IMG/VR virus record: IMGVR_UViG_3300017530_000090
Location: 1-56,818 of that record
Origin: a virus
Reading direction: 5' to 3' (one strand)
DNA length: 56,818 bases
In this document: positions 1 to 56,818 of the stretch, one piece after another
Layout of the letters: each line of letters begins with the position of its first letter
How positions within the stretch are numbered: position 1 is the stretch's first letter
Made by a program: the position numbers and the translations under genes
Notes under the pieces: generated by a model
Databases searched by the model: none
What the model was told of the DNA's origin: nothing
The model's input: only the letters and a program-made list of their open reading frames with translations

Positions 1-151
1 TGCGATCCTCTGCTCCCCTGCCTGTCATGGGCGGGCGGCCTAGCTGTCCCTGCCGTAGACACCCTGACTGCGCGCTGTGCTCCTGCCTGCTAGCCGTGCG
101 ATCCTCTGCTCCCCTGCCTGTCATGGGCGGGCGGCCTAGCTGTCCCTGCCG
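1..151. repeat. 55-bp direct repeat, two copies
   Basis: Positions 1-55 and 97-151 are identical over 55 bp (offset 96). Both lie in GC-rich DNA with no convincing gene. The first copy starts at the window edge, so the repeat may continue to the left. Confidence 0.9.
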
Positions 152-280
152 CTGCTGCTGTCCGCTGTGCTGCGCCCGCGTCGGCTGCTGCTCCCCGCTG
201 TGCTCGGCTCTGGCTGGTACTCCCCTAATCCCCCTCGCCGACAACCCCCCGCATGGGCGAGCGGGCAGGGAGCAAGGCAC

Positions 281-309
281 AAAAATAGACCCCCTTGCCA
301 GCAAGGGGG
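281..309 (-). terminator. Rho-independent terminator of the left-end leftward operon
   Basis: On the minus strand an 8-bp GC-rich stem (290-297 pairs with 302-309, four-base loop) is followed directly by TCTATTTTT. This is a textbook intrinsic terminator. It lies just downstream of the leftward genes ending at 377. The flanking 152-376 interval holds no gene I can support. Confidence 0.85.
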
Positions 310-376
310 TAGGTTGACCGACGCGCAAGCGCACACCTTGCGCTTGTGCTCGCCGCCGGGTTGCTTGTGCGTTCGT

Positions 377-568
377 TTACTGCGCGGCTGCCCGTGCAGC
401 CGTATCGACACAGAGCGTCACGTCGGCATATGGTGGCGGGAGCGTGGTGTCATGCGCATGGCATGGTTCGGTGTGATAGTTTACCGTTCCGCCTGCTCTG
501 TCGCTTGTAGGGACTACGATGATCTCGCCGGTGCGCCCGCCTTCCTGCTCAAGCTGCGCCAGCGGCAC
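377..568 (-). CDS. Hypothetical small protein (63 aa)
   Basis: Last possible gene of the short leftward operon before the terminator at 281-309. It starts at a GTG with only a weak ribosome binding site, and 45 bp separate it from the upstream gene. I see no domain. The protein is mildly hydrophobic and alanine-rich at the C terminus. It is kept because its strand and place fit the operon and terminator. A chance ORF cannot be excluded. Confidence 0.4.
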   Translation of the reverse strand: MPLAQLEQEGGRTGEIIVVPTSDRAGGTVNYHTEPCHAHDTTLPPPYADVTLCVDTAARAAAQ

Positions 569-613
569 ACAACGGTAGCCGTCGTTACCACTGCCTGCCC
601 GCCAGCAGCGTGG

Positions 614-802
614 TTAGATAATCATGACAATGATCGAGTAGATCACCATTGCCAATAACACCATGCCGATGACCGGAGTAATGCCCGACTGCGACCTGGC
701 AGCATATTGCATCTCAAGCATCTGCTGTTTGCTCATAGATGCGTGGGTAGATTGCTCCTTGTCCTTGCCACCCTTCTTCATACCGCCGCTTCCGCAGCCC
801 AC
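614..802 (-). CDS. Small membrane protein with C-terminal anchor (62 aa)
   Basis: The N terminus is glycine- and lysine-rich, then polar, and a single hydrophobic helix (about residues 41-62, ending VMII) closes the protein. This is a tail-anchored layout with the N terminus probably in the cytoplasm. It starts 3 bp after the stop of the gene at 806-1042, so the two are likely co-translated. A role at the membrane such as lysis or superinfection exclusion is only a guess. Confidence 0.6.
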   Translation of the reverse strand: MGCGSGGMKKGGKDKEQSTHASMSKQQMLEMQYAARSQSGITPVIGMVLLAMVIYSIIVMII

Positions 803-805
803 GGG

Positions 806-1042
806 TTAAGCCACCTTCTTGGCGGTGCGCGTCGGCTTCGCGGCCGTGCGCGCAGGCAGCGCAGCGTCAAGCGCTACCTTCGCTTCCTCTAGCCGCTTGA
901 CCGCCGAGCGCTTCCGCGAATTGCCGCGTGTTCCTTCCCCCGTACTGCCAGGGAAGTAAATGGGTGGCATGAATTGCGCGCACTGTGCGAAGACCGTCAC
1001 CGCTAGCATCATCACTGCCAGTAAATAAACCATGTTGTGCAC
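806..1042 (-). CDS. Small secreted or membrane-anchored basic protein (78 aa)
   Basis: A hydrophobic N-terminal segment (about residues 4-20, LLAVMMLAVTVFA) looks like a signal peptide or signal anchor. It is followed by a polar, lysine- and arginine-rich tail with an AAKPT/TAKK-type end. It pairs with the next membrane protein gene 3 bp downstream. No family is recognised. Phage holin/spanin-like or cell-surface roles fit the layout but are not shown by the sequence. Confidence 0.6.
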   Translation of the reverse strand: MHNMVYLLAVMMLAVTVFAQCAQFMPPIYFPGSTGEGTRGNSRKRSAVKRLEEAKVALDAALPARTAAKPTRTAKKVA

Positions 1043-1066
1043 TTTCCTTCCGTCGCCAATGGCGAC

Positions 1067-1276
1067 TTACGCGGCAGGGCGACGCCTGCCGACATGACGG
1101 GCGATCCGGTTCGGCAGCCGTCCTAGAGCGCCCGCGCTCTCTAGGTCACGCCGTAGGTAGCGAAGGCGACGATCAGCGAAGTGTTGCACTGCCACGCAGC
1201 GGGCGTTCTCGACGCCGAGCATCGAGGGGGCGACCCCCTCATTCATGCGGATCGGGTTGCCGTTACGGTCTCTCAC
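1067..1276 (-). CDS. Hypothetical basic protein (69 aa), GTG start
   Basis: The frame opens with a GTG whose last bases form the TGA stop of the upstream gene (GTGA overlap at 1273-1276), a common coupling in this genome. The product is arginine-rich (LRYLRRDL, ending HVGRRRPAA). The frame stays open further upstream, but that part is antisense-like and lies on the neighbour, so I use the coupled start. No domain recognised. Confidence 0.5.
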   Translation of the reverse strand: MRDRNGNPIRMNEGVAPSMLGVENARCVAVQHFADRRLRYLRRDLESAGALGRLPNRIARHVGRRRPAA

Positions 1277-1515
1277 GATGCCCACCGCCCACCGCTCGCT
1301 ACTTCCGGCCGCCAGCCGTTCAGTACATCGGGAGCACTTGTCAGCACGCGAACCGATGTGTTCGCGGGTAGTACCTCCGGCGGCTGCTCGAATCGAACCG
1401 ACCGCGCCGGAAGTAGCGGGCTGTAGTGGTAGGCGATGATCCAATGATCGGGCATCGCCGACGCAAGGATCGTCGCGCCGCAGCCATCGAACGTGCAACG
1501 CTCTAGGCGTGTCAT
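1273..1515 (-). CDS. Hypothetical protein (80 aa), first gene of the left operon
   Basis: The ATG at 1515 follows a good GAAAGGAAGG ribosome binding site, which is why I reject the longer frame starting at 1674 inside the inverted repeat. Two cysteines near the N terminus (CTFDGC) hint at a metal site. A promoter-like motif lies about 47 bp upstream. No family is recognised. Confidence 0.65.
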   Translation of the reverse strand: MTRLERCTFDGCGATILASAMPDHWIIAYHYSPLLPARSVRFEQPPEVLPANTSVRVLTSAPDVLNGWRPEVASGGRWAS

Positions 1516-1561
1516 TGTGTGCCTTCCTTTCGGGGGTTTGTATGTCTGTTCGTTTTCCCCT

Positions 1562-1579
1562 CTCATATATAGTATCGGC
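1562..1579 (-). promoter_or_regulatory. Candidate phage promoter, GCCGATACTA motif (leftward)
   Basis: On the minus strand the sequence is GCCGATACTATATATGAG. The same 10-mer core with a related tail occurs upstream of two rightward genes at 2519 and 5250. Its distance to the ATG at 1515 leaves room for a normal leader with the ribosome binding site. It overlaps the left arm of the inverted repeat at 1576-1650. Confidence 0.5.
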
Positions 1580-1650
1580 ATCGGGCCGATGTTCTGAAGG
1601 GGCGCGCCGATCTTTTTCGCGCCTATCTTTAGAACATCGGCCCGATGCCG
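1576..1650. repeat. 20-bp perfect inverted repeat with inner stem
   Basis: Arms 1576-1595 and 1631-1650 are perfect reverse complements around a 35-nt centre, which itself holds a GGCGCG/CGCGCC stem (1601-1606 with 1618-1623). It lies in the non-coding stretch between the leftward operon and the tandem repeats, just upstream of the leftward promoter motif. It could be an operator, a replication structure or a transcript hairpin. Confidence 0.85.
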
Positions 1651-1730
1651 GAACGTTACACCCTGGCGGGCCAAGGCAGGCCACAGGAGCAGGGAGCCAC
1701 AGTTGCGGCCAGACGTGGCCGTCTATCCTC

Positions 1731-1910
1731 AATTTACACTATTGCTGACGAGCGTTCACAAATTTACACTATTGCTGACGAGCGTTCACAAATTTACACT
1801 ATTGCTGACGAGCGTTCACAAATTTACACTATTGCTGACGAGCGTTCACAAATTTACACTATTGCTGACGAGCGTTCACAAATTTACACTATTGCTGACG
1901 AGCGTTCACA
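1731..1910. repeat. Six perfect 30-bp tandem repeats (iteron-like)
   Basis: Units start at 1731, 1761, 1791, 1821, 1851 and 1881 and are identical. Each begins AATTTACACTATTGCTG and ends GAGCGTTCACA. They are head-to-tail with no spacers, so this is not a CRISPR array. The A+T-richer block sits in a GC-rich non-coding region and is followed by CAACTATGGCCCG-type motifs (near 1910, 1967 and 2000). Iterons of a replication origin or an operator array for a phage regulator are the best readings. Confidence 0.9.
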
Positions 1911-2032
1911 ACTATGGCCCGGTACGCGCACGATAGGACGATTTTGCACTATCAACCGACCGACGGCCAACTATGGCCCGATTCCATCCCACGGGGCCAG
2001 CTATGGCCGTCCACGCTCCACGATCTACGTGT

Positions 2033-2141
2033 GGGCCAAGACAGGGAGCTACACTACGGGCCACGGGCCAAGACAGGGAGCTACACTACGGGCCACGGGC
2101 CAAGACAGGGAGCTACACTACGGGCCACGGGCCAAGACAGG
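2033..2141. repeat. 32-bp tandem repeat, about 3.4 copies
   Basis: Full units at 2033, 2065 and 2097 and a partial one at 2129 begin GGGCCAAGACAGGG; the full units continue AGCTACACTACG. This second tandem array lies 120 bp after the 30-bp array, and reading frames through it are repeat artefacts. Together the two arrays mark 1.7-2.2 kb as a protein-binding or replication region rather than coding DNA. Confidence 0.85.
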
Positions 2142-2344
2142 GTGGCGGACTTCCCAACTACTATTATAAAACGTGTACGTCGGAGCCGGGCCAGGGAGCT
2201 AAGGGTCGAGCAAATACGCGGGCGCTGGAGCCACAGCACACCCCCTCCCGGCCACACTTACCCATTTTCCCCCACATCGTACCCGTACCTCACACACCCT
2301 ATCCGGGCCCGTATAGTATGGTGGCCGGGACTTCGGCTGGCGGG

Positions 2345-2408
2345 CGGAAAGCCGGAAACCCCCCAAAGCCTCTTCCTCGGAAAGCCGGAAACCCCCCAAA
2401 GCCTCTTC
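2345..2408. repeat. 31-bp direct repeat, two copies
   Basis: Positions 2345-2375 and 2378-2408 are identical (CGGAAAGCCGGAAACC followed by a C-run and AAAGCCTCTTC). They lie in the 1911-2590 non-coding region. The rest of that region holds no gene I can support. Confidence 0.85.
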
Positions 2409-2518
2409 TCATGAGCCAGTAGGTCGGAAAGAGGGTGGCCCGACTCAATGAGCGGGCTGGCAAGCGGGAAAGCTCCTCTCCTAGCTACGATTGCAGCCCT
2501 TCAGACTCCAGCGGCAAT

Positions 2519-2536
2519 GCCGATACTACTAATGAG
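2519..2536 (+). promoter_or_regulatory. Candidate phage promoter, GCCGATACTA motif (rightward)
   Basis: The sequence is GCCGATACTACTAATGAG, lying between 10-bp inverted-repeat arms at 2497-2506 and 2545-2554 (CCCTTCAGAC and its complement). It precedes the first rightward gene. A second -10-like TATACT occurs at about 2564. The flanking arms look like an operator around the promoter. Confidence 0.5.
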
Positions 2537-2590
2537 GGTGTAACGTCTGAAGGGGCGTTGCGTTATACTCTATAGTTGGAGGGTACTGAC

Positions 2591-2859
2591 ATGAGACAAC
2601 CAGGAACACGACGGCCATGCAGGAAGGGCCAACGGCATCGGTGGCTGATGGGCAAAGGCGCTGGTGCTCAACTCTTCGGGGCGGCGGGGTCAGTGGCCTC
2701 AGCGGCAATCGGGCCGGCGACCATCTCAAGGGCACCTGTCGCAAGTGCGGCAAGCGCCGGTATCCCATCGTGGCAGCCAGACAGCCAGACGGCAAGCTGT
2801 TCAAGTTCCCCGCAGGGCCAGTAGCGAGTGCGCTTAAGCGCCAGAGAGGAGGCCAATGA
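2591..2859 (+). pseudogene. Zinc-ribbon-like small protein, apparently frameshifted
   Basis: A strong ribosome binding site (TTGGAGGGTACTGAC) places the start at 2591 (MRQPG, then CRKGQRHRWLM). The conserved-looking C terminus (GTCRKCGKRRYPI to the stop at 2859) is in another frame, open from ATG 2617. HRW followed by G-x-C-x2-C-G is an arrangement of small phage zinc proteins I recognise, so a -1 shift or an indel near the G-runs at about 2688-2698 is the simplest reading. Alternatively the real gene is 2617-2859 with a weak start. The 3' frame overlaps the next gene by ATGA. Confidence 0.5.
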
Positions 2860-3065
2860 TGATGCACGAATTCACCATTGAAGTTACGGTACAGGTGGAC
2901 ACCGACGATCCGACTCGCAGTCAAGAAGCACTTGGCCGGGCAGCGGTCGCGGCCATACGACACGCCGTTGAAGAGGCGGATGCGAACGGCTTTGTCCATC
3001 CCCTGGCCGACGAAACGAGTATCGGCGTGCGGGACGTGCTGCTACAGGAAGGAGGCCAAGCATGA
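2856..3065 (+). CDS. Hypothetical acidic protein (69 aa)
   Basis: Three consecutive ATG codons follow AGAGGAGGCCA, and the first overlaps the upstream stop. The product begins with a beta-like FTIEVTVQVDTDD segment and continues with an alanine-rich helix (RAAVAAIRHAVEEAD). It is compact, acidic and cytosolic. No family recognised. Confidence 0.7.
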   Translation: MMMHEFTIEVTVQVDTDDPTRSQEALGRAAVAAIRHAVEEADANGFVHPLADETSIGVRDVLLQEGGQA

Positions 3066-3257
3066 CGGTAACAGCGGCCAACCACGCAGGAATGCACCGA
3101 CACTTGAAGCGGGAGGCCAACCTCAGCGGCAGGTAGCCACCCATGCGAGAGATGCGGCCAGCCGGTGAGCGGGGCCAAGATGTGCGCGGACTGCTTCCGT
3201 GCGCTGACCATCCGCGACCCCGACGCGGCAGGCCATCACTGCGAAGGAGGCCACTAA
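3062..3257 (+). pseudogene. Zinc-ribbon protein with apparent +1 frameshift
   Basis: ATG 3062 overlaps the previous stop and follows GGAGG, but the frame stops at TAG 3134 after 24 residues. Skipping one base there enters a frame encoding CERCGQPV...MCADC and ending at TAA 3255-3257, which overlaps the next ATG. That second frame has no start codon of its own. So either an indel broke a two-CxxC zinc-ribbon gene, or a programmed +1 shift at AGG-TAG is used. A Shine-Dalgarno-like GGGAGG lies about 20 nt upstream of the shift site. Confidence 0.55.
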
Positions 3258-3571
3258 TGAACGGTACACCGATGATCTTTCGTCTAGTCCATGCCATCAT
3301 CTGCGCCCGTAGCTCTGCCGACGGTGAGCGAGCCTTCGCCGCGCTATGCCGCAAAGACCTAGAGGCTGCCGAGCACCTAGCCATCGTGCTCACGGCTGCG
3401 GTGCCGTCGACGGCTCCACTCTGGCGCATGATCCTGGCCGAAATGGAGCAGACAAAGAAGGATGAGGCCAAGATGATTGCTGGCCCACCAATCGCCGAGT
3501 GCGATGCGGCGGACACGGCGACAGCATTCGCCGATCATCTAGGCTGGCGGGATATGGAGCGGCGGGCATGA
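3257..3571 (+). CDS. Hypothetical protein (104 aa)
   Basis: The start at 3257 is chosen for its GAAGGAGG site and overlap with the upstream TAA, over a longer frame from 3143. The product is mostly helical, with a hydrophobic N terminus (MIFRLVHAIICA) followed by charged helices (DGERAFAALCRKDLEAAEHL, EMEQTKKDEAKM). No recognised domain. The downstream HNH relic lies on the other strand. Confidence 0.65.
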   Translation: MNGTPMIFRLVHAIICARSSADGERAFAALCRKDLEAAEHLAIVLTAAVPSTAPLWRMILAEMEQTKKDEAKMIAGPPIAECDAADTATAFADHLGWRDMERRA

Positions 3572-3576
3572 GGCGG

Positions 3577-3953
3577 CTACTGCTTGCGTGAACGCTGGCA
3601 ATGCTCCTCGTGCTCCTCGAACGAGGCTAGAGCACGGGCGATAGCATGAGGGGCTGTGTAACGTGCGGCACGGCGGGCACGTTCGCGCACACGTCCGCAG
3701 GCACGGCAACCGCGCCTACCATCGGGGCGGATGTACAGGTTGTCCCCGGAGTAGGGATGGGGCCAGCGGGGATGGGGCCATAAACGGCCTCGTAGGCCCA
3801 ACGGTGGGCGTAAATCATTCGGCCATCAAACCAGAACCGCCCGTAGCCATTATGGACGATTGTGGCCGTCCACAACCAGCAGCGGCCAGGCACTCGATCA
3901 GAGAACGGCCCATGCTTGTCGACCTTAGCCAAGAATCGGGTTGCGGCATCCAT
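3577..3953 (-). pseudogene. HNH endonuclease relic, internal deletion plus frameshift
   Basis: The N-terminal half in one frame (RFLAKVD, CWLWTA, GYGRFWFDGRMIYAHRWAYE, YGPIPAG) matches the intact HNH protein at 47591-48028. The catalytic TIDHLCRNRAC segment is missing. The conserved C-terminal zinc region (YSGDNLYIRPDGRRGCRAC) follows in another frame. The junction lies at a short repeated GGCCCCATCCC, suggesting slip-type deletion. It cannot encode an active nuclease. Confidence 0.85.
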
Positions 3954-3958
3954 GCCTC

Positions 3959-3964
3959 ATTATA
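3959..3964 (-). promoter_or_regulatory. -10 box of HNH relic (leaderless layout)
   Basis: A perfect TATAAT on the minus strand ends 5 nt before the ATG at 3953, and a TTGTTA lies 18 bp upstream. Transcription would start at or next to the start codon. Confidence 0.55.
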
Positions 3965-4061
3965 TCGAATCGAATCTAGCTGTAACAAGAGACGCCTACT
4001 GGCGTTCTACGCTATGGAGCAACAGGCAAGGAAGCCGAGACGGAGCAACTGCGGGGTGGCT

Positions 4062-4138
4062 CCGTCGCCGATCAGCAGTCCAAGCGGGTCAAGTCGTCTC
4101 AGCTTGGCCCCGCCTTCCTTCCTGCTGATCGGCGACGG
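4062..4138. repeat. 17-bp inverted repeat with inner stem
   Basis: Arms 4062-4078 and 4122-4138 are perfect complements. The 43-nt centre has a second, imperfect stem (around AGCGGGTCAAG and CTTGGCCCCGC). It lies between the HNH relic and the rightward gene at 4178. The rest of 3965-4177 shows no gene. A transcript hairpin or terminator is likely, though no T-run follows. Confidence 0.8.
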
Positions 4139-4177
4139 GCTACCCGGCCCGAACTAATCAAGAGAGGAGGCCAAGAT

Positions 4178-4735
4178 ATGGCAAGACAGACATTCGAGAA
4201 GGGCCAGACGGTGTACGTCGCCCGCTACAGCCGCAACCACTGGCGGAAGGCAGTCGTGGCCAACCCGGACATCGAGAAGACGGCCTACGGATTTGGCCCG
4301 GCCAACCGCACGATTCACTACGTCGGAATCAGTTACGTCAAGGACGACGGCACGGTCGACGAAGGGAACGAGTGGCCGATCCTGAACAACCGGCAGCAGA
4401 TCGTGACCGCCGAACGGTACGCGGAGATCGCCCAGGCCAATGACATCGCCAAGCTGCGCGGCACAATTCGGGCCCATCGGAAATTCGAGGAAGACCTCGA
4501 CAGGTTTACCAAGCAGGCGACGGCCATCATCAATACGATGGTGACGCGCGACGGGAGCATCGATGTGCTGGAGTTGGCCCTGCACCTGCGCGGGGTGTTC
4601 AGCTTCCGATCCTCGTACATTCAACAGACGGCGGCACAAGTCGCTCGCACACGCGCCGAGTACCTAGCCGGCGCGCACAAGGCGCAGACGGCGCTACACA
4701 AGCTAGGCGTACAGCCGCCAGAGCTAGCACTATGA
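4178..4735 (+). CDS. Hypothetical protein (185 aa)
   Basis: The start follows GAGAGGAGGCCAAGAT. The N-terminal third has a beta-rich, SH3/KOW-like pattern (KGQTVYVARYSRNHWRKAVVAN, then IHYVGISYVKDDGTV). The remainder is helical and probably coiled (KLRGTIRAHRKFEEDLDRF). No enzyme motif seen. It overlaps the next tiny ORF by ATGA. Confidence 0.75.
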   Translation: MARQTFEKGQTVYVARYSRNHWRKAVVANPDIEKTAYGFGPANRTIHYVGISYVKDDGTVDEGNEWPILNNRQQIVTAERYAEIAQANDIAKLRGTIRAHRKFEEDLDRFTKQATAIINTMVTRDGSIDVLELALHLRGVFSFRSSYIQQTAAQVARTRAEYLAGAHKAQTALHKLGVQPPELAL

Positions 4736-4821
4736 GGATGGAGACGCGCACGGTAACGATACGCCTAGTGGTTAGGCTCCCGCGACTTCTACAAGCGGGC
4801 GGCGTCACTGGACGCGGCTAA
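4732..4821 (+). CDS. Possible 29-residue ORF, doubtful
   Basis: The ATG overlaps the upstream TGA. The product is basic (MRMETRTVTIRLVVRLPRLL). In a second frame the same DNA reads SRDFYKRAASLDAAKAKR, which looks more protein-like but has no start, so a broken gene is as likely as a real peptide. Confidence 0.25.
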   Translation: MRMETRTVTIRLVVRLPRLLQAGGVTGRG

Positions 4822-4839
4822 GGCAAAGAGGAATTCCTC

Positions 4840-4944
4840 ATGCGCCTGGTCGACCTGGAGGGCCAACTACACCTGTTCGCCGATGCGATCAAGGAACGGC
4901 TTGGCGAGCTAGAGCGGGAAGGGGCCTTGGCAAGTGGCTGCTAA
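4840..4944 (+). CDS. Short helical peptide (34 aa)
   Basis: The ATG at 4840 follows AAAGAGGAATTCCTC. The product is one amphipathic, acidic helix (LEGQLHLFADAIKERLGELERE) ending in SGC. Codon use is typical of the region. No function recognised. It overlaps the next ORF by 11 bp. Confidence 0.5.
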   Translation: MRLVDLEGQLHLFADAIKERLGELEREGALASGC

Positions 4945-5233
4945 TCGGGCCTTGGAGTTCACGCCCATCCGCATCGGGGCCATCGTGAAGCAGGGCGGCG
5001 AGCTATGCTCGGACTGCGGGCCAGAGCATCTTGGCCAGCAACCGCATCTTCAGCCATACTGCCGGTTCACACTATTGGTGTATATGCCGGTCATAACATC
5101 GGCCCCATCTGGTATGGCCAACGCCATGCCGTTCATCGGCCACCAGCGCACTCCGCCGGTCGACATCGGCGGTGCGCAGACGACCAACCATCCGGCGGCA
5201 GCGCAATTCGTGAGGTTCCTGAATTGGAATTAA
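4934..5233 (+). CDS. Hypothetical protein with CxxC (99 aa)
   Basis: GTG start after GGAAGGGG. The first 45 residues look coding (LEFTPIRIGAIVKQGGELCSDCGPEHLG) with one CSDC knuckle. The later part is less protein-like, and a different frame looks equally plausible after about 5080, so a decayed or shifted gene is possible. Confidence 0.45.
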   Translation: MAANRALEFTPIRIGAIVKQGGELCSDCGPEHLGQQPHLQPYCRFTLLVYMPVITSAPSGMANAMPFIGHQRTPPVDIGGAQTTNHPAAAQFVRFLNWN

Positions 5234-5249
5234 AGGGCCAGCGATTCCT

Positions 5250-5267
5250 GCCGATACTACTATTAGT
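5250..5267 (+). promoter_or_regulatory. Candidate phage promoter, GCCGATACTA motif (rightward)
   Basis: The sequence GCCGATACTACTATTAGT lies 20 bp before the ATG at 5288, with an AAGGGGGG ribosome binding site between. Third copy of the motif seen at 1562 (minus) and 2519. Confidence 0.5.
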
Positions 5268-5287
5268 GGAAAGGGGGGTAGAGAACT

Positions 5288-5962
5288 ATGCCACGAAAGC
5301 GAGTCAAGCAAACGGAGCCAACCCTGCCAATCCTCAAGCTGGACAACGTGCCGGGGCCAGAAGCCAGTGAGGCCGAGCTTAAGGAGCACTACGGGCGGGT
5401 GCAAGAGATCATGGCCACGCATCGGTACGATGACGTGATCCACGCCTGCCACTGGTGCTGCGATATGGAAGCGGGCCTCGCCTATACCAAGCCGGATCAG
5501 ACGAGGGGCAGCCGGGTGTTCTGTTCGGGCCGCTGTGCCAGTGCCTTCGGCGCGTACCAGGTGAGGGTGCTGCACTTGAGCCGAAAGCCGAAACCGGCAT
5601 CGCCGTCCGAGGGCGACGAAACGGCGGACACTGCCGATGAGGCCCAATCGCCCGATGACGATGATGCGAAGGCGTCCCTCACACGGACAGCCGAGACACA
5701 GTGGAAGCCGACGGGCGAACGGCCACGCAGGAGCAGGCGTGTGAAGGATGTAACCAAGGTCGTCGGCCAGGAGGGCACCGGAAAGACCACTGCCGGGCCA
5801 AAGCGGTCACGGGCCAGCAAGCCCAAACGCACGGATGGCAAGTGCGCCAAGGGTCTTCACAAGATGACCGAGGCCAATACCTACACCTATCAGGATAAGG
5901 TCTGGTGCCGTGAATGCCGGAAGGCATCAAGGGCTAAGAGCGCCAACGGGAAGGGCAAGTGA
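5288..5962 (+). CDS. Zinc-ribbon protein with two metal-binding ends (224 aa)
   Basis: The N-terminal domain carries CHWCC (about residues 54-58) and a second cluster FCSGRCASAFG, together a treble-clef-like zinc site. A long acidic then basic, disordered-looking linker follows. The C terminus has CAKGLHKMTEANTYTY and WCRECRKASR, the same zinc tail found at the end of HNH proteins in this genome. There is no HNH core, so this looks like a nucleic-acid-binding protein that acquired or kept the tail. It is likely driven by the motif promoter 20 bp upstream. Confidence 0.8.
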   Translation: MPRKRVKQTEPTLPILKLDNVPGPEASEAELKEHYGRVQEIMATHRYDDVIHACHWCCDMEAGLAYTKPDQTRGSRVFCSGRCASAFGAYQVRVLHLSRKPKPASPSEGDETADTADEAQSPDDDDAKASLTRTAETQWKPTGERPRRSRRVKDVTKVVGQEGTGKTTAGPKRSRASKPKRTDGKCAKGLHKMTEANTYTYQDKVWCRECRKASRAKSANGKGK

Positions 5963-5967
5963 TGATG

Positions 5968-6183
5968 CTAGGCTGCGCGGGCACAATGACGAATACGGCA
6001 CAGATGGTCGATGGTCAATCCAGCGGGGATGGGGCCATAAACGGCCTCGTAGGCCCAACGGTGGGCGTAAATCATTCGGCCATCAAACCAGAACTGGCCA
6101 TAACCATCGCTAATCGAGGCCGTCCAGAGCCAGCAGGTCGACGTCTTCTGAACCTTGGCCCAGAAGCGTTGCTCTGTATTCAT
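5968..6183 (-). pseudogene. HNH endonuclease relic, C-terminally truncated
   Basis: Reads MNTEQRFWAKVQ, CWLWTA, GYGQFWFDGRMIYAHRWAYE, then LTIDHLCRIRHC, and stops at once. It keeps the HNH histidine pair region but lacks the HLE segment and the zinc tail of the intact 47591-48028 protein. About 75 bp (near 6015-6092) is nearly identical to the relic at 3577-3953. The ATG at 6183 is preferred over 6204 because of the -10 box 6 nt upstream. Confidence 0.8.
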
Positions 6184-6189
6184 GGCCTC

Positions 6190-6195
6190 AATATA
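6190..6195 (-). promoter_or_regulatory. -10 box of second HNH relic (leaderless layout)
   Basis: TATATT ends 6 nt (GAGGCC) before ATG 6183. The relic at 3953 has TATAAT-GAGGC-ATG, so the promoter-start arrangement is conserved between the two copies. Confidence 0.5.
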
Positions 6196-6219
6196 ATCGA
6201 TCAAGGTAGCCGAAGCAAG

Positions 6220-6300
6220 CCGGCCCCCATCGCTGCCAGCGAGTTAGCACCCGCGCCCGTGGGAGCTAGTCACACCCTCGCTGGCAGCGATGGGGGCCGG
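6220..6300. repeat. 24-bp perfect inverted repeat with inner stem
   Basis: Arms 6220-6243 and 6277-6300 pair perfectly over 24 bp. The 33-nt centre has a further TAGCACCC/GGGAGCTA stem with one mismatch. It lies between the divergent HNH relic and the gene at 6331, as the 4062-4138 hairpin does for its own relic. Confidence 0.9.
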
Positions 6301-6330
6301 AAGACTCCACTCTATAGAAGGGTGATTAGT

Positions 6331-6741
6331 ATGGCACAGATGGTACGCCTGCACTTCGAGGGCCAAGTCGATGTCGAGGTCGATCACGACGGCGAAGACC
6401 CTGAAGCGTGGGCAGCGGCCATCCTGGCGACTTGGGAGACACTGAACGAGCACAAGATAGCCGAAGCCGCCAAGATGAACGGACACACGATCCTGAACGA
6501 GTCGTGCGGCCCGCACGGGCAAGAGAGGAGCAACGTACATGGGATACTACATCGAGGTTCCGCACCCGAAGGGCAAGGCGCAGCAGTTGGCCGATCTGCA
6601 CGGCGCGACCACGCTGGCAGCAGGGCCGCCCACCGCCTTCACGGAAGTGCCAGAAGGCATGGCCCTGATCTGCGTCGTGATCGACCTGCATCTGGCGTTT
6701 TGGTTCCGAGTCGCGCAGCTTGCCCTAGAGGTTCCGCTTGA
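6331..6741 (+). CDS. Hypothetical protein (136 aa as read; real end uncertain)
   Basis: Starts after AGAAGGGTGATTAGT and begins VRLHFEGQVDVEVDHDGEDPEAWAAAILATW, a well-formed small acidic domain. After about residue 70 (GQERSNV) the frame runs under the next gene for 200 bp and becomes arginine-rich and alignment-poor. The original gene probably ended near 6540, with the present end created by a deletion or shift. Confidence 0.55.
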   Translation: MAQMVRLHFEGQVDVEVDHDGEDPEAWAAAILATWETLNEHKIAEAAKMNGHTILNESCGPHGQERSNVHGILHRGSAPEGQGAAVGRSARRDHAGSRAAHRLHGSARRHGPDLRRDRPASGVLVPSRAACPRGSA

Positions 6742-6877
6742 ATGGTGTAACGCTTTCGCCCGCAGGGGCGTTAGAGAGAGTGAGGATAGCTATGCCAGCA
6801 GAGATGACGCAAGCGCAAATCGATGTGTTGGGCGAGATTCGGGAGAGGGTCGCCAAGCACCGGCTGACGCGGGGTAA
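6539..6877 (+). CDS. Hypothetical protein, probably 3'-damaged (112 aa)
   Basis: The start follows AGAGGAGCAACGTAC. The first 45 residues (MGYYIEVPHPKGKAQQLADLHG to ALICVV) resemble small phage proteins with a conserved IEVP...LICVV frame that I have seen but cannot name. Beyond residue 45 the sequence loses that pattern and runs under the following gene, so an internal deletion is likely. Confidence 0.55.
   Translation: MGYYIEVPHPKGKAQQLADLHGATTLAAGPPTAFTEVPEGMALICVVIDLHLAFWFRVAQLALEVPLEWCNAFARRGVRESEDSYASRDDASANRCVGRDSGEGRQAPADAG
6748..6773. other. Short hairpin TAACGC/GCGTTA
   Basis: A 6-bp stem (6748-6753 with 6768-6773) encloses a GC-rich loop, immediately upstream of the ribosome binding site for the ATG at 6792. 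It could modulate translation. It lies inside the overlapping ends of two damaged genes. Confidence 0.4.
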
Positions 6878-7325
6878 GTACACACTAGGGCGACCGGCCT
6901 ACGGCGGTGAGCACCGCTCCATCGTGGTGCCCGTCCTACGGGGCGGAATCGCAATCGGGTACGTCCGCATCGGCCCTGGCGGCAATGTGGGTCTCCAAGG
7001 GTGCTGCGGGCCGTGTTCGAGGAGCAGGAACATGACCAAGACGCTTGACGAGCTACGGCTACAGATCGCCGAGTACGCGCCGATAGTGGACACGCCGGTC
7101 GACCCGTTTGCCCACAACATCGTGGGCCTCTGCCTGTCGCAGATCGACCGCGAGTTTGGCACGGCTGAAGCGAACAAGGCCATCGACGCATTCGATCTTG
7201 AGGAGAAGGGCTGGCACAAGTTGGGCGTGTGCAAGGCGGGCGACGTTCGCTATAAGCGCCATCGGTACGAGACCACGGGCCAGTGTGTGCGCTGCGGCGC
7301 ACCGAACCCACGAGGGGGTGACTGA
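6792..7325 (+). CDS. Composite hypothetical protein (177 aa), possible gene fusion
   Basis: The start at 6792 has a GAGGATAGCT site. The first part (residues 1-80) ends in GCCGPCSRSRN. An in-frame ATG at 7032 preceded by CGAGGAGCAGGAAC begins a separate-looking protein (MTKTLDELRLQIAEYAPIVDTPV... DREFGTAEANKAIDAFDLE) that closes with a CVRCGAPNP zinc knuckle. An in-frame deletion that removed a stop, or two nested products, both fit. No family recognised. Confidence 0.6.
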   Translation: MPAEMTQAQIDVLGEIRERVAKHRLTRGKYTLGRPAYGGEHRSIVVPVLRGGIAIGYVRIGPGGNVGLQGCCGPCSRSRNMTKTLDELRLQIAEYAPIVDTPVDPFAHNIVGLCLSQIDREFGTAEANKAIDAFDLEEKGWHKLGVCKAGDVRYKRHRYETTGQCVRCGAPNPRGGD

Positions 7326-7762
7326 TGTCTTCGTACAACCAGGTTGAAGAGACCCGCACCCTGGCCGAGACGTTGGGCCTGGCGACCACGGAAATCTTGG
7401 CCCTCTACGACGAGATGGCTGATCTCTGTGCCACGATTGCGGCCCAATTCCCCGCAACGCACGAAAAGATCGGTAAGTATCGGCAGGCGTTTCGCGCCCT
7501 GACGGCCCTGGACGAAGCAAGGGGAGTGCTCAACGAGCTGCTAGAACGTGTAGACCCGCCGGAGCGGAACCTGCCGGTGGCGATCACGGTGGGTAAACAA
7601 ACGGGGTACAACCGGGCCACGTCGCAGCGTGTCCGGCTTGGGAATGCGGTAGTGCGGCTGGTGGGAGTTAAGGACGCTTTGATGGATGAGGGCCTGGCAG
7701 CAGACCTGACCAAAATCATCGAGGAGCTAGGGAATGTTACTTTCCCCCAGCGATACGGTTAG
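7325..7762 (+). CDS. Hypothetical helical protein (145 aa)
   Basis: TGATG overlap with the previous stop. The product is almost entirely helical and soluble (LAETLGLATTEILALYDEMADL, RGVLNELLERV). A short beta-like segment VAITVGKQTGYN interrupts it. No known motif. Its 3' end overlaps the start of the rtcB fragment by 29 bp. Confidence 0.7.
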   Translation: MSSYNQVEETRTLAETLGLATTEILALYDEMADLCATIAAQFPATHEKIGKYRQAFRALTALDEARGVLNELLERVDPPERNLPVAITVGKQTGYNRATSQRVRLGNAVVRLVGVKDALMDEGLAADLTKIIEELGNVTFPQRYG

Positions 7763-8348
7763 CCCACGCCCGTCGATTGCGGGCCTGCTTCGACGCAGGG
7801 TTGGCAGCGTAGTATTGTCGATCCCGTGCGCGAATCAACTCGCGGTTGGCCTCTCGGTATTGGCGTTCGCCGAGGAGAACCGGCGCGAAATGCTCGAATC
7901 CATCTACGATGCGTTCGGTTCGCTGCGATGGCCGGACTTGGGCATCGACTTGACGGTCGACACCCATCACAACTTCGCGGCGATGGAGCACCACGCCGGT
8001 GAGAACCTGATGATCCACCGGACGGGCGCGGTCAAGGCCACGGGCCTTGTAACCATCCCTGGCTCAATGGGCACCGCCAGCTACATCGGTGAGGGTCTGT
8101 CATCGCCGGACTCGTTCAACACTTGCTCCCACGGAGCGGGCCGGTTGATGGGCCGGAAGGTAGCGAACCGTACCATCACCCGCGCGCAGGCCGTCAAGTC
8201 GATGGCACACGTGGTCTACGGCGTCCGCGAGGGCAAGTATGACGAGATGCCGGACTGCTACAAGAAGATCGACGAGGTGATGGCCACGCAGTCTGATCTA
8301 GTGGAGCCGCGCTACCGGCTGACGCCGCTGACTGTGGTAAAAGGATGA
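7734..8348 (+). pseudogene. rtcB: RNA ligase RtcB, C-terminal fragment
   Basis: From about residue 43 the protein is clear RtcB C terminus: HHNFAAMEHH (metal-binding His region), TIPGSMGTASYI, the guanylylated-His motif SHGAGRLMG, and the closing HVVYGVREGK...IDEVMATQSDLVEP...TVVKG. RtcB is normally 400-480 residues. The first half with the Asp/Cys and NH metal ligands is absent. The first 42 codons are antisense to an HNH tail. A deletion seems to have joined an HNH gene to rtcB, so catalytic activity is unlikely. Confidence 0.85.
7737..7871 (-). pseudogene. HNH zinc-tail relic
   Basis: The minus frame ending at 7737 reads YREANRELIRARDRQYYAAN and ends RRAWANRIAGGK, a repetitive basic tail common at the C terminus of phage HNH and zinc proteins. 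The N-terminal part is missing, replaced by rtcB antisense sequence from about 7871. It marks one side of the deletion that truncated rtcB. Confidence 0.55.
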
Positions 8349-8405
8349 CAACTATTGCGCGCGAGTACGTGACAACTATTGCGCGCGAGTACGTGACAAC
8401 TATTG
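8346..8405. repeat. 24-bp repeat, two and a half copies, before the gene at 8435
   Basis: TGACAACTATTG followed by CGCGCGAGTACG occurs at 8346 and 8370, and TGACAACTATTG again at 8394. The array starts at the rtcB stop and ends 30 bp before the next start. It resembles a small operator array. Confidence 0.8.
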
Positions 8406-8434
8406 TTCACGAAAATCCGATAGGAGGTACGACA

Positions 8435-8962
8435 ATGCTACACAGGAAACTCGAACCCACAACCAAGCAGTTTAGCGCCGCCGCCCGGCGACTGCTGAAC
8501 GGGTACGCCGAGGACATCTCCTTGGCCAAGCTCCATGCCGATGTCGCCGATAGTACGCGCCGCGAGGTACGAGACGCGCTCATCGATCTGTTCGACGATC
8601 CGGGCAGTGCGGCCTACCATGTAGATGACGGCCCGCACAAGGGACGCCTGCTGTGTCTCGACCTGGCCATTCGCTACGAGCCGGACATGAACAAGCTACG
8701 GACGGTGCTGGGCGACCGCTTGGCCACCGTGACCGTAACCGAGCCGGTGTTCAAGCGGGAGAAGGCCGAGGCCGCGATCACAGCGGGCATCGTGACCGAG
8801 GCGGAGCTTGTAGCTTGCGTAGCCGCAGTCCCCAGGATTGCCGTCGTCCTACGAGACGCGGGCGATAGTAGGACTCCGAAAGGCATCGAACCAGGCAAAG
8901 CCCGTGTGACCCCGATCCAACTGGTAAAGCCCCTCAAGCTCAGCGGGATGCCAAAGGCATGA
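8435..8962 (+). CDS. Hypothetical protein (175 aa)
   Basis: ATG 8435 follows an ideal TAGGAGGTACGACA site. The frame is open upstream only because it passes through the 24-bp repeats, so I reject the 8345 start. The product is a mixed alpha/beta soluble protein (AARRLLNGYAEDISLAKLHADVADSTRREVRDALIDLF; later AVVLRDAGDSRTPKGIEPGKARVTPIQL). No recognised family. Confidence 0.75.
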   Translation: MLHRKLEPTTKQFSAAARRLLNGYAEDISLAKLHADVADSTRREVRDALIDLFDDPGSAAYHVDDGPHKGRLLCLDLAIRYEPDMNKLRTVLGDRLATVTVTEPVFKREKAEAAITAGIVTEAELVACVAAVPRIAVVLRDAGDSRTPKGIEPGKARVTPIQLVKPLKLSGMPKA

Positions 8963-9252
8963 GCCAATACCGATGGGACGACGAACGGGGAATGGCGTCC
9001 ATCAACCGTAGCCCAGACACCCGCGACCTCCCGACTGCCGACGAGTTAAAGCGGTGGCTGACAGAGGGCGCAATGCCCTACACCCAGGAGCCGGATCGCT
9101 GTCCGGCCTGCGGACGGGCGGAACAATGCGAGTGCCCGGACTGCCGGTTCTGCGACGGCGGCATTCCATGCCCTGATCTGTGGAGTCCGACGGAGCAAAA
9201 GCGCTGGGGCGTGGGGCCATATCAACCGAATGATCCAACGGGGACAGAGTGA
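8959..9252 (+). CDS. Zinc-ribbon protein (97 aa)
   Basis: ATGA overlap with the upstream gene. The middle has a dense cysteine cluster, CPACGRAEQCECPDCRFCDG, able to bind one or two zinc ions. The C terminus is polar. Probably a small nucleic-acid or protein-binding factor. No named family. Confidence 0.7.
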   Translation: MSQYRWDDERGMASINRSPDTRDLPTADELKRWLTEGAMPYTQEPDRCPACGRAEQCECPDCRFCDGGIPCPDLWSPTEQKRWGVGPYQPNDPTGTE

Positions 9253-9306
9253 TGCCTTCACAGCGGGCCTGGCCATCTTTTTCATCCGAGGCATATGAGG
9301 GCAAGC

Positions 9307-9411
9307 ATGGCAAACGCTTGGATATGGCTCGTGATCTTCTTCGTGGCTATGGTCATCGCCGTGGGTGGGCAGATCGCGCTTTATACTTACCTGGGAGGGA
9401 TGTGGCCATGA
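9307..9411 (+). CDS. Single-span membrane miniprotein (34 aa)
   Basis: MANAWIWLVIFFVAMVIAVG followed by GQIALYTYLGGMWP forms one long hydrophobic helix. GAGGGCAAGC precedes ATG 9307. An in-frame ATG at 9295 would add four residues. It overlaps the next gene by ATGA, so it is translated in the operon. Confidence 0.6.
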   Translation: MANAWIWLVIFFVAMVIAVGGQIALYTYLGGMWP

Positions 9412-9611
9412 GCAATCTACCGGCGACTTGCCCGCGATGCGCGGGCGCCATGATGCCAACCCAGCACGACCTCTATGGAGAGTACCGTGAGTGCCTGTCG
9501 TGTGGCTATCACGCCGACCGACTGGTGGAGCCGCACATTGACCAGACGCCCAAGCGGATTGGCGGACGGGTCGGCGTGCGCCCGAAGCGCAAGCGAGCAC
9601 CAGGAGGATAG
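9408..9611 (+). CDS. Zinc-ribbon protein (67 aa)
   Basis: Starts inside the upstream stop. Two CxxC knuckles (CPRCAGAM and CLSCGY), 22 residues apart, form a classical zinc ribbon, followed by a basic tail (RVGVRPKRKRAPGG) suited to nucleic acid. No family named. Confidence 0.75.
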   Translation: MSNLPATCPRCAGAMMPTQHDLYGEYRECLSCGYHADRLVEPHIDQTPKRIGGRVGVRPKRKRAPGG

Positions 9612-9616
9612 AAGCT

Positions 9617-9742
9617 ATGATGCGGGCAGAGGAGCGGTTCTGGGCCAAGGTGCGGAAGAGTTGCGATCCTAACGGGTGCCGAACCTGCCGAAGCAAACGC
9701 GACCGGGAACGCGCCCGCGCCCGACAAGTGGAGGTCGCCTGA
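9617..9742 (+). pseudogene. HNH endonuclease relic, middle deleted (41 aa)
   Basis: The short ORF joins an HNH N terminus (EERFWAKVRKS) directly to an HNH zinc tail (GCRTCRSKRDRERARARQ). The whole catalytic middle is gone but the frame is intact, so a 41-residue zinc peptide may still be made. It has a GGAGGATAGAAGCT site and overlaps the fic start (TGATG). Confidence 0.75.
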
Positions 9743-10311
9743 TGTACTCGAACGAACTTCTGTGCGAAGCCACACAACAAAGCCAGTTAATTGAGCAGGA
9801 GCCAGTGCGGGGGAAATCTTTTACAAATCACTGGCGTGCGACGCTGCTCTGCCGGACGGCGGCGGAGCAAGGGCAACTACTCCACCCCCGTGTGATTCAA
9901 CAAGTCCTCTCCGAAGGGCTATCGCTGCCGCCAGGCCACCAGCCAGGAGACTATCGGCGCATACGTGTCTATGTCAATACCGCCGATGGCCCACATCATT
10001 TCCCTCCACCGGAGCAGGTAGTTGGACTGATGCAAATGTGGTGGGGCAAGATTCAAGAAGCGTTGCTGCGTGGCGATCCCGATCTGCGGCAAGAGCGCGT
10101 TCGTTGGGCCTTCCATGCCTGGTTCGAGTCGCTGCATCCATATCCTGATTTCAACGGCAGGGTGGGGCGCTGTACATTATGGGGGACAGATATGCTGGCG
10201 GCACGGGAGCTTACTACTATCACCTTTGAGGCCAGGCATCAATACTATCAACGTCTCGGAGATTGGCGGGCGGAGAACCCGGATTGGAAGCAAGGACAAA
10301 TCAGGTGGTGA
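9742..10311 (+). CDS. Fic/DOC family protein (189 aa)
   Basis: Contains the Fic active-site loop HPYPDFNGRVGR (residues 132-143), where His132 would be the catalytic base of nucleotidyl (usually AMP) transfer to a target hydroxyl. The canonical sequence is HPFxDGNGRxxR, so the first Gly is Phe here. A typical Fic beta-flap/helix region (YRRIRVYVN...HHFPPPEQV) precedes it. An N-terminal SQLIEQ (residues 14-19) is close to the (S/T)xxxE(G/N) self-inhibitory motif. Likely a cytoplasmic modifier of a host protein or a toxin. Start 9742 is chosen for the coupling to the upstream stop. Confidence 0.85.
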   Translation: MYSNELLCEATQQSQLIEQEPVRGKSFTNHWRATLLCRTAAEQGQLLHPRVIQQVLSEGLSLPPGHQPGDYRRIRVYVNTADGPHHFPPPEQVVGLMQMWWGKIQEALLRGDPDLRQERVRWAFHAWFESLHPYPDFNGRVGRCTLWGTDMLAARELTTITFEARHQYYQRLGDWRAENPDWKQGQIRW

Positions 10312-10355
10312 AGTGCCTGTAACAACCATCCCTAATCAGCGTTTAGGCAGGTGAG

Positions 10356-10559
10356 ATGGCACGCAAACTATATGAGGTCAAGACTAGCGTGGTGAGGCGC
10401 ATCACGGTATGCCACCACGTATTCGCCGACAGCAGCACCGAGGCAATACATCTCGTCTTCACAGGCCGGGGCGAACGCATCGGGCGCGCCGAAGAGAGAT
10501 GGGTTGAGAAGCCCAGCCATAATGCGCGTCTGGTGCGGCCCATCCAGGAGGAGGAATAA
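10356..10559 (+). CDS. Hypothetical basic protein (67 aa)
   Basis: Start after AGGCAGGTGAG. Beta-rich (LYEVKTSVVRRITVCHHVFADS, AIHLVFTGRGERIG), resembling a small sandwich fold. Ends in acidic QEEE with TAATG overlap to the next ORF. No family recognised. Confidence 0.65.
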   Translation: MARKLYEVKTSVVRRITVCHHVFADSSTEAIHLVFTGRGERIGRAEERWVEKPSHNARLVRPIQEEE

Positions 10560-10690
10560 TGGGTTGGCTCCTAACTGACGGCCTGGCTTCAACGAAGAAA
10601 ACACTTACCGAGGAAGGAAGGGCTGGCGTTATTGTCGAAGGTGTGGAGCGGATAGCAAGCGGCGGGCACGTGCGAGAGGATAGGAGCTAG
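10559..10690 (+). CDS. Doubtful 43-residue ORF over an HNH relic
   Basis: Excellent GGAGGAGGAATA ribosome binding site and a TAATG overlap, but after about ten codons the DNA's best-preserved signal is an HNH tail in another frame (next entry). The present ORF may be the frameshifted remainder of an HNH gene. Confidence 0.35.
   Translation: MGWLLTDGLASTKKTLTEEGRAGVIVEGVERIASGGHVREDRS
10579..10683 (+). pseudogene. HNH zinc-tail relic
   Basis: In the frame after the TGA at 10576-10578 the DNA reads GFNEENTYRGRKGWRYC followed by RRCGADSKRRARARG, then stop. This is the characteristic ENTYxRxDGxRxCRxC tail of the HNH family intact at 47591-48028. It has no start codon. Confidence 0.7.
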
Positions 10691-10691
10691 C

Positions 10692-10913
10692 ATGAGCGAG
10701 CAACATCCGGCAGGGGAGGTTCACTCCTGGACGGCCACAGCCGATCGCCGGTGGTTCGCACGGTGTGATCTATGCCGTGTCCGGCGGCTGGTAGCCGACT
10801 ACTTCGAGGGCTACCTGCACCACAACAGCCAGGACGTGTGGCTATGGGCGTGCTCTGGCTGCTTGGTAAATGAGATTAGCGACCGGCTAGACCGAGAGAA
10901 GGAGACATCATGA
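10692..10913 (+). CDS. Zinc-ribbon protein (73 aa)
   Basis: GAGGATAGGAGCTAGC precedes the start. CDLCRVRR and WACSGCLV form a four-Cys zinc site in a compact, tryptophan-rich domain (FARCDLC, DVWLWACSGC). Overlaps the next gene by ATGA. Confidence 0.75.
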   Translation: MSEQHPAGEVHSWTATADRRWFARCDLCRVRRLVADYFEGYLHHNSQDVWLWACSGCLVNEISDRLDREKETS

Positions 10914-11149
10914 GCCAAAACTTATTGAACAGGTGTATTCTTGAACTCCAACGCGTTGGGGTGCGGATCACAACGGAGCGTGACACGGTGACGTGCGTGT
11001 TCCCGCCTGATCCAAACGACCTTCACGCTGCGCCGGACGGCGAGGAGCGGGCGTACTCCGAGCTATACTTCACGATGCTCGTGACCCGCACGTTCTTCGA
11101 CCTCGCGGAGCGTGGCATCATCGACGCGGAGACAGGCGAGGCCGTATGA
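10910..11149 (+). CDS. Hypothetical protein (79 aa)
   Basis: ATGA-coupled. Reads as a small alpha/beta protein with a beta strand pair (VGVRITTERDTVTCVFPPDP) and a helix (YFTMLVTRTFFDLAERGII). No domain recognised. Confidence 0.65.
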   Translation: MSQNLLNRCILELQRVGVRITTERDTVTCVFPPDPNDLHAAPDGEERAYSELYFTMLVTRTFFDLAERGIIDAETGEAV

Positions 11150-11339
11150 GGGCGCTTACCGCAGCCGAAATTCACGGCCTGGCCCGCGAGGTCTCCGCCC
11201 GACCCCGTTATACCTACTACCTGCGCCGGAGCACGTGGCGGGCGCCGAGGCTGCTGAGCAGGGCGCACTGCCATGTCCGCACATGATCGCGCTCAACCTG
11301 GACTTCCGGGTGCGCGTACAGCAGGCTGGGATTAGTTAG
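11146..11339 (+). pseudogene. Small protein with apparent -1 frameshift
   Basis: From ATG 11146 (coupled) the frame gives MRALTAAEIHGLAREVSARP, then YTYYLRRSTWRA, and becomes arginine-rich before stopping at 11286. The other frame after about 11245 is plainly coding (GAEAAEQGALPCPHMIALN, then LDFRVRVQQAG) and stops near 11335. A single -1 shift or an indel in the GC-rich 11235-11250 joins the two. Last rightward gene; it meets the leftward block tail to tail. Confidence 0.5.
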
Positions 11340-11632
11340 CGGACAATGTCACCGGCCACCGGACGGTTGGCCGTTACCGCGCGCAGGCCCATCTCGACCA
11401 ACACGGCCTGCGTCGCGTCGTAGAAGACGTCCATGTCCTCCACAGCCAGGCTTGGAAGCGGCCTGGCCTCGGCGTCCAAGAACATCACGTGATAGGAGAT
11501 GGGCGCGCCGCCCTCGGTCTGCCGTTCGAGGATCATGACGTAGCCGAGAATGGTGCGGACGCCCGGTGGCTCGTTGAGATCAACTACCGGCCATCTCCAC
11601 TCGCTCGTGCGGGCCTGAAAGCCACTAGTCAT
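11336..11632 (-). CDS. Hypothetical protein (98 aa)
   Basis: Last gene of the long leftward block. Start placed at ATG 11632 (a TTG at 11650 is an alternative). Beta-rich N half (TILGYVMILERQTEGGAPISYHV) and helical C half (DVFYDATQAVLVEMG). No family recognised. Confidence 0.65.
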   Translation of the reverse strand: MTSGFQARTSEWRWPVVDLNEPPGVRTILGYVMILERQTEGGAPISYHVMFLDAEARPLPSLAVEDMDVFYDATQAVLVEMGLRAVTANRPVAGDIVR

Positions 11633-11677
11633 TGTCGTCACACACGCCAAAGCGCCTGAATCGTTCGAGCGATGCCC

Positions 11678-11911
11678 TCATGGAAGCATCCGATCAGGGA
11701 TTTGCTTCGCCGAAGTTTCCAGACGTTTCATCATTACAACCATTGGCGCACGAGTCGGCACCTCTAGCCGACGGGCCTCACTGTTGCAGGTGGGGCAGCG
11801 AATGCAGGCTGAGTCCCGCTCCGCCATCAGGAGCCGGGCCTCGAACGTCTCGCCATCACGCGAGCACTGACTGCTCAGGCATCTAAAATCGTAGGTCGGA
11901 ATCGCAATCAC
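11678..11911 (-). CDS. FmdB-like zinc-ribbon protein (77 aa)
   Basis: Begins IAIPTYDFRC and carries CLSSQC and CIRCPTC pairs, the layout of FmdB-type zinc ribbons (short proteins starting PxYDYxC). The start is the GTG at 11911, whose last bases make the TGA of the upstream HNH gene (GTGA). Function unknown in phages; a nucleic-acid or protein-binding role is inferred. Confidence 0.7.
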   Translation of the reverse strand: MIAIPTYDFRCLSSQCSRDGETFEARLLMAERDSACIRCPTCNSEARRLEVPTRAPMVVMMKRLETSAKQIPDRMLP

Positions 11912-12330
11912 CCCTTTCGGCCCCAACGGGCGAGTGCGGCCCTTCGGGATTGTTCAGATCGTTGTTCAGGTGTCATTCGGCCAAACCGACCGCCCGCCGC
12001 ATAGAACTCGGCCATCGCCGCCTGACGCCGGACTACTTGTTGTGACGACTGCTTGCGGCCCTTGTGTGTCCGCGACTTTAGCGCGCGGGCTTCGGGTGTA
12101 TTCTGAGCCGCCGACATCCTCGCCCGCGTCACAGCGTTTCGACGGCGACCAAGATGGTGATGACGCTGATGCGCGGTCGTAGTCATCAGCTTCAGGTTCT
12201 CCAGCCGATTATCGGTGATGTCACCGTTCCGATGATGAATCACATGGTCATCCGGGACGGAACGGCCGTTGGCCTCTTCCCATACCAATCGATGCTCTCG
12301 AACACCATTGCGGCTAGGATACGTCGCCAT
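11908..12330 (-). CDS. HNH homing endonuclease (140 aa)
   Basis: The HNH core is EHRLVWEEANGRSVPDDHVIHHRNGDITDNRLENLKLM, with HHRNGD supplying the metal-binding His and N-D-N-R-x-E-N-L completing the motif. The C-terminal part is basic and repetitive, NUMOD/AP2-like (TRARMSAAQNTPEAR). ATG 12330 has a GAGGGTTGTT site and overlaps the upstream gene, so this copy is translated in the operon and lacks its own promoter. Site-specific nicking or cleavage with intron-less homing is inferred. Confidence 0.85.
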   Translation of the reverse strand: MATYPSRNGVREHRLVWEEANGRSVPDDHVIHHRNGDITDNRLENLKLMTTTAHQRHHHLGRRRNAVTRARMSAAQNTPEARALKSRTHKGRKQSSQQVVRRQAAMAEFYAAGGRFGRMTPEQRSEQSRRAALARWGRKG

Positions 12331-12778
12331 AACAACCCTCGGCATGGGCCGCCGTTGGCGCTAGCGCTACGGAACAGCCCGGACACTCCTTGTACTCCGC
12401 CTTCGCACAAGTGCAGATGATCGCCAACTCACGGCAACCCGTGCAGCGGTCGGCCATCATCGGCTCAGCCTCCAGCCCGCATTGCTTACAGGAGCGCGGC
12501 GGAATCTTGATGTCGTTGTCCGGGTGATCATCATTCGGGATAGTCAGGCCGAAATCGATCCACAGGAAAGCGAAGCTGAACTTGAACTCTGGCCCACGGG
12601 CCATGTCTTGCTCACCGGGGACTTCGGCCGTGTGCGGCGGAACGAAGTGGATGAAGAAATCGAAAGCGAAGCCGATGTACGGGTGCCAGGAACCCCAGAC
12701 ATTGACGATTCGAGACGTGCGCCAGTCGAAGGATCGGGTGTCGAACAGCAGGTGCCAGAACCATTTGAGTGCGTTCAT
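12314..12778 (-). CDS. Cysteine-rich hypothetical protein (154 aa)
   Basis: The N half is aromatic and hydrophobic (WFWHLLF, WHPYIGFAFDFFIHFVPPH, FKFSFAFLWIDFGLTIP), possibly membrane-associated or a beta barrel. The C half holds CKQCG, CTGC, CTC and CPGC motifs, enough for two zinc ions. No family recognised. Coupled to the upstream gene by ATGA. Confidence 0.7.
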   Translation of the reverse strand: MNALKWFWHLLFDTRSFDWRTSRIVNVWGSWHPYIGFAFDFFIHFVPPHTAEVPGEQDMARGPEFKFSFAFLWIDFGLTIPNDDHPDNDIKIPPRSCKQCGLEAEPMMADRCTGCRELAIICTCAKAEYKECPGCSVALAPTAAHAEGCYGDVS

Positions 12779-13011
12779 GAACGGCCCCCCAGCTTACCAC
12801 GGGCCTCGGCCCATACCACGACTGCGCGGGCGTAACCGAGCTTGTTGATCTCCTGCGTCAGCCGTCCGACCTCGCGGCGACAAGCGATCAGCGCCGCCTC
12901 GGCGGTCGCCTTGCCGAACATGGCCTTATGCAACCCATCGGCAAGCTCTAGCTCGTCCGGTGTCAGGACGTGGACTTTGGGCTTGGCGGTCGACGTCTTC
13001 GTTCGGGCCAT
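12775..13011 (-). CDS. Hypothetical helical protein (78 aa)
   Basis: Basic N terminus, then two helices (ELELADGLHKAMFGKATAEAALIACRREVGRL) typical of a small coiled-coil. Overlaps both neighbours by 1-4 bp. No motif. Confidence 0.65.
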   Translation of the reverse strand: MARTKTSTAKPKVHVLTPDELELADGLHKAMFGKATAEAALIACRREVGRLTQEINKLGYARAVVVWAEARGKLGGRS

Positions 13012-13166
13012 TAGGTTCCCCCATTTCGCTTGCGGTGATTGCGGCCGCGTACCTGCTTCTCTACTACGTCCCTGTAGACCTCCCCGGTGCGCTTACCGTG
13101 AAGCCGCATCCTCTTGCGGGTCTTCCGGTCGCGGCGACTCCACGGTGTCCTGTCCCGCTTGTGCAT
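13011..13166 (-). CDS. Arginine-rich peptide (51 aa)
   Basis: From ATG 13166: MHKRDRTPWSRRDRKTRKRM... strongly basic (over a third Arg/Lys). It overlaps the end of the membrane protein gene by 74 bp, more than usual here, so its reality is uncertain. If real it is a nucleic-acid-binding peptide. Confidence 0.45.
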   Translation of the reverse strand: MHKRDRTPWSRRDRKTRKRMRLHGKRTGEVYRDVVEKQVRGRNHRKRNGGT

Positions 13167-13275
13167 GGCGACTACGCCACCAGGCGCGGAAGCCGAACCA
13201 AGTGGCAACCAAGAACAGCCCACCGGCTGCGGTGTCGATGGTGTTGAGGATGGTCAAGATGTCCTGCCAAGGCAC
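13093..13275 (-). CDS. Small membrane protein (60 aa)
   Basis: GTG start after CGAGGAGGGCCATCGAC. One transmembrane helix (AAGGLFLVATWFGFRAWW), then a charged tail (GQDTVESPRPEDPQED). N-out/C-in orientation suggested by the basic residues after the helix. Possibly a holin-like or accessory membrane protein; it is not next to the endolysin. Confidence 0.65.
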   Translation of the reverse strand: MPWQDILTILNTIDTAAGGLFLVATWFGFRAWWRSRHAQAGQDTVESPRPEDPQEDAASR

Positions 13276-13348
13276 GTCGATGGCCCTCCTCGGTGTCGCG
13301 GCTGGTGCTCATGACTCTCTTATTGTAGCAGCGGAAGCGGGCCTATGT

Positions 13349-13585
13349 CTAGTCCTTTTCCTCGAACGAGTGCTGGTAGCAGCCCTGTTCGGTGCACCGA
13401 TCCGTAACCGGATGCACGTTCGTCACCAGACGCGACACGAGCTTTTGTCCAACGACCTCGCCACGCTTCTTGTCGTCCACGAGCGTGCGCGCGATGTCCT
13501 TGCTGCTAGCCGCGTCAATCGCATACGTCCAATAGATGACTTCCTGCATCTCTACATGGAAGAGGGTTGGAGCAGCTTCAGCCAT
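13349..13585 (-). CDS. Hypothetical protein (78 aa)
   Basis: Good site (ATCGGAGGATACAAGC). Beta-strand N terminus (TLFHVEMQEVIYWTYAIDAAS) followed by a helix and a C-terminal CTEQGCYQH. No family. A weak -10-like sequence lies downstream at 13320-13330. Confidence 0.7.
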   Translation of the reverse strand: MAEAAPTLFHVEMQEVIYWTYAIDAASSKDIARTLVDDKKRGEVVGQKLVSRLVTNVHPVTDRCTEQGCYQHSFEEKD

Positions 13586-13612
13586 GCTTGTATCCTCCGA
13601 TCTGCGTATCGG

Positions 13613-13771
13613 CTAGCGGGTGTGTGGAGCAGTCGCGGGTGTGGTCGTCAACGGCGCGCGGCGTGGTGATGCCGGAAGCAGGAGGGGGGCGCGATCCTTT
13701 TCTTCCTGCTTAGGCAATGTCGCGGGCGGGCGTGTTCGCACTTCGTCCGGTTGGCTGTCCGTATCGAACAT
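13613..13771 (-). CDS. Proline-rich disordered peptide (52 aa)
   Basis: ATG 13771 follows GAAGGAGGAACCAACCA, itself downstream of a TATAAT promoter. The product is proline-, arginine- and threonine-rich (RTRPPATLP, SPRRAPLTTTPATAP), with no fold expected. First gene of a leftward transcript. Confidence 0.6.
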   Translation of the reverse strand: MFDTDSQPDEVRTRPPATLPKQEEKDRAPLLLPASPRRAPLTTTPATAPHTR

Positions 13772-13795
13772 TGGTTGGTTCCTCCTTCGGCCTCT

Positions 13796-13801
13796 ATTAT
13801 A
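13796..13801 (-). promoter_or_regulatory. Extended -10 promoter of leftward operon
   Basis: TGGTATAAT (extended TGN -10) lies 24 bp before ATG 13771, leaving a normal leader with GGAGG. No clear -35, as is usual for extended -10 promoters. It drives the leftward small-gene operon. Confidence 0.65.
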
Positions 13802-13806
13802 CCAGG

Positions 13807-13998
13807 CTACGATAGTTGACGCACGCCGTTTTCGACGATCAAGGCCATGAGCGCGAGATCGCCGTCACTGTCGCCGGTGTTCTCTATAAGCTGATCGATG
13901 GCGATCTCGCGCCCGTTGGGAGCCACCCAGGTACGGGTGATGTAGTTGTACTCCCATTGATAGCTTTCAAAGAGAGTTTTTTCTTGCCGGGAATTCAT
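13807..13998 (-). CDS. Hypothetical acidic protein (63 aa)
   Basis: ATG 13998 with a CAGAGGACTTGTCAA site; the longer frame upstream is arginine-rich and rejected. QWEYNYITRTWVAPNGREI, then an acidic turn (ENTGDSDGDLALMALIVENG). No family. The 13999-14150 interval shows nothing I can support. Confidence 0.65.
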   Translation of the reverse strand: MNSRQEKTLFESYQWEYNYITRTWVAPNGREIAIDQLIENTGDSDGDLALMALIVENGVRQLS

Positions 13999-14150
13999 TT
14001 GACAAGTCCTCTGGCGGGCGCTATGATGGGGGTGCGGCACAAGGCGGGCTGACTGGTTTTCCTCCCCATCCCCCAAATAACCCCCACTGGTCGGCTCGCC
14101 GCTTCTTCTACGGTACGGCTCCCGGCCCTGCCGGTGACGCGCCCCCACTC

Positions 14151-14396
14151 CTATCGCAGGGCCAGAGCACCCAGATCACGGCTGCCGCGATCAAACTGAT
14201 TACCGCGACCAGAATCGGATCGGGCATCTCGCTCCTCTCGTTGTTGCTCTTGCTTCTCAAACTTGAGCCTGCGGCTCTTCATCTTGCGGTTTCGCCCCCG
14301 CCGATACTCAGGCGGAAGCTCGCCGATCCACAGGATAGCATCCTCGGACGTGACCTTATCGTCACGGCGCAATCTCACCCGGATAGGCAACCTCAT
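14151..14396 (-). CDS. Hypothetical highly charged protein (81 aa)
   Basis: ATGA-coupled to endonuclease VII (start 14396). A short beta domain (LPIRVRLRRDDKVTSEDAI, LWIGELPPEYR) is followed by a long Arg/Glu/Gln helix (LKFEKQEQQREERDAR). Possibly a DNA-binding accessory. Confidence 0.6.
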   Translation of the reverse strand: MRLPIRVRLRRDDKVTSEDAILWIGELPPEYRRGRNRKMKSRRLKFEKQEQQREERDARSDSGRGNQFDRGSRDLGALALR

Positions 14397-15028
14397 TGCA
14401 CGATCCCCACATACTGCGTAGCTCGTTTGGGCCAATCGAGATCACCAATTAGTTCGTCAAGCCGCACATTGCATCGAGAACAAAGGAGGCCACGAATCCG
14501 GCCCGTCTTATGATCGTGATCTACCACCAAATTAGTAATCTCACCCCGATAACGACGAGTCTCCGGCTGGCCACAGATCGCACAAACACCACCTTGCTTA
14601 CCGAACATTCGATCATAATCATCAAGGCTAAGGCCATATTGTTTGATAAGGTGCCGCCGCCGAGTACTGATACGATTCTCTTTCTGCTGGCGACTGCGCC
14701 TATCGGCACAAGACTGACAAGTCGTTAGACCAGCGCGAGGCGATTTATACCCGCATTGCATACACAGGCCCTTCACACGTTTGTCCTCTCGCCGACGACG
14801 ATATTTGTCGGTACACTGTTCACAATAAGCGCGGTTGCGCGTGGCCGACCCAACCCCACACTGCACACACAGGCCCTTCGTGCGCCTGACCTCCAGCCAA
14901 CGGCGACGCTTGTTAGTACAACGCTCGCAGTGAGTACGGTTAGGTAGGGCCAACTCAACTCCGCAACGGGCACATAGGCCCTCAGCGCGCTTGGTCTCTC
15001 GCCACTCACGGGAACGATTTCTGCTCAT
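14393..15028 (-). CDS. Recombination endonuclease VII with three zinc ribbons (211 aa)
   Basis: Residues 125-205 are a phage endonuclease VII core: GVCAICGQPE, VDHDHKTGRIRGLLC and SRCNVRLDELIGD. These give the four zinc cysteines, the DH catalytic pair and the Asn. Residues 1-115 are three tandem copies of a GLCxxCG...NRxxCExC...RRRREDKR zinc ribbon. This family cuts branched DNA such as Holliday junctions, and also occurs as free-standing homing enzymes. A consensus sigma70 promoter ends 6 nt before the ATG, giving a leaderless message. Confidence 0.85.
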   Translation of the reverse strand: MSRNRSREWRETKRAEGLCARCGVELALPNRTHCERCTNKRRRWLEVRRTKGLCVQCGVGSATRNRAYCEQCTDKYRRRREDKRVKGLCMQCGYKSPRAGLTTCQSCADRRSRQQKENRISTRRRHLIKQYGLSLDDYDRMFGKQGGVCAICGQPETRRYRGEITNLVVDHDHKTGRIRGLLCSRCNVRLDELIGDLDWPKRATQYVGIVQ

Positions 15029-15034
15029 GCAATC

Positions 15035-15063
15035 ATTCTACCGCATCCTTGGTTTTTTGTCAA
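15035..15063 (-). promoter_or_regulatory. Consensus sigma70 promoter of endonuclease VII gene
   Basis: TTGACA (15058-15063), a 17-bp spacer, and TAGAAT (15035-15040) on the minus strand. Only 6 nt (GATTGC) separate the -10 from ATG 15028, so the transcript would begin at the start codon. The promoter lies in the last codons of rnhB. Confidence 0.75.
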
Positions 15064-15748
15064 AAAACATATAACAACAGGCCGCGCGTTTAGCATCACA
15101 ACAATCACCCAGCTTATGAGCAATCCGTCCAACAGGCCGAAAACTGCGCCGATGATGTGGCGAGAGTCCATACTTCTCCATTGCGGCCTTGTGGTCTAGG
15201 GAGCCGTAGGCGGCGTTGTGTTCCCAACCGTACATCGGAAAATCCTTGGCCAACTCGACCATGTGCAGGTCGCGGTCGACCTTGGCGATGATGGATGCGG
15301 CGGAGATGGAAGGGATGAGCGTATCGCCGTAACGGATGAATCGAACGGGCAGATCGCGTAGCTCGATGTCGAAGGCGTCACCGTCGATGGCCACGGCCGG
15401 GATAGGCACACGCTTGCGCTTGAGACCGGCGACTGCGCGTTCGATAGCCTTGGCGTGGGCGGCGCGGATACCAAGTCCATCAATCTCCGTAACCTCAGCG
15501 CGGCCGATGGCCCACTTGCATTCTTCCTTAATGCGTTTGGCGAGGAAGGTGCGCTTGCGCGGCCCAATCGCTTTCGAGTCGCCTAGCTGGTCGACCTCCG
15601 GCCAATCGTAGTTGGTGATGACGACGGCGGCAGCGAAGATGGGGCCTGCGAAGCAGCCGAGGCCAACCTCATCAACCCCGACGTAGGCTCCGAATTCTTT
15701 CTCAAGATGGGAAGTCAGCCACAGGGAGACGCCCCGCTTTTCACTCAT
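15038..15748 (-). CDS. rnhB: Ribonuclease HII (236 aa)
   Basis: Contains the RNase HII motifs in order: GVDEVGLGCFAGPIFAAAVV (catalytic Asp-Glu, residues 25-26 region), LGDSKAIGPRKR, AIDGDAF and SISAASIIAKVDRD, then YGSLDHKAAMEKYGLSPHHRRSF. Length fits the family. It hydrolyses the RNA strand of RNA:DNA hybrids, including primers and single ribonucleotides. Phages more often carry RNase HI, so HII is uncommon. It lies downstream of an HNH gene in the same direction. Confidence 0.93.
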   Translation of the reverse strand: MSEKRGVSLWLTSHLEKEFGAYVGVDEVGLGCFAGPIFAAAVVITNYDWPEVDQLGDSKAIGPRKRTFLAKRIKEECKWAIGRAEVTEIDGLGIRAAHAKAIERAVAGLKRKRVPIPAVAIDGDAFDIELRDLPVRFIRYGDTLIPSISAASIIAKVDRDLHMVELAKDFPMYGWEHNAAYGSLDHKAAMEKYGLSPHHRRSFRPVGRIAHKLGDCCDAKRAACCYMFFDKKPRMR

Positions 15749-15751
15749 GCA

Positions 15752-16150
15752 CTAATTCTCGTCCCTTCGACGATATTCCCGAATGGTGTGGCAGTTAGCA
15801 CACACCAAATCACACCTATCTAACTCAGTCTGTAGTCGGGCCTTACTGATTCTGGTAATGGAGATGGTATTCGGAACGCCGCGCTCTTGAGTATGATCGA
15901 ATTGGGCAACCTCTGGATGCTCAGCGAATCCGTAACCACAATCGACACAGGAGCCTCCCTTATACTCAACGGCCCAAACTTTTTGTCGGCGTCGCCATCT
16001 CCGTCTCGCTTCACGCCGGGATGATCGTTGAATAGGCGTTAGGTTTCGATCCTTCTCCCGTACACATTCGCGGCATTCTCTACTAGACGTTCTCCCGACA
16101 TTGGCGATGATATGGCCCCGCAAACAGCGCCGCTTTCTAGTCGGGGCCAT
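15752..16150 (-). CDS. HNH endonuclease, CxxCG...CANCH type (132 aa)
   Basis: An N-terminal zinc knuckle (CLRGHI...CRECVREKDR) and the core CVDCGYGF, then VAQFDHTQERG (H of the ββα-metal motif) and CDLVCANCHTIREYRR. Homologous in layout to the copies at 19752 and 42571. It overlaps the upstream membrane gene, which supplies translation coupling. Likely a homing endonuclease. Confidence 0.85.
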   Translation of the reverse strand: MAPTRKRRCLRGHIIANVGRTSSRECRECVREKDRNLTPIQRSSRREARRRWRRRQKVWAVEYKGGSCVDCGYGFAEHPEVAQFDHTQERGVPNTISITRISKARLQTELDRCDLVCANCHTIREYRRRDEN

Positions 16151-16349
16151 CAGTCAACCCCAACAGCTTTTCGCCCCGCCGCCATGCGAAGTGGGCTTCG
16201 AGCATAGCGAAGGAAGCAAGAATATAAGCAACACCAACACGCCACCATTGCCGCCGCTCTAGCGCCCAGACGAAGTGCTCTTGGGCCATACCGAGCGTCA
16301 CGGCCGCTGCTAAGAAGCTGAACGCTGCCCGGACAATATCTTCACGCAT
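16137..16349 (-). CDS. Membrane protein, two helices (70 aa)
   Basis: ATG follows CTGGAGGTCCTCG. Two hydrophobic helices (AAFSFLAAAVTLGMA and WWRVGVAYILASFAML) joined by a charged loop form a hairpin in the membrane. Not a recognised holin, though size and topology would allow it. Driven by the TATAAT at 16369. Confidence 0.65.
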   Translation of the reverse strand: MREDIVRAAFSFLAAAVTLGMAQEHFVWALERRQWWRVGVAYILASFAMLEAHFAWRRGEKLLGLTDGPD

Positions 16350-16368
16350 CGAGGACCTCCAGCCCCAT

Positions 16369-16374
16369 TATACC
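16369..16374 (-). promoter_or_regulatory. -10 promoter box
   Basis: CGGTATAAT on the minus strand, 19 bp before ATG 16349 with a GGAGG between. A normal-leader promoter that contrasts with the endonuclease promoters. Confidence 0.55.
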
Positions 16375-16385
16375 GTGTCAGACGA

Positions 16386-16598
16386 CTACTCGCTTTCCCC
16401 GCCGCCCGCAGTGAACGAGCGCTTGTGTGGTGCGCTCACCCGAACCGGAGCGATGTACTCGTCATTGGCGAAGGTGATCCCGCCTGCGAGATCGACTTCG
16501 ACGCGCGCATCCTTGGCCGTATCGGCGAAGAAATCGTTGATGGTGCGCTCCAAGCCATCAAGTGATGACGCCCGGAGCAACTTGATCATGGATGCCAT
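16386..16598 (-). CDS. Hypothetical protein (70 aa), Cse60-like
   Basis: Begins with a LLRASSLDGLERTINDFFADT helix, then beta strands ending ARVEVDLAGGITFANDEYIAPVRV. Short proteins of this pattern resemble the Cse60 family, but the match is from memory and weak. Ribosome binding site AGGTAGAGTGCAAA is moderate. Confidence 0.6.
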   Translation of the reverse strand: MASMIKLLRASSLDGLERTINDFFADTAKDARVEVDLAGGITFANDEYIAPVRVSAPHKRSFTAGGGESE

Positions 16599-16613
16599 TT
16601 TGCACTCTACCTC

Positions 16614-17498
16614 CTAGTCCTCTGCCTTGGACTCATGACACGTGCACGGACAGCCTTCCTCGCAGTCACGGCCGTCCGTACCATGCGGGCAATCCTTCAG
16701 TGACAAGCGGCCGGGTACGAACGTGTGCTCAGCCGTGCACTGATCGTCGGTATCACCGCCCTTGCCGCCGAAGCACAGGCCACACAGGTCAACGGCGTCC
16801 TCCTCCGGGACGCGGATCGCCCTGCCACAGCATCGACATACCGTGTCGATCACCGCCGGGTTCTCCTCGGCGGGCGTGCCTCCTTCGATCTCCGGCTCAT
16901 ACGGGGTGAGATCAGCGCCACAGTCAGCGCAGCCGACAACTGAACCGTCCGTGTTCGACTCCTTGTTGGGGTGCTCACACACCGCCTGCGTGGTCGTTTC
17001 CTCCAGCGCCTTCTCCAGCACGGGCGTGGCGTCGGGGATCGCCGAATGATCGACCTCGCCCTCCGCCGTCTTAGGAAGCGCTGGTGGCGCGCCGCTTGCG
17101 GCCGTCGCCCGCGTTTCCTCAATCAATTCCTTGCCCCGCTTTAGGCCGTGGGCGAGCGACTGTCCCGTTCGCGCCAACTCCTTCGGACAACAGCCGGGGC
17201 CGCAGACACCGCAGTCGTTGTCGCATGGCTTGTCGGGGTGGTTGCAGCACGGCTCCTTCGGCGGCTCTAGCTCTTCCGGCCGGGGAGTGCAATAGGCGTA
17301 CATGGGCTTGATGCGAGTGTTCAGGAACTTGCCCTTCGACTCGGCCGCCATCATCCGCTTGTACTCCGTCTCAGGGCACATGGGATAATCATAGGCCCGT
17401 CCCCCACGGAAGATGACACGAAGCGTCGACGTTTGCCGATGATAGCCAATGGCCTCGATGTTGGATGACTCCACCGACTCAACTGGAATGTAGGGCAT
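16614..17498 (-). CDS. KTSC-domain protein with cysteine clusters (294 aa)
   Basis: Residues 5-68 are a KTSC domain: VESSNIEAIGYHRQTSTLRV, FRGGRAYDYP and ESKGKFLNTRIK. KTSC domains occur in phage and lysyl-tRNA synthetase-like contexts and may bind RNA, but no activity is known. The rest has four separate Cys/His groups (CCNHPDKPCDNDCGVCGPGCC, CADCG, CRCCG...CGLC, CPCTCHE) joined by acidic linkers. This is a modular metal-binding protein of unknown role. AAAGGAGAAAACA precedes the start. Confidence 0.8.
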   Translation of the reverse strand: MPYIPVESVESSNIEAIGYHRQTSTLRVIFRGGRAYDYPMCPETEYKRMMAAESKGKFLNTRIKPMYAYCTPRPEELEPPKEPCCNHPDKPCDNDCGVCGPGCCPKELARTGQSLAHGLKRGKELIEETRATAASGAPPALPKTAEGEVDHSAIPDATPVLEKALEETTTQAVCEHPNKESNTDGSVVGCADCGADLTPYEPEIEGGTPAEENPAVIDTVCRCCGRAIRVPEEDAVDLCGLCFGGKGGDTDDQCTAEHTFVPGRLSLKDCPHGTDGRDCEEGCPCTCHESKAED

Positions 17499-17527
17499 TG
17501 TTTTCTCCTTTCATTATGGCCGCTTCT

Positions 17528-17542
17528 ATGTTATAATAACAT
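17528..17542. promoter_or_regulatory. Palindromic -10 region of the LAGLIDADG gene
   Basis: ATGTTATAATAACAT is symmetric about its central A and includes an extended -10 TGTTATAAT. The hexamer at 17532-17537 ends 5 nt before ATG 17543, again predicting a leaderless transcript. The symmetry could also serve the leftward gene starting at 17498 or a repressor. Confidence 0.6.
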
Positions 17543-18004
17543 ATGATGAACAAATGCGCAATTCCTGATTGTGATAATCCGGCCCGCGCTCGTGGGTGGT
17601 GCAATACACATTACCAACGTTGGAAGAAGCACGGTGATCCACTAAAGACTTCCCGCCGCAGCCCGCGACGACACCCGCGCCCAAGAGCATGTGGCCCGCG
17701 CAAGCCGTCCGAAATTAAGGAGATGACCGACATCGAGGCGGCCCAGGTCGGTCGGATGATTGATACGGATGGTTGGGTTGCTCTCTGCCGCCCCCGTAGT
17801 TGGGTAATCGGATTCTACGCTTCTACGCTCCCGCGACTGACCTACGATCTCCAAGAGCTTACGGGAGGCGGATCGGTGAGCAATCTGCGAAAAGGAAAAC
17901 AATGGTACGTAAGCCGCTTTTTGTCCGTCGTAGATTTGCTTACCCGAATTGCACCTTGGAGCTACAAGGCCCAGGCAGCGCTCAAGAAGATTCATAGCTC
18001 CTAA
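17543..18004 (+). CDS. LAGLIDADG homing endonuclease with zinc head (153 aa)
   Basis: Only intact rightward gene in the long leftward block. N-terminal zinc module CAIPDCDNPARARGWCNTHY-QRWKKHGDP is frequent on phage mobile nucleases. Residues 64-150 hold one LAGLIDADG motif (AAQVGRMIDTDGWVAL) plus the following beta/helix layout (VIGFYASTLPRLTYDLQEL). With one motif it would act as a homodimer. Opposite strand, own promoter and missing leader mark it as an inserted mobile gene. Confidence 0.8.
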   Translation: MMNKCAIPDCDNPARARGWCNTHYQRWKKHGDPLKTSRRSPRRHPRPRACGPRKPSEIKEMTDIEAAQVGRMIDTDGWVALCRPRSWVIGFYASTLPRLTYDLQELTGGGSVSNLRKGKQWYVSRFLSVVDLLTRIAPWSYKAQAALKKIHSS

Positions 18005-18072
18005 TCTTCCTCCTCGTCATCCTTATCGTGGCCGAGCAGCAAGAACCAGAGCGTGGCCAGCAACGTCTCCAC
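18001..18072 (-). CDS. Possible 23-residue membrane peptide
   Basis: GTG start overlapping the methyltransferase stop, after AGGAAGGAGCC. Short hydrophobic stretch (LLATLWFLLLGH) with an acidic end (DKDDEEED). It overlaps the end of the convergent LAGLIDADG gene by 4 bp. Too short to be sure. Confidence 0.35.
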   Translation of the reverse strand: METLLATLWFLLLGHDKDDEEED

Positions 18073-18914
18073 TATCGTCTTGGCTCCTTCCTATAGATAT
18101 AAAGCGAGAAGTGATCCACAAGAGGTACATAGGCACGGCCCCAACCGAACACCTGGCGGCGAACGTTCAGCGGCCGTTGGATGTAGTGCTGAACGCCCTT
18201 GAGCCGGAGGCCGCTGGTCTCCTCAATGTACGCCTGGGCCTCGGCACCAACCACGCGATACTTGCCGCCTCGATGTCGGTCGCCGAGCCACCAGAGCGCG
18301 TAAGCGCCGGGCTTGAGTAGCTTATCGGCGTAGTGGGCGACCTGGCCGATGTACTGATAGAAGTAGTTCCACTCCTTGAACGTGCCGATGTCCGGCTTAT
18401 CCGTACCGCCGAGGTTGACCATGTTGAACGGCACTGCACCGCCCTTGTCCAGCGTGCGGCCGTGGTTGATTCCCCACGGCGGGTCGGTGAACATCAAGTC
18501 CTGGGTCTCAGCACCGTTGCGTTCTTCGACCAGCCAGCGCAGCCAGTCCACGGCATCGGCCTGCATCATTCCCCACCCATTAGGAGGTGGGAAGCCGTAG
18601 TGCGCGCCGACCTTCGCCGCCGTCTCGCGGTTCTCGGCGTACAGGTCGCAGCCAGCACCCAGACGTTCAGCCATCGCCGCGCCCACCAAGATTCCGCCCT
18701 CACCGGCGAATGGATCGAAGACCTCAGCATGGGGTTTGGTGAAGAAGCGGATAATGTCGGCGGCCAGGGGCGGCGGAGTGAGGACGCCCATCTTCAGGTG
18801 CTTCCGAAGCTCCGACGGCACCTTCCACTCGTACTCTTGCACCGAATGCAAACGCTTCACCCACTCCTGGGTATCTAAGTCGTTTAGAACGTTGTTCTTG
18901 ATCTGCTTCCCCAT
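18072..18914 (-). CDS. DNA methyltransferase, DPPW type (280 aa)
   Basis: SAM-binding motif I is DPFAGEGGILVGAA and catalytic motif IV is TDPPWG, the signature of N6-adenine/N4-cytosine amino-methyltransferases. ATG 18914 is chosen because it overlaps the endolysin stop. The longer frame is antisense-like. It probably protects phage DNA from host restriction; the target sequence is unknown. Confidence 0.85.
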   Translation of the reverse strand: MGKQIKNNVLNDLDTQEWVKRLHSVQEYEWKVPSELRKHLKMGVLTPPPLAADIIRFFTKPHAEVFDPFAGEGGILVGAAMAERLGAGCDLYAENRETAAKVGAHYGFPPPNGWGMMQADAVDWLRWLVEERNGAETQDLMFTDPPWGINHGRTLDKGGAVPFNMVNLGGTDKPDIGTFKEWNYFYQYIGQVAHYADKLLKPGAYALWWLGDRHRGGKYRVVGAEAQAYIEETSGLRLKGVQHYIQRPLNVRRQVFGWGRAYVPLVDHFSLYIYRKEPRR

Positions 18915-18915
18915 A

Positions 18916-19749
18916 CTACCGATCCAGAGCGTCCAGCGTCGTTCGGCGGAGCACGATGTTGAGATCGCCGTAGAGCGCTTCGAACTTCGCAACGTCCTCG
19001 GCCTCAGTGATCCACCGAGCGCCCCAAGGCCCGACCAGATAGATGCGGCTTCGATTCTTATCCCATGCCAAAAATGGCTTCATGTCGCCCTCCTCTTGTT
19101 CCTCTTGCTTGAATGCGTTCCGATGAAAGACGTTACTGTCGACGCTCTCGCCGCAGAAGTCCGGGACGGTGCCGGTCGTCTGCCAGCCCACCAGGTCATC
19201 GATGTCCCAGCCGCCAATGCGAGAGTTGCCGAGCGCGTACTTAGGGAATGCGGCATCGAAGCCGGGATAGTAGAATCCATCCGGCCGCTGGTAGCGCAAT
19301 AGATAGCGGGCCAGCCAGAGCTTGCGGTCGGAGTACCGAGCCGTGTCGCCCATGATTGTGGCCCATGAGCTAGGCGACGCATAGATGCGCGGCTCCCGGC
19401 CTGCCTGTTCGACACCATTCACGATGTCGTCATTCACACCTGCTCCGGCCTCAACATCAAGGTATACGGCCCCGGACATATGCTGCTTGGAGGGTTCGAT
19501 CCAGTCAAGGGCTTCACGCCAGTCGCTCGGCGGCCAGATGTACGGATCGATGTTGAAGATACCAGCTTGACGGAAGGCGTGAACAGCCTGATGGAAGTAT
19601 TCGTTGCGGCGGCCAAGTACATGCCCGCTGCCCCACGCCTGAAGGATCACTCCCTGGACATTGTGGCGTTCGGCCATGCAGCGGGCGTTCTCGACGGGAA
19701 CCGGCCCCGTCCATTCACTTAGATCAACCACTCGAATAGTTCTGCTCAT
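18916..19749 (-). CDS. GH25-like endolysin (277 aa)
   Basis: N-terminal 200 residues follow a GH25 lysozyme TIM-barrel: VVDLSEW, GVILQAWGSGH, YIWPP, AVYLDVEAG (acidic catalytic region), WLARY, GWQTTGTVPDF and VDSNVF. It hydrolyses the peptidoglycan glycan at cell lysis. The C-terminal 70 residues (FLAWDKNRSRIYLVGPWGARW) could be a wall-binding part. No signal peptide, so it would need a holin. Confidence 0.85.
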   Translation of the reverse strand: MSRTIRVVDLSEWTGPVPVENARCMAERHNVQGVILQAWGSGHVLGRRNEYFHQAVHAFRQAGIFNIDPYIWPPSDWREALDWIEPSKQHMSGAVYLDVEAGAGVNDDIVNGVEQAGREPRIYASPSSWATIMGDTARYSDRKLWLARYLLRYQRPDGFYYPGFDAAFPKYALGNSRIGGWDIDDLVGWQTTGTVPDFCGESVDSNVFHRNAFKQEEQEEGDMKPFLAWDKNRSRIYLVGPWGARWITEAEDVAKFEALYGDLNIVLRRTTLDALDR

Positions 19750-19751
19750 AG

Positions 19752-20129
19752 TTAACGGTTCTCTCCCTTGTCCGCTAATCGCTTACGGGTGCGGATGGCG
19801 TGACAATTGGCGCATACCAAATCGCACAGATCGAGTTCCACTACCATACGATTGCGTTTCATACGAGTGATGGTCTGGCCATGCGGAACGTTATTTCTAC
19901 CATTCCGGTGATCAAACTGGGCACACTCCGGGCGTCCCTCGAAATCGAAGCCACAGTCTTTACAGAACGCGCCCTTATAGGCGATGGCCCAGAGCTTTAC
20001 CTCCCGCTGCCACTTTAGCATCTTGCCGTGAAAGTGAGCCGTACAACCCTTACATCGGCCAGTGGGATAGCGGCCAACAATAAGGGTATCATGTCCTCGT
20101 GGACAATAGCGTTTCTTTGGAGGGGCCAT
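19752..20129 (-). CDS. HNH endonuclease, CxxCG...CANCH type (125 aa)
   Basis: Same family as 15752-16150: zinc head CPRGHDTLIVG...CKGC, core CKDCGFDFEGRPECAQFDHRNG and CDLVCANCHAIRTRKR. A TTGCAA-N17-TACACT promoter ends 8 nt before its ATG, so the message would be leaderless or carry 1-2 nt. Likely mobile. Confidence 0.85.
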   Translation of the reverse strand: MAPPKKRYCPRGHDTLIVGRYPTGRCKGCTAHFHGKMLKWQREVKLWAIAYKGAFCKDCGFDFEGRPECAQFDHRNGRNNVPHGQTITRMKRNRMVVELDLCDLVCANCHAIRTRKRLADKGENR

Positions 20130-20135
20130 ACCGTA

Positions 20136-21314
20136 TTAGTGTAACAGAAATACGACATCGTTGCAAGTTCCCCGAATACAAAAATTACAACTTTGGCAGT
20201 TAGCCTTCCGACCCGTCTCCTCTGGACAAACATAGGCCGGCTGCCCGTCAAATGTCGTGAAGTTCTGTTGGCCTTCACCAAGCCAGAAGTCCAACCCTTG
20301 TTCGGCTCCGGGGCCGCCGCCACTGATGGCGCGCAGATCGTCTTCCAGCCAGGCGCGCCGCCAACCTGGGGGCGGCAACTCGGTCATGCTCTTATCAATC
20401 GACGCGAACAACTGGACGTTAGGCAAGGCCCGCAAGCGCTCCAAACACGCCAGCAATTCTGGAATCCTCCACGAGCGAGAATAAGTGAAGAAGGCCACCT
20501 CCGGGCGGCTCTCGGCCAGCCTAATCCACTCCTCAATATACTCGACCGAGGAGAAGTCGCCGCTGACATGGATGCGGACGATCTTGGCGTTCGGCGGCAG
20601 CGGGTCTTCGTCCCCTGGTAGCCGTTCGCTCCGACTGTTGGCTTCATAGACCCACCAGAGGGCCACGTTCTGGCGAATTCGGAAGGCATAGCAGATTGAC
20701 AAGCAATCGTCAGATGCGGCTGGGCAGGTTCCACCATCCTCATCGGGTAGACCAGGCTTGCGCGAGTAAGCATACACGTCGGGGCCGAGCTTCCGATTGC
20801 CCTTACCCCAGCGAGAGAATGTTACACCGCTCTCGTCCGGTAGATAGACCGTCTCCGCAATCTTCTCAGCCAAGGGCGAATAAGCATCCCCGCCCTCGAT
20901 GCGACGCTTGATGGTCGTCGCCATGAACGGTTCAACATCAACGATGACGCCATGCCGCTCCAACGTGTGGACGGCCTGATGGACTACGCGCGGCATGACG
21001 GCCAGATTCTTAATGGAGTCTCCACCCCGTCCTTTCTCTAAGATATGATGGACAACCTCGCGCTTGGGATCAAAACGCAATCCGAGATAGTCCTCTACGG
21101 CCCGTCGATACGAAACCTGCGTTCGGGCTTCCCGTGGCTCCTTTGGCCCGCCGCGCCGAGATGCGCCAATCCGTTCCTTCGTCGCCTCCGTGAGTGGGTA
21201 GCCAGTTGATCCCTTCGGACGACGGAAGGGACGGCCACCAAACGGCGCAATATCCGGCCGACATTCCTTACACCACGGATGGGCCTTGCCGCAAGACTTT
21301 ACCCTGAAACTCAT
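20136..21314 (-). CDS. HNH-gp88-like fusion protein (392 aa)
   Basis: Residues 65-130 contain an HNH-like segment (YLGLRFDPKREVVHHILEKG, DSIKNLAVMPRVVHQAVH). Residues 150-392 match the phage GP88 family: RKLGPDVYAYSRKPG, TCPAASDDCLSICYA, VRIHVSGDFSSVEYIEEW, FFTYSRSW, ASIDKS, YVCPEETGRKANCQSCNFC, VVFLLH. GP88 has conserved cysteines and an aspartate-centred core but no proven activity. The HNH segment probably came from an endonuclease inserted in frame at the front. Confidence 0.75.
   Translation of the reverse strand: MSFRVKSCGKAHPWCKECRPDIAPFGGRPFRRPKGSTGYPLTEATKERIGASRRGGPKEPREARTQVSYRRAVEDYLGLRFDPKREVVHHILEKGRGGDSIKNLAVMPRVVHQAVHTLERHGVIVDVEPFMATTIKRRIEGGDAYSPLAEKIAETVYLPDESGVTFSRWGKGNRKLGPDVYAYSRKPGLPDEDGGTCPAASDDCLSICYAFRIRQNVALWWVYEANSRSERLPGDEDPLPPNAKIVRIHVSGDFSSVEYIEEWIRLAESRPEVAFFTYSRSWRIPELLACLERLRALPNVQLFASIDKSMTELPPPGWRRAWLEDDLRAISGGGPGAEQGLDFWLGEGQQNFTTFDGQPAYVCPEETGRKANCQSCNFCIRGTCNDVVFLLH
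20138..20166 (-). promoter_or_regulatory. Promoter of HNH gene (near-leaderless)
   Basis: TTGCAA (20161-20166), 17-bp spacer, TACACT (20138-20143), then 8 nt to ATG 20129. Lies at the 3' end of the gp88-like gene. Confidence 0.5.
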
Positions 21315-21316
21315 TC

Positions 21317-21538
21317 CTATTCCGCCTTCGGCGCGAGCGCTTCATTAAGCTCTCGATCACCCCAACCCCCGGCCGCTTCAACCGCCGCCGTCAAGTCCTG
21401 GAACAGTTGCGGGTCGCGCTGGGCAATCAGGTTAGCATAATGCTGAATAGCCACCCGTGCCGCGATGTCCGTGAACGGAAGAAACACGCCTTCCTTAGTG
21501 ACCGTGAGGGTGTGCGACTTCTTCTTGCGTGCTGCCAT
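21317..21538 (-). CDS. Hypothetical protein (73 aa)
   Basis: ATG 21538 with GAAAGGGTTGATT. Basic head (MAARKKKSHTLTV), then a helix (AARVAIQHYANLIAQ) and an acidic tail. The longer frame upstream is rejected. No family. Confidence 0.65.
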   Translation of the reverse strand: MAARKKKSHTLTVTKEGVFLPFTDIAARVAIQHYANLIAQRDPQLFQDLTAAVEAAGGWGDRELNEALAPKAE

Positions 21539-21540
21539 AA

Positions 21541-21792
21541 TCAACCCTTTCGAACAATCTGCACGATTGCATATGTGACTGCGACGGTAGACACTACGTT
21601 GGCCGCCATCAGCAATTTCAAGTCGGCGAGCAGGCCCACGAGCGTCAGACAGATCACGGCCACGAGTAGTGACACCCACGCTGGAAGGCTGAACCCACGC
21701 AACTCCCTGGCACGGTGCATGGCAATGACCTGTGGGATGTAGAACATGATTAGACCTACCGTAGCCGCCGCGCCCAGAACGTCAACTAGCAC
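21541..21792 (-). CDS. SemiSWEET/PQ-loop membrane protein (83 aa)
   Basis: Three hydrophobic helices with the PQ-loop signature FYIPQVIAMHRARELRGFSL in helix 1/loop 1 and ANVVSTVAVTYAIVQIV in helix 3. Size and topology match bacterial SemiSWEETs, which dimerise to move small sugars across the membrane. GTG start overlaps the upstream stop. Its place next to two nucleotide-salvage enzymes suggests transport or signalling of a sugar or nucleoside, which is inference. Confidence 0.75.
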   Translation of the reverse strand: MLVDVLGAAATVGLIMFYIPQVIAMHRARELRGFSLPAWVSLLVAVICLTLVGLLADLKLLMAANVVSTVAVTYAIVQIVRKG

Positions 21793-22238
21793 GATGGCCG
21801 TCTTCCGAAGCGCTGGATCGCCTTCACAAGCTCGTCTACGGTCTTGCACAAGATCGTTACATGAGCACCGACCATTGCGTTCAGCGGCGCGGCCGAGTCC
21901 CCGTAAGTCCTGATTACATCAGTCCGCAAGCCCACGACCGGCACGTGCCGGTAGCCCAGCCCCACCAAGTACCCAAGCTCGAACGCCGTGCCATCATCCG
22001 TGGGGATCGTGTCCAGCAACACCACGAGGATGTCACAGTCCTTCACCCCCTGCTTGCAGTCCTCCGCGATGATCTTCTGCACCTCGGCCGGATTCTTTCC
22101 TTCCAAGTTCAGCTTCACCACGCTGTCGAAGGGCCAGTTGACCTCAACACCGGCCTCACTTCCCAGCCGGTCTCTAACGTAGCAGCACCATCGCTGTTCT
22201 GCCTCTGAGAACAAGGGGCCAGCCAGATAAACCTTCAT
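21786..22238 (-). CDS. Nucleoside 2-deoxyribosyltransferase-like (150 aa)
   Basis: MKVYLAGPLFSEAEQRW at the N terminus, ILVVLLDTIPTDDGTAFELGYLVGLG in the middle (Asp and catalytic Glu), and VPVVGLRTD are hallmarks of the family, which exchanges bases on deoxynucleosides or cleaves dNMPs. ATGA coupling to the HD gene at 22238 fixes the start. Cytoplasmic, probably reshaping the host nucleotide pool. Confidence 0.85.
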   Translation of the reverse strand: MKVYLAGPLFSEAEQRWCCYVRDRLGSEAGVEVNWPFDSVVKLNLEGKNPAEVQKIIAEDCKQGVKDCDILVVLLDTIPTDDGTAFELGYLVGLGYRHVPVVGLRTDVIRTYGDSAAPLNAMVGAHVTILCKTVDELVKAIQRFGRRPSC

Positions 22239-22822
22239 CACGGCAGGCCCGTTTCCTTTCGTAGCTCCACGAGCCATGACCACGTGAGCGCGTGCAACTC
22301 GGCACGCACTTGCTGCACCACGTCGGCCATTAGCGTGTTGCCGATCTTCACCTCAGTCTCAGCGAACAGCAGGGCCTCCAGCTTGTCGGCATACTTGACG
22401 ATCTGCTGCTCAAGCGTTCGGTACTCTTGGTGTACCATCTGCCGAACGCAGGCGCGATAGCGTGCCGCCATCGTATCAGGTAGGTCAGAAAAGATCAGAC
22501 TGTCCGCGATCTTGCGCTCCACCTTATGGACAGCGCGGGCCAGATCGGGGAAGTCGCGCTTCGCCGCACCTGACACGTCACCAGACTCGAACTCTGGCGC
22601 GTCGTGGAAATGCGCCATCAGAAGAATCTGAAGCTCATCCGGCTCTTCCAGGCCCAGCTTCTCGAAGATACGGTAGTGTCGCAGCGCGTCCAGGATCACC
22701 AGAGAGTCATGTAGCACGAAATAGTGGTGCTCGGCCAGCGACTCCTGGCGCTGGGTCTGGCGAGCGTGCCAGCGCCCAATGAAGCCAGCACGCCGATCCT
22801 GCAAGAAACTTAGAATGGTCAT
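22238..22822 (-). CDS. YfbR-like HD-domain 5'-deoxynucleotidase (194 aa)
   Basis: RWHARQTQRQESLAEHHYFV, LLMAHFHDAPEFESGDVSG and KYADKLEALLFA give the H..HD..D metal ligands and the Glu of the YfbR group, which dephosphorylates deoxynucleoside 5'-monophosphates. With the deoxyribosyltransferase it forms a small nucleotide-salvage unit. Confidence 0.85.
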   Translation of the reverse strand: MTILSFLQDRRAGFIGRWHARQTQRQESLAEHHYFVLHDSLVILDALRHYRIFEKLGLEEPDELQILLMAHFHDAPEFESGDVSGAAKRDFPDLARAVHKVERKIADSLIFSDLPDTMAARYRACVRQMVHQEYRTLEQQIVKYADKLEALLFAETEVKIGNTLMADVVQQVRAELHALTWSWLVELRKETGLP

Positions 22823-22835
22823 CTAACCCACCTCG

Positions 22836-23276
22836 TCATGCGGCAGTCCTACCACGCCGTTTGAGACGGCGCAATTCATTATAATACCACTCCCGACGAG
22901 CAATTTCGTCCGGCGTCGTTCGGGGCGCACTCCGCGCATTTCCTGTATGACGACGACTATCCCCTTTGTTAGCCAAAAAGTCCAACGCCACGGCAATTTG
23001 CTCAGACTTAACCCGCGTATGAGAATGAATATCCCGAAGGAATGCACCGGCCTTCTGGCTCATGATCTGCCATACCCACATATGGCGACGCTTCTCTTGA
23101 CTCAATGTGCCACCCCAACGTTGCCTAAGTTCCCGAAGCACCGCAGGTTCAGATTGACCAACTTGCACCTTCAAAAGATATGATGGCCCCGAAGGTCTAT
23201 CAGATCGTTTTTGCCGACCCACATAAACACAACCTTCGCCGTCGAAGAAACCGGCAGCATATTCATCACTGATCAT
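22836..23276 (-). CDS. LAGLIDADG endonuclease (146 aa)
   Basis: EYAAGFFDGEGCVYVGR is a LAGLIDADG motif, followed by the YLLKVQVGQSEPAVLRELRQRWGG beta-helix pattern. One motif per chain, so a dimer. Translated by ATGA coupling from the DNA polymerase gene (start 23276; the longer frame is rejected). Ends just upstream of the HD gene. Confidence 0.8.
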   Translation of the reverse strand: MISDEYAAGFFDGEGCVYVGRQKRSDRPSGPSYLLKVQVGQSEPAVLRELRQRWGGTLSQEKRRHMWVWQIMSQKAGAFLRDIHSHTRVKSEQIAVALDFLANKGDSRRHTGNARSAPRTTPDEIARREWYYNELRRLKRRGRTAA

Positions 23277-25882
23277 GCGGCGACCTTTTCCTCCCCTTCG
23301 CACACTTGGCACTTATCCGGCGCGCCCTTGTGCACCTGCTCGCTCTGAGTAAGGTGATGGCTCACGTCCTCCCACGCTGGCCCCCACTCTACGTCCACCG
23401 GCACGATCCACGGCCGTCCAACACGGTCAGTCTCCTCGTAGGCTGCGTCCTGCATGACCTTCTGGACGTAACGGGCTACCTCCTCCGCCTGGTCAATGTC
23501 AACTTCCATCATCACGCTGTCGTGAATAGAGGCCACAATCAATACCTTATGGTAACGTAACCACTCATCTTTGTCAAGTCGGATAGTGGCAAGCGAGTGA
23601 ATTTCCGAAGCGCTGGACTGGACAGGATAGTTATAACTTTCACGATAGACGTGCCCCATCTGCCGCTTGTATCCACCGAAATGCTTCATCGTCTCTACGC
23701 CCCAGAACAGGCGGCGACGGTCGAAGATGTTGTAGACCTCGTGCCGGTTGCGGACAGTGCGGCGCTGCTTGGCGAAGTAATCGGGCAGTTTCTCGACAAT
23801 GCCAAAGTACATATCCAGAAGCTCGGCGGCCCGTTCCTTCGAGCAGCCCAACCGCTTCGAGATCGTTTCTTCGGTCATCCCGTAACCGAGGCCGAAGTTG
23901 AAGGTCTTCGCCTGACGACGCTGCTCTTTGGTCACGGGCGTGCCTTCCGGCACATTGAACAGCCGCCGGGCCACGAAGTCGTGCACGTCCGCCCCTGGCG
24001 TCTCCAGCACGCCGATCAGTCGCTCATCCTCCGCGATGTACGCCAGCCCTCGCAACTCGATCTGTGAATAGTCAGCGGACAGCAATACGCGGCCGGGCGG
24101 CGCGATGAAGATTTCGCGGATCGGTGCACCCTCCTCGGACTTGCCCTCGCCGACGACGTTGGCGATGTTCGGACTGTGCGACAACCGGCCCGTCTCGGTG
24201 CCGTCCACGCGGTAGTTGGTGTGCAGCCGGTTATCGACCTTCGAAATCTTGTTCAGCAGCCCCTTCTTGGACTTCTCGCGGGTCTCTGGCTTCGCGCCCT
24301 TGAGGAAGGTCTTCATGATCTGCTCCAGCCCCGCCAGCCGGATCAGGATGGGGATGATCGGGTGTGCGTCTACGCCGACCTCCTCTAGCGCTTCCCTCTT
24401 TACGCTGGGCAGCTTGGCCTTGTCCGTAACGATCCCCGACGGCTCCAGGCCCAGCCCGCCTTCGGAGCGCTCGCCAAACAGGAGTTTGCGCTTCTGCTGG
24501 TCGCTGCGATGATTGAACTTCTCCGGCACCTCCGGGATGGCGTCCAGCAGGGCACGCTGCTCCACTACCAGTGCGTCGTAGGTCTCGACCAGTTTCTCGG
24601 CCTTCTCCCCATCGACCAGGACGCCGTTCTCCTCCATGTGCATAGCCGCCTCGGAGAGCGGCATGGTGACGTGTTCAAACAGCCACCGACGCTTCGGCTC
24701 GGCGTCAAACTGCTTGTCAATTTCAATCGCCACCCGCAGCGTGCAGTCAGCGTCCGCGCCCTGGTACTTCCAGAGGATGTCTAGCGGGCAATCCGCCATG
24801 TGCGTCTTGTACTCGGCGGCTTCGCGGCCGTAGTCACCCATATTTGTGTAGAGGTTGCACAGCGTTTCCAGGGCGTGGCCCGCCTCCTCGTTGAACAGGT
24901 GGTAGCCAAGCATCGTGTCGAACGTGACGTTCTTGAGGTAAATTTCGAGATCGTGTGCGAGGAATAGCTCGTCGAATCGGATGTTCTGTCCGATCTTCGG
25001 CACGTCACTCTGGAAGATGCGGCGGAGGGCGCGGATGATGCGCTTCTTATCGGCGGGCGACCACATCTCCTCGGCCCCCAATCCAAGCACCGGCACAATA
25101 TATGCGGTGCCGGGTTGCCAGGAGACGCCGACGCACAAGACGTTGCCGGTCTGCCAGTCCAGTGAAGTCGTCTCGGTGTCGAGGGAGAGCACACCCGCCT
25201 CGGCCTCAACGAGATCAGCCAGGTGCTCGACGCTCTCTACATCAAGACAGACCGTATACTTGCCGATGCCGTCGTCGAAGACGTCGGGCTGTCTGCTCTC
25301 TTTCAGGGCCTTCGTGAGATCGGCGATGCCGTACTTTTCATTGCTCCACACGTGGAAGGCGGCCGCTGGATGGATGGAGGATACCATCTTCTTGCCTAAC
25401 TCCTCCTGCCACAATACCGCGCCGCGCATCCGCGTGATCGGCAGCGGCTGGCCGCCAGCAAACTTCGCCTCGTTGTACAAGTTCTCTAAAGCGACTCCGC
25501 CCACCGGAACAATTAGATCGGGGTCGGCCCATTCTAACTCATCGAGTAAGAAGCTGCGGCAGTTGCGCACCTCGTCCGCCGTCGGCGCGCGCTCTTTACC
25601 ATCGGCATTTTTCGGGCCGACGCAACGAGTGCTGTTCGTATAATACACATCCTTCTTCGGATCAAATCCCGCTGCAATCAACCAATTGCGAAGCGTCTGC
25701 CCAGCGGGGCCAACAAACGGCTCACCACAATTATCCTCCTCGCGGCCTGGGGCTTGCCCAACAACCGCAATCTTGGCGTGACGAGGCCCGCGCCCCCCGA
25801 CAATACAATTCCGACTCTGAACCAATTCCGGGCATCGATTACATTCGATCACCCGAATACCGTCCCGGACTACACCGCCCAC
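23273..25882 (-). CDS. polA: UDG-exonuclease-DNA polymerase A fusion (869 aa)
   Basis: Residues 1-195 are a family 4-like uracil-DNA glycosylase: Cys14, Cys17, Cys87 and Cys108 in 4Fe-4S spacing, motif A GQAPGREEDNCGEPFVGPAG, and HPAAA (His171). Residues 230-400 are a DnaQ/PolA 3'-5' exonuclease (LSLDTETTSLDW, GQNIRFDELFLAHD). Residues 410-840 are family A polymerase: ADYSQIELRGLAYIAED (motif A), RRQAKTFNFGLGYGM (O helix) and ASIHDSVMMEV (motif C). It replicates the genome and may remove or sense uracil. GTG start 25882 with GGGAGATCAAGTT. Confidence 0.93.
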   Translation of the reverse strand: MGGVVRDGIRVIECNRCPELVQSRNCIVGGRGPRHAKIAVVGQAPGREEDNCGEPFVGPAGQTLRNWLIAAGFDPKKDVYYTNSTRCVGPKNADGKERAPTADEVRNCRSFLLDELEWADPDLIVPVGGVALENLYNEAKFAGGQPLPITRMRGAVLWQEELGKKMVSSIHPAAAFHVWSNEKYGIADLTKALKESRQPDVFDDGIGKYTVCLDVESVEHLADLVEAEAGVLSLDTETTSLDWQTGNVLCVGVSWQPGTAYIVPVLGLGAEEMWSPADKKRIIRALRRIFQSDVPKIGQNIRFDELFLAHDLEIYLKNVTFDTMLGYHLFNEEAGHALETLCNLYTNMGDYGREAAEYKTHMADCPLDILWKYQGADADCTLRVAIEIDKQFDAEPKRRWLFEHVTMPLSEAAMHMEENGVLVDGEKAEKLVETYDALVVEQRALLDAIPEVPEKFNHRSDQQKRKLLFGERSEGGLGLEPSGIVTDKAKLPSVKREALEEVGVDAHPIIPILIRLAGLEQIMKTFLKGAKPETREKSKKGLLNKISKVDNRLHTNYRVDGTETGRLSHSPNIANVVGEGKSEEGAPIREIFIAPPGRVLLSADYSQIELRGLAYIAEDERLIGVLETPGADVHDFVARRLFNVPEGTPVTKEQRRQAKTFNFGLGYGMTEETISKRLGCSKERAAELLDMYFGIVEKLPDYFAKQRRTVRNRHEVYNIFDRRRLFWGVETMKHFGGYKRQMGHVYRESYNYPVQSSASEIHSLATIRLDKDEWLRYHKVLIVASIHDSVMMEVDIDQAEEVARYVQKVMQDAAYEETDRVGRPWIVPVDVEWGPAWEDVSHHLTQSEQVHKGAPDKCQVCEGEEKVAA

Positions 25883-26175
25883 AACTTGATCTCCCTATGT
25901 GCCTGTGCTACACTGAATTGTAATCGAAAATGAATAAGACGTGTAAAATCCTGGAATGCGACAAACCAGCGCGCGCGGCGAACATCCTTAGCGTTCTTAG
26001 CGCGCTGCCGACGCCCGGCTTCTTGCAGCTTCGTAATATTCCGCGCCGCATGTAGCCCGTACCAGATTGGTTCGACCGCCGTGATGAGCGTGCGCCAGGT
26101 ATGCGGGCGCTTGAGCAACCACACGCCGCCCGTCCACAGACCGATACCAACCACGAGCCAGATCATTAGTCTCAT
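25870..26175 (-). CDS. Membrane-anchored protein (101 aa)
   Basis: N-terminal transmembrane helix (IWLVVGIGLWTGGVWLL) then a basic, amphipathic cytoplasmic part (RRQRAKNAKDVRRARWF). Lies between the MPE and the polymerase and overlaps the polymerase start by 13 bp. No family. Possible membrane tether for replication, inferred only from position. Confidence 0.65.
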   Translation of the reverse strand: MRLMIWLVVGIGLWTGGVWLLKRPHTWRTLITAVEPIWYGLHAARNITKLQEAGRRQRAKNAKDVRRARWFVAFQDFTRLIHFRLQFSVAQAHREIKLWAV

Positions 26176-26176
26176 G

Positions 26177-28420
26177 TTACTTGCGTCCAATAACCTCGAT
26201 CTGACGAACTTCTTCGACCTCGGCGAGATGGATGCGATAGTGGTGCGTCTTGCCGCGCTTAGGATGGAACAGCATGAATTCCTGCGACGGCAGGCTTGCC
26301 GCCGCGCGGCTCATCTCCACCGACAACAGCGACGGGCCGACGAAGCAGCCGTTCTGCATGACTTCGCCCTGGATTTCCGATTCGCTGGACTGCGCTTCGT
26401 GCAGGTGCGCCTTGAAGTAGTAGTTGATGATCTCGCCCACCACCGCGTTCAGTCGGAACTTGTTGTCCAGCGCGCCCGTGTAGGTGGCCTGGAGACCTCG
26501 GATGCCGTGCCCGTGACGGCCCGAGCATAGCCACCCCAGGATGTCGAACAACGCAATCGCGCCGTAGTGGATGTGGAAGTCGATCTGGCCGCCCGTCAGC
26601 GACCGCACACCATTCGCGCTCGTCGTCCACTCGCCGCCCGTCTCGTGACGCACACGCTCGGCGATAATCTCCCAAGCCATTAGCTCGAAGTTGTCCGGCG
26701 TGTACGCGCCGCGTGCGCGGGCTTCCGTGCGGCCGTGGTTGCCAGGCACCTTGATGATGGTGATGTGCGGATAGCGCTCCAGGTAGCTCAGGATGATGCC
26801 CGTCATGTCCTCGGCGAATCCCATCATCTGGAAGATAATGGACTCGGACATCTGAAGCGCCTGGCTGTTGCCAGTAATAAACACTTTACCATTCCGCCGC
26901 GCTACCCAAGTGCCTGTACTGGTGGTCGGGCACCAAACCACACCACGATACGGCACGGAACGTCGGCTTGTCTTTCCTCGCAAACCATGCCAACGATAAT
27001 TCTCGCGTATAAAGACAGGCTTGGCGTTTTGGCAACTTTGCCCTTGCGTTGCGGTATAGCCCAGTCGGACACACAGAGCTTGGAAGTCTGATAGACGATT
27101 TGCCGTTTCTTTTTGAACGAAGGTATGTCCACCGCGTCTGCGACCGCGCGGGCCAAAAGAGTGACCATCGCCAGCCATCAGCCCTTGGTATAGAGCGATC
27201 AGATGATCGGTAGACCACGACAAGAACCGTACTGGGAAGGCTTTATTTGGACAAAGATCACGAATTCGCCCAGCCACATAACCTTTAATTCGAAATGTCC
27301 GCCCGCCGGAAATATCACCTAGACCGGATTCCACCCAATCGGCGTCAAGCGCACCAAGTAGGGCACGAATCCGATCACATTTCTCAGGGTTAGCTTTGTC
27401 ACTTTGTGAAATCTCCACTGAGTAGCCACGTTGCTTGTCGGTGCCTTCGGCCAAATACCAACCGAGAAGCTCCGCAAACTCATCAGTCATATCAGTAGGT
27501 GAGGCTGACTCCGTATGCGCTCCCCACGGAGCCGACATCGGGAACTCTAAGTGGCTACTTAGTTCTGCTGCGGGGCGAAGCTCCTCACGACCAGTATTAC
27601 GAGATCGAACTACACAGCGATGATTGGGGGTCAGAAGCATGTCGGCAGCACGGGCTTTAATCTCTACCATATCCGTGTGCGCATCGGGGTAAATGTTAAT
27701 GGTTTGTGCCTCTCCCCAACCAAGTGACCCATCCTTATATGTCATCACGATTTGTCCTGGAGCCATCTCGTCATACCGACGCCAACCTTCGATGGTCAGG
27801 CACTCAGTATCAGCGTCGACGCACTGAAACATCTGGCCGTGCCCTTCCAGGTCGTCGCCGAGAGCCAGGATGAATAGCTCGTCCAGATCGACCCAGACCT
27901 GGTTCATCTGCGTGAACCGAAGCACGCCGTTGCGCCAGCGCGCCAACCGATCACGGGCGATGTCGATATTGTACTCCGCCAAGCCATTCGAAGCGCGGCG
28001 GTCAATGCGGCTGTAGTAGTGCAGGTCAGAGAATAGGGCCACGCCAACTTGCGACGACTCGAACCCCATATCTTCGACCTTCGTGGCGCGAATGAACTCC
28101 GGCACTGGCGGCAAGGATCGATACTCCGCCAAGAATTGCGACGCACGCTCTTGGATGTCTAGGAGCATCTGTTGGCGCTCATCAAGAACGTCCGTCTGTT
28201 CCACCTTCACCTTCGGAGGCTTCACGCCCTTGCTACGCAGAACGGCCCGCACGGTTTCAGCCGGGAGGTTGACCTGACTAAACTCGGCCTTGATGCGAAC
28301 CGCGATGGCCACAGGATTCAGGGCCGCCTCTTGCGTCCGCAGCACAATAATGCGCTCACGGACAGCGGTTGCTAGCTCGGCAGGCATCTCTCGGAGACGG
28401 GTGTAGGTCTGCTTTGCCAT
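26177..28420 (-). CDS. Metallophosphoesterase with an intein (747 aa precursor)
   Basis: The exteins form a calcineurin-like phosphoesterase: LFSDLHYY (DxH, residues 131-134), LGDDLEGH (GDxxE), VPGNHGRTE (GNH), HIHYG and AHLHE. The helical N terminus (1-110) is not recognised. An intein occupies residues 200-518, beginning at Cys200 after QMFQ and ending FITGN before Ser519, just after the GDD motif. Splicing leaves 428 residues. Likely a phage DNA nuclease or phosphatase. The neighbouring RuvC supports a role in DNA processing. Confidence 0.9.
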   Translation of the reverse strand: MAKQTYTRLREMPAELATAVRERIIVLRTQEAALNPVAIAVRIKAEFSQVNLPAETVRAVLRSKGVKPPKVKVEQTDVLDERQQMLLDIQERASQFLAEYRSLPPVPEFIRATKVEDMGFESSQVGVALFSDLHYYSRIDRRASNGLAEYNIDIARDRLARWRNGVLRFTQMNQVWVDLDELFILALGDDLEGHGQMFQCVDADTECLTIEGWRRYDEMAPGQIVMTYKDGSLGWGEAQTINIYPDAHTDMVEIKARAADMLLTPNHRCVVRSRNTGREELRPAAELSSHLEFPMSAPWGAHTESASPTDMTDEFAELLGWYLAEGTDKQRGYSVEISQSDKANPEKCDRIRALLGALDADWVESGLGDISGGRTFRIKGYVAGRIRDLCPNKAFPVRFLSWSTDHLIALYQGLMAGDGHSFGPRGRRRGGHTFVQKETANRLSDFQALCVRLGYTATQGQSCQNAKPVFIRENYRWHGLRGKTSRRSVPYRGVVWCPTTSTGTWVARRNGKVFITGNSQALQMSESIIFQMMGFAEDMTGIILSYLERYPHITIIKVPGNHGRTEARARGAYTPDNFELMAWEIIAERVRHETGGEWTTSANGVRSLTGGQIDFHIHYGAIALFDILGWLCSGRHGHGIRGLQATYTGALDNKFRLNAVVGEIINYYFKAHLHEAQSSESEIQGEVMQNGCFVGPSLLSVEMSRAAASLPSQEFMLFHPKRGKTHHYRIHLAEVEEVRQIEVIGRK
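26867..27823 (-). mobile_element. Intein with LAGLIDADG homing domain (319 aa)
   Basis: Splice motifs: Cys1 in CVDADTECLTIEGW (block A), TPNHRCVV (block B), RNGKVFITGN (block F/G, terminal Asn) and Ser +1. The middle has two LAGLIDADG motifs, ELLGWYLAEGTD and LYQGLMAGDGHS, so it is a full homing intein. The penultimate residue is Gly instead of the usual His, as in a minority of inteins. It sits at the conserved metal site of the phosphoesterase, a typical intein location. Confidence 0.9.
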
Positions 28421-28893
28421 TACTTCTTTCCTCCTGGCGGCATAGGCGCGCGGCCATTACCCCACGCTGCGATGCACGCGGCATCATAAACATCCTGCGG
28501 TTGATCGGCCGGGATATGTAGCACCTTCTGTGCGTAGGCCGCGATCTCTTCCTTCGAAGCGTGGCCGTTGCCGAGCACGCCCTTCTTCCACGTGCCATTA
28601 TCGACCATCGAATGGGACTGGTTGTTGCTCCAGAGCCAGAACCGAATCATACCCACGACCACGGCTTGGTCGCGGAGCGCCTTCGCATTGACGCCCATCA
28701 CGGGTGTCTCGATGTACACCCAATCGACCGGCTGGTCGAAGAAGGTGATTCGGAGAGACGTGTACAGCCCCTCAATACGATCTTCGGCTCTCCGCCCCTT
28801 GGCCTCGACCCGCCAGATATGGGGTTCTTTTCCAGCCTCCAAGACGACGCCGGTAATGGCACGAGTATCAGGATCAATCCCGACGATTCGCAT
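28420..28893 (-). CDS. ruvC: RuvC-like Holliday junction resolvase (157 aa)
   Basis: IVGIDPDTRAITGVV (first catalytic Asp), DWVYIETPVMGVNAKALRD (Glu), GNGHASKEE and DVYDAACIAAWG (final Asp) form the RNase H-fold RuvC set. Resolves four-way junctions in recombination and replication. ATG 28893 with AGAGG. Ends in a TAATG-type overlap with the phosphoesterase. Confidence 0.88.
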   Translation of the reverse strand: MRIVGIDPDTRAITGVVLEAGKEPHIWRVEAKGRRAEDRIEGLYTSLRITFFDQPVDWVYIETPVMGVNAKALRDQAVVVGMIRFWLWSNNQSHSMVDNGTWKKGVLGNGHASKEEIAAYAQKVLHIPADQPQDVYDAACIAAWGNGRAPMPPGGKK

Positions 28894-29230
28894 ATGCAAG
28901 TACCTCTTCGGCCCGACCATCTTTACTAGTCAGATAAGGAATCAATTGTGGTAGCAGTTCAAACAAGCTATTGATTTTGGCCAAATGCCAGCGCCACATC
29001 GGTTTGCGTCCAATCGCACTGCTCGGTTCACCATCATAGATGACCGTTCCGTCGCCTGCAAGACGCAGACACGTTGCAACCGTCTCCACCTCGCTAGAAT
29101 AAACGGCAATGTAGCGAGGCCGACGACCACGGAGACAAATCGAGCCTTCGCCTTCGACCATTGCTCCGAGCCAAGCCGCCTCTGGTGAAGAAAGTTGACG
29201 CACAGTGGACTTCTGACGCGGTGGTGCCAT
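28874..29230 (-). CDS. LAGLIDADG endonuclease (118 aa)
   Basis: EAAWLGAMVEGEGSICL is the LAGLIDADG helix. IAVYSSEVETVATCLRLAGDG and RWHLAKINSLFELLPQLIPYL follow the family pattern. ATG 29230 with GGAGGAGCT. TATACT ends 9 nt upstream, so the leader is 2-3 nt at most. Overlaps ruvC by 20 bp. Confidence 0.8.
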   Translation of the reverse strand: MAPPRQKSTVRQLSSPEAAWLGAMVEGEGSICLRGRRPRYIAVYSSEVETVATCLRLAGDGTVIYDGEPSSAIGRKPMWRWHLAKINSLFELLPQLIPYLTSKDGRAEEVLAYANRRD

Positions 29231-29239
29231 AGCTCCTCC

Positions 29240-29245
29240 AGTATA
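29240..29245 (-). promoter_or_regulatory. -10 box of LAGLIDADG gene
   Basis: TGCTATACT (extended -10) on the minus strand, 9 nt before ATG 29230. Confidence 0.45.
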
Positions 29246-29269
29246 GCACGTCACGCCGGGGCCGCCACC

Positions 29270-29374
29270 TCTGGTGCTTGCGCCCTTCGAGACAATGATT
29301 GGCCCGAAGGCTTTCAAGTCCTGTGCTGGAATTGCAACGCTGCTAAGCATCAGTTTGGCTCTTGCCCCCACCAG
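29270..29374 (+). pseudogene. HNH C-terminal relic (GFQVLCWNCN..CPH)
   Basis: The plus frame reads DNDWPEGFQVLCWNCNAAKH and QFGSCPHQ, the C terminus of an HNH family whose intact members end GFQLLCANCNxAKxxxGxCPH. No start or N-terminal part remains. It lies between the LAGLIDADG gene and the SbcC-like gene. Confidence 0.65.
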
Positions 29375-30044
29375 GATTCTTCAGCACCTCGACTTCGGTA
29401 GCGGCCCGAACCACACGAAACCTATAAGCCACATCCGCCGCGTCAACATATTCTGGCTCTTGCGTCACCATCAACAACTGGAAGCCGAGACGGTCGATGA
29501 GCGCGGCCGCCATTTCCGCGAGGGGTTGGCGGTAGTCGGGGCTGACATGAGCAAATGGTTCATCTAAAATAAGTACCAGTCGAAGCAATGGCCGGGACGC
29601 CATGATCAACAGGGCGCGGAGCAGGAAGGCGATAATGCCAATGTAGCCCCCGCCTTGTCCGGCCATGACATCCTCTTCTTGCCCATTCTTGATGAGCACG
29701 AATTCCACGGCACTCATGTCGGCCTTTGTTGATGGCTCAATCTTTAGCCGTAGCTCTCCCCCGAACACGTGAGACAGCCCTTCGGAGACGATGGTCTCGG
29801 TCGACTTCTGGAACTTGCGCTGCCAGACCTGCTCCATCCCTTGAAGCAGATCGAGAACGGTGCGCAGAATCTCGGCCTCATCGCCGGTCGCGGCGACTCG
29901 CGCCTCGGCCTCAACGAGCGTGGCGGCGACGGCCTCCCGCGCGCCTTCGTGCCGGGCTAGCTCCTGGCTGATCTGTTCGAGGCGCGTCTGGAGACGGCCC
30001 GCGATCTCGTCAACTTCGTGTAAAGACGGACTCGGCTTCGTCAA
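29343..30044 (-). CDS. SbcC/Rad50-like ATPase, C-terminal half (233 aa)
   Basis: A coiled-coil start (EVDEIAGRLQTRLEQISQEL) leads into the second ABC half-site: signature-like AGQGGGYIGIIAFLLRALLI, Walker B LVLILDEPFAHVSPDYR, and LLMVTQEPEYVDAAD. There is no Walker A, which is on the separate protein at 31236-32183. The two chains must associate to form a working ATPase. TTG start with AACTGGAGGAGCACC. Confidence 0.85.
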   Translation of the reverse strand: MTKPSPSLHEVDEIAGRLQTRLEQISQELARHEGAREAVAATLVEAEARVAATGDEAEILRTVLDLLQGMEQVWQRKFQKSTETIVSEGLSHVFGGELRLKIEPSTKADMSAVEFVLIKNGQEEDVMAGQGGGYIGIIAFLLRALLIMASRPLLRLVLILDEPFAHVSPDYRQPLAEMAAALIDRLGFQLLMVTQEPEYVDAADVAYRFRVVRAATEVEVLKNPGGGKSQTDA

Positions 30045-30276
30045 GGTGCTCCTCCAGTTGCTCCAAGTTCTCTTGGATCGCAGCGACCAGCCGGTTCGTC
30101 TGACGCCCTAAATCACGATCAGGGTCGAGACCAAGTTCTTCAATAGCATCGTCAGCAGCCGCGAGTTGATCCTCGGCCGCGCTCTTCTTCGTGCTCGCCT
30201 CAGTCACCCGCGTCTTGGCGCTATCCACACGCTGTCGCAAGTCAAGCACCTGTTGTGTAGCATCCTTCTCAGCCAT
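30010..30276 (-). CDS. Coiled-coil protein of the split SbcC system (88 aa)
   Basis: Almost wholly coiled-coil (VLDLRQRVDSAKTRVTEAST, EELGLDPDRDLGRQTNRLVA, LEQLEEHLDEAE). ATG 30276 overlaps the SbcD-like stop, and its end overlaps the C-half gene. Position and composition suggest it supplies the returning coil strand between the hook on the N-half and the C-half ATPase. Confidence 0.75.
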   Translation of the reverse strand: MAEKDATQQVLDLRQRVDSAKTRVTEASTKKSAAEDQLAAADDAIEELGLDPDRDLGRQTNRLVAAIQENLEQLEEHLDEAESVFTRS

Positions 30277-31246
30277 TGATCACATCTCCGCCTTCCAAGT
30301 AATAATGCAGTTTCTCGACCACGGTTGGCGGCTGCCCCTTCGTGTAGCGAGCGATCAATTCGTCCATCGGAGTCTCTTCAATCTCCAGGGATGACGCCAG
30401 ATTCTCGGCGAATTCGCTAAGCTGCCGCTCCGTCGCCACCTCCTGCTCGAAGAATACCTCCTCGGCCGGGCGGGCAGACGTGAGTGGGTGTCGTTCAAAC
30501 TCAATCTCACCATGATCGAGCGTCACAACCAAGACTCCCGGCCGCCGCTCTAGGTTGTGCTTGGTGCGCTCGACACGAGCGATGGAGCCGATGTTAGTGA
30601 ACCAGCAGCCGGACGACAGTTGGTGGATACCCAAATCCTCGTGGATATGCCCGGCGTGAAGCACGTGCAACAAATCGGTCGGCAGCTTGTCGGCATCGTG
30701 ATGCGGATACGGCCGGGAATCCCCCGGCGGCAGGATCGAGGCGTGTGCAACCATGATCGTGTACCCGCCCTTTGGCCGCAACGCTACTTCCTCCTTCTTG
30801 AGCTTGAAGATGTGTGGCAGGTTGTCGATGTATGGCTCCCAGTTTCGGGGCACGAACAGCGCCTTCTCGCCATTCGCCTCGATAACGCGGGCCTTGTCCA
30901 ACCAGATCAGCGCGCCCGCCTTGATCATGACTCCGAATGGCATCGAGAATACCGACTCAACGCCAGAGTATGAGAAGTCGTGATTGCCGCCGACGCCGTA
31001 GATATCAACAGGCCGCCGCTCGTACAATTCCAGGAGCCGCGCCAGCAGCCGGTTGATGTTGATGACGCCCCGAAACTTGTGGAACCAGTCGCCGGTATCG
31101 ATGATGAAGTCACAGCCGGTGCGCGCAGCGATGTCGAACGTCTCCTCCTGCTTGGCCAGAACGTCCTCCATGTATGAGTCCGTGCGGCCAAGCGGCGGCC
31201 GGTCAGCGTTGTGTAGGTCGCCCCTAACGAGGTATTTAATGCTCAT
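30269..31246 (-). CDS. sbcD: SbcD/Mre11-like nuclease (325 aa)
   Basis: Calcineurin-type nuclease motifs: RGDLHN, DTGDWFHK, GGNHDFS, MVAHASI and AGHIHED (GHxH), in the Mre11/SbcD order. Start 31246 overlaps the SbcC-N gene end. With the split SbcC it would process DNA ends and hairpins. It sits between the two ATPase halves in the operon. Confidence 0.88.
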   Translation of the reverse strand: MSIKYLVRGDLHNADRPPLGRTDSYMEDVLAKQEETFDIAARTGCDFIIDTGDWFHKFRGVININRLLARLLELYERRPVDIYGVGGNHDFSYSGVESVFSMPFGVMIKAGALIWLDKARVIEANGEKALFVPRNWEPYIDNLPHIFKLKKEEVALRPKGGYTIMVAHASILPPGDSRPYPHHDADKLPTDLLHVLHAGHIHEDLGIHQLSSGCWFTNIGSIARVERTKHNLERRPGVLVVTLDHGEIEFERHPLTSARPAEEVFFEQEVATERQLSEFAENLASSLEIEETPMDELIARYTKGQPPTVVEKLHYYLEGGDVING

Positions 31247-32183
31247 GCTCGCCCCACGCTTCAGTTGAGCCACAGAGCGGGCAGGCTCCTAGCTCCGTTA
31301 CCAGCTTCTCGTACCGCTGCTCTAGCTCCGCCAGATCATCGCGCGCCTGCTCCTCCTCGGCCCGGCCCACACCAGCCGCGGCCGCCGCCTTCTTCGTGTG
31401 CTGGATGGCAGCCACAATCCCTTCCAGCGCCGTCACGCGCTCATCCAGAGCCTCGACCTCCTCCGGTCGCGGGAGCGTCAGATCAGCGATGCGCAGGGAG
31501 CCAGCGATGTCTTGAACGATGTCGTCGGCCTGCTTTGCGGCACCAAGTTGCTCTTTGGCCACCCGCATCAGCTTGTTGGCCCGATCCATGACGTCGCGGG
31601 CGCGGTGCACATTCGGCAACTCGGCAAGCTGCGCCTTCGTCCGCTCGGCCTCCTCTTCGGCTGCCGTATTCGCGCGCTGGGCGCGTTTCAGATCACGGCG
31701 GCAGTCCATCTGCGCCTCCACCAGCACCGAGAGCTTGGTGAGCTTGGCCAGGGCGCGGGCAGCAAGCGTCGAGGACTCCGTGAGCAGGAGCGGTAGATCG
31801 TGCTGCGAATGGAATTGCGGCGTGAAGGACAGGCCCTTATCAATCTCGATCCGCCGAATGCCGAGCACGTTCTCGATGTCCTCCGGCACCGCGCGGCCGG
31901 TGCGCGTGTACACTTGATCGTCCGAGGTGTAGGTCGCGCTCTTGTCGCGCGGCTTCTCCCACTCGACCGTCTTGCCGCCATCGAGCGTGAGACGTACCCA
32001 CGCTTTCTGGCTCTTATGGTTAATGAACCGATGCCCTACCTGATTAAACGCCAGAGCTTTCAGGGCACGGATCATGGAAGACTTACCGTTCCCCGACGGG
32101 CCGACAATGACCGTGAATCGGCCAAGCACCAGATCGATGTCCTTGATGGACTGATAGTCTTGAATTTCCAGCCGCTCTAGCAC
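31236..32183 (-). CDS. SbcC/Rad50-like ATPase, N-terminal half with zinc hook (315 aa)
   Basis: Starts LERLEIQDYQSIKDIDLVLG with Walker A GPSGNGKSS (residues 28-36). A long coiled-coil follows (residues 150-295), and the chain ends at CPLCG (Cys301, Cys304), the Rad50 zinc hook, only 11 residues before the stop. Normal SbcC/Rad50 turns here and comes back in the same chain. GTG start overlaps the small gene upstream. Confidence 0.88.
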   Translation of the reverse strand: MLERLEIQDYQSIKDIDLVLGRFTVIVGPSGNGKSSMIRALKALAFNQVGHRFINHKSQKAWVRLTLDGGKTVEWEKPRDKSATYTSDDQVYTRTGRAVPEDIENVLGIRRIEIDKGLSFTPQFHSQHDLPLLLTESSTLAARALAKLTKLSVLVEAQMDCRRDLKRAQRANTAAEEEAERTKAQLAELPNVHRARDVMDRANKLMRVAKEQLGAAKQADDIVQDIAGSLRIADLTLPRPEEVEALDERVTALEGIVAAIQHTKKAAAAAGVGRAEEEQARDDLAELEQRYEKLVTELGACPLCGSTEAWGEHEH

Positions 32184-32269
32184 TTGCCTTGGCCTCCCGA
32201 ATCGGATACAATATGGGAAAGGTCGACCTCATGAAGCGCGTCCACCACCGTCCTAATGATGTTCCACAT
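32177..32269 (-). CDS. Short peptide between recA and sbcC-like gene (30 aa)
   Basis: TAATG overlap with recA and CCCGGAGGTGGCATA make it clearly translatable (MWNIIRTVVDALHEVDLSHI). One amphipathic helix. Possibly a small recombination accessory or just a coupling peptide. Confidence 0.55.
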   Translation of the reverse strand: MWNIIRTVVDALHEVDLSHIVSDSGGQGKC

Positions 32270-33354
32270 TATGCCACCTCCGGGAAGCGCTTCCGCACGG
32301 TCTCCGACCAGAACTCCTCGCGGGCCGCCACGGCGATACGCTCGCGCAGCCCTGGGGAATCCGCCAGAATCTCGTGGAAGTTCGCTTCGTGGAACGACTC
32401 GTCGACGTCGGCCATCTTGTACCAGGAACCCTTCTTCACGATCATGCCGAGCTTCACGGCGGCCTGGAAGTGGGCATAGTCGTCGTCGAAGCCGTAGTCG
32501 AACGTCACCCGAATCTCGGCCTTGCCGAACGGGTTCGAGCACTTGTTCTTGCTGATCTTGGCCCGCGACATAATGCCGTAGGCCGGGCTGTCCCTATCCC
32601 CGCGTCGCAACTCTTGCGCCTTCCGCATGTCGATGATGGTGCTGGCATGGAATTGCAACGGGCGCTTGGCGATCATCGTGCTGCTGTCCATGCTGCCGAA
32701 CGGGCCGGTATCGATGTTCTCCTTATTCTGGTTGACGATGATCAGAACAATGTTCTCTTTGGCCACGATGGGCATGATGCGACGTAGGGCGGCGCTCATG
32801 ATCTTGGCGTGCTCACCAATGGCCTTGGACTCACCGAATTCGCCTTCGGATTGAGCTTTCGTCTGCGTACCGCCCACGCTGTCCCAGACGATGGTGGCCA
32901 ACGTGTCGGGCGTCTCCTCCCGTACCGCCTTGATGCTGTTTTCGATTAGCCGGATCGCCGCTTCAACCGTCTCCGGTTGCGCCAGCAACAGGTCTTCGCG
33001 GCGCAAGCCCAGGCGGGCAGCGCGGGATTCATCAAACGCGAATTCCGCGTCAAGCAGAATAGCGATCCCATCACGGCGCGCGGTTTCGGCTAGCAGGTGC
33101 GTGATGAGCGAGGTCTTGCCGGAGGATTCCCAGCCACGCACTACCGTCAGGCGGCCGACCGGAATGCCCGGCATATTCAACGCCAGGTCGAGAGCGAGGT
33201 TCTGAGTCGAGAGGTAGTCCTTGGCCCCGGCCACCTCGCCGGTCAGAATGCTCGACTCCTCGCCCTCGCTCTTGCGGATATGCTGGACTACAGCGTCAAT
33301 GAGGCGGGCGGGCTTTCCGTCGCCCGCCTCCGCCCGCTTCTTGCCTCGCTGCAT
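32269..33354 (-). CDS. recA: RecA-like recombinase (361 aa)
   Basis: Walker A GWESSGKT (residues 74-81; bacterial RecA has GPESSGKT), LLDAEFAFDESRAARLG, IVWDSVGG (Walker B) and IVLIIVNQNKENID with the L1/L2 region. Strand-exchange protein for phage recombination-dependent replication. Cotranscribed after the SSB and before the SbcCD-like genes. Confidence 0.93.
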   Translation of the reverse strand: MQRGKKRAEAGDGKPARLIDAVVQHIRKSEGEESSILTGEVAGAKDYLSTQNLALDLALNMPGIPVGRLTVVRGWESSGKTSLITHLLAETARRDGIAILLDAEFAFDESRAARLGLRREDLLLAQPETVEAAIRLIENSIKAVREETPDTLATIVWDSVGGTQTKAQSEGEFGESKAIGEHAKIMSAALRRIMPIVAKENIVLIIVNQNKENIDTGPFGSMDSSTMIAKRPLQFHASTIIDMRKAQELRRGDRDSPAYGIMSRAKISKNKCSNPFGKAEIRVTFDYGFDDDYAHFQAAVKLGMIVKKGSWYKMADVDESFHEANFHEILADSPGLRERIAVAAREEFWSETVRKRFPEVA

Positions 33355-33355
33355 C

Positions 33356-34372
33356 TTAGTCCAAGTCCTTCACGCGGCCACGGACTCGGCTGCTGCCGGA
33401 GCTACTCTTCGTGCCGCTGCTCGGCTTGGCCTTGCGCTTGCGCGGCGGTGGATCGTCCTCCGGCTCCGTCTCCTCCTCCGTCTCCTCCTCAGTCTCCTCC
33501 TCCGGCTCCTCCTTGGCTGCGCGCCGTCGGCGGCGCGGCGGTGGATCGTCCTCCGGCTCCGTCTCCTCCTCAGTCTCCGCGCAGCGGGAGCGTCGACGCG
33601 GCACGGGATCGTCGTCCTTGCTATCGGACTTCTCCTCCGGCTCCTCGTCCTCGCTATCACCGTTGTCGTCCTTCGACTCCGTGCGGGCGCGACCGCCCGA
33701 CCGGCCCTTGTACGTGCGCTCCATCTCATCGTCGGTGGTGAACGCCTGCACCTTGGCCAGATCAGGCAACTCGAATTCCTCGTCCAAGAGCGCCTGGAAC
33801 ATCTCGCCAACGGTGTCGCTGCGATGGTTCAGGAGCTTGTCGGACGGGAACGCCTTCGGGCGCGTCGGCGTGGCGTCGTACTTGGTGTTGATGCCGCTGC
33901 CGGTCTTCTCGACCAGGATGTCGAAGCCCTCTTCGAAGCTCGTGAAGTCGCCGTAGTCCTCCTCGTTGAGCCAGAACTTCTTCAACTGCCGGAAGATCGT
34001 CTTGGGGCAGGGCCAGACCTGCACGCCATTCTGCGGCTTCTCCAGATCGACGATGTTGAGCAGGTAGCGCGGGCGAGCACCCATTGCCTCGGACTCGGCC
34101 TTCTCGTCGTCATCGCCGTGCGCCAGGCGCTTCACCAGGCGGCACAGGAAGCAGGAATCGGCCACGCCGGACATATCCGGGCACGGCACGGCACGCTCGT
34201 CGGGGCCGACGTTGAAGTGCGTCCCCGTGACGAACCAGAATTCCTTCACGCCATCCGCCCACGGTGGCATAACGCGAATGCGGCTCTCGCCCTCTGGGGG
34301 GTTCCAAAACTCCGCGCCGCCCCCGACCGGCGCGCTTTCGACTGCTTCTCGGCTCGGCTTACCGTAACCCAT
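33356..34372 (-). CDS. gp32-like single-stranded DNA-binding protein (338 aa)
   Basis: Core residues 15-200 match T4 gp32-like SSBs: FWNPPEGESRIRVMPPW, then H...CPDMSGVADSCFLCRL (zinc Cys/His), YLLNIVD, FRQLKKFW. The C terminus is a 110-residue low-complexity tail alternating acidic runs with RRRR blocks, in DNA repeats of the EEETEPEDDPPPR type. The acidic tail is where partner proteins dock in this class. Confidence 0.85.
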   Translation of the reverse strand: MGYGKPSREAVESAPVGGGAEFWNPPEGESRIRVMPPWADGVKEFWFVTGTHFNVGPDERAVPCPDMSGVADSCFLCRLVKRLAHGDDDEKAESEAMGARPRYLLNIVDLEKPQNGVQVWPCPKTIFRQLKKFWLNEEDYGDFTSFEEGFDILVEKTGSGINTKYDATPTRPKAFPSDKLLNHRSDTVGEMFQALLDEEFELPDLAKVQAFTTDDEMERTYKGRSGGRARTESKDDNGDSEDEEPEEKSDSKDDDPVPRRRSRCAETEEETEPEDDPPPRRRRRAAKEEPEEETEEETEEETEPEDDPPPRKRKAKPSSGTKSSSGSSRVRGRVKDLD

Positions 34373-34390
34373 GTGTGCGTTCCTCCCTCT

Positions 34391-34546
34391 CTATGATAGT
34401 CGGCTGACGATCAGCGTCAGCGCCACAGCGACCAGTAGCCAATAGGCCGTGCTGAGAGCCAGGGTCGCCAACTGGCTCACTACCCGTTCGACGGGCGACT
34501 GCCCGAAGTCCCACCGGAGCAGCAACCACAAGTTGAGCAAGTCCAC
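34391..34546 (-). CDS. Membrane peptide (51 aa)
   Basis: GTG start after GAGGGGAGCTAGTC. One helix near each end (LLNLWLLLRW; TAYWLLVAVALTLIVSRL). Too short for the usual finders. No family. Follows the 34549 gene by 2 bp. Confidence 0.5.
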   Translation of the reverse strand: MDLLNLWLLLRWDFGQSPVERVVSQLATLALSTAYWLLVAVALTLIVSRLS

Positions 34547-34548
34547 GA

Positions 34549-34737
34549 CTAGCTCCCCTCTAGCCCGAACGCCTTGCGCAGTCGTCGCGCTGACCGCTCC
34601 AGCAAGAGGATGGCATTCTCGGCCTCGTCCCCCGGCAGATTGAACAGCACGCGGCCACGTCGCGCATTCGCTAGGTGGCGGTCGGCAGTCGCCACATCAG
34701 CCTGCGCGATCTTGCAGGTATCGGCTCGACTTACCAT
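34549..34737 (-). CDS. Hypothetical helical protein (62 aa)
   Basis: ATG 34737 next to the upstream stop. Basic/alanine-rich helices (ADVATADRHLANARRGRVLF, ENAILLLERSARRLRKAFG). No family. Confidence 0.6.
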   Translation of the reverse strand: MVSRADTCKIAQADVATADRHLANARRGRVLFNLPGDEAENAILLLERSARRLRKAFGLEGS

Positions 34738-34738
34738 G

Positions 34739-35203
34739 TTAGCCCTCCCTCCCCGTGGCCGCCATCTCAGCACGGTCACGGTTGTTCACGGCAATAAGTG
34801 CGCTGAGCCGTTGCTCCAAGGCACGCTTGATGACGCCGAGGTATCCGGCGTTGCGCCGGGCGTTGATCATGGCTTCCAGCGCCTCTGCATAGTCCTCCTC
34901 ACGGAGAATACGGCGCTGGATGATAGCCTCCGTCACCTTCTCTTCTTCCTCACGGGCCTCCTGCCGGAGCCGATCATCCACCTCGGCCTCGACGCGATCC
35001 AGCCGCCGCTTCTCGGTCAACAAGATCACATCGGCCTCCTCCGAGAGCGATGACCAGTAGGCATAGATCGACGGCTGCTCCGTAAGCTGATCGATCACGT
35101 GCGTCGGATCAACCTTGAGCGCGTCGTAAGCGTCATCGAGATCGAATGGCACACCATCGACCTTGATCGCGCCATCAATCGGTAGGTTCTTAAGTACTGA
35201 CAT
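34739..35203 (-). CDS. Coiled-coil replication-block protein (154 aa)
   Basis: ATG 35203 overlaps the kinase gene. N-terminal 60 residues are compact (LKNLPIDGAIKVDGVPFDLD), then two long helices (SLSEEADVILLTEKRRLDRV, DRLRQEAREEEEKV). Placement next to SSB and RecA fits a mediator or structural factor, but no homology is recognised. Confidence 0.65.
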   Translation of the reverse strand: MSVLKNLPIDGAIKVDGVPFDLDDAYDALKVDPTHVIDQLTEQPSIYAYWSSLSEEADVILLTEKRRLDRVEAEVDDRLRQEAREEEEKVTEAIIQRRILREEDYAEALEAMINARRNAGYLGVIKRALEQRLSALIAVNNRDRAEMAATGREG

Positions 35204-35843
35204 TGTTGATCCGCTCCTCCAAAATGCGCTCGATGGCGTCGTAGAGTCCTTGCATATCTCCACGCACGCTGGGAATCACCGCGTCGAACTCGGCCTCCTG
35301 CCACTCGCGTTCGCTGGCGTGCGATAGTCGGGCCAGCGTGACCTCGCGGGGTTCGCCGCGCGCTTCGGTGTAGACCAGTACGTCCTCAACCGACATATCG
35401 ACCTTGATGACTACGAAGCCGCGCTCATGCAGCAGGTCGATCTCGTTCTGGAAACGCACATCATTGAACACGAACGGCCCAGCGGCGCTGTCGATCTTCA
35501 ACGCGGCCTGCTTGACCCAGTAGTCCGGGTCTTGGGCGCGCCGGAATTCAGTACCCCAAACTTGGAGCACTGGCCGCACCTGTGAGCGCAGCGGCTCCTC
35601 ATCCAGATCGTCAGGCGTGCAGCCAATCCCACGGGCGACCTCCTCCTTGAGCGCCTGCGCGAATCCGAAGCGCTTGTAACCGTGCTTGGCGATCAGATAG
35701 TCCGCGATGGTGTCCTTCCCCGACCGCATGTACCCGCTGAGACCGATACTTGGCACCCGAATCTTCTCATGATGGCACACGCACTGGTGCTCATTGCAGG
35801 CCGTGCATGGCGGCGCGGGCGGCGGCTCGACTTGGAATGCCAT
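35190..35843 (-). CDS. Deoxynucleoside monophosphate kinase (217 aa)
   Basis: P-loop GLSGYMRSGKDTIADYLI and the T4 gp1-like follow-up FGFAQALKEEVARG, WGTEFRR, VFNDVRFQNEIDLLHERGFVVIKV mark a phage dNMP kinase that turns dNMPs into dNDPs. An N-terminal CTACNEHQCVCHHE could bind a metal ion and is unusual for the family. Confidence 0.88.
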   Translation of the reverse strand: MAFQVEPPPAPPCTACNEHQCVCHHEKIRVPSIGLSGYMRSGKDTIADYLIAKHGYKRFGFAQALKEEVARGIGCTPDDLDEEPLRSQVRPVLQVWGTEFRRAQDPDYWVKQAALKIDSAAGPFVFNDVRFQNEIDLLHERGFVVIKVDMSVEDVLVYTEARGEPREVTLARLSHASEREWQEAEFDAVIPSVRGDMQGLYDAIERILEERINNVST

Positions 35844-35846
35844 GTG

Positions 35847-36515
35847 CTATCTCCCAATCACTTGCGTAACGTACTCGGCGATGGAGTCGACTTCCTCGAC
35901 CCCGTATGCACCGGCGGACGTGGTTTGGTCGGCGTCCGGCTCGTTGGGGTGCAGCACGACGAAGCGCTGGTTCCACGGCTGCCGAAGGAGGAACACCTTC
36001 GCCTGGCTCTGGAGCGCGATGCTCGTGACGTGGGCCACCGCGTCGTCCAGGTGGAAGCGGATGTTCTTCTCCCGAATCACGCCTGCCTTGTCCGGCGTCA
36101 GTACGACGTGGGCCAGGTCGGCAGGCAAGTTATTACGGAGCAGCCACTCCAGCGTGATACGCTGGAGCGTCGCCGTCGATTCTTCGCTGAAGCTGCGGCC
36201 CCCGAAGAACGAGCGGGCGCTGACCCAGAACACCTCGCAATCCTGCGCGGCGGCGCGCTGGGTAGCACTGCGATCCTCCGGCGTCGTCAGACAACCAAGG
36301 CCAAGGAAGAACTCCTCCAGATTGTCACTGATGTGCTGACGCATCGCCGCGTTGATGGCCGCCAATCGCTCCCGCATGAAGGCATCCATGTCAGCGGGTG
36401 GCAGGCCCACCGGCTGCGAGATCGGGCGGATGCCGAGCTTCTGTGCGACTTCGGCGCGAGCGGTGAAATAGTCCGCCACTACGCCATCGATGTCCAAGGA
36501 GTATTTAACCATCAC
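35847..36515 (-). CDS. HAD-family 5'(3')-deoxyribonucleotidase-like (222 aa)
   Basis: SLDIDGVVADY is the HAD DxDG nucleophile/acid pair near the N terminus, VFWVSARS gives motif II, and FHLDDAVAHV the C-terminal DD. The alpha-helical cap after residue 20 suits nucleotidase C1. GTG 36515 or ATG 36512. Pairs with the dNMP kinase next door, balancing nucleotide pools. Confidence 0.8.
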   Translation of the reverse strand: MMVKYSLDIDGVVADYFTARAEVAQKLGIRPISQPVGLPPADMDAFMRERLAAINAAMRQHISDNLEEFFLGLGCLTTPEDRSATQRAAAQDCEVFWVSARSFFGGRSFSEESTATLQRITLEWLLRNNLPADLAHVVLTPDKAGVIREKNIRFHLDDAVAHVTSIALQSQAKVFLLRQPWNQRFVVLHPNEPDADQTTSAGAYGVEEVDSIAEYVTQVIGR

Positions 36516-36924
36516 ATCCCCTATTGGAGAACCGCCAGCGCTTCACGCGGATGTTGCTGACTCCCCTGGTCGCGGCCAAGAACCGCTCTGCTTTTCGGCC
36601 CGCTTCTTCGGGATCGTGGGCCGCGATCCGATTGACCCAACACTGGACGTGGAGCACACCTTCGATCTGATCCCCCGACTCCGTTCCGGGCGGGTCGTGC
36701 TCCACGAGAATGTCGAACCATACGGCCTCGCGGCGGGTGATGATGTTTGGCAGGCTGTTGTCGTCCACGCTTTCCACCTTACCGGCCTCGTCTTCGTGGG
36801 TCAAGGGCTTTGGGAGCACTTTCGGTGTGTTGAAGATGTTGATCACGGCTCCTTGATGTTGATCGCTGTTGATCGTGTTGACCGCCCTTATATAGTAGAT
36901 CGCGCGCCCGTTAGGGGGAAACAT
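36505..36924 (-). CDS. Hypothetical protein (139 aa)
   Basis: Starts in an A+T-rich patch. The codons for NTINSDQHQG are one arm of a 24-bp inverted repeat. Middle beta region (AVWFDILVEHDPPGTESGDQ, GVLHVQCWVNRIAAHDPEEA). No family. It overlaps the next gene by 8-11 bp. Confidence 0.65.
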   Translation of the reverse strand: MFPPNGRAIYYIRAVNTINSDQHQGAVINIFNTPKVLPKPLTHEDEAGKVESVDDNSLPNIITRREAVWFDILVEHDPPGTESGDQIEGVLHVQCWVNRIAAHDPEEAGRKAERFLAATRGVSNIRVKRWRFSNRGCDG

Positions 36925-36997
36925 CTCTGAATAGAATTGAATTTAATAAGGATTCGTTAGCCCATAAACACGATCAACACGATCAACAGCGATCAAC
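36858..36997. repeat. 24-bp inverted repeat of GATCAAC/GTTGATC motifs
   Basis: Arms 36858-36881 and 36974-36997 are perfect complements and each consists of repeated GTTGATC. One arm is in the N-terminal codons of the 36505-36924 gene and the other overlaps the end of the endonuclease VII gene. The 92-bp middle is A+T-rich (GAATTTAATAAGG) and could hold a leftward promoter. Confidence 0.8.
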
Positions 36998-37297
36998 AGC
37001 CAGATACGCGACGGCGGTATGCAACCACGCTGCGTCCTCGACAATAGCGAGCTTCTGATTGCAACGTCGACACAACAGACCGCGAACCTGTCCCGTGCGG
37101 TGATTGTGATCGACGGACAACGGCTGTACTCGGCCCTGATTGTCCCGTCCACTCTCTGGTTGGCGGCAGATCGCACAGACACCATTTTGCTCGTGACGCA
37201 TCCGATCATAATCGTCGAGGCTAAGCCCATATTGGCGGCGAAGCGCTTTTCGTCGATTGATTCTAGTCGTCCGCAAGGATGTAGCCCCTAGCAACAT
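36983..37297 (-). CDS. Endonuclease VII, short form (104 aa)
   Basis: Core only: QYGLSLDDYDRM, GVCAICRQPES, VDHNHRTGQVRGLLC, RRCNQKLAIVED. All four zinc Cys and DH/N catalytic residues are kept. No zinc-ribbon head, unlike the 14393-15028 copy. No ATG; a TTG at 37297 lies inside the primase end, so the gene was probably inserted at the primase 3' end and is translated by coupling. Confidence 0.8.
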   Translation of the reverse strand: MLLGATSLRTTRINRRKALRRQYGLSLDDYDRMRHEQNGVCAICRQPESGRDNQGRVQPLSVDHNHRTGQVRGLLCRRCNQKLAIVEDAAWLHTAVAYLAVDRC

Positions 37298-39590
37298 TCT
37301 GGACGACGCCCAATGACTCCATCGCGTCGAGAATGATCTTCAACTGAGGCGTCGGTACGCGACGGAAGTGCTGCTGGAGATCACGCTTCTTGATCGGTTG
37401 GTTCTGGCCGATGTAGTCCTTGATCTGCTCCTGCCAGCGCGCCTGCTTCTCCTCGATGAGTTGGCCCATCAGCCCGCGCGTCACGCTCTCGGCGTAGCGA
37501 GCGGCCTTCCAACCCAGGTCGACGTCTTCCCCGACGATGCTATTCCGGTGGCCCTCGGTCATGACGGCGTAGATGAGAGCGAACTTCATAGCGTAGTCTG
37601 GCACCCGCTCGGTGGCGGCGATCTCCTGCTCATCGCTACCCTCCCGACGCCCCTCCATCCATGAGAGGTAGTTTTCGTCCCAGACCTCCTCCGCGTCCGG
37701 GGCCAAGGCAAACTCGACATTGTACGTCTTGCCGCCCGGCCCTGCCACGGCTTCGAAGGCTTCACGGATGTGATCGACGACCTTTGCCCACGCCTTCGGT
37801 GCGGGCGGCCGGGTGCGAGGCAACGGCTCGACCTGATGGCCATCCACGAACAGGATACGGTTGCCGAAGCCGCTCGTCCACTCGATCTCATCGAAGTGCT
37901 GGCTGAGCTTGCTGAGCGTGCTGTCAGAGAGGATGCTAGTACAGGAGTTGACGAGCACCAGCGGGCGCTTGCGCGTGCGGAGCCGGATGTCCTTCGGACA
38001 GTCGAAGGCCGTCAAGAGGTGCGGGATGAATCCTGCCCCGCCGCCACCGGCGGTGGCCTTCGACAGCAGACGACAGAACTCGTCTTGGTGGATGAGCAGA
38101 CGGCGCTCCGGCTTGGTCATCAAGTCCTCTTCGTCAAGCTCGTGGCCATCCCTAGTCTTTTCCTTCCAGCCCATCATCACCTTGATGGCATCGTATTCAT
38201 CCGATCCCTCGGCGTCCGCGAACACGGCTGCCTCCAGCAGCCCCTCAGCGCTGCCCATCGCCTGTTCGATGGTCAGGGCCGTGCCAGGGAGCCGGTCAGG
38301 GTCTTCCTTGTCGTACAGCGTCTCCACAAGTTCGATGGCCCGTGAGTTGGCGGTGGACTTGAAGCTCGCCGTCGGCCCGATCAACACGGTGTACATATTG
38401 GGGTAGAGACGGCGACCTTGATAGACGAAGGCGCGGCGGCCCAACACCGCTCCGATCACGGTCATGAGTGCGAAGAAGTGGTATTCGTCGCAGGCGGCCG
38501 TGTTCAGGCGCAATGACCGGCGATAATCCTCCCACGGCTGCACCCAACACTCGTCCGGCAGACCAGCCGGATCGTGGTTCCGCCGCGAGCGCGCGGCCCG
38601 CTTCTTGTCGCGGGCAGGCACGTCCTCGGCGGGCCAGACCCGCTTCTCGGCCTGGTCGAGCGCCTGTTCGAAGGCATCGGAGTCGCCCTCGACGCGCAGC
38701 CACAAGTCAGTCAGATCGCCGCCTTTGCCCAGGTCTTCCGGTAGTTGGATGGCCGTGACCGCGAGGCCCGCCTGCGCCAATTCGATAGCCAACTTCTCGG
38801 TCGCCTCCGCGCCGGTAGGGTCAACATCGTAGATGACATAGACCTCCTTGATCCCTGCCTCAGTCAGCTTGTTGATGGCGCGCTGGTTGGGCATGTTGCC
38901 CTCGCCTGCCAAGAAGCTGATGGCCGGGAAGCCAGCGCGGGTCATCACCCACACGTCCGGCGCTCCGGCGCAGACGTACACCAACTTCTCGCGCGGCAGC
39001 TTGGGGATGACGCGGTATAGGTTGTAGACGAGGCTCTGGCTCTTGACGCCGGACTTCGAGAGCTTCGGCTCCCAATGGTACTTAGGCCGCGAGGTAATGT
39101 TCTTGTCGTACCATGCACCCCGCTTGATCTGGTAGTGTCGCTCCCGCTTCTTGATGCCGTCGATCTCGTAATCGATCTCGATGTCGAGATCGACTTCGGG
39201 ATCGTCCACCGGAATGCTGTAGCCGCCTGCGCCTGCTCCGATACCGAACGTGTCGATCAACCAGTCGCGGGGCAGCAGTCGCCGCTCCGCGAGATCGCCG
39301 ACCACATCCTTCGGCCGCTTTCCGCGTTGCCGTTTGGTCGTGCGGTCAAGGATAAAATCATCTAGTGCGTTCAGGTTCGTGACATCGCTCATAGGCGAGC
39401 AGGATGCCATACATTTAACGCCCCCACTTTCCGGGTTGATCCGCAGAGATGGCGTTTCGTCCGCGTGGCCCGGACAGTGAATAGACAACCAACCATCCTC
39501 GTTTGGGGATAGATCACAACCATCAAGGATGGCGGGCCGCAGCGCCAGAATGCTCTCCCAAACATCTCGCCACGGAGGAAGTTTTGCCAT
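37263..39590 (-). CDS. TOPRIM primase-helicase (775 aa)
   Basis: An N-terminal zinc site (HCPGHADETPSLRINPESGG, CMASC) and a TOPRIM domain (YVCAGAPDVWVMTRAG, YVIYDVDPTGAEA) form the primase half (1-330). Residues 345-700 are a DUF3987-like ATPase with P-loop GPTASFKST and Walker B-like LLIHQDEF. The C-terminal helical domain may bind DNA. It should make primers and unwind the fork. AAACGTC-type start region follows an HNH relic. Confidence 0.85.
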   Translation of the reverse strand: MAKLPPWRDVWESILALRPAILDGCDLSPNEDGWLSIHCPGHADETPSLRINPESGGVKCMASCSPMSDVTNLNALDDFILDRTTKRQRGKRPKDVVGDLAERRLLPRDWLIDTFGIGAGAGGYSIPVDDPEVDLDIEIDYEIDGIKKRERHYQIKRGAWYDKNITSRPKYHWEPKLSKSGVKSQSLVYNLYRVIPKLPREKLVYVCAGAPDVWVMTRAGFPAISFLAGEGNMPNQRAINKLTEAGIKEVYVIYDVDPTGAEATEKLAIELAQAGLAVTAIQLPEDLGKGGDLTDLWLRVEGDSDAFEQALDQAEKRVWPAEDVPARDKKRAARSRRNHDPAGLPDECWVQPWEDYRRSLRLNTAACDEYHFFALMTVIGAVLGRRAFVYQGRRLYPNMYTVLIGPTASFKSTANSRAIELVETLYDKEDPDRLPGTALTIEQAMGSAEGLLEAAVFADAEGSDEYDAIKVMMGWKEKTRDGHELDEEDLMTKPERRLLIHQDEFCRLLSKATAGGGGAGFIPHLLTAFDCPKDIRLRTRKRPLVLVNSCTSILSDSTLSKLSQHFDEIEWTSGFGNRILFVDGHQVEPLPRTRPPAPKAWAKVVDHIREAFEAVAGPGGKTYNVEFALAPDAEEVWDENYLSWMEGRREGSDEQEIAATERVPDYAMKFALIYAVMTEGHRNSIVGEDVDLGWKAARYAESVTRGLMGQLIEEKQARWQEQIKDYIGQNQPIKKRDLQQHFRRVPTPQLKIILDAMESLGVVQNVARGYILADD

Positions 39591-39722
39591 CTAGTCCTCG
39601 TACCTTTCGTGCGGACACTGCCGTCCATTTCGCACAGCGAAATTGCAATTATGGCACAATAGGCGATAGCCGTTTGGGAAGCCACTCGCTTGGAGCCGTC
39701 GATACAATTGTCGTCCTGTCAA
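39591..39722 (-). pseudogene. HNH C-terminal relic (GYRLLCHNCN..CPH)
   Basis: Frame ending at the TAG next to the primase ATG reads LYRRLQASGFPNGYRLLC and HNCNFAVRNGRQCPHERYED. Same family as the relics at 29270 and 43723. No ATG; upstream it runs into the gene at 39755. Confidence 0.6.
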
Positions 39723-39754
39723 CTTTTTCGGCCCTTCCCGAATGATGCCATCAA

Positions 39755-40042
39755 TTACTCCTCATCGTGATCGCACTCGTTCTCGCTGATCCCGCTGTGC
39801 GCACACACGTGCACATCATGGGCAACCGTGGCCATGTCGAAGTCGCTATTGAGATGGCCGGTGAGGGCCTTGGCCGCCGCATCGTCCACGGACGTAGCAC
39901 GGACAAGAATTGCGTAGTGGGTGTCGATGTCCACTAGGTACTCGTCACCTTCTCCGGCATCCTGATCGTCCTGCGGCCCCACCGGAAACTGTTCGATGAC
40001 AGCGGGGCCGGGTGCGCGAGACAACTCATCATGTTGGTTCAT
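39755..40042 (-). CDS. Hypothetical acidic protein (95 aa)
   Basis: ATGA-coupled to the methyltransferase. Beta strand YLVDIDTHYAILVRATSVDD and helices, closing with a His/Cys-rich acidic end (CAHSGISENECDHDEE). No family. Confidence 0.65.
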   Translation of the reverse strand: MNQHDELSRAPGPAVIEQFPVGPQDDQDAGEGDEYLVDIDTHYAILVRATSVDDAAAKALTGHLNSDFDMATVAHDVHVCAHSGISENECDHDEE

Positions 40043-41793
40043 GCGTTCCTCCCTTTCAAGCGCTGTAGCGCAATCCCACAGTATTCGCGGCTGATGTCGA
40101 TCCCAATGAAGCCGAAGCCCTCCTCCGTGGCCGCAACCAGTGTTGAGCCACTGCCACAGAACGGGTCAAGCACTACGCCATCCGGCGGCGTTACCAGACG
40201 GACGAGCCAGCGCATCAGGGCGATGGGCTTGACCGCTGGATGCGTTGCGGGACTTCCGGCGTTGCCGTTTAACGTCAACCGCATCCCGGATCGAACACGC
40301 CCGACAACGGGAAGAGATACCGACCTTTCGACGATAATACTCAGTTTCGGACTGAAGTCGTCCGCACTTTCGGCACGGCTTCCACCAGATTCCTTCTCGG
40401 AGTTCGCACCCACCGTGTAGTCGCTTGTGAGTGAGCGCGTCAACCAACTCAAGGTTCCCGATTCGGTTGTCGAGTTTGTCTTCATTTCGATGGTGGAGTT
40501 GGTATCCTGGAGGGATGGAGCCACAGTGCCGCTCCCAAACAATAACGTGCTCCATTCGTTGGTGTCCCCCAACCCAAATGCGTCGATAACCTTTGGGGGT
40601 GATGGTGCCGTATCCACCAGGAGCTTTGCTTCGCGGGCCTCGCCTTCCCATGACTCCCATTCTAGCAAAACAAGCTCAAGATCATCAAGCCCTTGTTCGC
40701 GTTCCTTCTTCGTGGCCTTTGGACAATACTTAAACCTTGTTACGGAGGCCGCTGCCCCAGCTTCCGTATCAGAGTATCGCATGGTGGCGAAGAAGCGCGA
40801 CACGCCCGCAACTTGCTCGTCCAGCATCCCGGCCGGGCAATCCGGCTGATGGATGAATCCGCCACCTTCGCGGCGCGGGCCGGGCTTAGCAGCAAGATTC
40901 GTGACCCCCCTTCTGTCGTAGCGGCGCTCCTGCGACCGTTCTCCACGGCGTTTGCGCACCTTCTCCGGCACCGGCTGCGGATCGTCGCACGTGCATTGCA
41001 GCACGACATTAGCTGGCCAGCGACCCTTTTGCTCTGGGCGCTCAAACTCGGAGCGTTGCCCGCCGCCTTGCGCCTTACCAGCCAATCGCCCAGAGCGGGA
41101 CGTGGTGCGGCCCTGTGGCTTCGCCGAAGCCTTGTCCGCCTCGCCCTGGTACTCCAGGCGCGTTGTATCAATGTTGAGCGCTCCCGTGCCAAACTTGAGC
41201 ACATTGGCCGCAACGTTCTGCTCAGCCAAGGGCTTGCGCGCCAACAGGATCGGCTCGACCGAGGGCTTGAGGCCAGTGCCCCATCCCGCCCACTGTTGTG
41301 CGTCCTCCGTCGTCAACTCCACCGACCCGCCGGTGTCACTGATTAGCGTGCCTTCCGCGTCTCCACTAAAACGATGACGGGTGCAATTGCCGAGATCGCG
41401 GTCGGGACGGCGCGCGGCCCCAATCGTCTGTAGCTTTTCCACGGCCTGGCCGACATTGTAGGACTTGGGCATCCCCTGCCCATAGAGCCAGAGCAACGCA
41501 TCGCGCACCTCGAAGCCCGCATCCTCGACGGCGCACCACATCCGGTGATGCGTGCGGGCGCCGCCGAACACGACCATGTGGCCACCAGGCTTCAGGACGC
41601 GCAGACATGCCTCCCAGGTCGCGGCCCGGAACGATACGCCCCGGTCATCCCACGCCTTGCCCATAAATTTTAGCTCGTAAGGCGGATCAGTGATGATGGC
41701 TTCCACCGATTCATCCTCCAGCCGCGCTAGGGCATCCAGGATGTCGCCCTCGATGATGAGGCCGTCCATCTCGTCCAACCAGTGCTGCCTCAT
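40039..41793 (-). CDS. DNA methyltransferase carrying a nested HNH gene (584 aa)
   Basis: IITDPPYELKFMGKAWDD (catalytic DPPY, residues 36-39) near the start and DPFCGSGSTLVAATEEG (SAM motif I) near the end define an N6A/N4C methyltransferase of the DPPY-first order. Residues about 380-515 do not look like methyltransferase; they are the overlapping translation of the HNH gene at 40166-40651 in another frame. The true enzyme would be about 450 residues. Whether the interrupted protein is active is open. Confidence 0.85.
   Translation of the reverse strand: MRQHWLDEMDGLIIEGDILDALARLEDESVEAIITDPPYELKFMGKAWDDRGVSFRAATWEACLRVLKPGGHMVVFGGARTHHRMWCAVEDAGFEVRDALLWLYGQGMPKSYNVGQAVEKLQTIGAARRPDRDLGNCTRHRFSGDAEGTLISDTGGSVELTTEDAQQWAGWGTGLKPSVEPILLARKPLAEQNVAANVLKFGTGALNIDTTRLEYQGEADKASAKPQGRTTSRSGRLAGKAQGGGQRSEFERPEQKGRWPANVVLQCTCDDPQPVPEKVRKRRGERSQERRYDRRGVTNLAAKPGPRREGGGFIHQPDCPAGMLDEQVAGVSRFFATMRYSDTEAGAAASVTRFKYCPKATKKEREQGLDDLELVLLEWESWEGEAREAKLLVDTAPSPPKVIDAFGLGDTNEWSTLLFGSGTVAPSLQDTNSTIEMKTNSTTESGTLSWLTRSLTSDYTVGANSEKESGGSRAESADDFSPKLSIIVERSVSLPVVGRVRSGMRLTLNGNAGSPATHPAVKPIALMRWLVRLVTPPDGVVLDPFCGSGSTLVAATEEGFGFIGIDISREYCGIALQRLKGRNA
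40166..40651 (-). CDS. HNH endonuclease nested in a methyltransferase gene (161 aa)
   Basis: MEHVIVWERHCGSIPPGYQLHHRNEDKLDNRIGNLEL is a typical HNH-3/AP2-type core (HH, N, N-L-E), followed by a zinc knuckle CRKCGRLQSETEYYRRK...CRAC. It lies fully inside the methyltransferase ORF in a different frame. The last 30 residues are methyltransferase sequence read out of frame. Start 40651 is chosen because a TAGAAT ends 7 nt before it; ATG 40660 lies within that promoter. Confidence 0.85.
   Translation of the reverse strand: MGRRGPRSKAPGGYGTITPKGYRRIWVGGHQRMEHVIVWERHCGSIPPGYQLHHRNEDKLDNRIGNLELVDALTHKRLHGGCELREGIWWKPCRKCGRLQSETEYYRRKVGISSRCRACSIRDAVDVKRQRRKSRNASSGQAHRPDALARPSGNAAGWRSA
40659..40664 (-). 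promoter_or_regulatory. -10 box of nested HNH gene (leaderless)
   Basis: TGCTAGAAT (extended -10) ends 7 nt before ATG 40651, with TTGATG 18 bp upstream. The promoter lies in methyltransferase codons just before the insert. Confidence 0.55.
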
Positions 41794-42578
41794 TCGAACA
41801 TTGCCCTCACCCGTGGTTCCGCCACCTCATCGACGAGCTTCTTGTCTAGATCGATGCCAATGGCGTTGCGGCCCAGCTTCAGAGCCGCGAGCATCGTGGT
41901 GCCAGTGCCGACCATTGGGTCGAGCACGGTGTCACCAGGCAGCGCGAATAGATCGATGTACCGTTCCGCCTCCGCTTGCGATTGCGTCCAGCCCTCCGGG
42001 TGCTGGCTCTTGTCCACCGGCTCGCTCGTGGACGTATCGAAGCGCCACCAGCGCGTGAAATGCCCGCGTCGGCAGGAGTGTTGGCAGTTATCGCGGTCGA
42101 GCGTCCAGGCAGGCTGCTCCACGACGATCTCTTGGCCCTCACGGCGACGCTTCTTCCGCTGCATCTTGCCCGTCAACACGCGACAGCCGCCCTCGTCCTT
42201 GAGCTTCTTGCACTCGTCGACGCAAGTGATGTCATACTTTCCCTTGACGAAAATGAGCATAGGCTTCCAGCGACTCTTGACCCGCACCGGGCGCATGAGC
42301 GCGTTGCTGTGAGGTGTGTACAGGCAGTCCACCCAGACGAACTTTAGACCAGCGGAGAGCTTCGCCAGAACAGTAGGTAGGTGATACTGGCCGCTATACG
42401 TCACGAGCAGCCCGCCATCCACCAGCACGCGGGCCGCCAACTCGGCCAGCGGACTCCAGAGATCGAGATATTGTTGGCCATACGGAGGATCGGTAAAGAT
42501 AAGCTCAATACTATCGTCTGGGATGTGCTCCGGCGTGAGCTTGCGGAAATCGCCTCGATAGAAGGTGTAGTCAACCAT
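41790..42578 (-). CDS. DNA methyltransferase, DPPY type (262 aa)
   Basis: FTDPPYGQQYLDLW (motif IV) and LDPMVGTGTTMLAALKLGR (motif I) mark an N6A/N4C enzyme. A Cys/His cluster (CVDECKK...DRDNCQHSCRRGH) lies in the middle. ATG 42578 overlaps the end of the HNH gene, and the 3' end overlaps the next methyltransferase (ATGA). Third methyltransferase of the window. Confidence 0.85.
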   Translation of the reverse strand: MVDYTFYRGDFRKLTPEHIPDDSIELIFTDPPYGQQYLDLWSPLAELAARVLVDGGLLVTYSGQYHLPTVLAKLSAGLKFVWVDCLYTPHSNALMRPVRVKSRWKPMLIFVKGKYDITCVDECKKLKDEGGCRVLTGKMQRKKRRREGQEIVVEQPAWTLDRDNCQHSCRRGHFTRWWRFDTSTSEPVDKSQHPEGWTQSQAEAERYIDLFALPGDTVLDPMVGTGTTMLAALKLGRNAIGIDLDKKLVDEVAEPRVRAMFE

Positions 42579-42990
42579 TGTTATGCCGATTCTTAGTGCG
42601 TGTTTTGTGGCAGTTGGCGCAAACCAAATCGCAATTCTCCAACTCGGCGGCCAACTTCTTCCATCCAAGATCGGTAATCTTACTGTGCGCGGGCAGCACC
42701 GAAGTTCGGCCCCGAATGTGGTCAAATTCAGCGCACTCTGTGCGGCCATCGAACCGCATTGAGCAGTCCGCGCATTGGCCGCCCTTCTGTTCCATAGCCC
42801 ACAGCTTCTTCTGTTGAGCCAGAGCACGGCCGCCGCCCAATCCAGCAGCCCGGCGCTCGCGGTGATAGGATTTATCGCATTCGCGGCACCAATAATGCAG
42901 GCCATCCTTAGAGGAAGTACGACGACCAAAATGCTCGCTCGTTGACGGCTTACTTCGGCCACAGCGCGTACATTCTTTCTTAGCGATCAT
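42571..42990 (-). CDS. HNH endonuclease, CxxCG...CANCH type (139 aa)
   Basis: Zinc head CTRCGRSKPSTSEHFGRR...CRECDKSY, core CADCSMRFDGRTECAEFDHIRG and CDLVCANCHKTRTKNR. Third full member of the family at 15752 and 19752. A TGTTATACT promoter at 43020 leaves a real leader with TTGGAGGTGAGTAGGA, unlike the other endonucleases. Confidence 0.85.
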   Translation of the reverse strand: MIAKKECTRCGRSKPSTSEHFGRRTSSKDGLHYWCRECDKSYHRERRAAGLGGGRALAQQKKLWAMEQKGGQCADCSMRFDGRTECAEFDHIRGRTSVLPAHSKITDLGWKKLAAELENCDLVCANCHKTRTKNRHNNG

Positions 42991-43019
42991 TCCTACTCAC
43001 CTCCAATGGGGGATAAGTA

Positions 43020-43025
43020 AGTATA
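43020..43025 (-). promoter_or_regulatory. Extended -10 of HNH-methyltransferase transcript
   Basis: TGTTATACT on the minus strand, 29 bp before ATG 42990. It would serve the HNH gene and both methyltransferases. Confidence 0.5.
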
Positions 43026-43048
43026 ACATAGCCGCTCCCTGGCCGCAA

Positions 43049-43678
43049 TCATTCCTCCCTCATCTTCGGCATCGCCACGCCGCCCTCGTCCTTCCACTCG
43101 CTCACCAGGCGCGGCAGATGGAATTGGAAGAATGGCAACGTGGACGGCTCGTCGGCTCGCCGGTGGCGGAAGAACCAGGTGGCGACCTGCTTCAGCGTCT
43201 CCAGTGAGTACGTGCGCAGCATCTCGTCAATGAGTACCGTATCGCGCCCTCGACCTCGCTCCGGGCGCGGGTACGGCTCCTCGACGTGTCGCTCATGCAG
43301 CCCACACCAGTGATTGATGAACTCCCAGACCAAATGCCACGAGGTTTTCGGGCGTTTCCTAGCAGGCGGAGCGAGAGCGTTGGGATCGACCTCCGGCACA
43401 TCATTCAACGCAATGCTGGGCGGCCGCTCTTCGGTATCCAACCAAAGAAAACCGTGGTTCTCTAACTCTTGGATGACGGCACCGAAGCGAGTTTTGGTGA
43501 TGCCAAGATAATGCACCAAGCGCTCGATGCTCATTTCAGTTGAGGCCAAGCGATTGTCCCGCAGCACCTCATAGACCGACCCAGCTTCGGCGGTAAGAAT
43601 CAGCTTCCAATAGGTATTCCAATGATCGGGTAACTGACTTAACGGTTCGTTGTGGTGCAAGTGAAATACGGCGTCCAT
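43049..43678 (-). CDS. Winged-helix protein, candidate replication factor (209 aa)
   Basis: ATG 43678 with AGCAAGGATTTTG; the longer frame begins inside an operator. Central helix-turn-helix-like part (STEMSIERLVHYLGITKTRF, GAVIQELENHGFLWL) resembles winged-helix DNA-binding domains of phage replication initiators, and the C-terminal region (YSLETLKQVATWFFRHRRAD) is like DnaD/loader-type tails. Beside a helicase and primase, an initiator or loader role is reasonable but unproven. Confidence 0.6.
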   Translation of the reverse strand: MDAVFHLHHNEPLSQLPDHWNTYWKLILTAEAGSVYEVLRDNRLASTEMSIERLVHYLGITKTRFGAVIQELENHGFLWLDTEERPPSIALNDVPEVDPNALAPPARKRPKTSWHLVWEFINHWCGLHERHVEEPYPRPERGRGRDTVLIDEMLRTYSLETLKQVATWFFRHRRADEPSTLPFFQFHLPRLVSEWKDEGGVAMPKMREE

Positions 43679-43696
43679 CAAAATCCTTGCTTTGTG

Positions 43697-43723
43697 TGCA
43701 TACATTGTGGTATAATGTATGCA
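43697..43723. promoter_or_regulatory. Operator-like 10-bp inverted repeat over a divergent promoter
   Basis: TGCATACATT (43697-43706) and AATGTATGCA (43714-43723) are perfect inverted arms around GTGGTAT. The rightward extended -10 TGGTATAAT (hexamer 43711-43716) lies inside and ends 6 nt before ATG 43723. The leftward replication gene starts at 43678 on the other side. A repressor bound here would control both. Confidence 0.65.
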
Positions 43724-43839
43724 TGGAGCGGCAATCTAATCCAAGTACTCGCCAGCGGTACGCACAAGAAGGGCTGCAACTCCTTTGCGCTAACTGCAAC
43801 AGTGCCAAGTCGTGGTTCGGCGAGTGCCCGCACCAATAA
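43723..43839 (+). CDS. HNH C-terminal mini-ORF (38 aa), leaderless
   Basis: MERQSNPSTRQRYAQEGLQ then LLCANCNSAKSWFGECPHQ. It keeps only the zinc-binding C terminus of an HNH protein but has an intact start, stop and a TATAAT promoter 6 nt upstream. Either a relic with its promoter left over, or a small DNA-binding peptide. Same family as relics at 29270 and 39591. Confidence 0.6.
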   Translation: MERQSNPSTRQRYAQEGLQLLCANCNSAKSWFGECPHQ

Positions 43840-43863
43840 TTCCTCCCTCTTCAAATGTTCCCC

Positions 43864-45339
43864 CTAGCTGGGACGAATATCGCCTTCTGTAATCTTAGCC
43901 ATCAGCGCCTCTGGTGTCAACTCCTGCCAAGCGAACCCCGCGTCCTTTACTGCCTGGAGTCGCTGACGGCTGTGGCCAAGCAAATGACGTGGTGAGTGAT
44001 CATCCCATACATCAAAAACAGCAAGGTAATCCTTTCCTTCGACGACCCGCAGTCCCCGGCCAATTCGTTGTAACACTTTATGACGAGCTTTGCCCCCGCC
44101 AGCCAGGATTAGTGCACCGATTTCTGGTACATTGATTCCTTCATCGAAGATGGTGGTAGCGATAACACAACCAATACGGCCATCACGCAGTCCGTCCATC
44201 ACCGCGAGCCGATTCTCAGTCGAGTCATGACCTGAGATGAATTCAGCACGTACCCCAATCTCCCGGAGCGCGCGCTTGATGTTGCGGCCATGTTCAATCC
44301 ATGCCACCAAAATCAAAGTTGGCACACCCCACCTCTCGGATGTGCCCTGTGCGATCTCCGCAATCAGACGATTGCGTTTCACGTGATCGACAAGGTCTTC
44401 TCGGTAAGAAGTAATGTATTGCGCCTCTTCATCCAAAACAACAGGGAAGTTTGGCTTCACGATAGTCACAAACGGCTCCGTGAGCCATCCCTCTTCGATG
44501 GCCTCCTTAGCCTGGAAGGAAAAACACACTTCCCCGGTCGCCCCAACGAGCTTCAACTCGGTGATAGGGTCGGACTTGAATGGCGTTGCCGACAGGCCCA
44601 TCCGCCAGTAGGCGGGACAGGCGTTGATCACGGGCCACCATGTCTTGGCGGGCGCATGGTGTGCTTCATCCAATGCCAAGGCGTCAAATGACGCTAACCA
44701 TTCGCGGGTCTCCTCTGGCTTCTCCTCTAGCCGTCGCGCAAGGGTCTGATACAAGGCCGCCGTGATTAAGCCAGGTGAATCAATACCATCTCCCACAATC
44801 CCGTACAAGGTCTCTGTGTCTGCGTGAGGGAAGCTGAGGCTATCACGGAATCGGCGGATGGTTTGATGGGCTAAATCGCGGGAGGAGACAATAATCAGAG
44901 TACGGCAAGCTGTCTGTTGAATCCATGCTCCAAGTACCTCAGTCTTCCCGCTGCCCGTAGCTGCTTCCAACACACCCCGCTTTGCTTTAATGGCCGCACG
45001 CAAAGCATCTGCTTGATACGGGCGAAGTACGATGTCGCTGGTTCCGCCCGCTAGCTCCGGCTCAGCCAGGGGCGGCTGCGCACGATCCTCAATATCGACG
45101 TCGACGCCTAGCTCCCGGAGCCGATGGGCGATACGCCCAAGCAGCCCGCCAGGGAAGGTGCCAGCGCGACGCTGGTAGAGGCTAATCCATCCATCCCATG
45201 CCCCGGACTTAAACTTGGGCATGAACGCATAGCCATCCGGCCGGAACCGAAGGAGCCGGTACGCGGCGTCCTCGACACCAGGGTCGTCGTCGGTATTGTG
45301 GAGCTTGGCCCACACCTCGTTGTGGACGAGACGGGCCAC
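43864..45339 (-). CDS. UvsW-like SF2 helicase (491 aa)
   Basis: Walker A ATGSGKTEV, DEAH-box ALDEAHHAPA, SAT-like LSATPFKSD, and C-terminal motifs ATTIFDEGINVPE and RIGRGLRV define a superfamily 2 helicase. An N-terminal domain (WDGWISLYQRRAGTFPGGLL) is like UvsW. Unwinds branched DNA. GTG start; the frame continues upstream for 32 codons without a better start. Confidence 0.88.
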   Translation of the reverse strand: MARLVHNEVWAKLHNTDDDPGVEDAAYRLLRFRPDGYAFMPKFKSGAWDGWISLYQRRAGTFPGGLLGRIAHRLRELGVDVDIEDRAQPPLAEPELAGGTSDIVLRPYQADALRAAIKAKRGVLEAATGSGKTEVLGAWIQQTACRTLIIVSSRDLAHQTIRRFRDSLSFPHADTETLYGIVGDGIDSPGLITAALYQTLARRLEEKPEETREWLASFDALALDEAHHAPAKTWWPVINACPAYWRMGLSATPFKSDPITELKLVGATGEVCFSFQAKEAIEEGWLTEPFVTIVKPNFPVVLDEEAQYITSYREDLVDHVKRNRLIAEIAQGTSERWGVPTLILVAWIEHGRNIKRALREIGVRAEFISGHDSTENRLAVMDGLRDGRIGCVIATTIFDEGINVPEIGALILAGGGKARHKVLQRIGRGLRVVEGKDYLAVFDVWDDHSPRHLLGHSRQRLQAVKDAGFAWQELTPEALMAKITEGDIRPS

Positions 45340-45434
45340 GGCCCCTGGTTGGGGTAGGATGGGCTTGCGGCTTGCGGCGCGTTTCTTGGCACGCCATCGT
45401 TTGACGCGCCAATAACTGCTCTTGCGGGCCAGGG

Positions 45435-45770
45435 CTAGGACTCCTTGGACTCCGGCTTCTCGTCGCCCTTCTTGGATTTCGGCTTCTTCAGCGTCTCCAC
45501 TTCCGCCTTCAGCGCCTCGTTCTCCCGCTGGAGAAACTGATTCTGCTGGATGAGTTGGTCTCGTTCACCCTCGGCGATGGTCGCTCGCACCTCGGCATCG
45601 GCGAAGCGCTGCTTGAGAACAGCAAGCTCGACGCGGGCGCGTTGCTGCTGCGCCATGATCTGCGCTTGCTCCTCCGGCGTCGCCGGACGGTTTGGTGGGC
45701 CTCCCTCCGGTGGTGGCGCAACTACAGTGGCCGTAGTACCCGGTTTCTTTCCCCTTGGCTTTGGAACCAT
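45435..45770 (-). CDS. Coiled-coil protein (111 aa)
   Basis: GGGAGGAGACCGAT site. Proline-rich head (PPPEGGPPNRPATPEEQ), a central coiled-coil (ARVELAVLKQRFADAEVRAT, LQRENEALKAEVETL) and a lysine-rich end. Sits between replication and structural genes; could be a scaffold-like protein. No family. Confidence 0.7.
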   Translation of the reverse strand: MVPKPRGKKPGTTATVVAPPPEGGPPNRPATPEEQAQIMAQQQRARVELAVLKQRFADAEVRATIAEGERDQLIQQNQFLQRENEALKAEVETLKKPKSKKGDEKPESKES

Positions 45771-45827
45771 ATCGGTCTCCTCCCTCCCATTGATACTCTG
45801 TCAGTCAGTCTATCACGGTCGTTCGGC

Positions 45828-47591
45828 TTATTGCAATAGGCCATACGCTTGAAGGTCATCGATCACAGCATTAACCAGCCGCTTGAGGTCATCCACCGTC
45901 ACGCGGAGCGCGGCGAATTCGGCGATAGCTTGATCGCGGTTCGCGGCCGTGTCCCAGCCTCCCGCAGCGGTGCCGCCACCACCAGCAGGCATATCAGCGG
46001 AACCATCGGCGGCGTGCGTCTTGTCCGCCGTCGCAAACGTCTGGGTGTAGGCGCTGGCGCGGGCAACGGGTGCCACACCGAAGAATCCGATGCTCGCTCC
46101 ATTATGGTCGAGATCGCCACCAATCAGCACATGACCTTGATCGAGAACGCGGAAGAGAAGCGTGTTCGCCCCGTCCGAATCAATATGCGATTCGATCATC
46201 GAGCGGCCGACGGGGTTCTGCGTGGCTGCAACGTTGAGCACTGGAACGGAAGCGTTCGTAAGCGCACCATCGATTAGAACACGAGCGGTGATACCAAGTT
46301 GCAAGCTAGCGGCTCGAAATAGCGAAACATCCGGGCCGAGGAGAATCCCGCCTGCCGCCCCTGCTGTGTTGATTCGCAATTGCCCTGCCGGACTAAGGCT
46401 CATCTTCTCTGACGCCGTGATGCTGCCAACCGAGGTAGTGAAGAAAACCAACTCCCCAGGAGTATCGCCCACCGCAGGAACGCCCTCTACCTTAGCGCTG
46501 AGCTTGGCCACAACGCTACTGTTGAATACTCCGTCATCGACAGACCACGCGAGGGAGCCCGCGTCGTCGCCATCCTGCACAATTGTCTGTGAACCGATAG
46601 CAGGGTCACGACTCTTCAAGAAAACCATCTGCGGCCCTGCTGCATCATTCGACCATCGGCCGAACCCCATTCGCGTGTCCGCAGCCCCAGTACCAAGGAA
46701 GGACAGAGAAACGTCGCCTCCGAAACTTACGCCTACATCGTTGCCAATCACCAAGCGACGCAGATCGGGAAGAACCACGTTGGCGTTGATGTACATCTCA
46801 CCTGGGTTGGAACGGTAGAAGGGAACATCGCCACCCATACGGATTCCCGCAAATGACCCCTGACCAGGAAGTTGTAAACTGCCCTCAGCGGTCATCATGT
46901 TCACAATAGCCGCATCCGAAGTGGAGAACCGAAGGTCGTTTTGATAGGCGTCGATGCCCCAGTGTTCGAAGGTGGCGTCGTGATCTGCCGCAAGGTGCAG
47001 CCGCATCGCGCCGCCCAAGTCCGAACCGGCACCATCACCGTATAGAATGATCGTGCCTGGCGCCGTATCGTCCGTACCGACGAGGAGTGGGTTGCCCAGG
47101 ACGACGCCACCGCCGAATCCGCCTTGCACGAGATAGGAACGCCGGTCGTTGACCGAGGTGATGTCCCCGGCTGCCGTCACAACCGTCGCCAGCGGTACAC
47201 TATCGGACGGGAAGCTCGTGGTGTTGGATGCCACCGCGCCCGCATTGTTCACGAACACGTAATTGGTCGTGGCGTCCGTCATCAGCAACGTACCCGCGAC
47301 GATGCTGAAGAAGCTGCCGCCAATCCAAATCTGGCCCTGTTCATAGCTGATGACGAGGCTGACACCTTCAGCCGCCGTCACACGGAACGATCGCGTGTGC
47401 TTAGAGCCATACAGCACATGATCGGCCACCGCCATCGGCGGGATTTCGCCTGCGCCCGGATCATCACCTGGAATCAGCACGATCTCACGGCCGTCCGTGA
47501 TCCGAGTCGTGATCGCCTTCAGGCGCTCAATCTCGGCCAGAGCCAGCTTTAGCTCATTCTCCGGTCGTGCAGTACGGTATCGTCGTACCAT
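45828..47591 (-). CDS. Fibre-like virion protein (587 aa)
   Basis: Short helical N terminus (ENELKLALAEIERLKAI), then long glycine- and alanine-rich beta-repeat region (SFFSIVAGTLLMTDATTNYV, GGFGGGVVLGNPLLVGTDD) and a C-terminal coiled-coil (IAEFAALRVTVDDLKRLVNA). This is the layout of head or tail fibres. Probably a receptor-binding or decorative fibre. It is next to the HNH insertion and the large tail protein. Confidence 0.75.
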   Translation of the reverse strand: MVRRYRTARPENELKLALAEIERLKAITTRITDGREIVLIPGDDPGAGEIPPMAVADHVLYGSKHTRSFRVTAAEGVSLVISYEQGQIWIGGSFFSIVAGTLLMTDATTNYVFVNNAGAVASNTTSFPSDSVPLATVVTAAGDITSVNDRRSYLVQGGFGGGVVLGNPLLVGTDDTAPGTIILYGDGAGSDLGGAMRLHLAADHDATFEHWGIDAYQNDLRFSTSDAAIVNMMTAEGSLQLPGQGSFAGIRMGGDVPFYRSNPGEMYINANVVLPDLRRLVIGNDVGVSFGGDVSLSFLGTGAADTRMGFGRWSNDAAGPQMVFLKSRDPAIGSQTIVQDGDDAGSLAWSVDDGVFNSSVVAKLSAKVEGVPAVGDTPGELVFFTTSVGSITASEKMSLSPAGQLRINTAGAAGGILLGPDVSLFRAASLQLGITARVLIDGALTNASVPVLNVAATQNPVGRSMIESHIDSDGANTLLFRVLDQGHVLIGGDLDHNGASIGFFGVAPVARASAYTQTFATADKTHAADGSADMPAGGGGTAAGGWDTAANRDQAIAEFAALRVTVDDLKRLVNAVIDDLQAYGLLQ

Positions 47592-48028
47592 TATGGGCCT
47601 ACCTTCAATGAGATCAGTGATTCCTTCCGGCGTCGTGTGTTATGGCACGTTCGGCAACGACGGCTGCCGTTCCGTTCGACAATCAGATTGCCATTAGAGT
47701 AGGAGTGCCCGGCCGGGCATTCCGTCTTGCGTGCGTACCGGGCCGCCAGGCCGTTGCCGCGAAGGGTATTAACCCGGCCCGTAACTGCTTCCATATGATC
47801 CGTATTCTGACAGGCCCGGTTGCGACAGAGATGATCGATGGTGAGGCCATCAGGGATGGGGCCGACCAGCAACTCATAGACCAGTCGGTGAGCATATTGC
47901 ACTCGGCGTGGGCTGCTAAGCCGAAATACACCATATCCATCAGCATTCAGGGCAGCCACCCACAACCAGCAGCCGTTGGGCTGCGGAGCAATCTTAGCCA
48001 GGAGTCGCATAGCGGTTTGATCGTCCAT
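47591..48028 (-). CDS. HNH homing endonuclease, intact (145 aa)
   Basis: Complete version of the decayed copies at 3.6, 6.0, 9.6 and 10.6 kb: CWLWVAALNADGYGVF, AHRLVYELLVGPIP, TIDHLCRNRACQNTDHMEAV (HNH, D-H...N..H), and zinc tail CPAGHSYSNGNL...RCRTCHN. TAGCAT ends 6 nt before the ATG, with TTGCAG 16 bp upstream, inside the end of the tail gene. Inserted between two structural genes. Confidence 0.9.
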   Translation of the reverse strand: MDDQTAMRLLAKIAPQPNGCWLWVAALNADGYGVFRLSSPRRVQYAHRLVYELLVGPIPDGLTIDHLCRNRACQNTDHMEAVTGRVNTLRGNGLAARYARKTECPAGHSYSNGNLIVERNGSRRCRTCHNTRRRKESLISLKVGP

Positions 48029-48032
48029 CTTA

Positions 48033-51000
48033 CTATGCTACTACCTCAAGTCCTTCCTGCAAGATGAAGCGCGGATCGGATGGGATCGAATCGTTCGACC
48101 ACACACCCAGCACCGTCGGGTTCTTCATCCGCAGCACGTTGTTGGCCGTGTCGGCACGGCCGATGTACAGCGCTGATTCGCCATTATCGTAAGTGACAGC
48201 CATGATGGACGCGCGGTCATCGCCGGTGAAGGGTGCCCAAGTGTCACCGTTGTCCGTCGATACCACCACGCGACCGTCCGTGGCGTCAGCGGCCCCGCCG
48301 CCGTTGCCCGCCATGTACAGGTTGCCGCCACCAGCACGCACCGAGTCCACCCAGCCGTTAGTGACGGCCGTCGTGACGACCGTGTATTTCTGCGTCCAGT
48401 TGGCTCCAGCATCCTCACTCGTAAAGATGAACTTGGCCAGACCGTTACTCTGCGACAGGCCAATGATCCATCGGCTCGCGCCACCCGCCTCCAGATTGAT
48501 GAAGTTACCAATTGCTGCCGTGCCGTCGCGGAAGCTCATGCTGCCAGAGCGGAACGTCCAGGTCGTGCCACCATCCGGCGAGTAGGCCGAGCGCATCGTA
48601 TCGGTTTCGAGACCACCGACGGCCATGATTCGGTTGGCGTTGTTCGGATCAACGCGAATCTGCGTGTACTTCGTCATAACGGCTCCAGCACCGGCCATCG
48701 TGTCCGTGCCCTGGAGCACCCACGTGATGCCATTGTCAATGCTGCGATAAATGGAACGGGGCTGGAAGCTCGCTGGTGCGCCACGGTCGTCGGCGGTGGC
48801 CCACAGGTATCCGTTGCGCCCGCGCGCCAGCGAACCAGCATTCGACAGCACCATCGCCCAGGTGAGTCCTCGATCAGTGCTGCGCTCCAGCAGGCCGCCA
48901 TAACCGCTCGCGGCGCTACCCAGGTCGCCAATCTTGAGCCGGAACATCGTATCACCCATACCGTCGAAGTGCCAGATCGGGAAGCGGTTTTCGGCGGCAA
49001 TCGTGTCCGGCATGTCCAGATAGTTGCGCCAGCCGTCACTGATGGCCTCGCGCAACCAGATGTCCGTATCGCCGCCCGCCACCGCTAGTTGGGCGATAGC
49101 CCATAGCTCCGTCGGCGCACCAGTCGCGGCGGCACGGCGCAGGATCGCCATGCCCTGCGTCGAGACTAAGCAGTCGAGCGTGTAGCCCATCGCAGCCTCT
49201 AGCCCATCATCGATGCCCAGATACCAGGTCGCACCTGGTTCTGGCGGTTGAGCATACGGGAATCGGTCAACAGCCGGAGTCGCACGGCGGCCGACGATTA
49301 GCATATCCGTTAGCGAGTCCCACACACCCGCCCCCACCGCTGAGTGCGATGCAATCGTTTCCCAAGTCTGGCCATTATTGAGTGAGCGCAACTGTGGGTA
49401 GCTATTTACCGCATCGATCTGAGTCCCTAGCACGTACAGGATATTGCCCGCTCGGAAGCGCTCGGCGAAGCCGTAGGTCGCAACGCTGGTCGTCACGTCG
49501 TACCGCAACGTCCACGCAGCCGGAACGCCATTCTGGTCATTCGTGTAGATGCGCAGGCGATTCACACCCGATGGCTGGAGACCCATGATCCATCGCTCGG
49601 CGTCCCCTGCCATGATGAATGGCGTGCAGTAGCGCGGCGCAATACCTTCGAACGTGAGACCAGAAGCGGCGCGTGTCCAATTGGAGGCTAGGCCATCCGT
49701 TGCGTCATTCGAGAACAACGTGGTGATGTTCGTCGCCGGGTAGTGTCCGACAGCCATCACGCGGTTCGAATCATTCGGGTCGACCGCGATGTCCTTGTAC
49801 ATCGCGTGCGTGCCGCCCGTCGTGTCCGTATCCTCGAACACCTTCTCCCAGGTGAGACCCTCATCGGTGCTGCGGAAGATTTCGTGCGCGAAGAAGGCAC
49901 CAGCGGCATGGCCGCCAGCGTGAGACTCACCCGTGGCCCAGAGCGTGCCGTCGGGTGCGTGGGCCATGGCGTAGGTGTACAACATTGGCGCAACGCCCAA
50001 GCTCACCCAAGTCGTGCCCTGATCGGGCGTGCGATACAGCACCTCGGAGTGATCCATCGTTACCGCCGTATATCGAACGTGGAAGAGTACCTGGTCACTG
50101 ATCTGTGGGAAATGCCACAGACGATGCGGCCGGTTGATACGGGCGGTCGGCACCGGGCCGTGATCCTCCCAGCCACCGCTTTGCGTGCGGACGGCCAGGG
50201 CATTCTCCGACGTGGGGTCAGCCGCAGCCGACATGACGATGGCTGCCAGGTTGAACTGTCGCGGACGACGATATTCAATCGCAATGTCCCAGCCGATGGC
50301 ACCGGCGGGCCAAGTCGTGTTGATTGGTGCACCTACCGGCCGGAAGAAGGCCCAGGTCGCGCCATAGTCGATGCTCTTGGCGATACCCTCATCCGTGGCC
50401 GCGAGGTAGATGTCCTTCCAGGCCGCAACGTTCACCAGATCGTGCGGGCGGTTGGCGACGGTGCCTGGTAGCACGTCCACAATCGGCCACCAGCTTCGGC
50501 CGTCGTTTGCCACGTAGAACGTCCTGTTATCAAGCAGTGCACCGAATTGCTCAACCTGGTTATTATTCCCTGCAACGGCCACGCCATCCACGCCCGGCGC
50601 GACGAACGCGCCGCCGCCGACCAGCCAATTAGCCGCGCCGACAGGGAAGAAATCCGTGCTGTAGATGTAGGGATTGGTCGGGACGCCTGCGCCAGTGCGC
50701 TCGAAGATGAGGCCCAGGTCTCCCGACGTGCCGTGAGAGACAACGAAATCGACGACCGTCTCGTTGGCGTTGCGCACGGCGGCACCAACACCATCGCCCT
50801 GCGAAATCTCCGACCACCAGATCGCGCCGCCATCCGGCAGATGGTTGGTAGCGAACCAGGACTCGACAACATCGCCCGTGCCGCCGAAAATCCAGATGCG
50901 GTTGACACTCGGATCAGAGACCTCGATAGCGTTGATCGGTCGAGGGTCAGTCGGGCCCGTATTGACGTGTCCGGCTCCATGTCGTGGCCAGTTGGCGCTA

Positions 51001-53360
51001 TTGTTGAAGTCCGTGTATACGCCCCAGGTGTCACCATAATCGAGCGACAGCAGCACGCGGTCGGTCGTCGTGGCCCAAACGATGCCGCGCCGATGCGTGT
51101 CGGCCTTGATCGCCGTGATTGCGTCGCCGTCGGCGTCCGTGTACTCCAGAACCAGGGTCGCCATCCCGTCAATCGAGCGGTAGATGCGCCCCGTGGTCGT
51201 GCCGAACAGTACGACCATATTCGCCTGCGGCTCGGCCGGGTTGTACGTGATCGCCGTCTCGCGGGCTTCGCCGCTAGGCGTAGCGATGTCCTGCCAGGAT
51301 CGACCTCCGTCGAACGTCGCCATGCAGGTATTGCCTGCGGCACAGGACACGACTGGCGCGTAGACGTCTTCGTTATCGGTCGTCACGTCAATGCTGTACG
51401 TGACGCTGGCCGTGTTGCCGTCATTGTCCGTGACCGTAAGCGTCATGTCGATGGCGGCGTCGACCGCAGGATCGTAGGCGAACGTGACACTCGTGAGTTC
51501 GCCCGTCACATCGTTCGCGCCTCCGGCATAGTTATCCACCCAGCGATAATTGGTGATCCAACCGTCCAAGTCCTGCGAGGTACTGGTGAACGTCACAATC
51601 GCCATAAGCGCGGTGCCGATAAGCTCGCGCTCGATGACCCAAGTGAAGTCCGGCTGCGGCAGCAGCAGGCCGGTCGTCCCCGACTGGTCGCCTCCGAACA
51701 GGCTCAACTGCGTGACCGCGTTGCCGGGCGTGAGTGAGTGCCGGTATCCGTGCACCCACCAATTGCCGGTTCGCCCCGTCACGGCCGGGTCGTCGATGGT
51801 GATGGTCGTGCCCAACTGCATTCGCGGATCGAACGGCACCTCGACCTCCATAGTCTCAAGTACGCGGTGGTACTTGTCGATCAGTCGGAGCGCGACATCG
51901 GCCGCTACCTGCGCCGTGTCGATGAGATCATTCTGGTAGGTCATGGCGAACAATTCAGGATCGCCTGCTACTAGCTCATCACTGTCGATTGCGACGGTCT
52001 GCTTGACTTGCGCCTGGAAATCACCGTCGTCATTCGTGTCAGGATACACCGCGCCGCGTACAGTGAACTTCTTCTTGATCTGATCTTCGTCCTCGTCATC
52101 CCCGATGTCCAGCATGCGCAAGGCAGCGAACGAATTGGTGATGATCTCGAATGGATGATCGGCCCCGTCACCGCCTGCGTCCTCGGCGAGCCAGGATACA
52201 CTGCCGTAGACACCCGCGACGCCATCAGCGTAGCCCGGCGCGGCTTGTTCGATACCAATATCATAATGGTTGACAGCATCCAGCGCGCCCGTTCGGTCGA
52301 TGACCAAGTGATAGGTGTCGCCACTAACTAGCTGAGCGGCAGCCGGGATCGGGATCGTCACTTTCGTGTAGGTTACGAGATCGAGAAGTTGGCCGTTGAA
52401 GTTAAATTGGCCCTCGGCCATCACGGCATCGGCCGCGGTGCTGGGCAAACCGCTGCCATCATCTCGATAGATGAAGAGGCGCAGACCATCCAGGGGAGCA
52501 CCAATCCTGCGCGCCCAAATGGATACCGACACGGGGCCACCGGACGCACCAGCAACGAAGCCCTGTGACCGACGAGTATTGGCCGCAACATTACCCAGAA
52601 GGGATACCGCATCAATGTTGGCATCGCTGTAGGTCAGCGTGCTTTGCGTCGTCGATTCGGCCCCAATCGTGTCCGTCGTGTACGTGCGGAAGCCAGTCGG
52701 AGCCGGAACCTCAAGCAACTCACGGATTCGAAGCGTGCCGGACGGAAGCTCATACACACGATTCCCGTACACGTCTGCGATTTTGCGAATCATATCCGAG
52801 GGCGGAGCCATGTCCAGCACCGCATCGACTTTCGTCCCCATAATCCACGGGTTGCCATCGCTCATCAAGATGGGATCGATGTCATAGGATTCGCCGTTTG
52901 CGGGCGTGAAGTCGACACCGTAATCATCCAAGATGTCGATGATAGCTGCCCGTGCGTCCGTTGCTACGAAGACCTTCGCCGGTTCCACGCGGTACGGGCG
53001 CGTGAGCTTGCCCGTGCGTCCCACACAGTCAATAGTGTCGGCCCCAACTCCGTGTCGGCGCTTCTTGATACGGCCCGTGAAGATGCGAGTCAATTCGCCG
53101 TCGTAGCCGCCATCGATCAACACATCCATCCCGCGCTCGACCCAGTTAGGGATACCGGACTTCTTGTCGGGCTGCTGTTCCTTGGCGAAGGTCATGGCGG
53201 CCGTCGGCGGAACCTGTTCGATGTCGAAGTCGACATCGACACCTTTGATGTTACCCGATGCATCCAAGCCAACAGGGATGACCTGGCCACCAATCGTGAC
53301 CACAAGTTGAGCCTTGCGGTCGGTGGCAAAGATGCGTTCTTCGAGAGCCGAGAGGGTCAT
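48033..53360 (-). CDS. Giant tail protein with Asp-box propellers (1775 aa)
   Basis: Residues 1-600 look like a tail/baseplate hub module (LVVTIGGQVIPVGLDASGNI, IFTGRIKKRRHG, RKIADVYGNRVYEL, GTTITIDDP). A 600-680 segment resembles a PKD/Ig domain (TLTVTDNDGNTASVTYSID). The remaining 1100 residues are beta-propeller repeats with about 10 good Asp boxes (TFDGGRSW, SLDYGDTW, SIDYGATW, TPDQGTTW, STDEGLTW, STDRGLTW, SIDNGITW, SPDGGTTW, SEDAGANW, STDNGDTW) and several degenerate ones. Probably the tail tip that binds or degrades surface glycans. Confidence 0.85.
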   Translation of the reverse strand: MTLSALEERIFATDRKAQLVVTIGGQVIPVGLDASGNIKGVDVDFDIEQVPPTAAMTFAKEQQPDKKSGIPNWVERGMDVLIDGGYDGELTRIFTGRIKKRRHGVGADTIDCVGRTGKLTRPYRVEPAKVFVATDARAAIIDILDDYGVDFTPANGESYDIDPILMSDGNPWIMGTKVDAVLDMAPPSDMIRKIADVYGNRVYELPSGTLRIRELLEVPAPTGFRTYTTDTIGAESTTQSTLTYSDANIDAVSLLGNVAANTRRSQGFVAGASGGPVSVSIWARRIGAPLDGLRLFIYRDDGSGLPSTAADAVMAEGQFNFNGQLLDLVTYTKVTIPIPAAAQLVSGDTYHLVIDRTGALDAVNHYDIGIEQAAPGYADGVAGVYGSVSWLAEDAGGDGADHPFEIITNSFAALRMLDIGDDEDEDQIKKKFTVRGAVYPDTNDDGDFQAQVKQTVAIDSDELVAGDPELFAMTYQNDLIDTAQVAADVALRLIDKYHRVLETMEVEVPFDPRMQLGTTITIDDPAVTGRTGNWWVHGYRHSLTPGNAVTQLSLFGGDQSGTTGLLLPQPDFTWVIERELIGTALMAIVTFTSTSQDLDGWITNYRWVDNYAGGANDVTGELTSVTFAYDPAVDAAIDMTLTVTDNDGNTASVTYSIDVTTDNEDVYAPVVSCAAGNTCMATFDGGRSWQDIATPSGEARETAITYNPAEPQANMVVLFGTTTGRIYRSIDGMATLVLEYTDADGDAITAIKADTHRRGIVWATTTDRVLLSLDYGDTWGVYTDFNNSANWPRHGAGHVNTGPTDPRPINAIEVSDPSVNRIWIFGGTGDVVESWFATNHLPDGGAIWWSEISQGDGVGAAVRNANETVVDFVVSHGTSGDLGLIFERTGAGVPTNPYIYSTDFFPVGAANWLVGGGAFVAPGVDGVAVAGNNNQVEQFGALLDNRTFYVANDGRSWWPIVDVLPGTVANRPHDLVNVAAWKDIYLAATDEGIAKSIDYGATWAFFRPVGAPINTTWPAGAIGWDIAIEYRRPRQFNLAAIVMSAAADPTSENALAVRTQSGGWEDHGPVPTARINRPHRLWHFPQISDQVLFHVRYTAVTMDHSEVLYRTPDQGTTWVSLGVAPMLYTYAMAHAPDGTLWATGESHAGGHAAGAFFAHEIFRSTDEGLTWEKVFEDTDTTGGTHAMYKDIAVDPNDSNRVMAVGHYPATNITTLFSNDATDGLASNWTRAASGLTFEGIAPRYCTPFIMAGDAERWIMGLQPSGVNRLRIYTNDQNGVPAAWTLRYDVTTSVATYGFAERFRAGNILYVLGTQIDAVNSYPQLRSLNNGQTWETIASHSAVGAGVWDSLTDMLIVGRRATPAVDRFPYAQPPEPGATWYLGIDDGLEAAMGYTLDCLVSTQGMAILRRAAATGAPTELWAIAQLAVAGGDTDIWLREAISDGWRNYLDMPDTIAAENRFPIWHFDGMGDTMFRLKIGDLGSAASGYGGLLERSTDRGLTWAMVLSNAGSLARGRNGYLWATADDRGAPASFQPRSIYRSIDNGITWVLQGTDTMAGAGAVMTKYTQIRVDPNNANRIMAVGGLETDTMRSAYSPDGGTTWTFRSGSMSFRDGTAAIGNFINLEAGGASRWIIGLSQSNGLAKFIFTSEDAGANWTQKYTVVTTAVTNGWVDSVRAGGGNLYMAGNGGGAADATDGRVVVSTDNGDTWAPFTGDDRASIMAVTYDNGESALYIGRADTANNVLRMKNPTVLGVWSNDSIPSDPRFILQEGLEVVA
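48035..48040 (-). promoter_or_regulatory. -10 box of intact HNH gene (leaderless)
   Basis: TAGCAT on the minus strand ends 6 nt before ATG 48028 and is part of the last codons of the tail gene. Confidence 0.45.
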
Positions 53361-53363
53361 CGC

Positions 53364-53717
53364 TTATGCCCTTTCCATGAATTCGATGGTGTATCGATAG
53401 CGGCCAGTCGGAATGATCGTCTGGAAGTCGGTGCGGACAATGCGTGCGGTAATGCTTCGCCCCTCCGAGTCAGTGAGCGCGGCAACAGTCCCAGCGCGAT
53501 GGAACGTGCGCATCTGATCGCGGGTCATCTGGCCGCAGACGCCGCTAATGGGACGGCGGCGGCTCCTGAAGCCCCAGGAAGTCAGGATCGTCACGTTCGC
53601 GTTCAGCGGGTCGTGCTCAACCAGCTTCTCCTCATCGTTCCACTCGTCACTCTGGCCGCGGCCAGGCGAGTCTGCGGTCGGGAACGTATACGTGGAAAAA
53701 ACCCAGTTTTGAGCCAT
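53364..53717 (-). CDS. Minor tail protein (117 aa)
   Basis: Beta-rich (NWVFSTYTFP, ITARIVRTDFQTIIPTGRYR, TIEFMERA), like small phage tail-completion or distal-tail proteins that lie between the tape measure and the tail tip. ATG 53717 with AGAGGTAATTGACG. The assignment rests mainly on position. Confidence 0.65.
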   Translation of the reverse strand: MAQNWVFSTYTFPTADSPGRGQSDEWNDEEKLVEHDPLNANVTILTSWGFRSRRRPISGVCGQMTRDQMRTFHRAGTVAALTDSEGRSITARIVRTDFQTIIPTGRYRYTIEFMERA

Positions 53718-53729
53718 CGTCAATTACCT

Positions 53730-56700
53730 CTATGTTCGCGGAATCCCGGCACCCAATGTTCCCAGTCGTGGCTTCGCTAGACCTGCCGTGGCGGCCGCAT
53801 CATCCAGCTTCTCCTCCACGTCGCGGAGCAGGCGCGCCTTCAACTCCTGGTAGTCCTTGAGCAGCGAGGTCGTGATGTTCACCTCCGCGCTCACACTCAG
53901 GCCACCCGCGCCCCGGAGCGTTTGGCCAACATCCTCGCGGCGGAACACATCCGCGCCGCGCGGCAGCCGGACAAGCTCAGCGCCGCGTTCGCCGACTAGC
54001 GCCAAGCCGCCCATGAAATTGCGAACTCCATGTGCGAAGCCACGTACACCGCCACGATACGGCGCGTTGTTGCCACCATCTTCTTTAAGCCAATTGATGA
54101 TATCATTCATACCAGGAATGATTCCACTAACGAAGTCAAGAACGAATCCCGGTACGATGGCGACTGCACTTCGGATCGCGTCCATGAGAAATTCACCAAG
54201 CCCGCTGAAGGCAGACGTGATACCATCCCGGATGCCTTGGGCGATGGCCGTGCCAATACCGGCGAGCAAAGGGGCCACCCGCTGAGTCACCAGATCGACG
54301 AAGGTTTCGATAAGAGTCTTGAAGACACCCCACCAGGCTTCGGGGTCAACCAAGAACCCGATGATGTCCTTCCAATGCTCACCAATCCACGCCGCAATCT
54401 TGCCCGAAAGCGCGATCATGACTGGGGCCGCGCGGAGGATGAATTCAGCGATCTTCCGTTCCAGGTAGAAGCTCCACTTAGCGACATCGACCAAGAAGTC
54501 GAGGACATCCTTCCAATGATCGCCGATGAACGCAGCGATTTGACCTGGAATTCCTGCCACGAACGCCGCGACCTTACCTTCGAATTCGAGCACCTTCATC
54601 TCGAAGGCCACGGCCCACTTAGCGACATCGACCAACCAACCCAAGATGATCTTGGCCGCTGGGCCAATCTTCGCAGCGATTAGACCCGGAAGATCGGCCA
54701 AGAACCCGCCTACAGCCTGTACGAAGCCACGCAGCTTTTCGCGGAACTTGTAGATAAGTACAGCGGGCCAGAACACAAGCAGGATGGCCGACATAAGGAT
54801 TCGACCGAACCATCGCCCCATGTTCTCCCCCGTGAATTGTCGCTTGGCCCAAGCTGGTAGCGTCTGTGTGAAGAACGTCTTCATACCATCAAGCAGTGGC
54901 TGCATCATCTCCGGGAGCTTTTGGGTGAAGAATTCCTTCAGGATACGGCCCAGCGTCTTGAGTCCTGCCCAGATTTCTTTGCGATACTTGTAGATCAGGA
55001 AGCCCGCGATAATGGGGGCAATGATTGCTTGCACAATCACAGCGACGATGGCAACCGCAGCTGCGACGGCAATCGTCTTAAGGTTTGCTGGTAGCGTCTG
55101 TGTGAAGAACGTCTTCATACCATCAAGCAGTGGCTGCATCATCTCCGGGAGCTTTTGGGTGAAGAATTCCTTCAGGATACGGCCCAGCGTCTTGAGTCCT
55201 GCCCAGATTTCTTTGCGGTACTTGTAGATCAGGAAGCCCGCGATAATGACGCCAATGATTGCTAAAACAAGCGCAGCGGCGATGATGAGGGCGGCCGCCG
55301 TAACACCCACCAGGGCGAGTTGGAGACCAGCTACGATAGCGCCGCCGATACCTAATGCGATGCCTTGCGGCAGCCCCTTAATCAGGCCGGCAATAATGCC
55401 CTTCTTGACAGCCTTTTTACCGGTCGCGGCCGCTTGCTCCGTGACCTGAATCGTCTTTACAGTGACAGTAATAACGCCACTGGCCGCCTTCGTAATAATG
55501 TCACCTAGGGCGCGCGCCACACGCCATGCCTTGTCTCCGGCCTGCAATGCGGAGTCTCGGATCGAAGTGAAGAAGTAAATGACTTTACCAACCGTTTCAA
55601 GCACCGCTCGCCGGAGGTTGATAACCGCTGCTTCGATGAAGCCCACGCCCTTACCACCAGCAATTCCGCTGGCCACACCTTGGAACAGGAACATTGCGGA
55701 GCGTGTCATCATGAAGGCGTCCCGCAGTTGCATGAATGCCGATACCGCGAGTACCACTGCTGCTGTGACACCAAGAATCTTAACCCGCCAATCACCCCAA
55801 TTCTGATCCATATACCCAACGAGAATGAAGAGAGCCTGGAACACCGCAAGCAACGGGTGAGCTTGAGCAAACATCAGCCCGAATGCTAGCGAAATAGCAA
55901 TGATAACGGCCTTGTTTTCGACAGCCCACGTACCGACACGCAGGAGAATAGCCAGAAGCTCCATGATACGTGGAATGCCATCACGTAGCACAATGAACAT
56001 ACCGGCAAACATGAGGGGCAGTTTACCGCCGCCCTCGCCCTTTAGCCTTTGAATAGCACCCGTGAAATCTTCCCAGGATTCGGTTAGACCTTCGATTCCT
56101 GCCATACGCTTAAGCCAAACAAAGAGGCCCGATTCGTCGGCAATAAATCTGCTTATAGCGTCAGCAGCGTATGACAAACTCTTCGAAAATGGCTGAAGTG
56201 CCGGTACGATTACACCAAGGATGGCCGACTTCATTAGCCCCAAACGAATAGTTAGTGACTTTTGTCGCTGCTCCCATGCCCGTTCCAGCGCACCGAGGTC
56301 TTCCTGCGCGCCGTTCATCTTAAGCAGAGTTGCCTCGTAGGTCTTAGCGTTGTCATTCAACAACGTGAATCCACCAACCAGCGCCCGCTGGCGGTCAAAC
56401 ATATCGGCCAGGAGTTCGACATCACCACCCGTCGCTTCATTGAGCTTCTTCATCGCACCCATCAAGCCATACGTCTCGATAGTTTGAGCACTAAGAGAAA
56501 AACCAACACTTTCCGCTGCGGCCACTGCGGACTCCGATGGATCAAGGAATTGCATCAAGATTCGCGTCAGGGAGGTCAGTGCGCGGGCGGCAGGCATTCC
56601 CTTAACTGTCATGGTTGCAATCGCTGCGCCAAGCTCCTCCAGCGGCACGCCTAACGCGGCAGCCGGGGCCATGGCAACACCGAGACCTTGTGCCAATTCT

Positions 56701-56818
56701 TCGAACTTGACAACACCAGTGTCGACCGTTTGGAAGAGAATGTTGGCCACATAGCGCGCCTTATCAGCTTCCATACCGAAAGCGAGCAGTGACCCAGTAA
56801 TGACGTTACTGGCGGTTG
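53730..56818 (-). CDS. Tail tape measure protein, 5' part cut by window (over 1029 aa)
   Basis: The N-terminal visible region (ANILFQTVDTGVVKFEELAQ, GVPLEELGAAIATMTVKGM, TSLTRILMQFLDPSE, DMFDRQRALVGG) is TP901-type tape measure. Long hydrophobic stretches (ILLVFWPAVLIYKF, AALIIAAALVLAIIGVIIAG) follow. The end contains GFAHGVRNFMGGLALVGERGAELV, common in tape measures. The frame is open past 56774 to the edge, so the start is outside. A 78-residue segment is duplicated in tandem. Confidence 0.92.
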   Translation of the reverse strand, partial: TASNVITGSLLAFGMEADKARYVANILFQTVDTGVVKFEELAQGLGVAMAPAAALGVPLEELGAAIATMTVKGMPAARALTSLTRILMQFLDPSESAVAAAESVGFSLSAQTIETYGLMGAMKKLNEATGGDVELLADMFDRQRALVGGFTLLNDNAKTYEATLLKMNGAQEDLGALERAWEQRQKSLTIRLGLMKSAILGVIVPALQPFSKSLSYAADAISRFIADESGLFVWLKRMAGIEGLTESWEDFTGAIQRLKGEGGGKLPLMFAGMFIVLRDGIPRIMELLAILLRVGTWAVENKAVIIAISLAFGLMFAQAHPLLAVFQALFILVGYMDQNWGDWRVKILGVTAAVVLAVSAFMQLRDAFMMTRSAMFLFQGVASGIAGGKGVGFIEAAVINLRRAVLETVGKVIYFFTSIRDSALQAGDKAWRVARALGDIITKAASGVITVTVKTIQVTEQAAATGKKAVKKGIIAGLIKGLPQGIALGIGGAIVAGLQLALVGVTAAALIIAAALVLAIIGVIIAGFLIYKYRKEIWAGLKTLGRILKEFFTQKLPEMMQPLLDGMKTFFTQTLPANLKTIAVAAAVAIVAVIVQAIIAPIIAGFLIYKYRKEIWAGLKTLGRILKEFFTQKLPEMMQPLLDGMKTFFTQTLPAWAKRQFTGENMGRWFGRILMSAILLVFWPAVLIYKFREKLRGFVQAVGGFLADLPGLIAAKIGPAAKIILGWLVDVAKWAVAFEMKVLEFEGKVAAFVAGIPGQIAAFIGDHWKDVLDFLVDVAKWSFYLERKIAEFILRAAPVMIALSGKIAAWIGEHWKDIIGFLVDPEAWWGVFKTLIETFVDLVTQRVAPLLAGIGTAIAQGIRDGITSAFSGLGEFLMDAIRSAVAIVPGFVLDFVSGIIPGMNDIINWLKEDGGNNAPYRGGVRGFAHGVRNFMGGLALVGERGAELVRLPRGADVFRREDVGQTLRGAGGLSVSAEVNITTSLLKDYQELKARLLRDVEEKLDDAAATAGLAKPRLGTLGAGIPRT
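54853..55248. repeat. Tandem duplication inside the tape measure gene
   Basis: 54853-55014 and 55087-55248 are identical over about 162 bp except one base, offset 234 bp (78 codons, in frame). The repeated protein is IIAGFLIYKYRKEIWAGLKT through FFTQTLP. Near identity implies recent duplication or ongoing gene conversion, and would lengthen the tail by one unit. Confidence 0.88.

Follow-up and report, generated by a model that had tools for sequence, protein, structure and literature searches.

The window analysed here is a whole virus record of 56.8 kb (59.6% G+C). No close relatives were found by DNA among phage records or by DNA polymerase in viral contigs. The window holds 13 endonuclease genes of the HNH and endonuclease VII types, which we name by the position of their start codon (Table 1). 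Pfam or PHROG profiles match the endonuclease domain in 12 of them, and the last, an HNH remnant of just 38 aa at 43723, was judged by eye. The genes at 17543 and 29230 had been labelled LAGLIDADG in the initial annotation, but no LAGLIDADG Pfam match was obtained and PHROG HNH-endonuclease families match instead. A LAGLIDADG-like stretch in the 17543 gene was seen by eye only.

Table 1. Endonuclease genes of the window with their -10 elements, and the counter-examples
Feature	Coordinates	Strand	Evidence and position
HNH_3 remnant	3627..3953	-	HNH_3 E=3e-4, match confined to profile positions 2-18; 3' half replaced past residue ~64
-10 TATAAT	3959..3964	-	5 nt before ATG 3953
HNH_3 remnant, 71 aa	5968..6183	-	HNH_3 E=2e-11
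-10 TATATT	6190..6195	-	6 nt before ATG 6183
HNH_3 gene (counter-example)	11908..12345	-	HNH_3 E=1e-16; no -10; overlaps upstream gene 12314-12778
Endonuclease VII-type gene	14393..15028	-	Pfam PF02945 E=3e-17; three zinc-ribbon repeats plus Endonuclease_7 domain; no SD
Predicted promoter TTGACA-N17-TAGAAT	15035..15063	-	6 nt before ATG 15028; N17 spacer also recovered by promoter scan
HNH gene (counter-example)	15752..16150	-	phrog_3106 E=3e-21; no -10 near ATG; overlaps upstream gene
Endonuclease gene	17543..18004	+	phrog_5351 E=2e-8, phrog_1271 E=9e-8; N-terminal zinc region of HNH endonucleases
Extended -10 TGT-TATAAT	17532..17537	+	5 nt before ATG 17543; centre of perfect 17-bp palindrome 17527-17543
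HNH endonuclease gene	19752..20129	-	phrog_2255 E=4e-17
Extended -10 TGT-TACACT	20138..20143	-	8 nt before ATG 20129
Endonuclease gene, LAGLIDADG-like	28877..29230	-	phrog_5046 'HNH endonuclease' E=6.5e-7
Extended -10 TGC-TATACT	29240..29245	-	9 nt before ATG 29230
Endonuclease VII gene (counter-example)	36983..37297	-	PF02945 E=3e-19; no -10; overlaps upstream gene 37263-39590
HNH_3 gene nested in methyltransferase ORF 40039-41793, +1 frame	40166..40651	-	HNH_3 E=5e-14
TTGATG-N18-TAGAAT, TGc before -10	40659..40688	-	7 nt before ATG 40651; both hexamers lie in methyltransferase codons
Leadered HNH gene with GGAGG (counter-example)	42571..42990	-	phrog_2255 E=2e-22; -10 TATACT 29 nt upstream
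Extended -10 TGG-TATAAT	43711..43716	+	6 nt before ATG 43723
HNH_3 endonuclease gene	47591..48028	-	HNH_3 E=4e-13
Weak -10 TAGCAT	48035..48040	-	6 nt before ATG 48028; no TGn; -35 at most 3/6

We re-read the sequence at the nine sites for which a -10 hexamer close to the ATG had been proposed and found every hexamer and every spacing to be exact. Each is a TANNNT hexamer separated from the ATG by 5-9 bases, a distance that we call d, and d is exactly 6 at four of the nine sites. An extended -10 (TGn) is present at five sites (17543, 20129, 29230, 40651, and 43723). The predicted promoter at 15028, the earliest start codon of the endonuclease VII-type frame, is near-perfect. A general promoter and terminator scan of the 13.5-31 kb region returned hits no more numerous than in shuffles, the 15028 promoter among them. 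The genes had also been described as free of ribosome-binding sites. This holds for eight of the nine sites, which have no Shine-Dalgarno (SD) sequence of at least 4 bases, but not for 29230: a GGAGG lies between its -10 and its ATG, 4 nt ahead of the latter, and the gene is thus not RBS-free if its transcript starts upstream. The companion claim, that ordinary operons have leaders with GGAGG, stands for 13771 and 16349, but 42990 is itself an HNH gene.

We asked how specific this arrangement is in the window by searching it, whatever the promoter state, with profiles that we built on HNH_3, HNH, nested-HNH, and endonuclease VII sequences taken from other phages. The arrangement was present in 6 of the 10 endonuclease ORFs found by these profiles versus 3 of the 58 remaining called genes (spacing 4-10 nt, p=1.4e-4). 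These 10 ORFs have 15 candidate ATGs, and 6 show the arrangement (p=9e-6 compared with all ATGs); the chance level is low, a TANNNT standing 5-9 nt before 64 of the 1740 window ATGs of any kind (3.7%). When 17543 and 29230, identified by PHROG, and the 43723 remnant are added, the count becomes 9 of 13, because four endonuclease genes (42990, 16150, 12345, and 37297) do not have the arrangement. Within the window, the geometry is above chance and specific to endonuclease genes, as the initial annotation had held.

We then compared endonuclease genes with their neighbours in other phages. The first set contained 252 distinct endonuclease ORFs (from the window, ~170 viral loci, and further places in the same records), with 1334 other genes of the same loci as controls. 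The gene caller used for the controls favours SD starts; nonetheless, all candidate ATGs were counted and handled alike in both classes. Outside the window, a TANNNT at d=6 preceded 24/242 endonuclease genes versus 22/1334 controls (p=3e-9). In fresh loci, for which the test was fixed beforehand, the counts at d=6 were 5/96 versus 8/848 (p=0.0065), and at d=5-7 they were 9/96 endonuclease genes versus 22/848 controls (p=0.0024). The combined data, ~240 loci of other viral contigs, gave d=6 in 29/338 HNH and endonuclease VII genes versus 30/2182 neighbours (OR 6.7, p=2e-11), so the spacing is not equally frequent before other phage genes. When labels were permuted within loci, 8.6 genes were expected at 6 nt versus 25 observed (p<=2e-4). 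Of the 29 endonuclease starts with d=6, just 1 has an SD of 4 or more bases. The initial annotation had predicted a peak for endonucleases only. HNH and endonuclease VII genes do peak, at exactly 6 nt, but not exclusively: the control genes have a smaller peak at the same distance (30 versus a mean of 15 per distance, twofold), which the leaderless genes known from bacteria would lead one to expect, and outside the window the arrangement is present in just ~9% of endonuclease genes. It is thus an enrichment and not an endonuclease-only mark. The result covers HNH and endonuclease VII genes, GIY-YIG genes being too few to enter the comparison; pattern scans seeded with endonuclease VII and LAGLIDADG sequences turned up no relatives.

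The context of the hexamers is promoter-like. TGn precedes 38% of the endonuclease hexamers at 6 nt versus 6% of those at other spacings, and promoter-like sites within ~30 nt of the start fell at 5-8 nt in 28 of the 49 endonuclease sites versus 17 of the 87 control sites (p=1e-5). TT.GA with a 17-nt spacer was the commonest pattern in the pile-up of sites; -35 enrichment at the 4/6 threshold alone was not significant (p=0.2). Two simpler sources of the 6-nt peak were rejected. In-frame stops (TAA or TAG at -12, in frame with the ATG) do not account for it because TA[CT]NNT peaks equally at 6 nt (14 versus a mean of 1.75). AT-rich regions upstream of endonuclease genes raise the background 1.5-fold only and leave the peak unexplained (ratio 5.8 versus 2.0).

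Leaderless expression could be general in the phage or its host, endonuclease genes being merely those with promoters of their own. The control peak at 6 nt agrees with this, and actinobacteria and Deinococcus-Thermus commonly have leaderless genes (PMC3160421, PMC12340547). However, the ordinary window genes that do have a -10, 13771 and 16349, are the leadered ones, and the control promoter-like sites are spread across 0-30 nt whereas the endonuclease ones are not. Moreover, the excess at d=6 persists against controls that come first in their transcription unit (24/242 versus 15/722, p=9e-7). We thus consider a general leaderless habit quite unlikely to explain the pattern.

Translation of the endonuclease genes might instead be coupled with that of the preceding gene by termination-reinitiation, or might use operon transcripts that read through; the -10s would then reflect chance or AT-rich edges. 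Three of the window genes, 15028, 20129, and 48028, sit 4-9 nt past a stop codon, where coupled translation could be sufficient and the -10 might have no role. Operonic HNH genes with short overlaps also predominate in eight annotated actinophage HNH regions that we read, and of the six free-standing T4 endonucleases in which no translation start can be recognised, five overlap a gene upstream (PMC2988022). Against coupling stand the sharpness of the 6-nt peak, the TGn enrichment, and the within-locus permutation. Besides, coupling is impossible at 17543, 43723, 3953, and 6183, and behind tRNA genes. In the tRNA arrays of large phages, HNH genes with such a promoter lie 13-39 nt past a tRNA (loci L153, L157, and L134), and the arrangement was found in 5/14 endonuclease genes behind tRNAs versus 40/313 elsewhere (p=0.03). 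As an account of the whole pattern, coupling or read-through is very unlikely.

Perfect palindromes lie over the -10 at 17543 and at 43723. The second, 43697-43723, encloses the -10 and is common to the divergent gene 43049-43705. At these two sites the -10 may belong to a regulated operator/promoter, for control of the divergent gene or for autorepression, and not to constitutive self-expression. There is a precedent in I-TevI, which represses its own promoter via an operator resembling its homing site (PMC2988022). The ORF at 43723 is, however, a 38-aa remnant, and an operator cannot cover the other seven sites because palindromes were found at these two -10s only. We regard operator control as somewhat unlikely.

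The HNH gene at 40651 is read in the +1 frame of a surrounding N6/N4 methyltransferase gene, where 'KATKKEREQGLDD' and 'HPAVKP' flank it. Eleven other contigs have an HNH gene, 49-66% identical, at the same codon position of the methyltransferase. The methyltransferase frame is open over all ~137 inserted codons in 12/12 loci; permutation of synonymous codons would leave it open with a probability of 1-83%, depending on the locus. Methyltransferases that carry no insert align through the junction unbroken, at least 80% of the query being covered in 291 phage records. The nested HNH gene thus looks like a frame-preserving, dual-coding insertion.

Where do the promoters come from? The initial annotation had pictured each endonuclease gene as a mobile cassette that carries its own leaderless promoter within the unit. 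The sequence around the genes speaks against this, since the -10 or -35 is often made of the neighbour's codons or stop. The 15028 hexamer TAGAAT takes its TAG from the stop of the RNase HII gene ahead of it (15038-15748; RNase_HII match). At 20129, TACACT is formed by TTA CAC TAA, the final codons and stop of the upstream gene 20136-21314. The ATG at 48028 comes 4 nt past the stop of gene 48033-53360 (1775 aa), and its TAGCAT overlaps that stop, ending on the T of TAG. At 40651 the -10 lies within methyltransferase codons, and the TTGA of the -35 derives from the conserved 'GLD' motif of the methyltransferase. Hexamers overlapping an upstream stop or upstream codons also occur in loci L024, L041, and L069. 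At L069 the HNH ATG is 4 nt after the stop of the portal gene (identified by eye), which leaves no space for a promoter inside the insert; in L393, a 47%-identical relative of L069 without the HNH gene, other genes follow the portal gene. In the collections that we searched, no close relative of the window with an empty allele turned up.

Inheritance gave a similar answer. Homologs 45-65% identical agree in the leaderless state no more often than the base rate (.14-.17 versus.18). Among homologs at least 65% identical the state is common to 8/18 directed pairs, and a share of the promoters may accordingly move together with their genes. The two remnants, 3953 and 6183, both retain a -10 at 5-6 nt from the ATG with a similar discriminator, and TTGA-N18-TANAAT-N7-ATG is kept in the nested family (the window, L089, L093, and L095). 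We did not find that promoters lie inside the mobile unit and are inherited with the gene, although very recent copies could differ, and we judge a promoter-complete cassette highly unlikely. Taken together, the neighbour-derived -10s, the base-rate sharing, the L069 insert, and the tRNA data suggest that the promoters were recruited or evolved at the landing site instead of being carried there.

Both halves of the pattern have known counterparts. In leaderless bacterial genes, the first T of TANNNT lies ~12 nt upstream of the start (PMC3160421), and in those of Deinococcus the -10 is at 6-7 bp (PMC12340547). The hexamer form, the 6-nt spacing, and the missing SD are the same here as in these genes and in those of M. 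tuberculosis (Zheng 2011, PMC3160421; PMC12340547; PMC3898074). However, bacterial leaderless genes belong to many gene classes, with no pathway bias reported in D. radiodurans, while here the arrangement is concentrated on mobile endonucleases, and it occurs also in phages of moderate GC content. Leaderless mRNAs of phages are described for lambda (PMC3160421) and predicted for Corndog PL1/PR2 (PMC4351075) and Adephagia gene 90 (PMC11373665). Their transcription begins at the initial base of the start codon, as we propose here, and none of these examples is described as an endonuclease gene. For the HNH genes of Corndog, the available part of PMC4351075 describes no promoter, unlike here, but it places them 1-3 bp past a stop codon or adjacent to the tape-measure gene, like here.

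On the endonuclease side, promoters dedicated to the endonuclease serve some of the free-standing homing endonucleases of T4 (seg/mob); four such promoters lie within the 3' portion of the adjoining upstream gene, and in half of the T4 endonucleases no translation start region can be recognised (PMC2988022). Our genes are similar in both respects, with predicted promoters of their own, some partly in the upstream gene, and mostly no SD. They differ in that seven T4 endonucleases are called promoter-less and that the T4 promoters are of middle or late types (PMC2988022), whereas those here appear to be sigma-70-type. The word "leaderless" is absent from this T4 review (PMC2988022), and among open-access papers we found none joining endonuclease promoters with the leaderless TANNNT class. 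Judged from sequence, the pattern in the window would join the two: T4-style endonuclease promoters of the leaderless TANNNT class.

We therefore propose, from geometry and context, that most endonuclease genes of the window probably have minimal leaderless sigma-70-type promoters of their own, evolved or recruited at the landing site, and that the same arrangement recurs in other phages. Transcription would start on the AUG or within a few nt of it, and the transcript would be translated as a leaderless mRNA by a host assumed to tolerate such mRNAs. The promoter would be built or recruited in place, often from the stop and last codons of the gene ahead. We infer that many phages reach this solution at low frequency (5-10%) in their HNH and endonuclease VII genes, and that it would be clearest where there is no upstream frame or ribosome to borrow: in tRNA arrays, in divergent gaps, and in the frames of other genes. 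Homing endonucleases might even have converged on zero-leader promoters as a standard for arbitrary landing sites, including the codons of another gene, which would be an exceptional enrichment of leaderless expression; this broader proposal is tentative and somewhat doubtful.

Homing endonucleases pose a practical question that is still open: how can a selfish gene be expressed at an arbitrary site without harm to the operon that receives it? A -10 and six bases before the ATG would be a solution of ~12 nt, and one that can be built from the neighbour's stop, as TAG or TAA supplies the TA. It would explain expression between tRNA genes, against operon flow, and inside another gene. Clustering of the leaderless-like endonucleases in particular phages was weak (7 pairs versus 3.7, p=0.10). 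Endonuclease genes often have no SD, and the arrangement could give gene finders a start-site signal for them.

The window's HNH homing endonuclease gene at 40651 is nested in a DNA methyltransferase gene, and we found the same arrangement, again in the methyltransferase +1 frame, at L085-L095 on other viral contigs. At all 12 loci, the insert leaves the methyltransferase frame open throughout, and the methyltransferase resumes at H[PS][AT]VKP, 136-139 codons further on. HNH genes with leaderless-type promoters (a -10 hexamer a few nt before the ATG) also occur in other phage contigs, each 13-39 nt downstream of a tRNA. One of these contigs, L134, is rich in tRNA genes and carries a tRNA with anticodon TTA, which reads the stop codon UAA.

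Features and their positions
Feature	Position	Strand	Setting
DNA methyltransferase gene	40039-41793	-	host frame of nested HNH
HNH homing endonuclease gene	40166-40651	-	wholly inside methyltransferase gene, +1 frame
HNH genes, leaderless-type promoters	L153:6037, L157:2408, L134:5911		between tRNA genes, large phage tRNA arrays
tRNA (TTA)	L134:1509-1582
Region common to HNH remnants	3763-3882 vs 6020-6136	-
Inverted repeat	6220-6300		directly upstream of HNH remnant 6183
Palindrome	17527-17543		-10 of ORF 17543
Palindrome	43697-43723		-10 of ORF 43723
Inverted repeat	36852-37003		adjoins endonuclease VII gene
Direct repeat	1-160		left end of window

Over 120 nt the HNH remnants 3953 and 6183 are 88% identical; within this region, one run of ~70 nt matches completely and then breaks off abruptly. 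This points to recent copying or gene conversion, with 3953 truncated afterwards. The inverted repeat beside 6183 is a perfect 24-bp repeat with a 33-nt spacer.

Perfect palindromes cover the -10s of the two plus-strand endonuclease ORFs: TATGTTAT-A-ATAACATA at 17543 and TGCATACATT-N7-AATGTATGCA at 43723. Both are possible operators or autorepression sites.

The 40-nt inverted repeat (85%) at the endonuclease VII gene is composed of repeated TGTTGATCG/CGATCAACA units. At the left end, ~54 nt recur ~96 nt later in direct orientation.

Follow-up and report, generated by a model that had tools for sequence, protein, structure and literature searches.

Phage genes for a probable three-chain Rad50/SbcC, divided just after the zinc hook and linked to an Mre11-like nuclease

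Results

The window analyzed here is a 56,818-nucleotide stretch of viral DNA (IMG/VR record IMGVR_UViG_3300017530_000090, positions 1 to 56,818). Its minus strand carries a row of four open reading frames, each overlapping the next, which we call N, M, S and C in that order. N (31236-32183) starts with GTG and encodes 315 amino acids; S (30010-30276) starts with ATG and encodes 88; C (29343-30044) starts with TTG and encodes 233. M probably begins at an ATG at position 31246, giving a gene at 30269-31246; the mechanically assigned GTG at 31273 lies farther upstream and is the less likely start. Shine-Dalgarno-like stretches precede N (gggagg), S (ggcggag) and C (ctggaggag, 5 nt from the TTG), and a weak one (gtgggg) precedes M. 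An earlier note on this DNA had described an SbcC/Rad50 ATPase split into three genes around an SbcD nuclease, and the reading frames are as it described them, with N, S and C all in place and an SbcD/Mre11-like gene between N and S. Upstream, this gene row continues on the same strand with genes for a RecA/UvsX-like recombinase (32269-33354; PF00154, 1.6e-46; phrog_97, 1.6e-53) and a gp32-like single-strand DNA-binding protein (33356-34372; PF08804, 8e-12; phrog_1192, 6.5e-37). A RuvC-like resolvase and a family A polymerase are encoded downstream of the four genes.

N has the features of the Walker A half of Rad50/SbcC. It matches AAA_23 (3.6e-8) and phrog_16465 (3e-27), and a profile built from its relatives matches the N-lobe of an archaeal Rad50 (5f3w_B) at 1.9e-15. 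Its AlphaFold model is locally confident (pLDDT 89.4) and retrieves Rad50/SMC N-lobes in Foldseek (~5e-6); it consists of a head extending to about residue 150, helices at residues 152-188, 192-232 and 240-298, and a tail containing the sequence CPLCG. The Walker A motif, GPSGNGKS, occupies residues 28-35 (32079-32102, minus strand), the helical arm residues 152-298 (31290-31730, minus strand), and a putative half zinc hook, CPLC, residues 301-304 (31272-31283, minus strand), 11 residues from the C-terminus. Among 60 relatives of N, the Walker A residues G28, G33 and K34 and the Q-loop residue Q127 are invariant, and C301, P302 and C304 of the hook are nearly so. The conserved CxxC is C-terminal in N, unlike the zinc hook of Rad50/SbcC, which sits at the coiled-coil apex. 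This placement is a property of the family: of 95 distinct complete N-halves, 88 have a CPxC motif among their final 40 residues. The same holds for 1 of 748 other ORFs of comparable size, and none of 90 Mre11 ORFs has a CxxC in that interval. CxxC is missing from the N-halves of a small subclade (L001:6001-7053, L108:7989-9074 and L165:8001-9062) that includes Microbacterium phage Magritte. Family searches detected no SMC-type hinge in N, M, S or C, N ending at CPLCG. The three-way division just after the hook that the earlier note had proposed is thus borne out, N, S and C being separate genes and N terminating in a CPxC tail.

C supplies the complementary lobe. It matches phrog_15167 (2.5e-18), and the profile built from its relatives matches the C-terminal chain of Pyrococcus Rad50 (3qkr_B) at 1.2e-17. 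The model is again locally confident (pLDDT 91.7), showing one helix at residues 8-94 followed by the second (Walker B) lobe, and Foldseek aligns it with Rad50/SMC C-lobes (~1e-8). The Walker B motif ends in DEP (residues 156-163; 29556-29579, minus strand), with D161 and E162 invariant in 74 relatives. The signature that the earlier note had assigned to C needs revision: alignment with Pyrococcus Rad50 places the degenerate sequence QGGGY at residues 130-134 (29643-29657, minus strand) where LSGGE would be expected. The family consensus is R-G-G-G-V, the forms seen across the family being xGGG or GGA/GGS, and most relatives have glycine at the serine position, so that the LSGGE/Q signature of Rad50/SbcC is missing. 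In canonical Rad50 the signature serine touches ATP. Since it is replaced in most C-halves, ATP-driven engagement of the heads may be altered in this family. Between them, N and C nonetheless hold the Walker A, Q-loop and Walker B elements of a Rad50/SbcC head, and both lobes are Rad50-like in sequence and fold; profiles and AlphaFold models agree on this identity.

M matches the Metallophos family (7.5e-10) and phrog_100, and its profile, made from four sequences only, matches Mre11 at 2.8e-5. The phosphodiesterase metal ligands D10, H12, D53, H89, H168 and H202 are invariant in 65 relatives, as in an Mre11/SbcD nuclease, which upholds the partner named in the earlier note. Mre11 also occurs in natural fusions, with the N-half only (L029:5039-7162, L040:5132-7450 and L148:7059-9374); in the first two the hook still lies near the C-terminus of the fusion. 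Gene linkage, these fusions and the intact metal ligands would fit a split Rad50 that works with Mre11/SbcD. One Mre11 ORF (L066:2878-5112) is 744 amino acids long and contains a LAGLIDADG domain, probably an intein.

S is a small coiled-coil protein with two helical stretches around the sequence LGLDPDRD; it matches phrog_18563 (8e-5). Profile searches of PDB and Pfam, based on an alignment of 57 relatives, returned only generic coiled coils and repeat artefacts, and the S profile gave no match to intact gp46 or SbcC. We therefore rejected the idea that S is a recognizable piece of the Rad50 coil.

Profile scans of viral contigs yielded about 160 loci, which were reduced to 121 groups by merging those with an identical protein; the contigs are related to one another, and these counts do not represent independent events. 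Every member encodes N, S and C as separate ORFs, no ORF joins N and C among the loci from the two scans, and the same scans found no intact close relative. The order N-S-C, which is that of the corresponding parts in intact Rad50, is kept in all 65 groups that have the four genes. The position of M is less constant, lying between N and S in 42 of these groups, after C in 21 and fused to N in 2. In whole records no shorter than 100 kb, N never occurs without C, nor C without N, even though the two halves lie about 39 kb apart in one such record. Named members include Microbacterium phage Magritte, in which the halves are genes 155 and 2, Bacillus phage vB_BboS-125, Microcystis phage Mvi-JY20, whose contiguous N-M-S-C genes are all annotated as hypothetical, and Tunturiibacter phage Tunturi_5, identified from its C-half only. 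A scan for C in bacterial genomes, run with a Firmicutes subset, added ten loci that had not contributed to the profiles. All ten have S, C and M, and nine also have an N carrying a CPxC tail; the exception is a fragment of 10 kb. The genomes are those of Paenibacillus, Brevibacillus, Sutcliffiella, Moorella, Lachnospiraceae and others, cultured Firmicutes among them. In one jumbo phage a gene for a DNA polymerase processivity factor (L003:16494-17627; phrog_947, 9.9e-23) lies between S and C, and in many other loci a gap of about 1.1 kb separates S and C at the same place.

A mistake in sequencing or assembly, or a programmed frameshift fusing the parts into a single chain, is favored only by gene ends that lie near one another or overlap in the window, and we consider this explanation close to untenable. 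Another gene, for Mre11 or a clamp, stands between the parts, and elsewhere N and C are tens of kilobases apart; independent isolates and metagenomes share the structure; and N, S and C are each preceded by a Shine-Dalgarno-like site. All four ORFs are retained in the closest relatives (74-85% identity), where dN/dS is 0.08-0.24 for every one of them, S included, indicating purifying selection. Intervening genes, distant halves and this selection led us to reject an artefact, and what the earlier note had named as grounds for abandoning its reading, an intact relative together with signs of a frameshift, did not materialize. Its suggestion to look for the same split in other phages was rewarded, the split recurring in about 120 contig groups and in named phages. 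Because the arrangement is found both in relatives at 74-85% identity under such constraint and in these contig groups, chance is excluded.

The same data bear on whether the genes are the decaying remnant of a rad50, with the host SbcCD doing the work. The degenerate signature of C could be taken in this sense, and three of four bacteria checked (Paenibacillus, Sutcliffiella and Brevibacillus) do have long SbcC frames of ~1150-1230 amino acids. Decay is nevertheless highly improbable given dN/dS values of 0.08-0.24 on all parts, invariant Walker A, Q-loop and Walker B residues, and the strict co-occurrence of the N and C halves. Somewhat less remote, yet still improbable, is that N and C are independent ATPase subunits, each with other partners. 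The distance between the two genes in some genomes would suit such an arrangement; however, neither half has a complete ABC site, N lacking Walker B and C lacking Walker A, and both are present whenever the record is large enough.

The arm of N, counted from residue 152 to the hook, varies between 145 and 348 residues among relatives. Its lengths fall into classes near 150, 197, 242, 300 and 347 residues, a period of ~49, and long arms show internal repetition at a lag of 47 residues (z ~15 against heptad-preserving shuffles). S (mostly 75-115 amino acids) and the helix of C (median 81) do not follow these changes. As a full return strand for the N arm, S and C together would be of suitable length for the short arm of the window and too short for the long-armed relatives. 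Given an N arm that varies and an S and C that do not, these two proteins cannot simply make up the whole return strand where the arm is long; self-pairing of the arm, or pairing with that of a partner, is thus conceivable.

Discussion

The same cut recurs in about 100 other phage genomes, and on this ground we regard the split Rad50 as a real design. At the level of sequence, its gene structure, homology, conservation, co-occurrence and colinearity are established. The interpretation that we favor, and hold to be very probably correct, is that these phages make a naturally split, three-chain Rad50/SbcC which works with Mre11 in phage recombination. N would provide the Walker A motif, the Q-loop and a helical arm with a half zinc hook at its tip, and C the head-proximal return helix, the modified signature and Walker B, so that the two proteins would have to meet to form one ATPase head. 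Two such heads and two Mre11 subunits would constitute an end-processing nuclease, in which two N tips might share one zinc and S might pack on the N arm. The nuclease would be used in recombination and replication of the phage, along with the UvsX-like and gp32-like proteins encoded nearby. By analogy with T4 gp46/47, the surrounding genes suggest a role in recombination-dependent replication and repair.

It is worth considering what the cut does, and does not, change at the hook. In canonical Rad50 each chain contributes one CXXC, and the zinc is held by two chains (PMC9569753). The earlier note had supposed that the hook cysteines ordinarily join two halves of one loop, a contrast that is mistaken since canonical hooks already bridge two chains (PMC9569753). 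What the split removes is the covalent return strand across the hook; it does not make an intrachain bond interchain.

The part played by S is less easily settled. S is probably a remnant standing for the lost distal return strand. One could also envision that N and C assemble by themselves and that S is a separate regulator or latch, with a role like that of kleisin or Nbs1, rather than a piece of the arm. We give this possibility a little less than an even chance. It would account for the constant length of S while the N arm varies (r = -0.11), and for an S profile that has no specific link to the Rad50 coil and fails to detect intact gp46 or SbcC. On the other hand, the N-S-C order of 65 out of 65 loci mirrors the intact Rad50 chain, and N, S and C abut or overlap in several Firmicutes phages. 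Whichever role S has, the arm need not be an antiparallel hairpin. We tentatively entertain the idea, as a minority view, that the N arm, with its ~47-residue modules and a free half-hook at the end, pairs with the N arm of a partner protomer, C and S bracing the head-proximal part only. If such pairing were true, arm length could shift module by module with no matching change in a return strand.

The closest analogies are with T4 gp46/gp47 and bacterial SbcCD, which likewise have a Walker A lobe, a CxxC hook motif, a Walker B lobe and an Mre11 partner; the likeness to T4 extends to the neighborhood, with UvsX-like and gp32-like recombination genes in the same row. In contrast to the three proteins found here, with the hook in a C-terminal tail, gp46 and SbcC are each one chain with the hook in the middle (position 288 of 560 in T4, 324 of 637 in SPO1L5). 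The intact T4-type Rad50 is matched by 3825 phage records. As neither the single antiparallel-folded chain nor the LSGGE motif of Rad50/SbcC is present in our family, we classify it as a Rad50-derived split variant and not as a canonical member. A precedent for a head composed of separate N and C polypeptides exists in the structures of the Rad50 catalytic domain (PDB 1f2t, 1f2u and 1ii8). Those are laboratory constructs, whereas here the two-chain state is natural and is accompanied by an arm, a hook tail and a third protein.

Mre11-Rad50 fusions have been reported in Mimivirus and its relatives, as have fusions without one P-loop segment in a Bacillus phage (0305phi8-36) and in Anaerostipes (PMC3175470). 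The latter may be an unrecognized case of the same split. Mre11/N fusions exist in the split family too (L029, L040 and L148); that study reports the fusions without identifying a separate gene for a C-half or for S. Passages of a jumbo-phage survey treat SbcC and SbcD as nearly universal, and no split of SbcC/SbcD was found in those passages (PMC7824862). N, C and S are already contained in PHROG 16465, 15167 and 18563, labelled "exonuclease", "ATPase" and unknown function, respectively, but these families are not linked to one another or recognized as the pieces of one Rad50. No description of a split Rad50 was found in the literature searched, outside which lay bioRxiv preprints and most subscription journals; the architecture, as the earlier note had suspected, is apparently undescribed.

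As to its origin, a tree of N-lobes separates 78 split rows from eight intact ones by a single branch (SH-aLRT 100). The intact references were T4, S-CAM1, Stab21, SPO1L5, a T5-like phage, two bacterial SbcCs and an Ackermannviridae protein. The tree is a quick one, of 165 columns and few intact references, and its topology fits a single split event. It would appear that a phage lineage cut the Rad50 chain at the hook and lost the signature serine while keeping the rest under selection. Signals are thought to travel between the zinc hook and the ATPase head of Rad50 through its continuous, folded-back chain. As a natural system, a split Rad50 would let hook, arm and head be swapped or titrated separately, and could serve to test how Rad50 machines work. 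It would also allow many phage genes now labelled "hypothetical", "exonuclease" or "ATPase" to be read as parts of one machine.

Some further features of the window deserve mention. Downstream of the four genes, a uracil-DNA-glycosylase-like domain and a family A DNA polymerase with 3'-5' exonuclease are encoded in one ORF (23273-25882, minus strand). An exonuclease-like gene of phrog_284 (26177-28420, minus strand) contains an apparent intein (MFQ|CVDADTECL...VFITGN|SQAL); the relative in L006 lacks an insertion there. At the 3' end of C, the plus strand (29274-29401) can be translated as FQVLCWNCNAAKHQFGSCPHQDSSAPRLR, which resembles the end of a cysteine-rich, HNH-like ORF of 157 amino acids (L005:8644-9117, minus strand) and looks like a truncated remnant in the window. 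In L005 this HNH-like ORF is convergent to the C-half.
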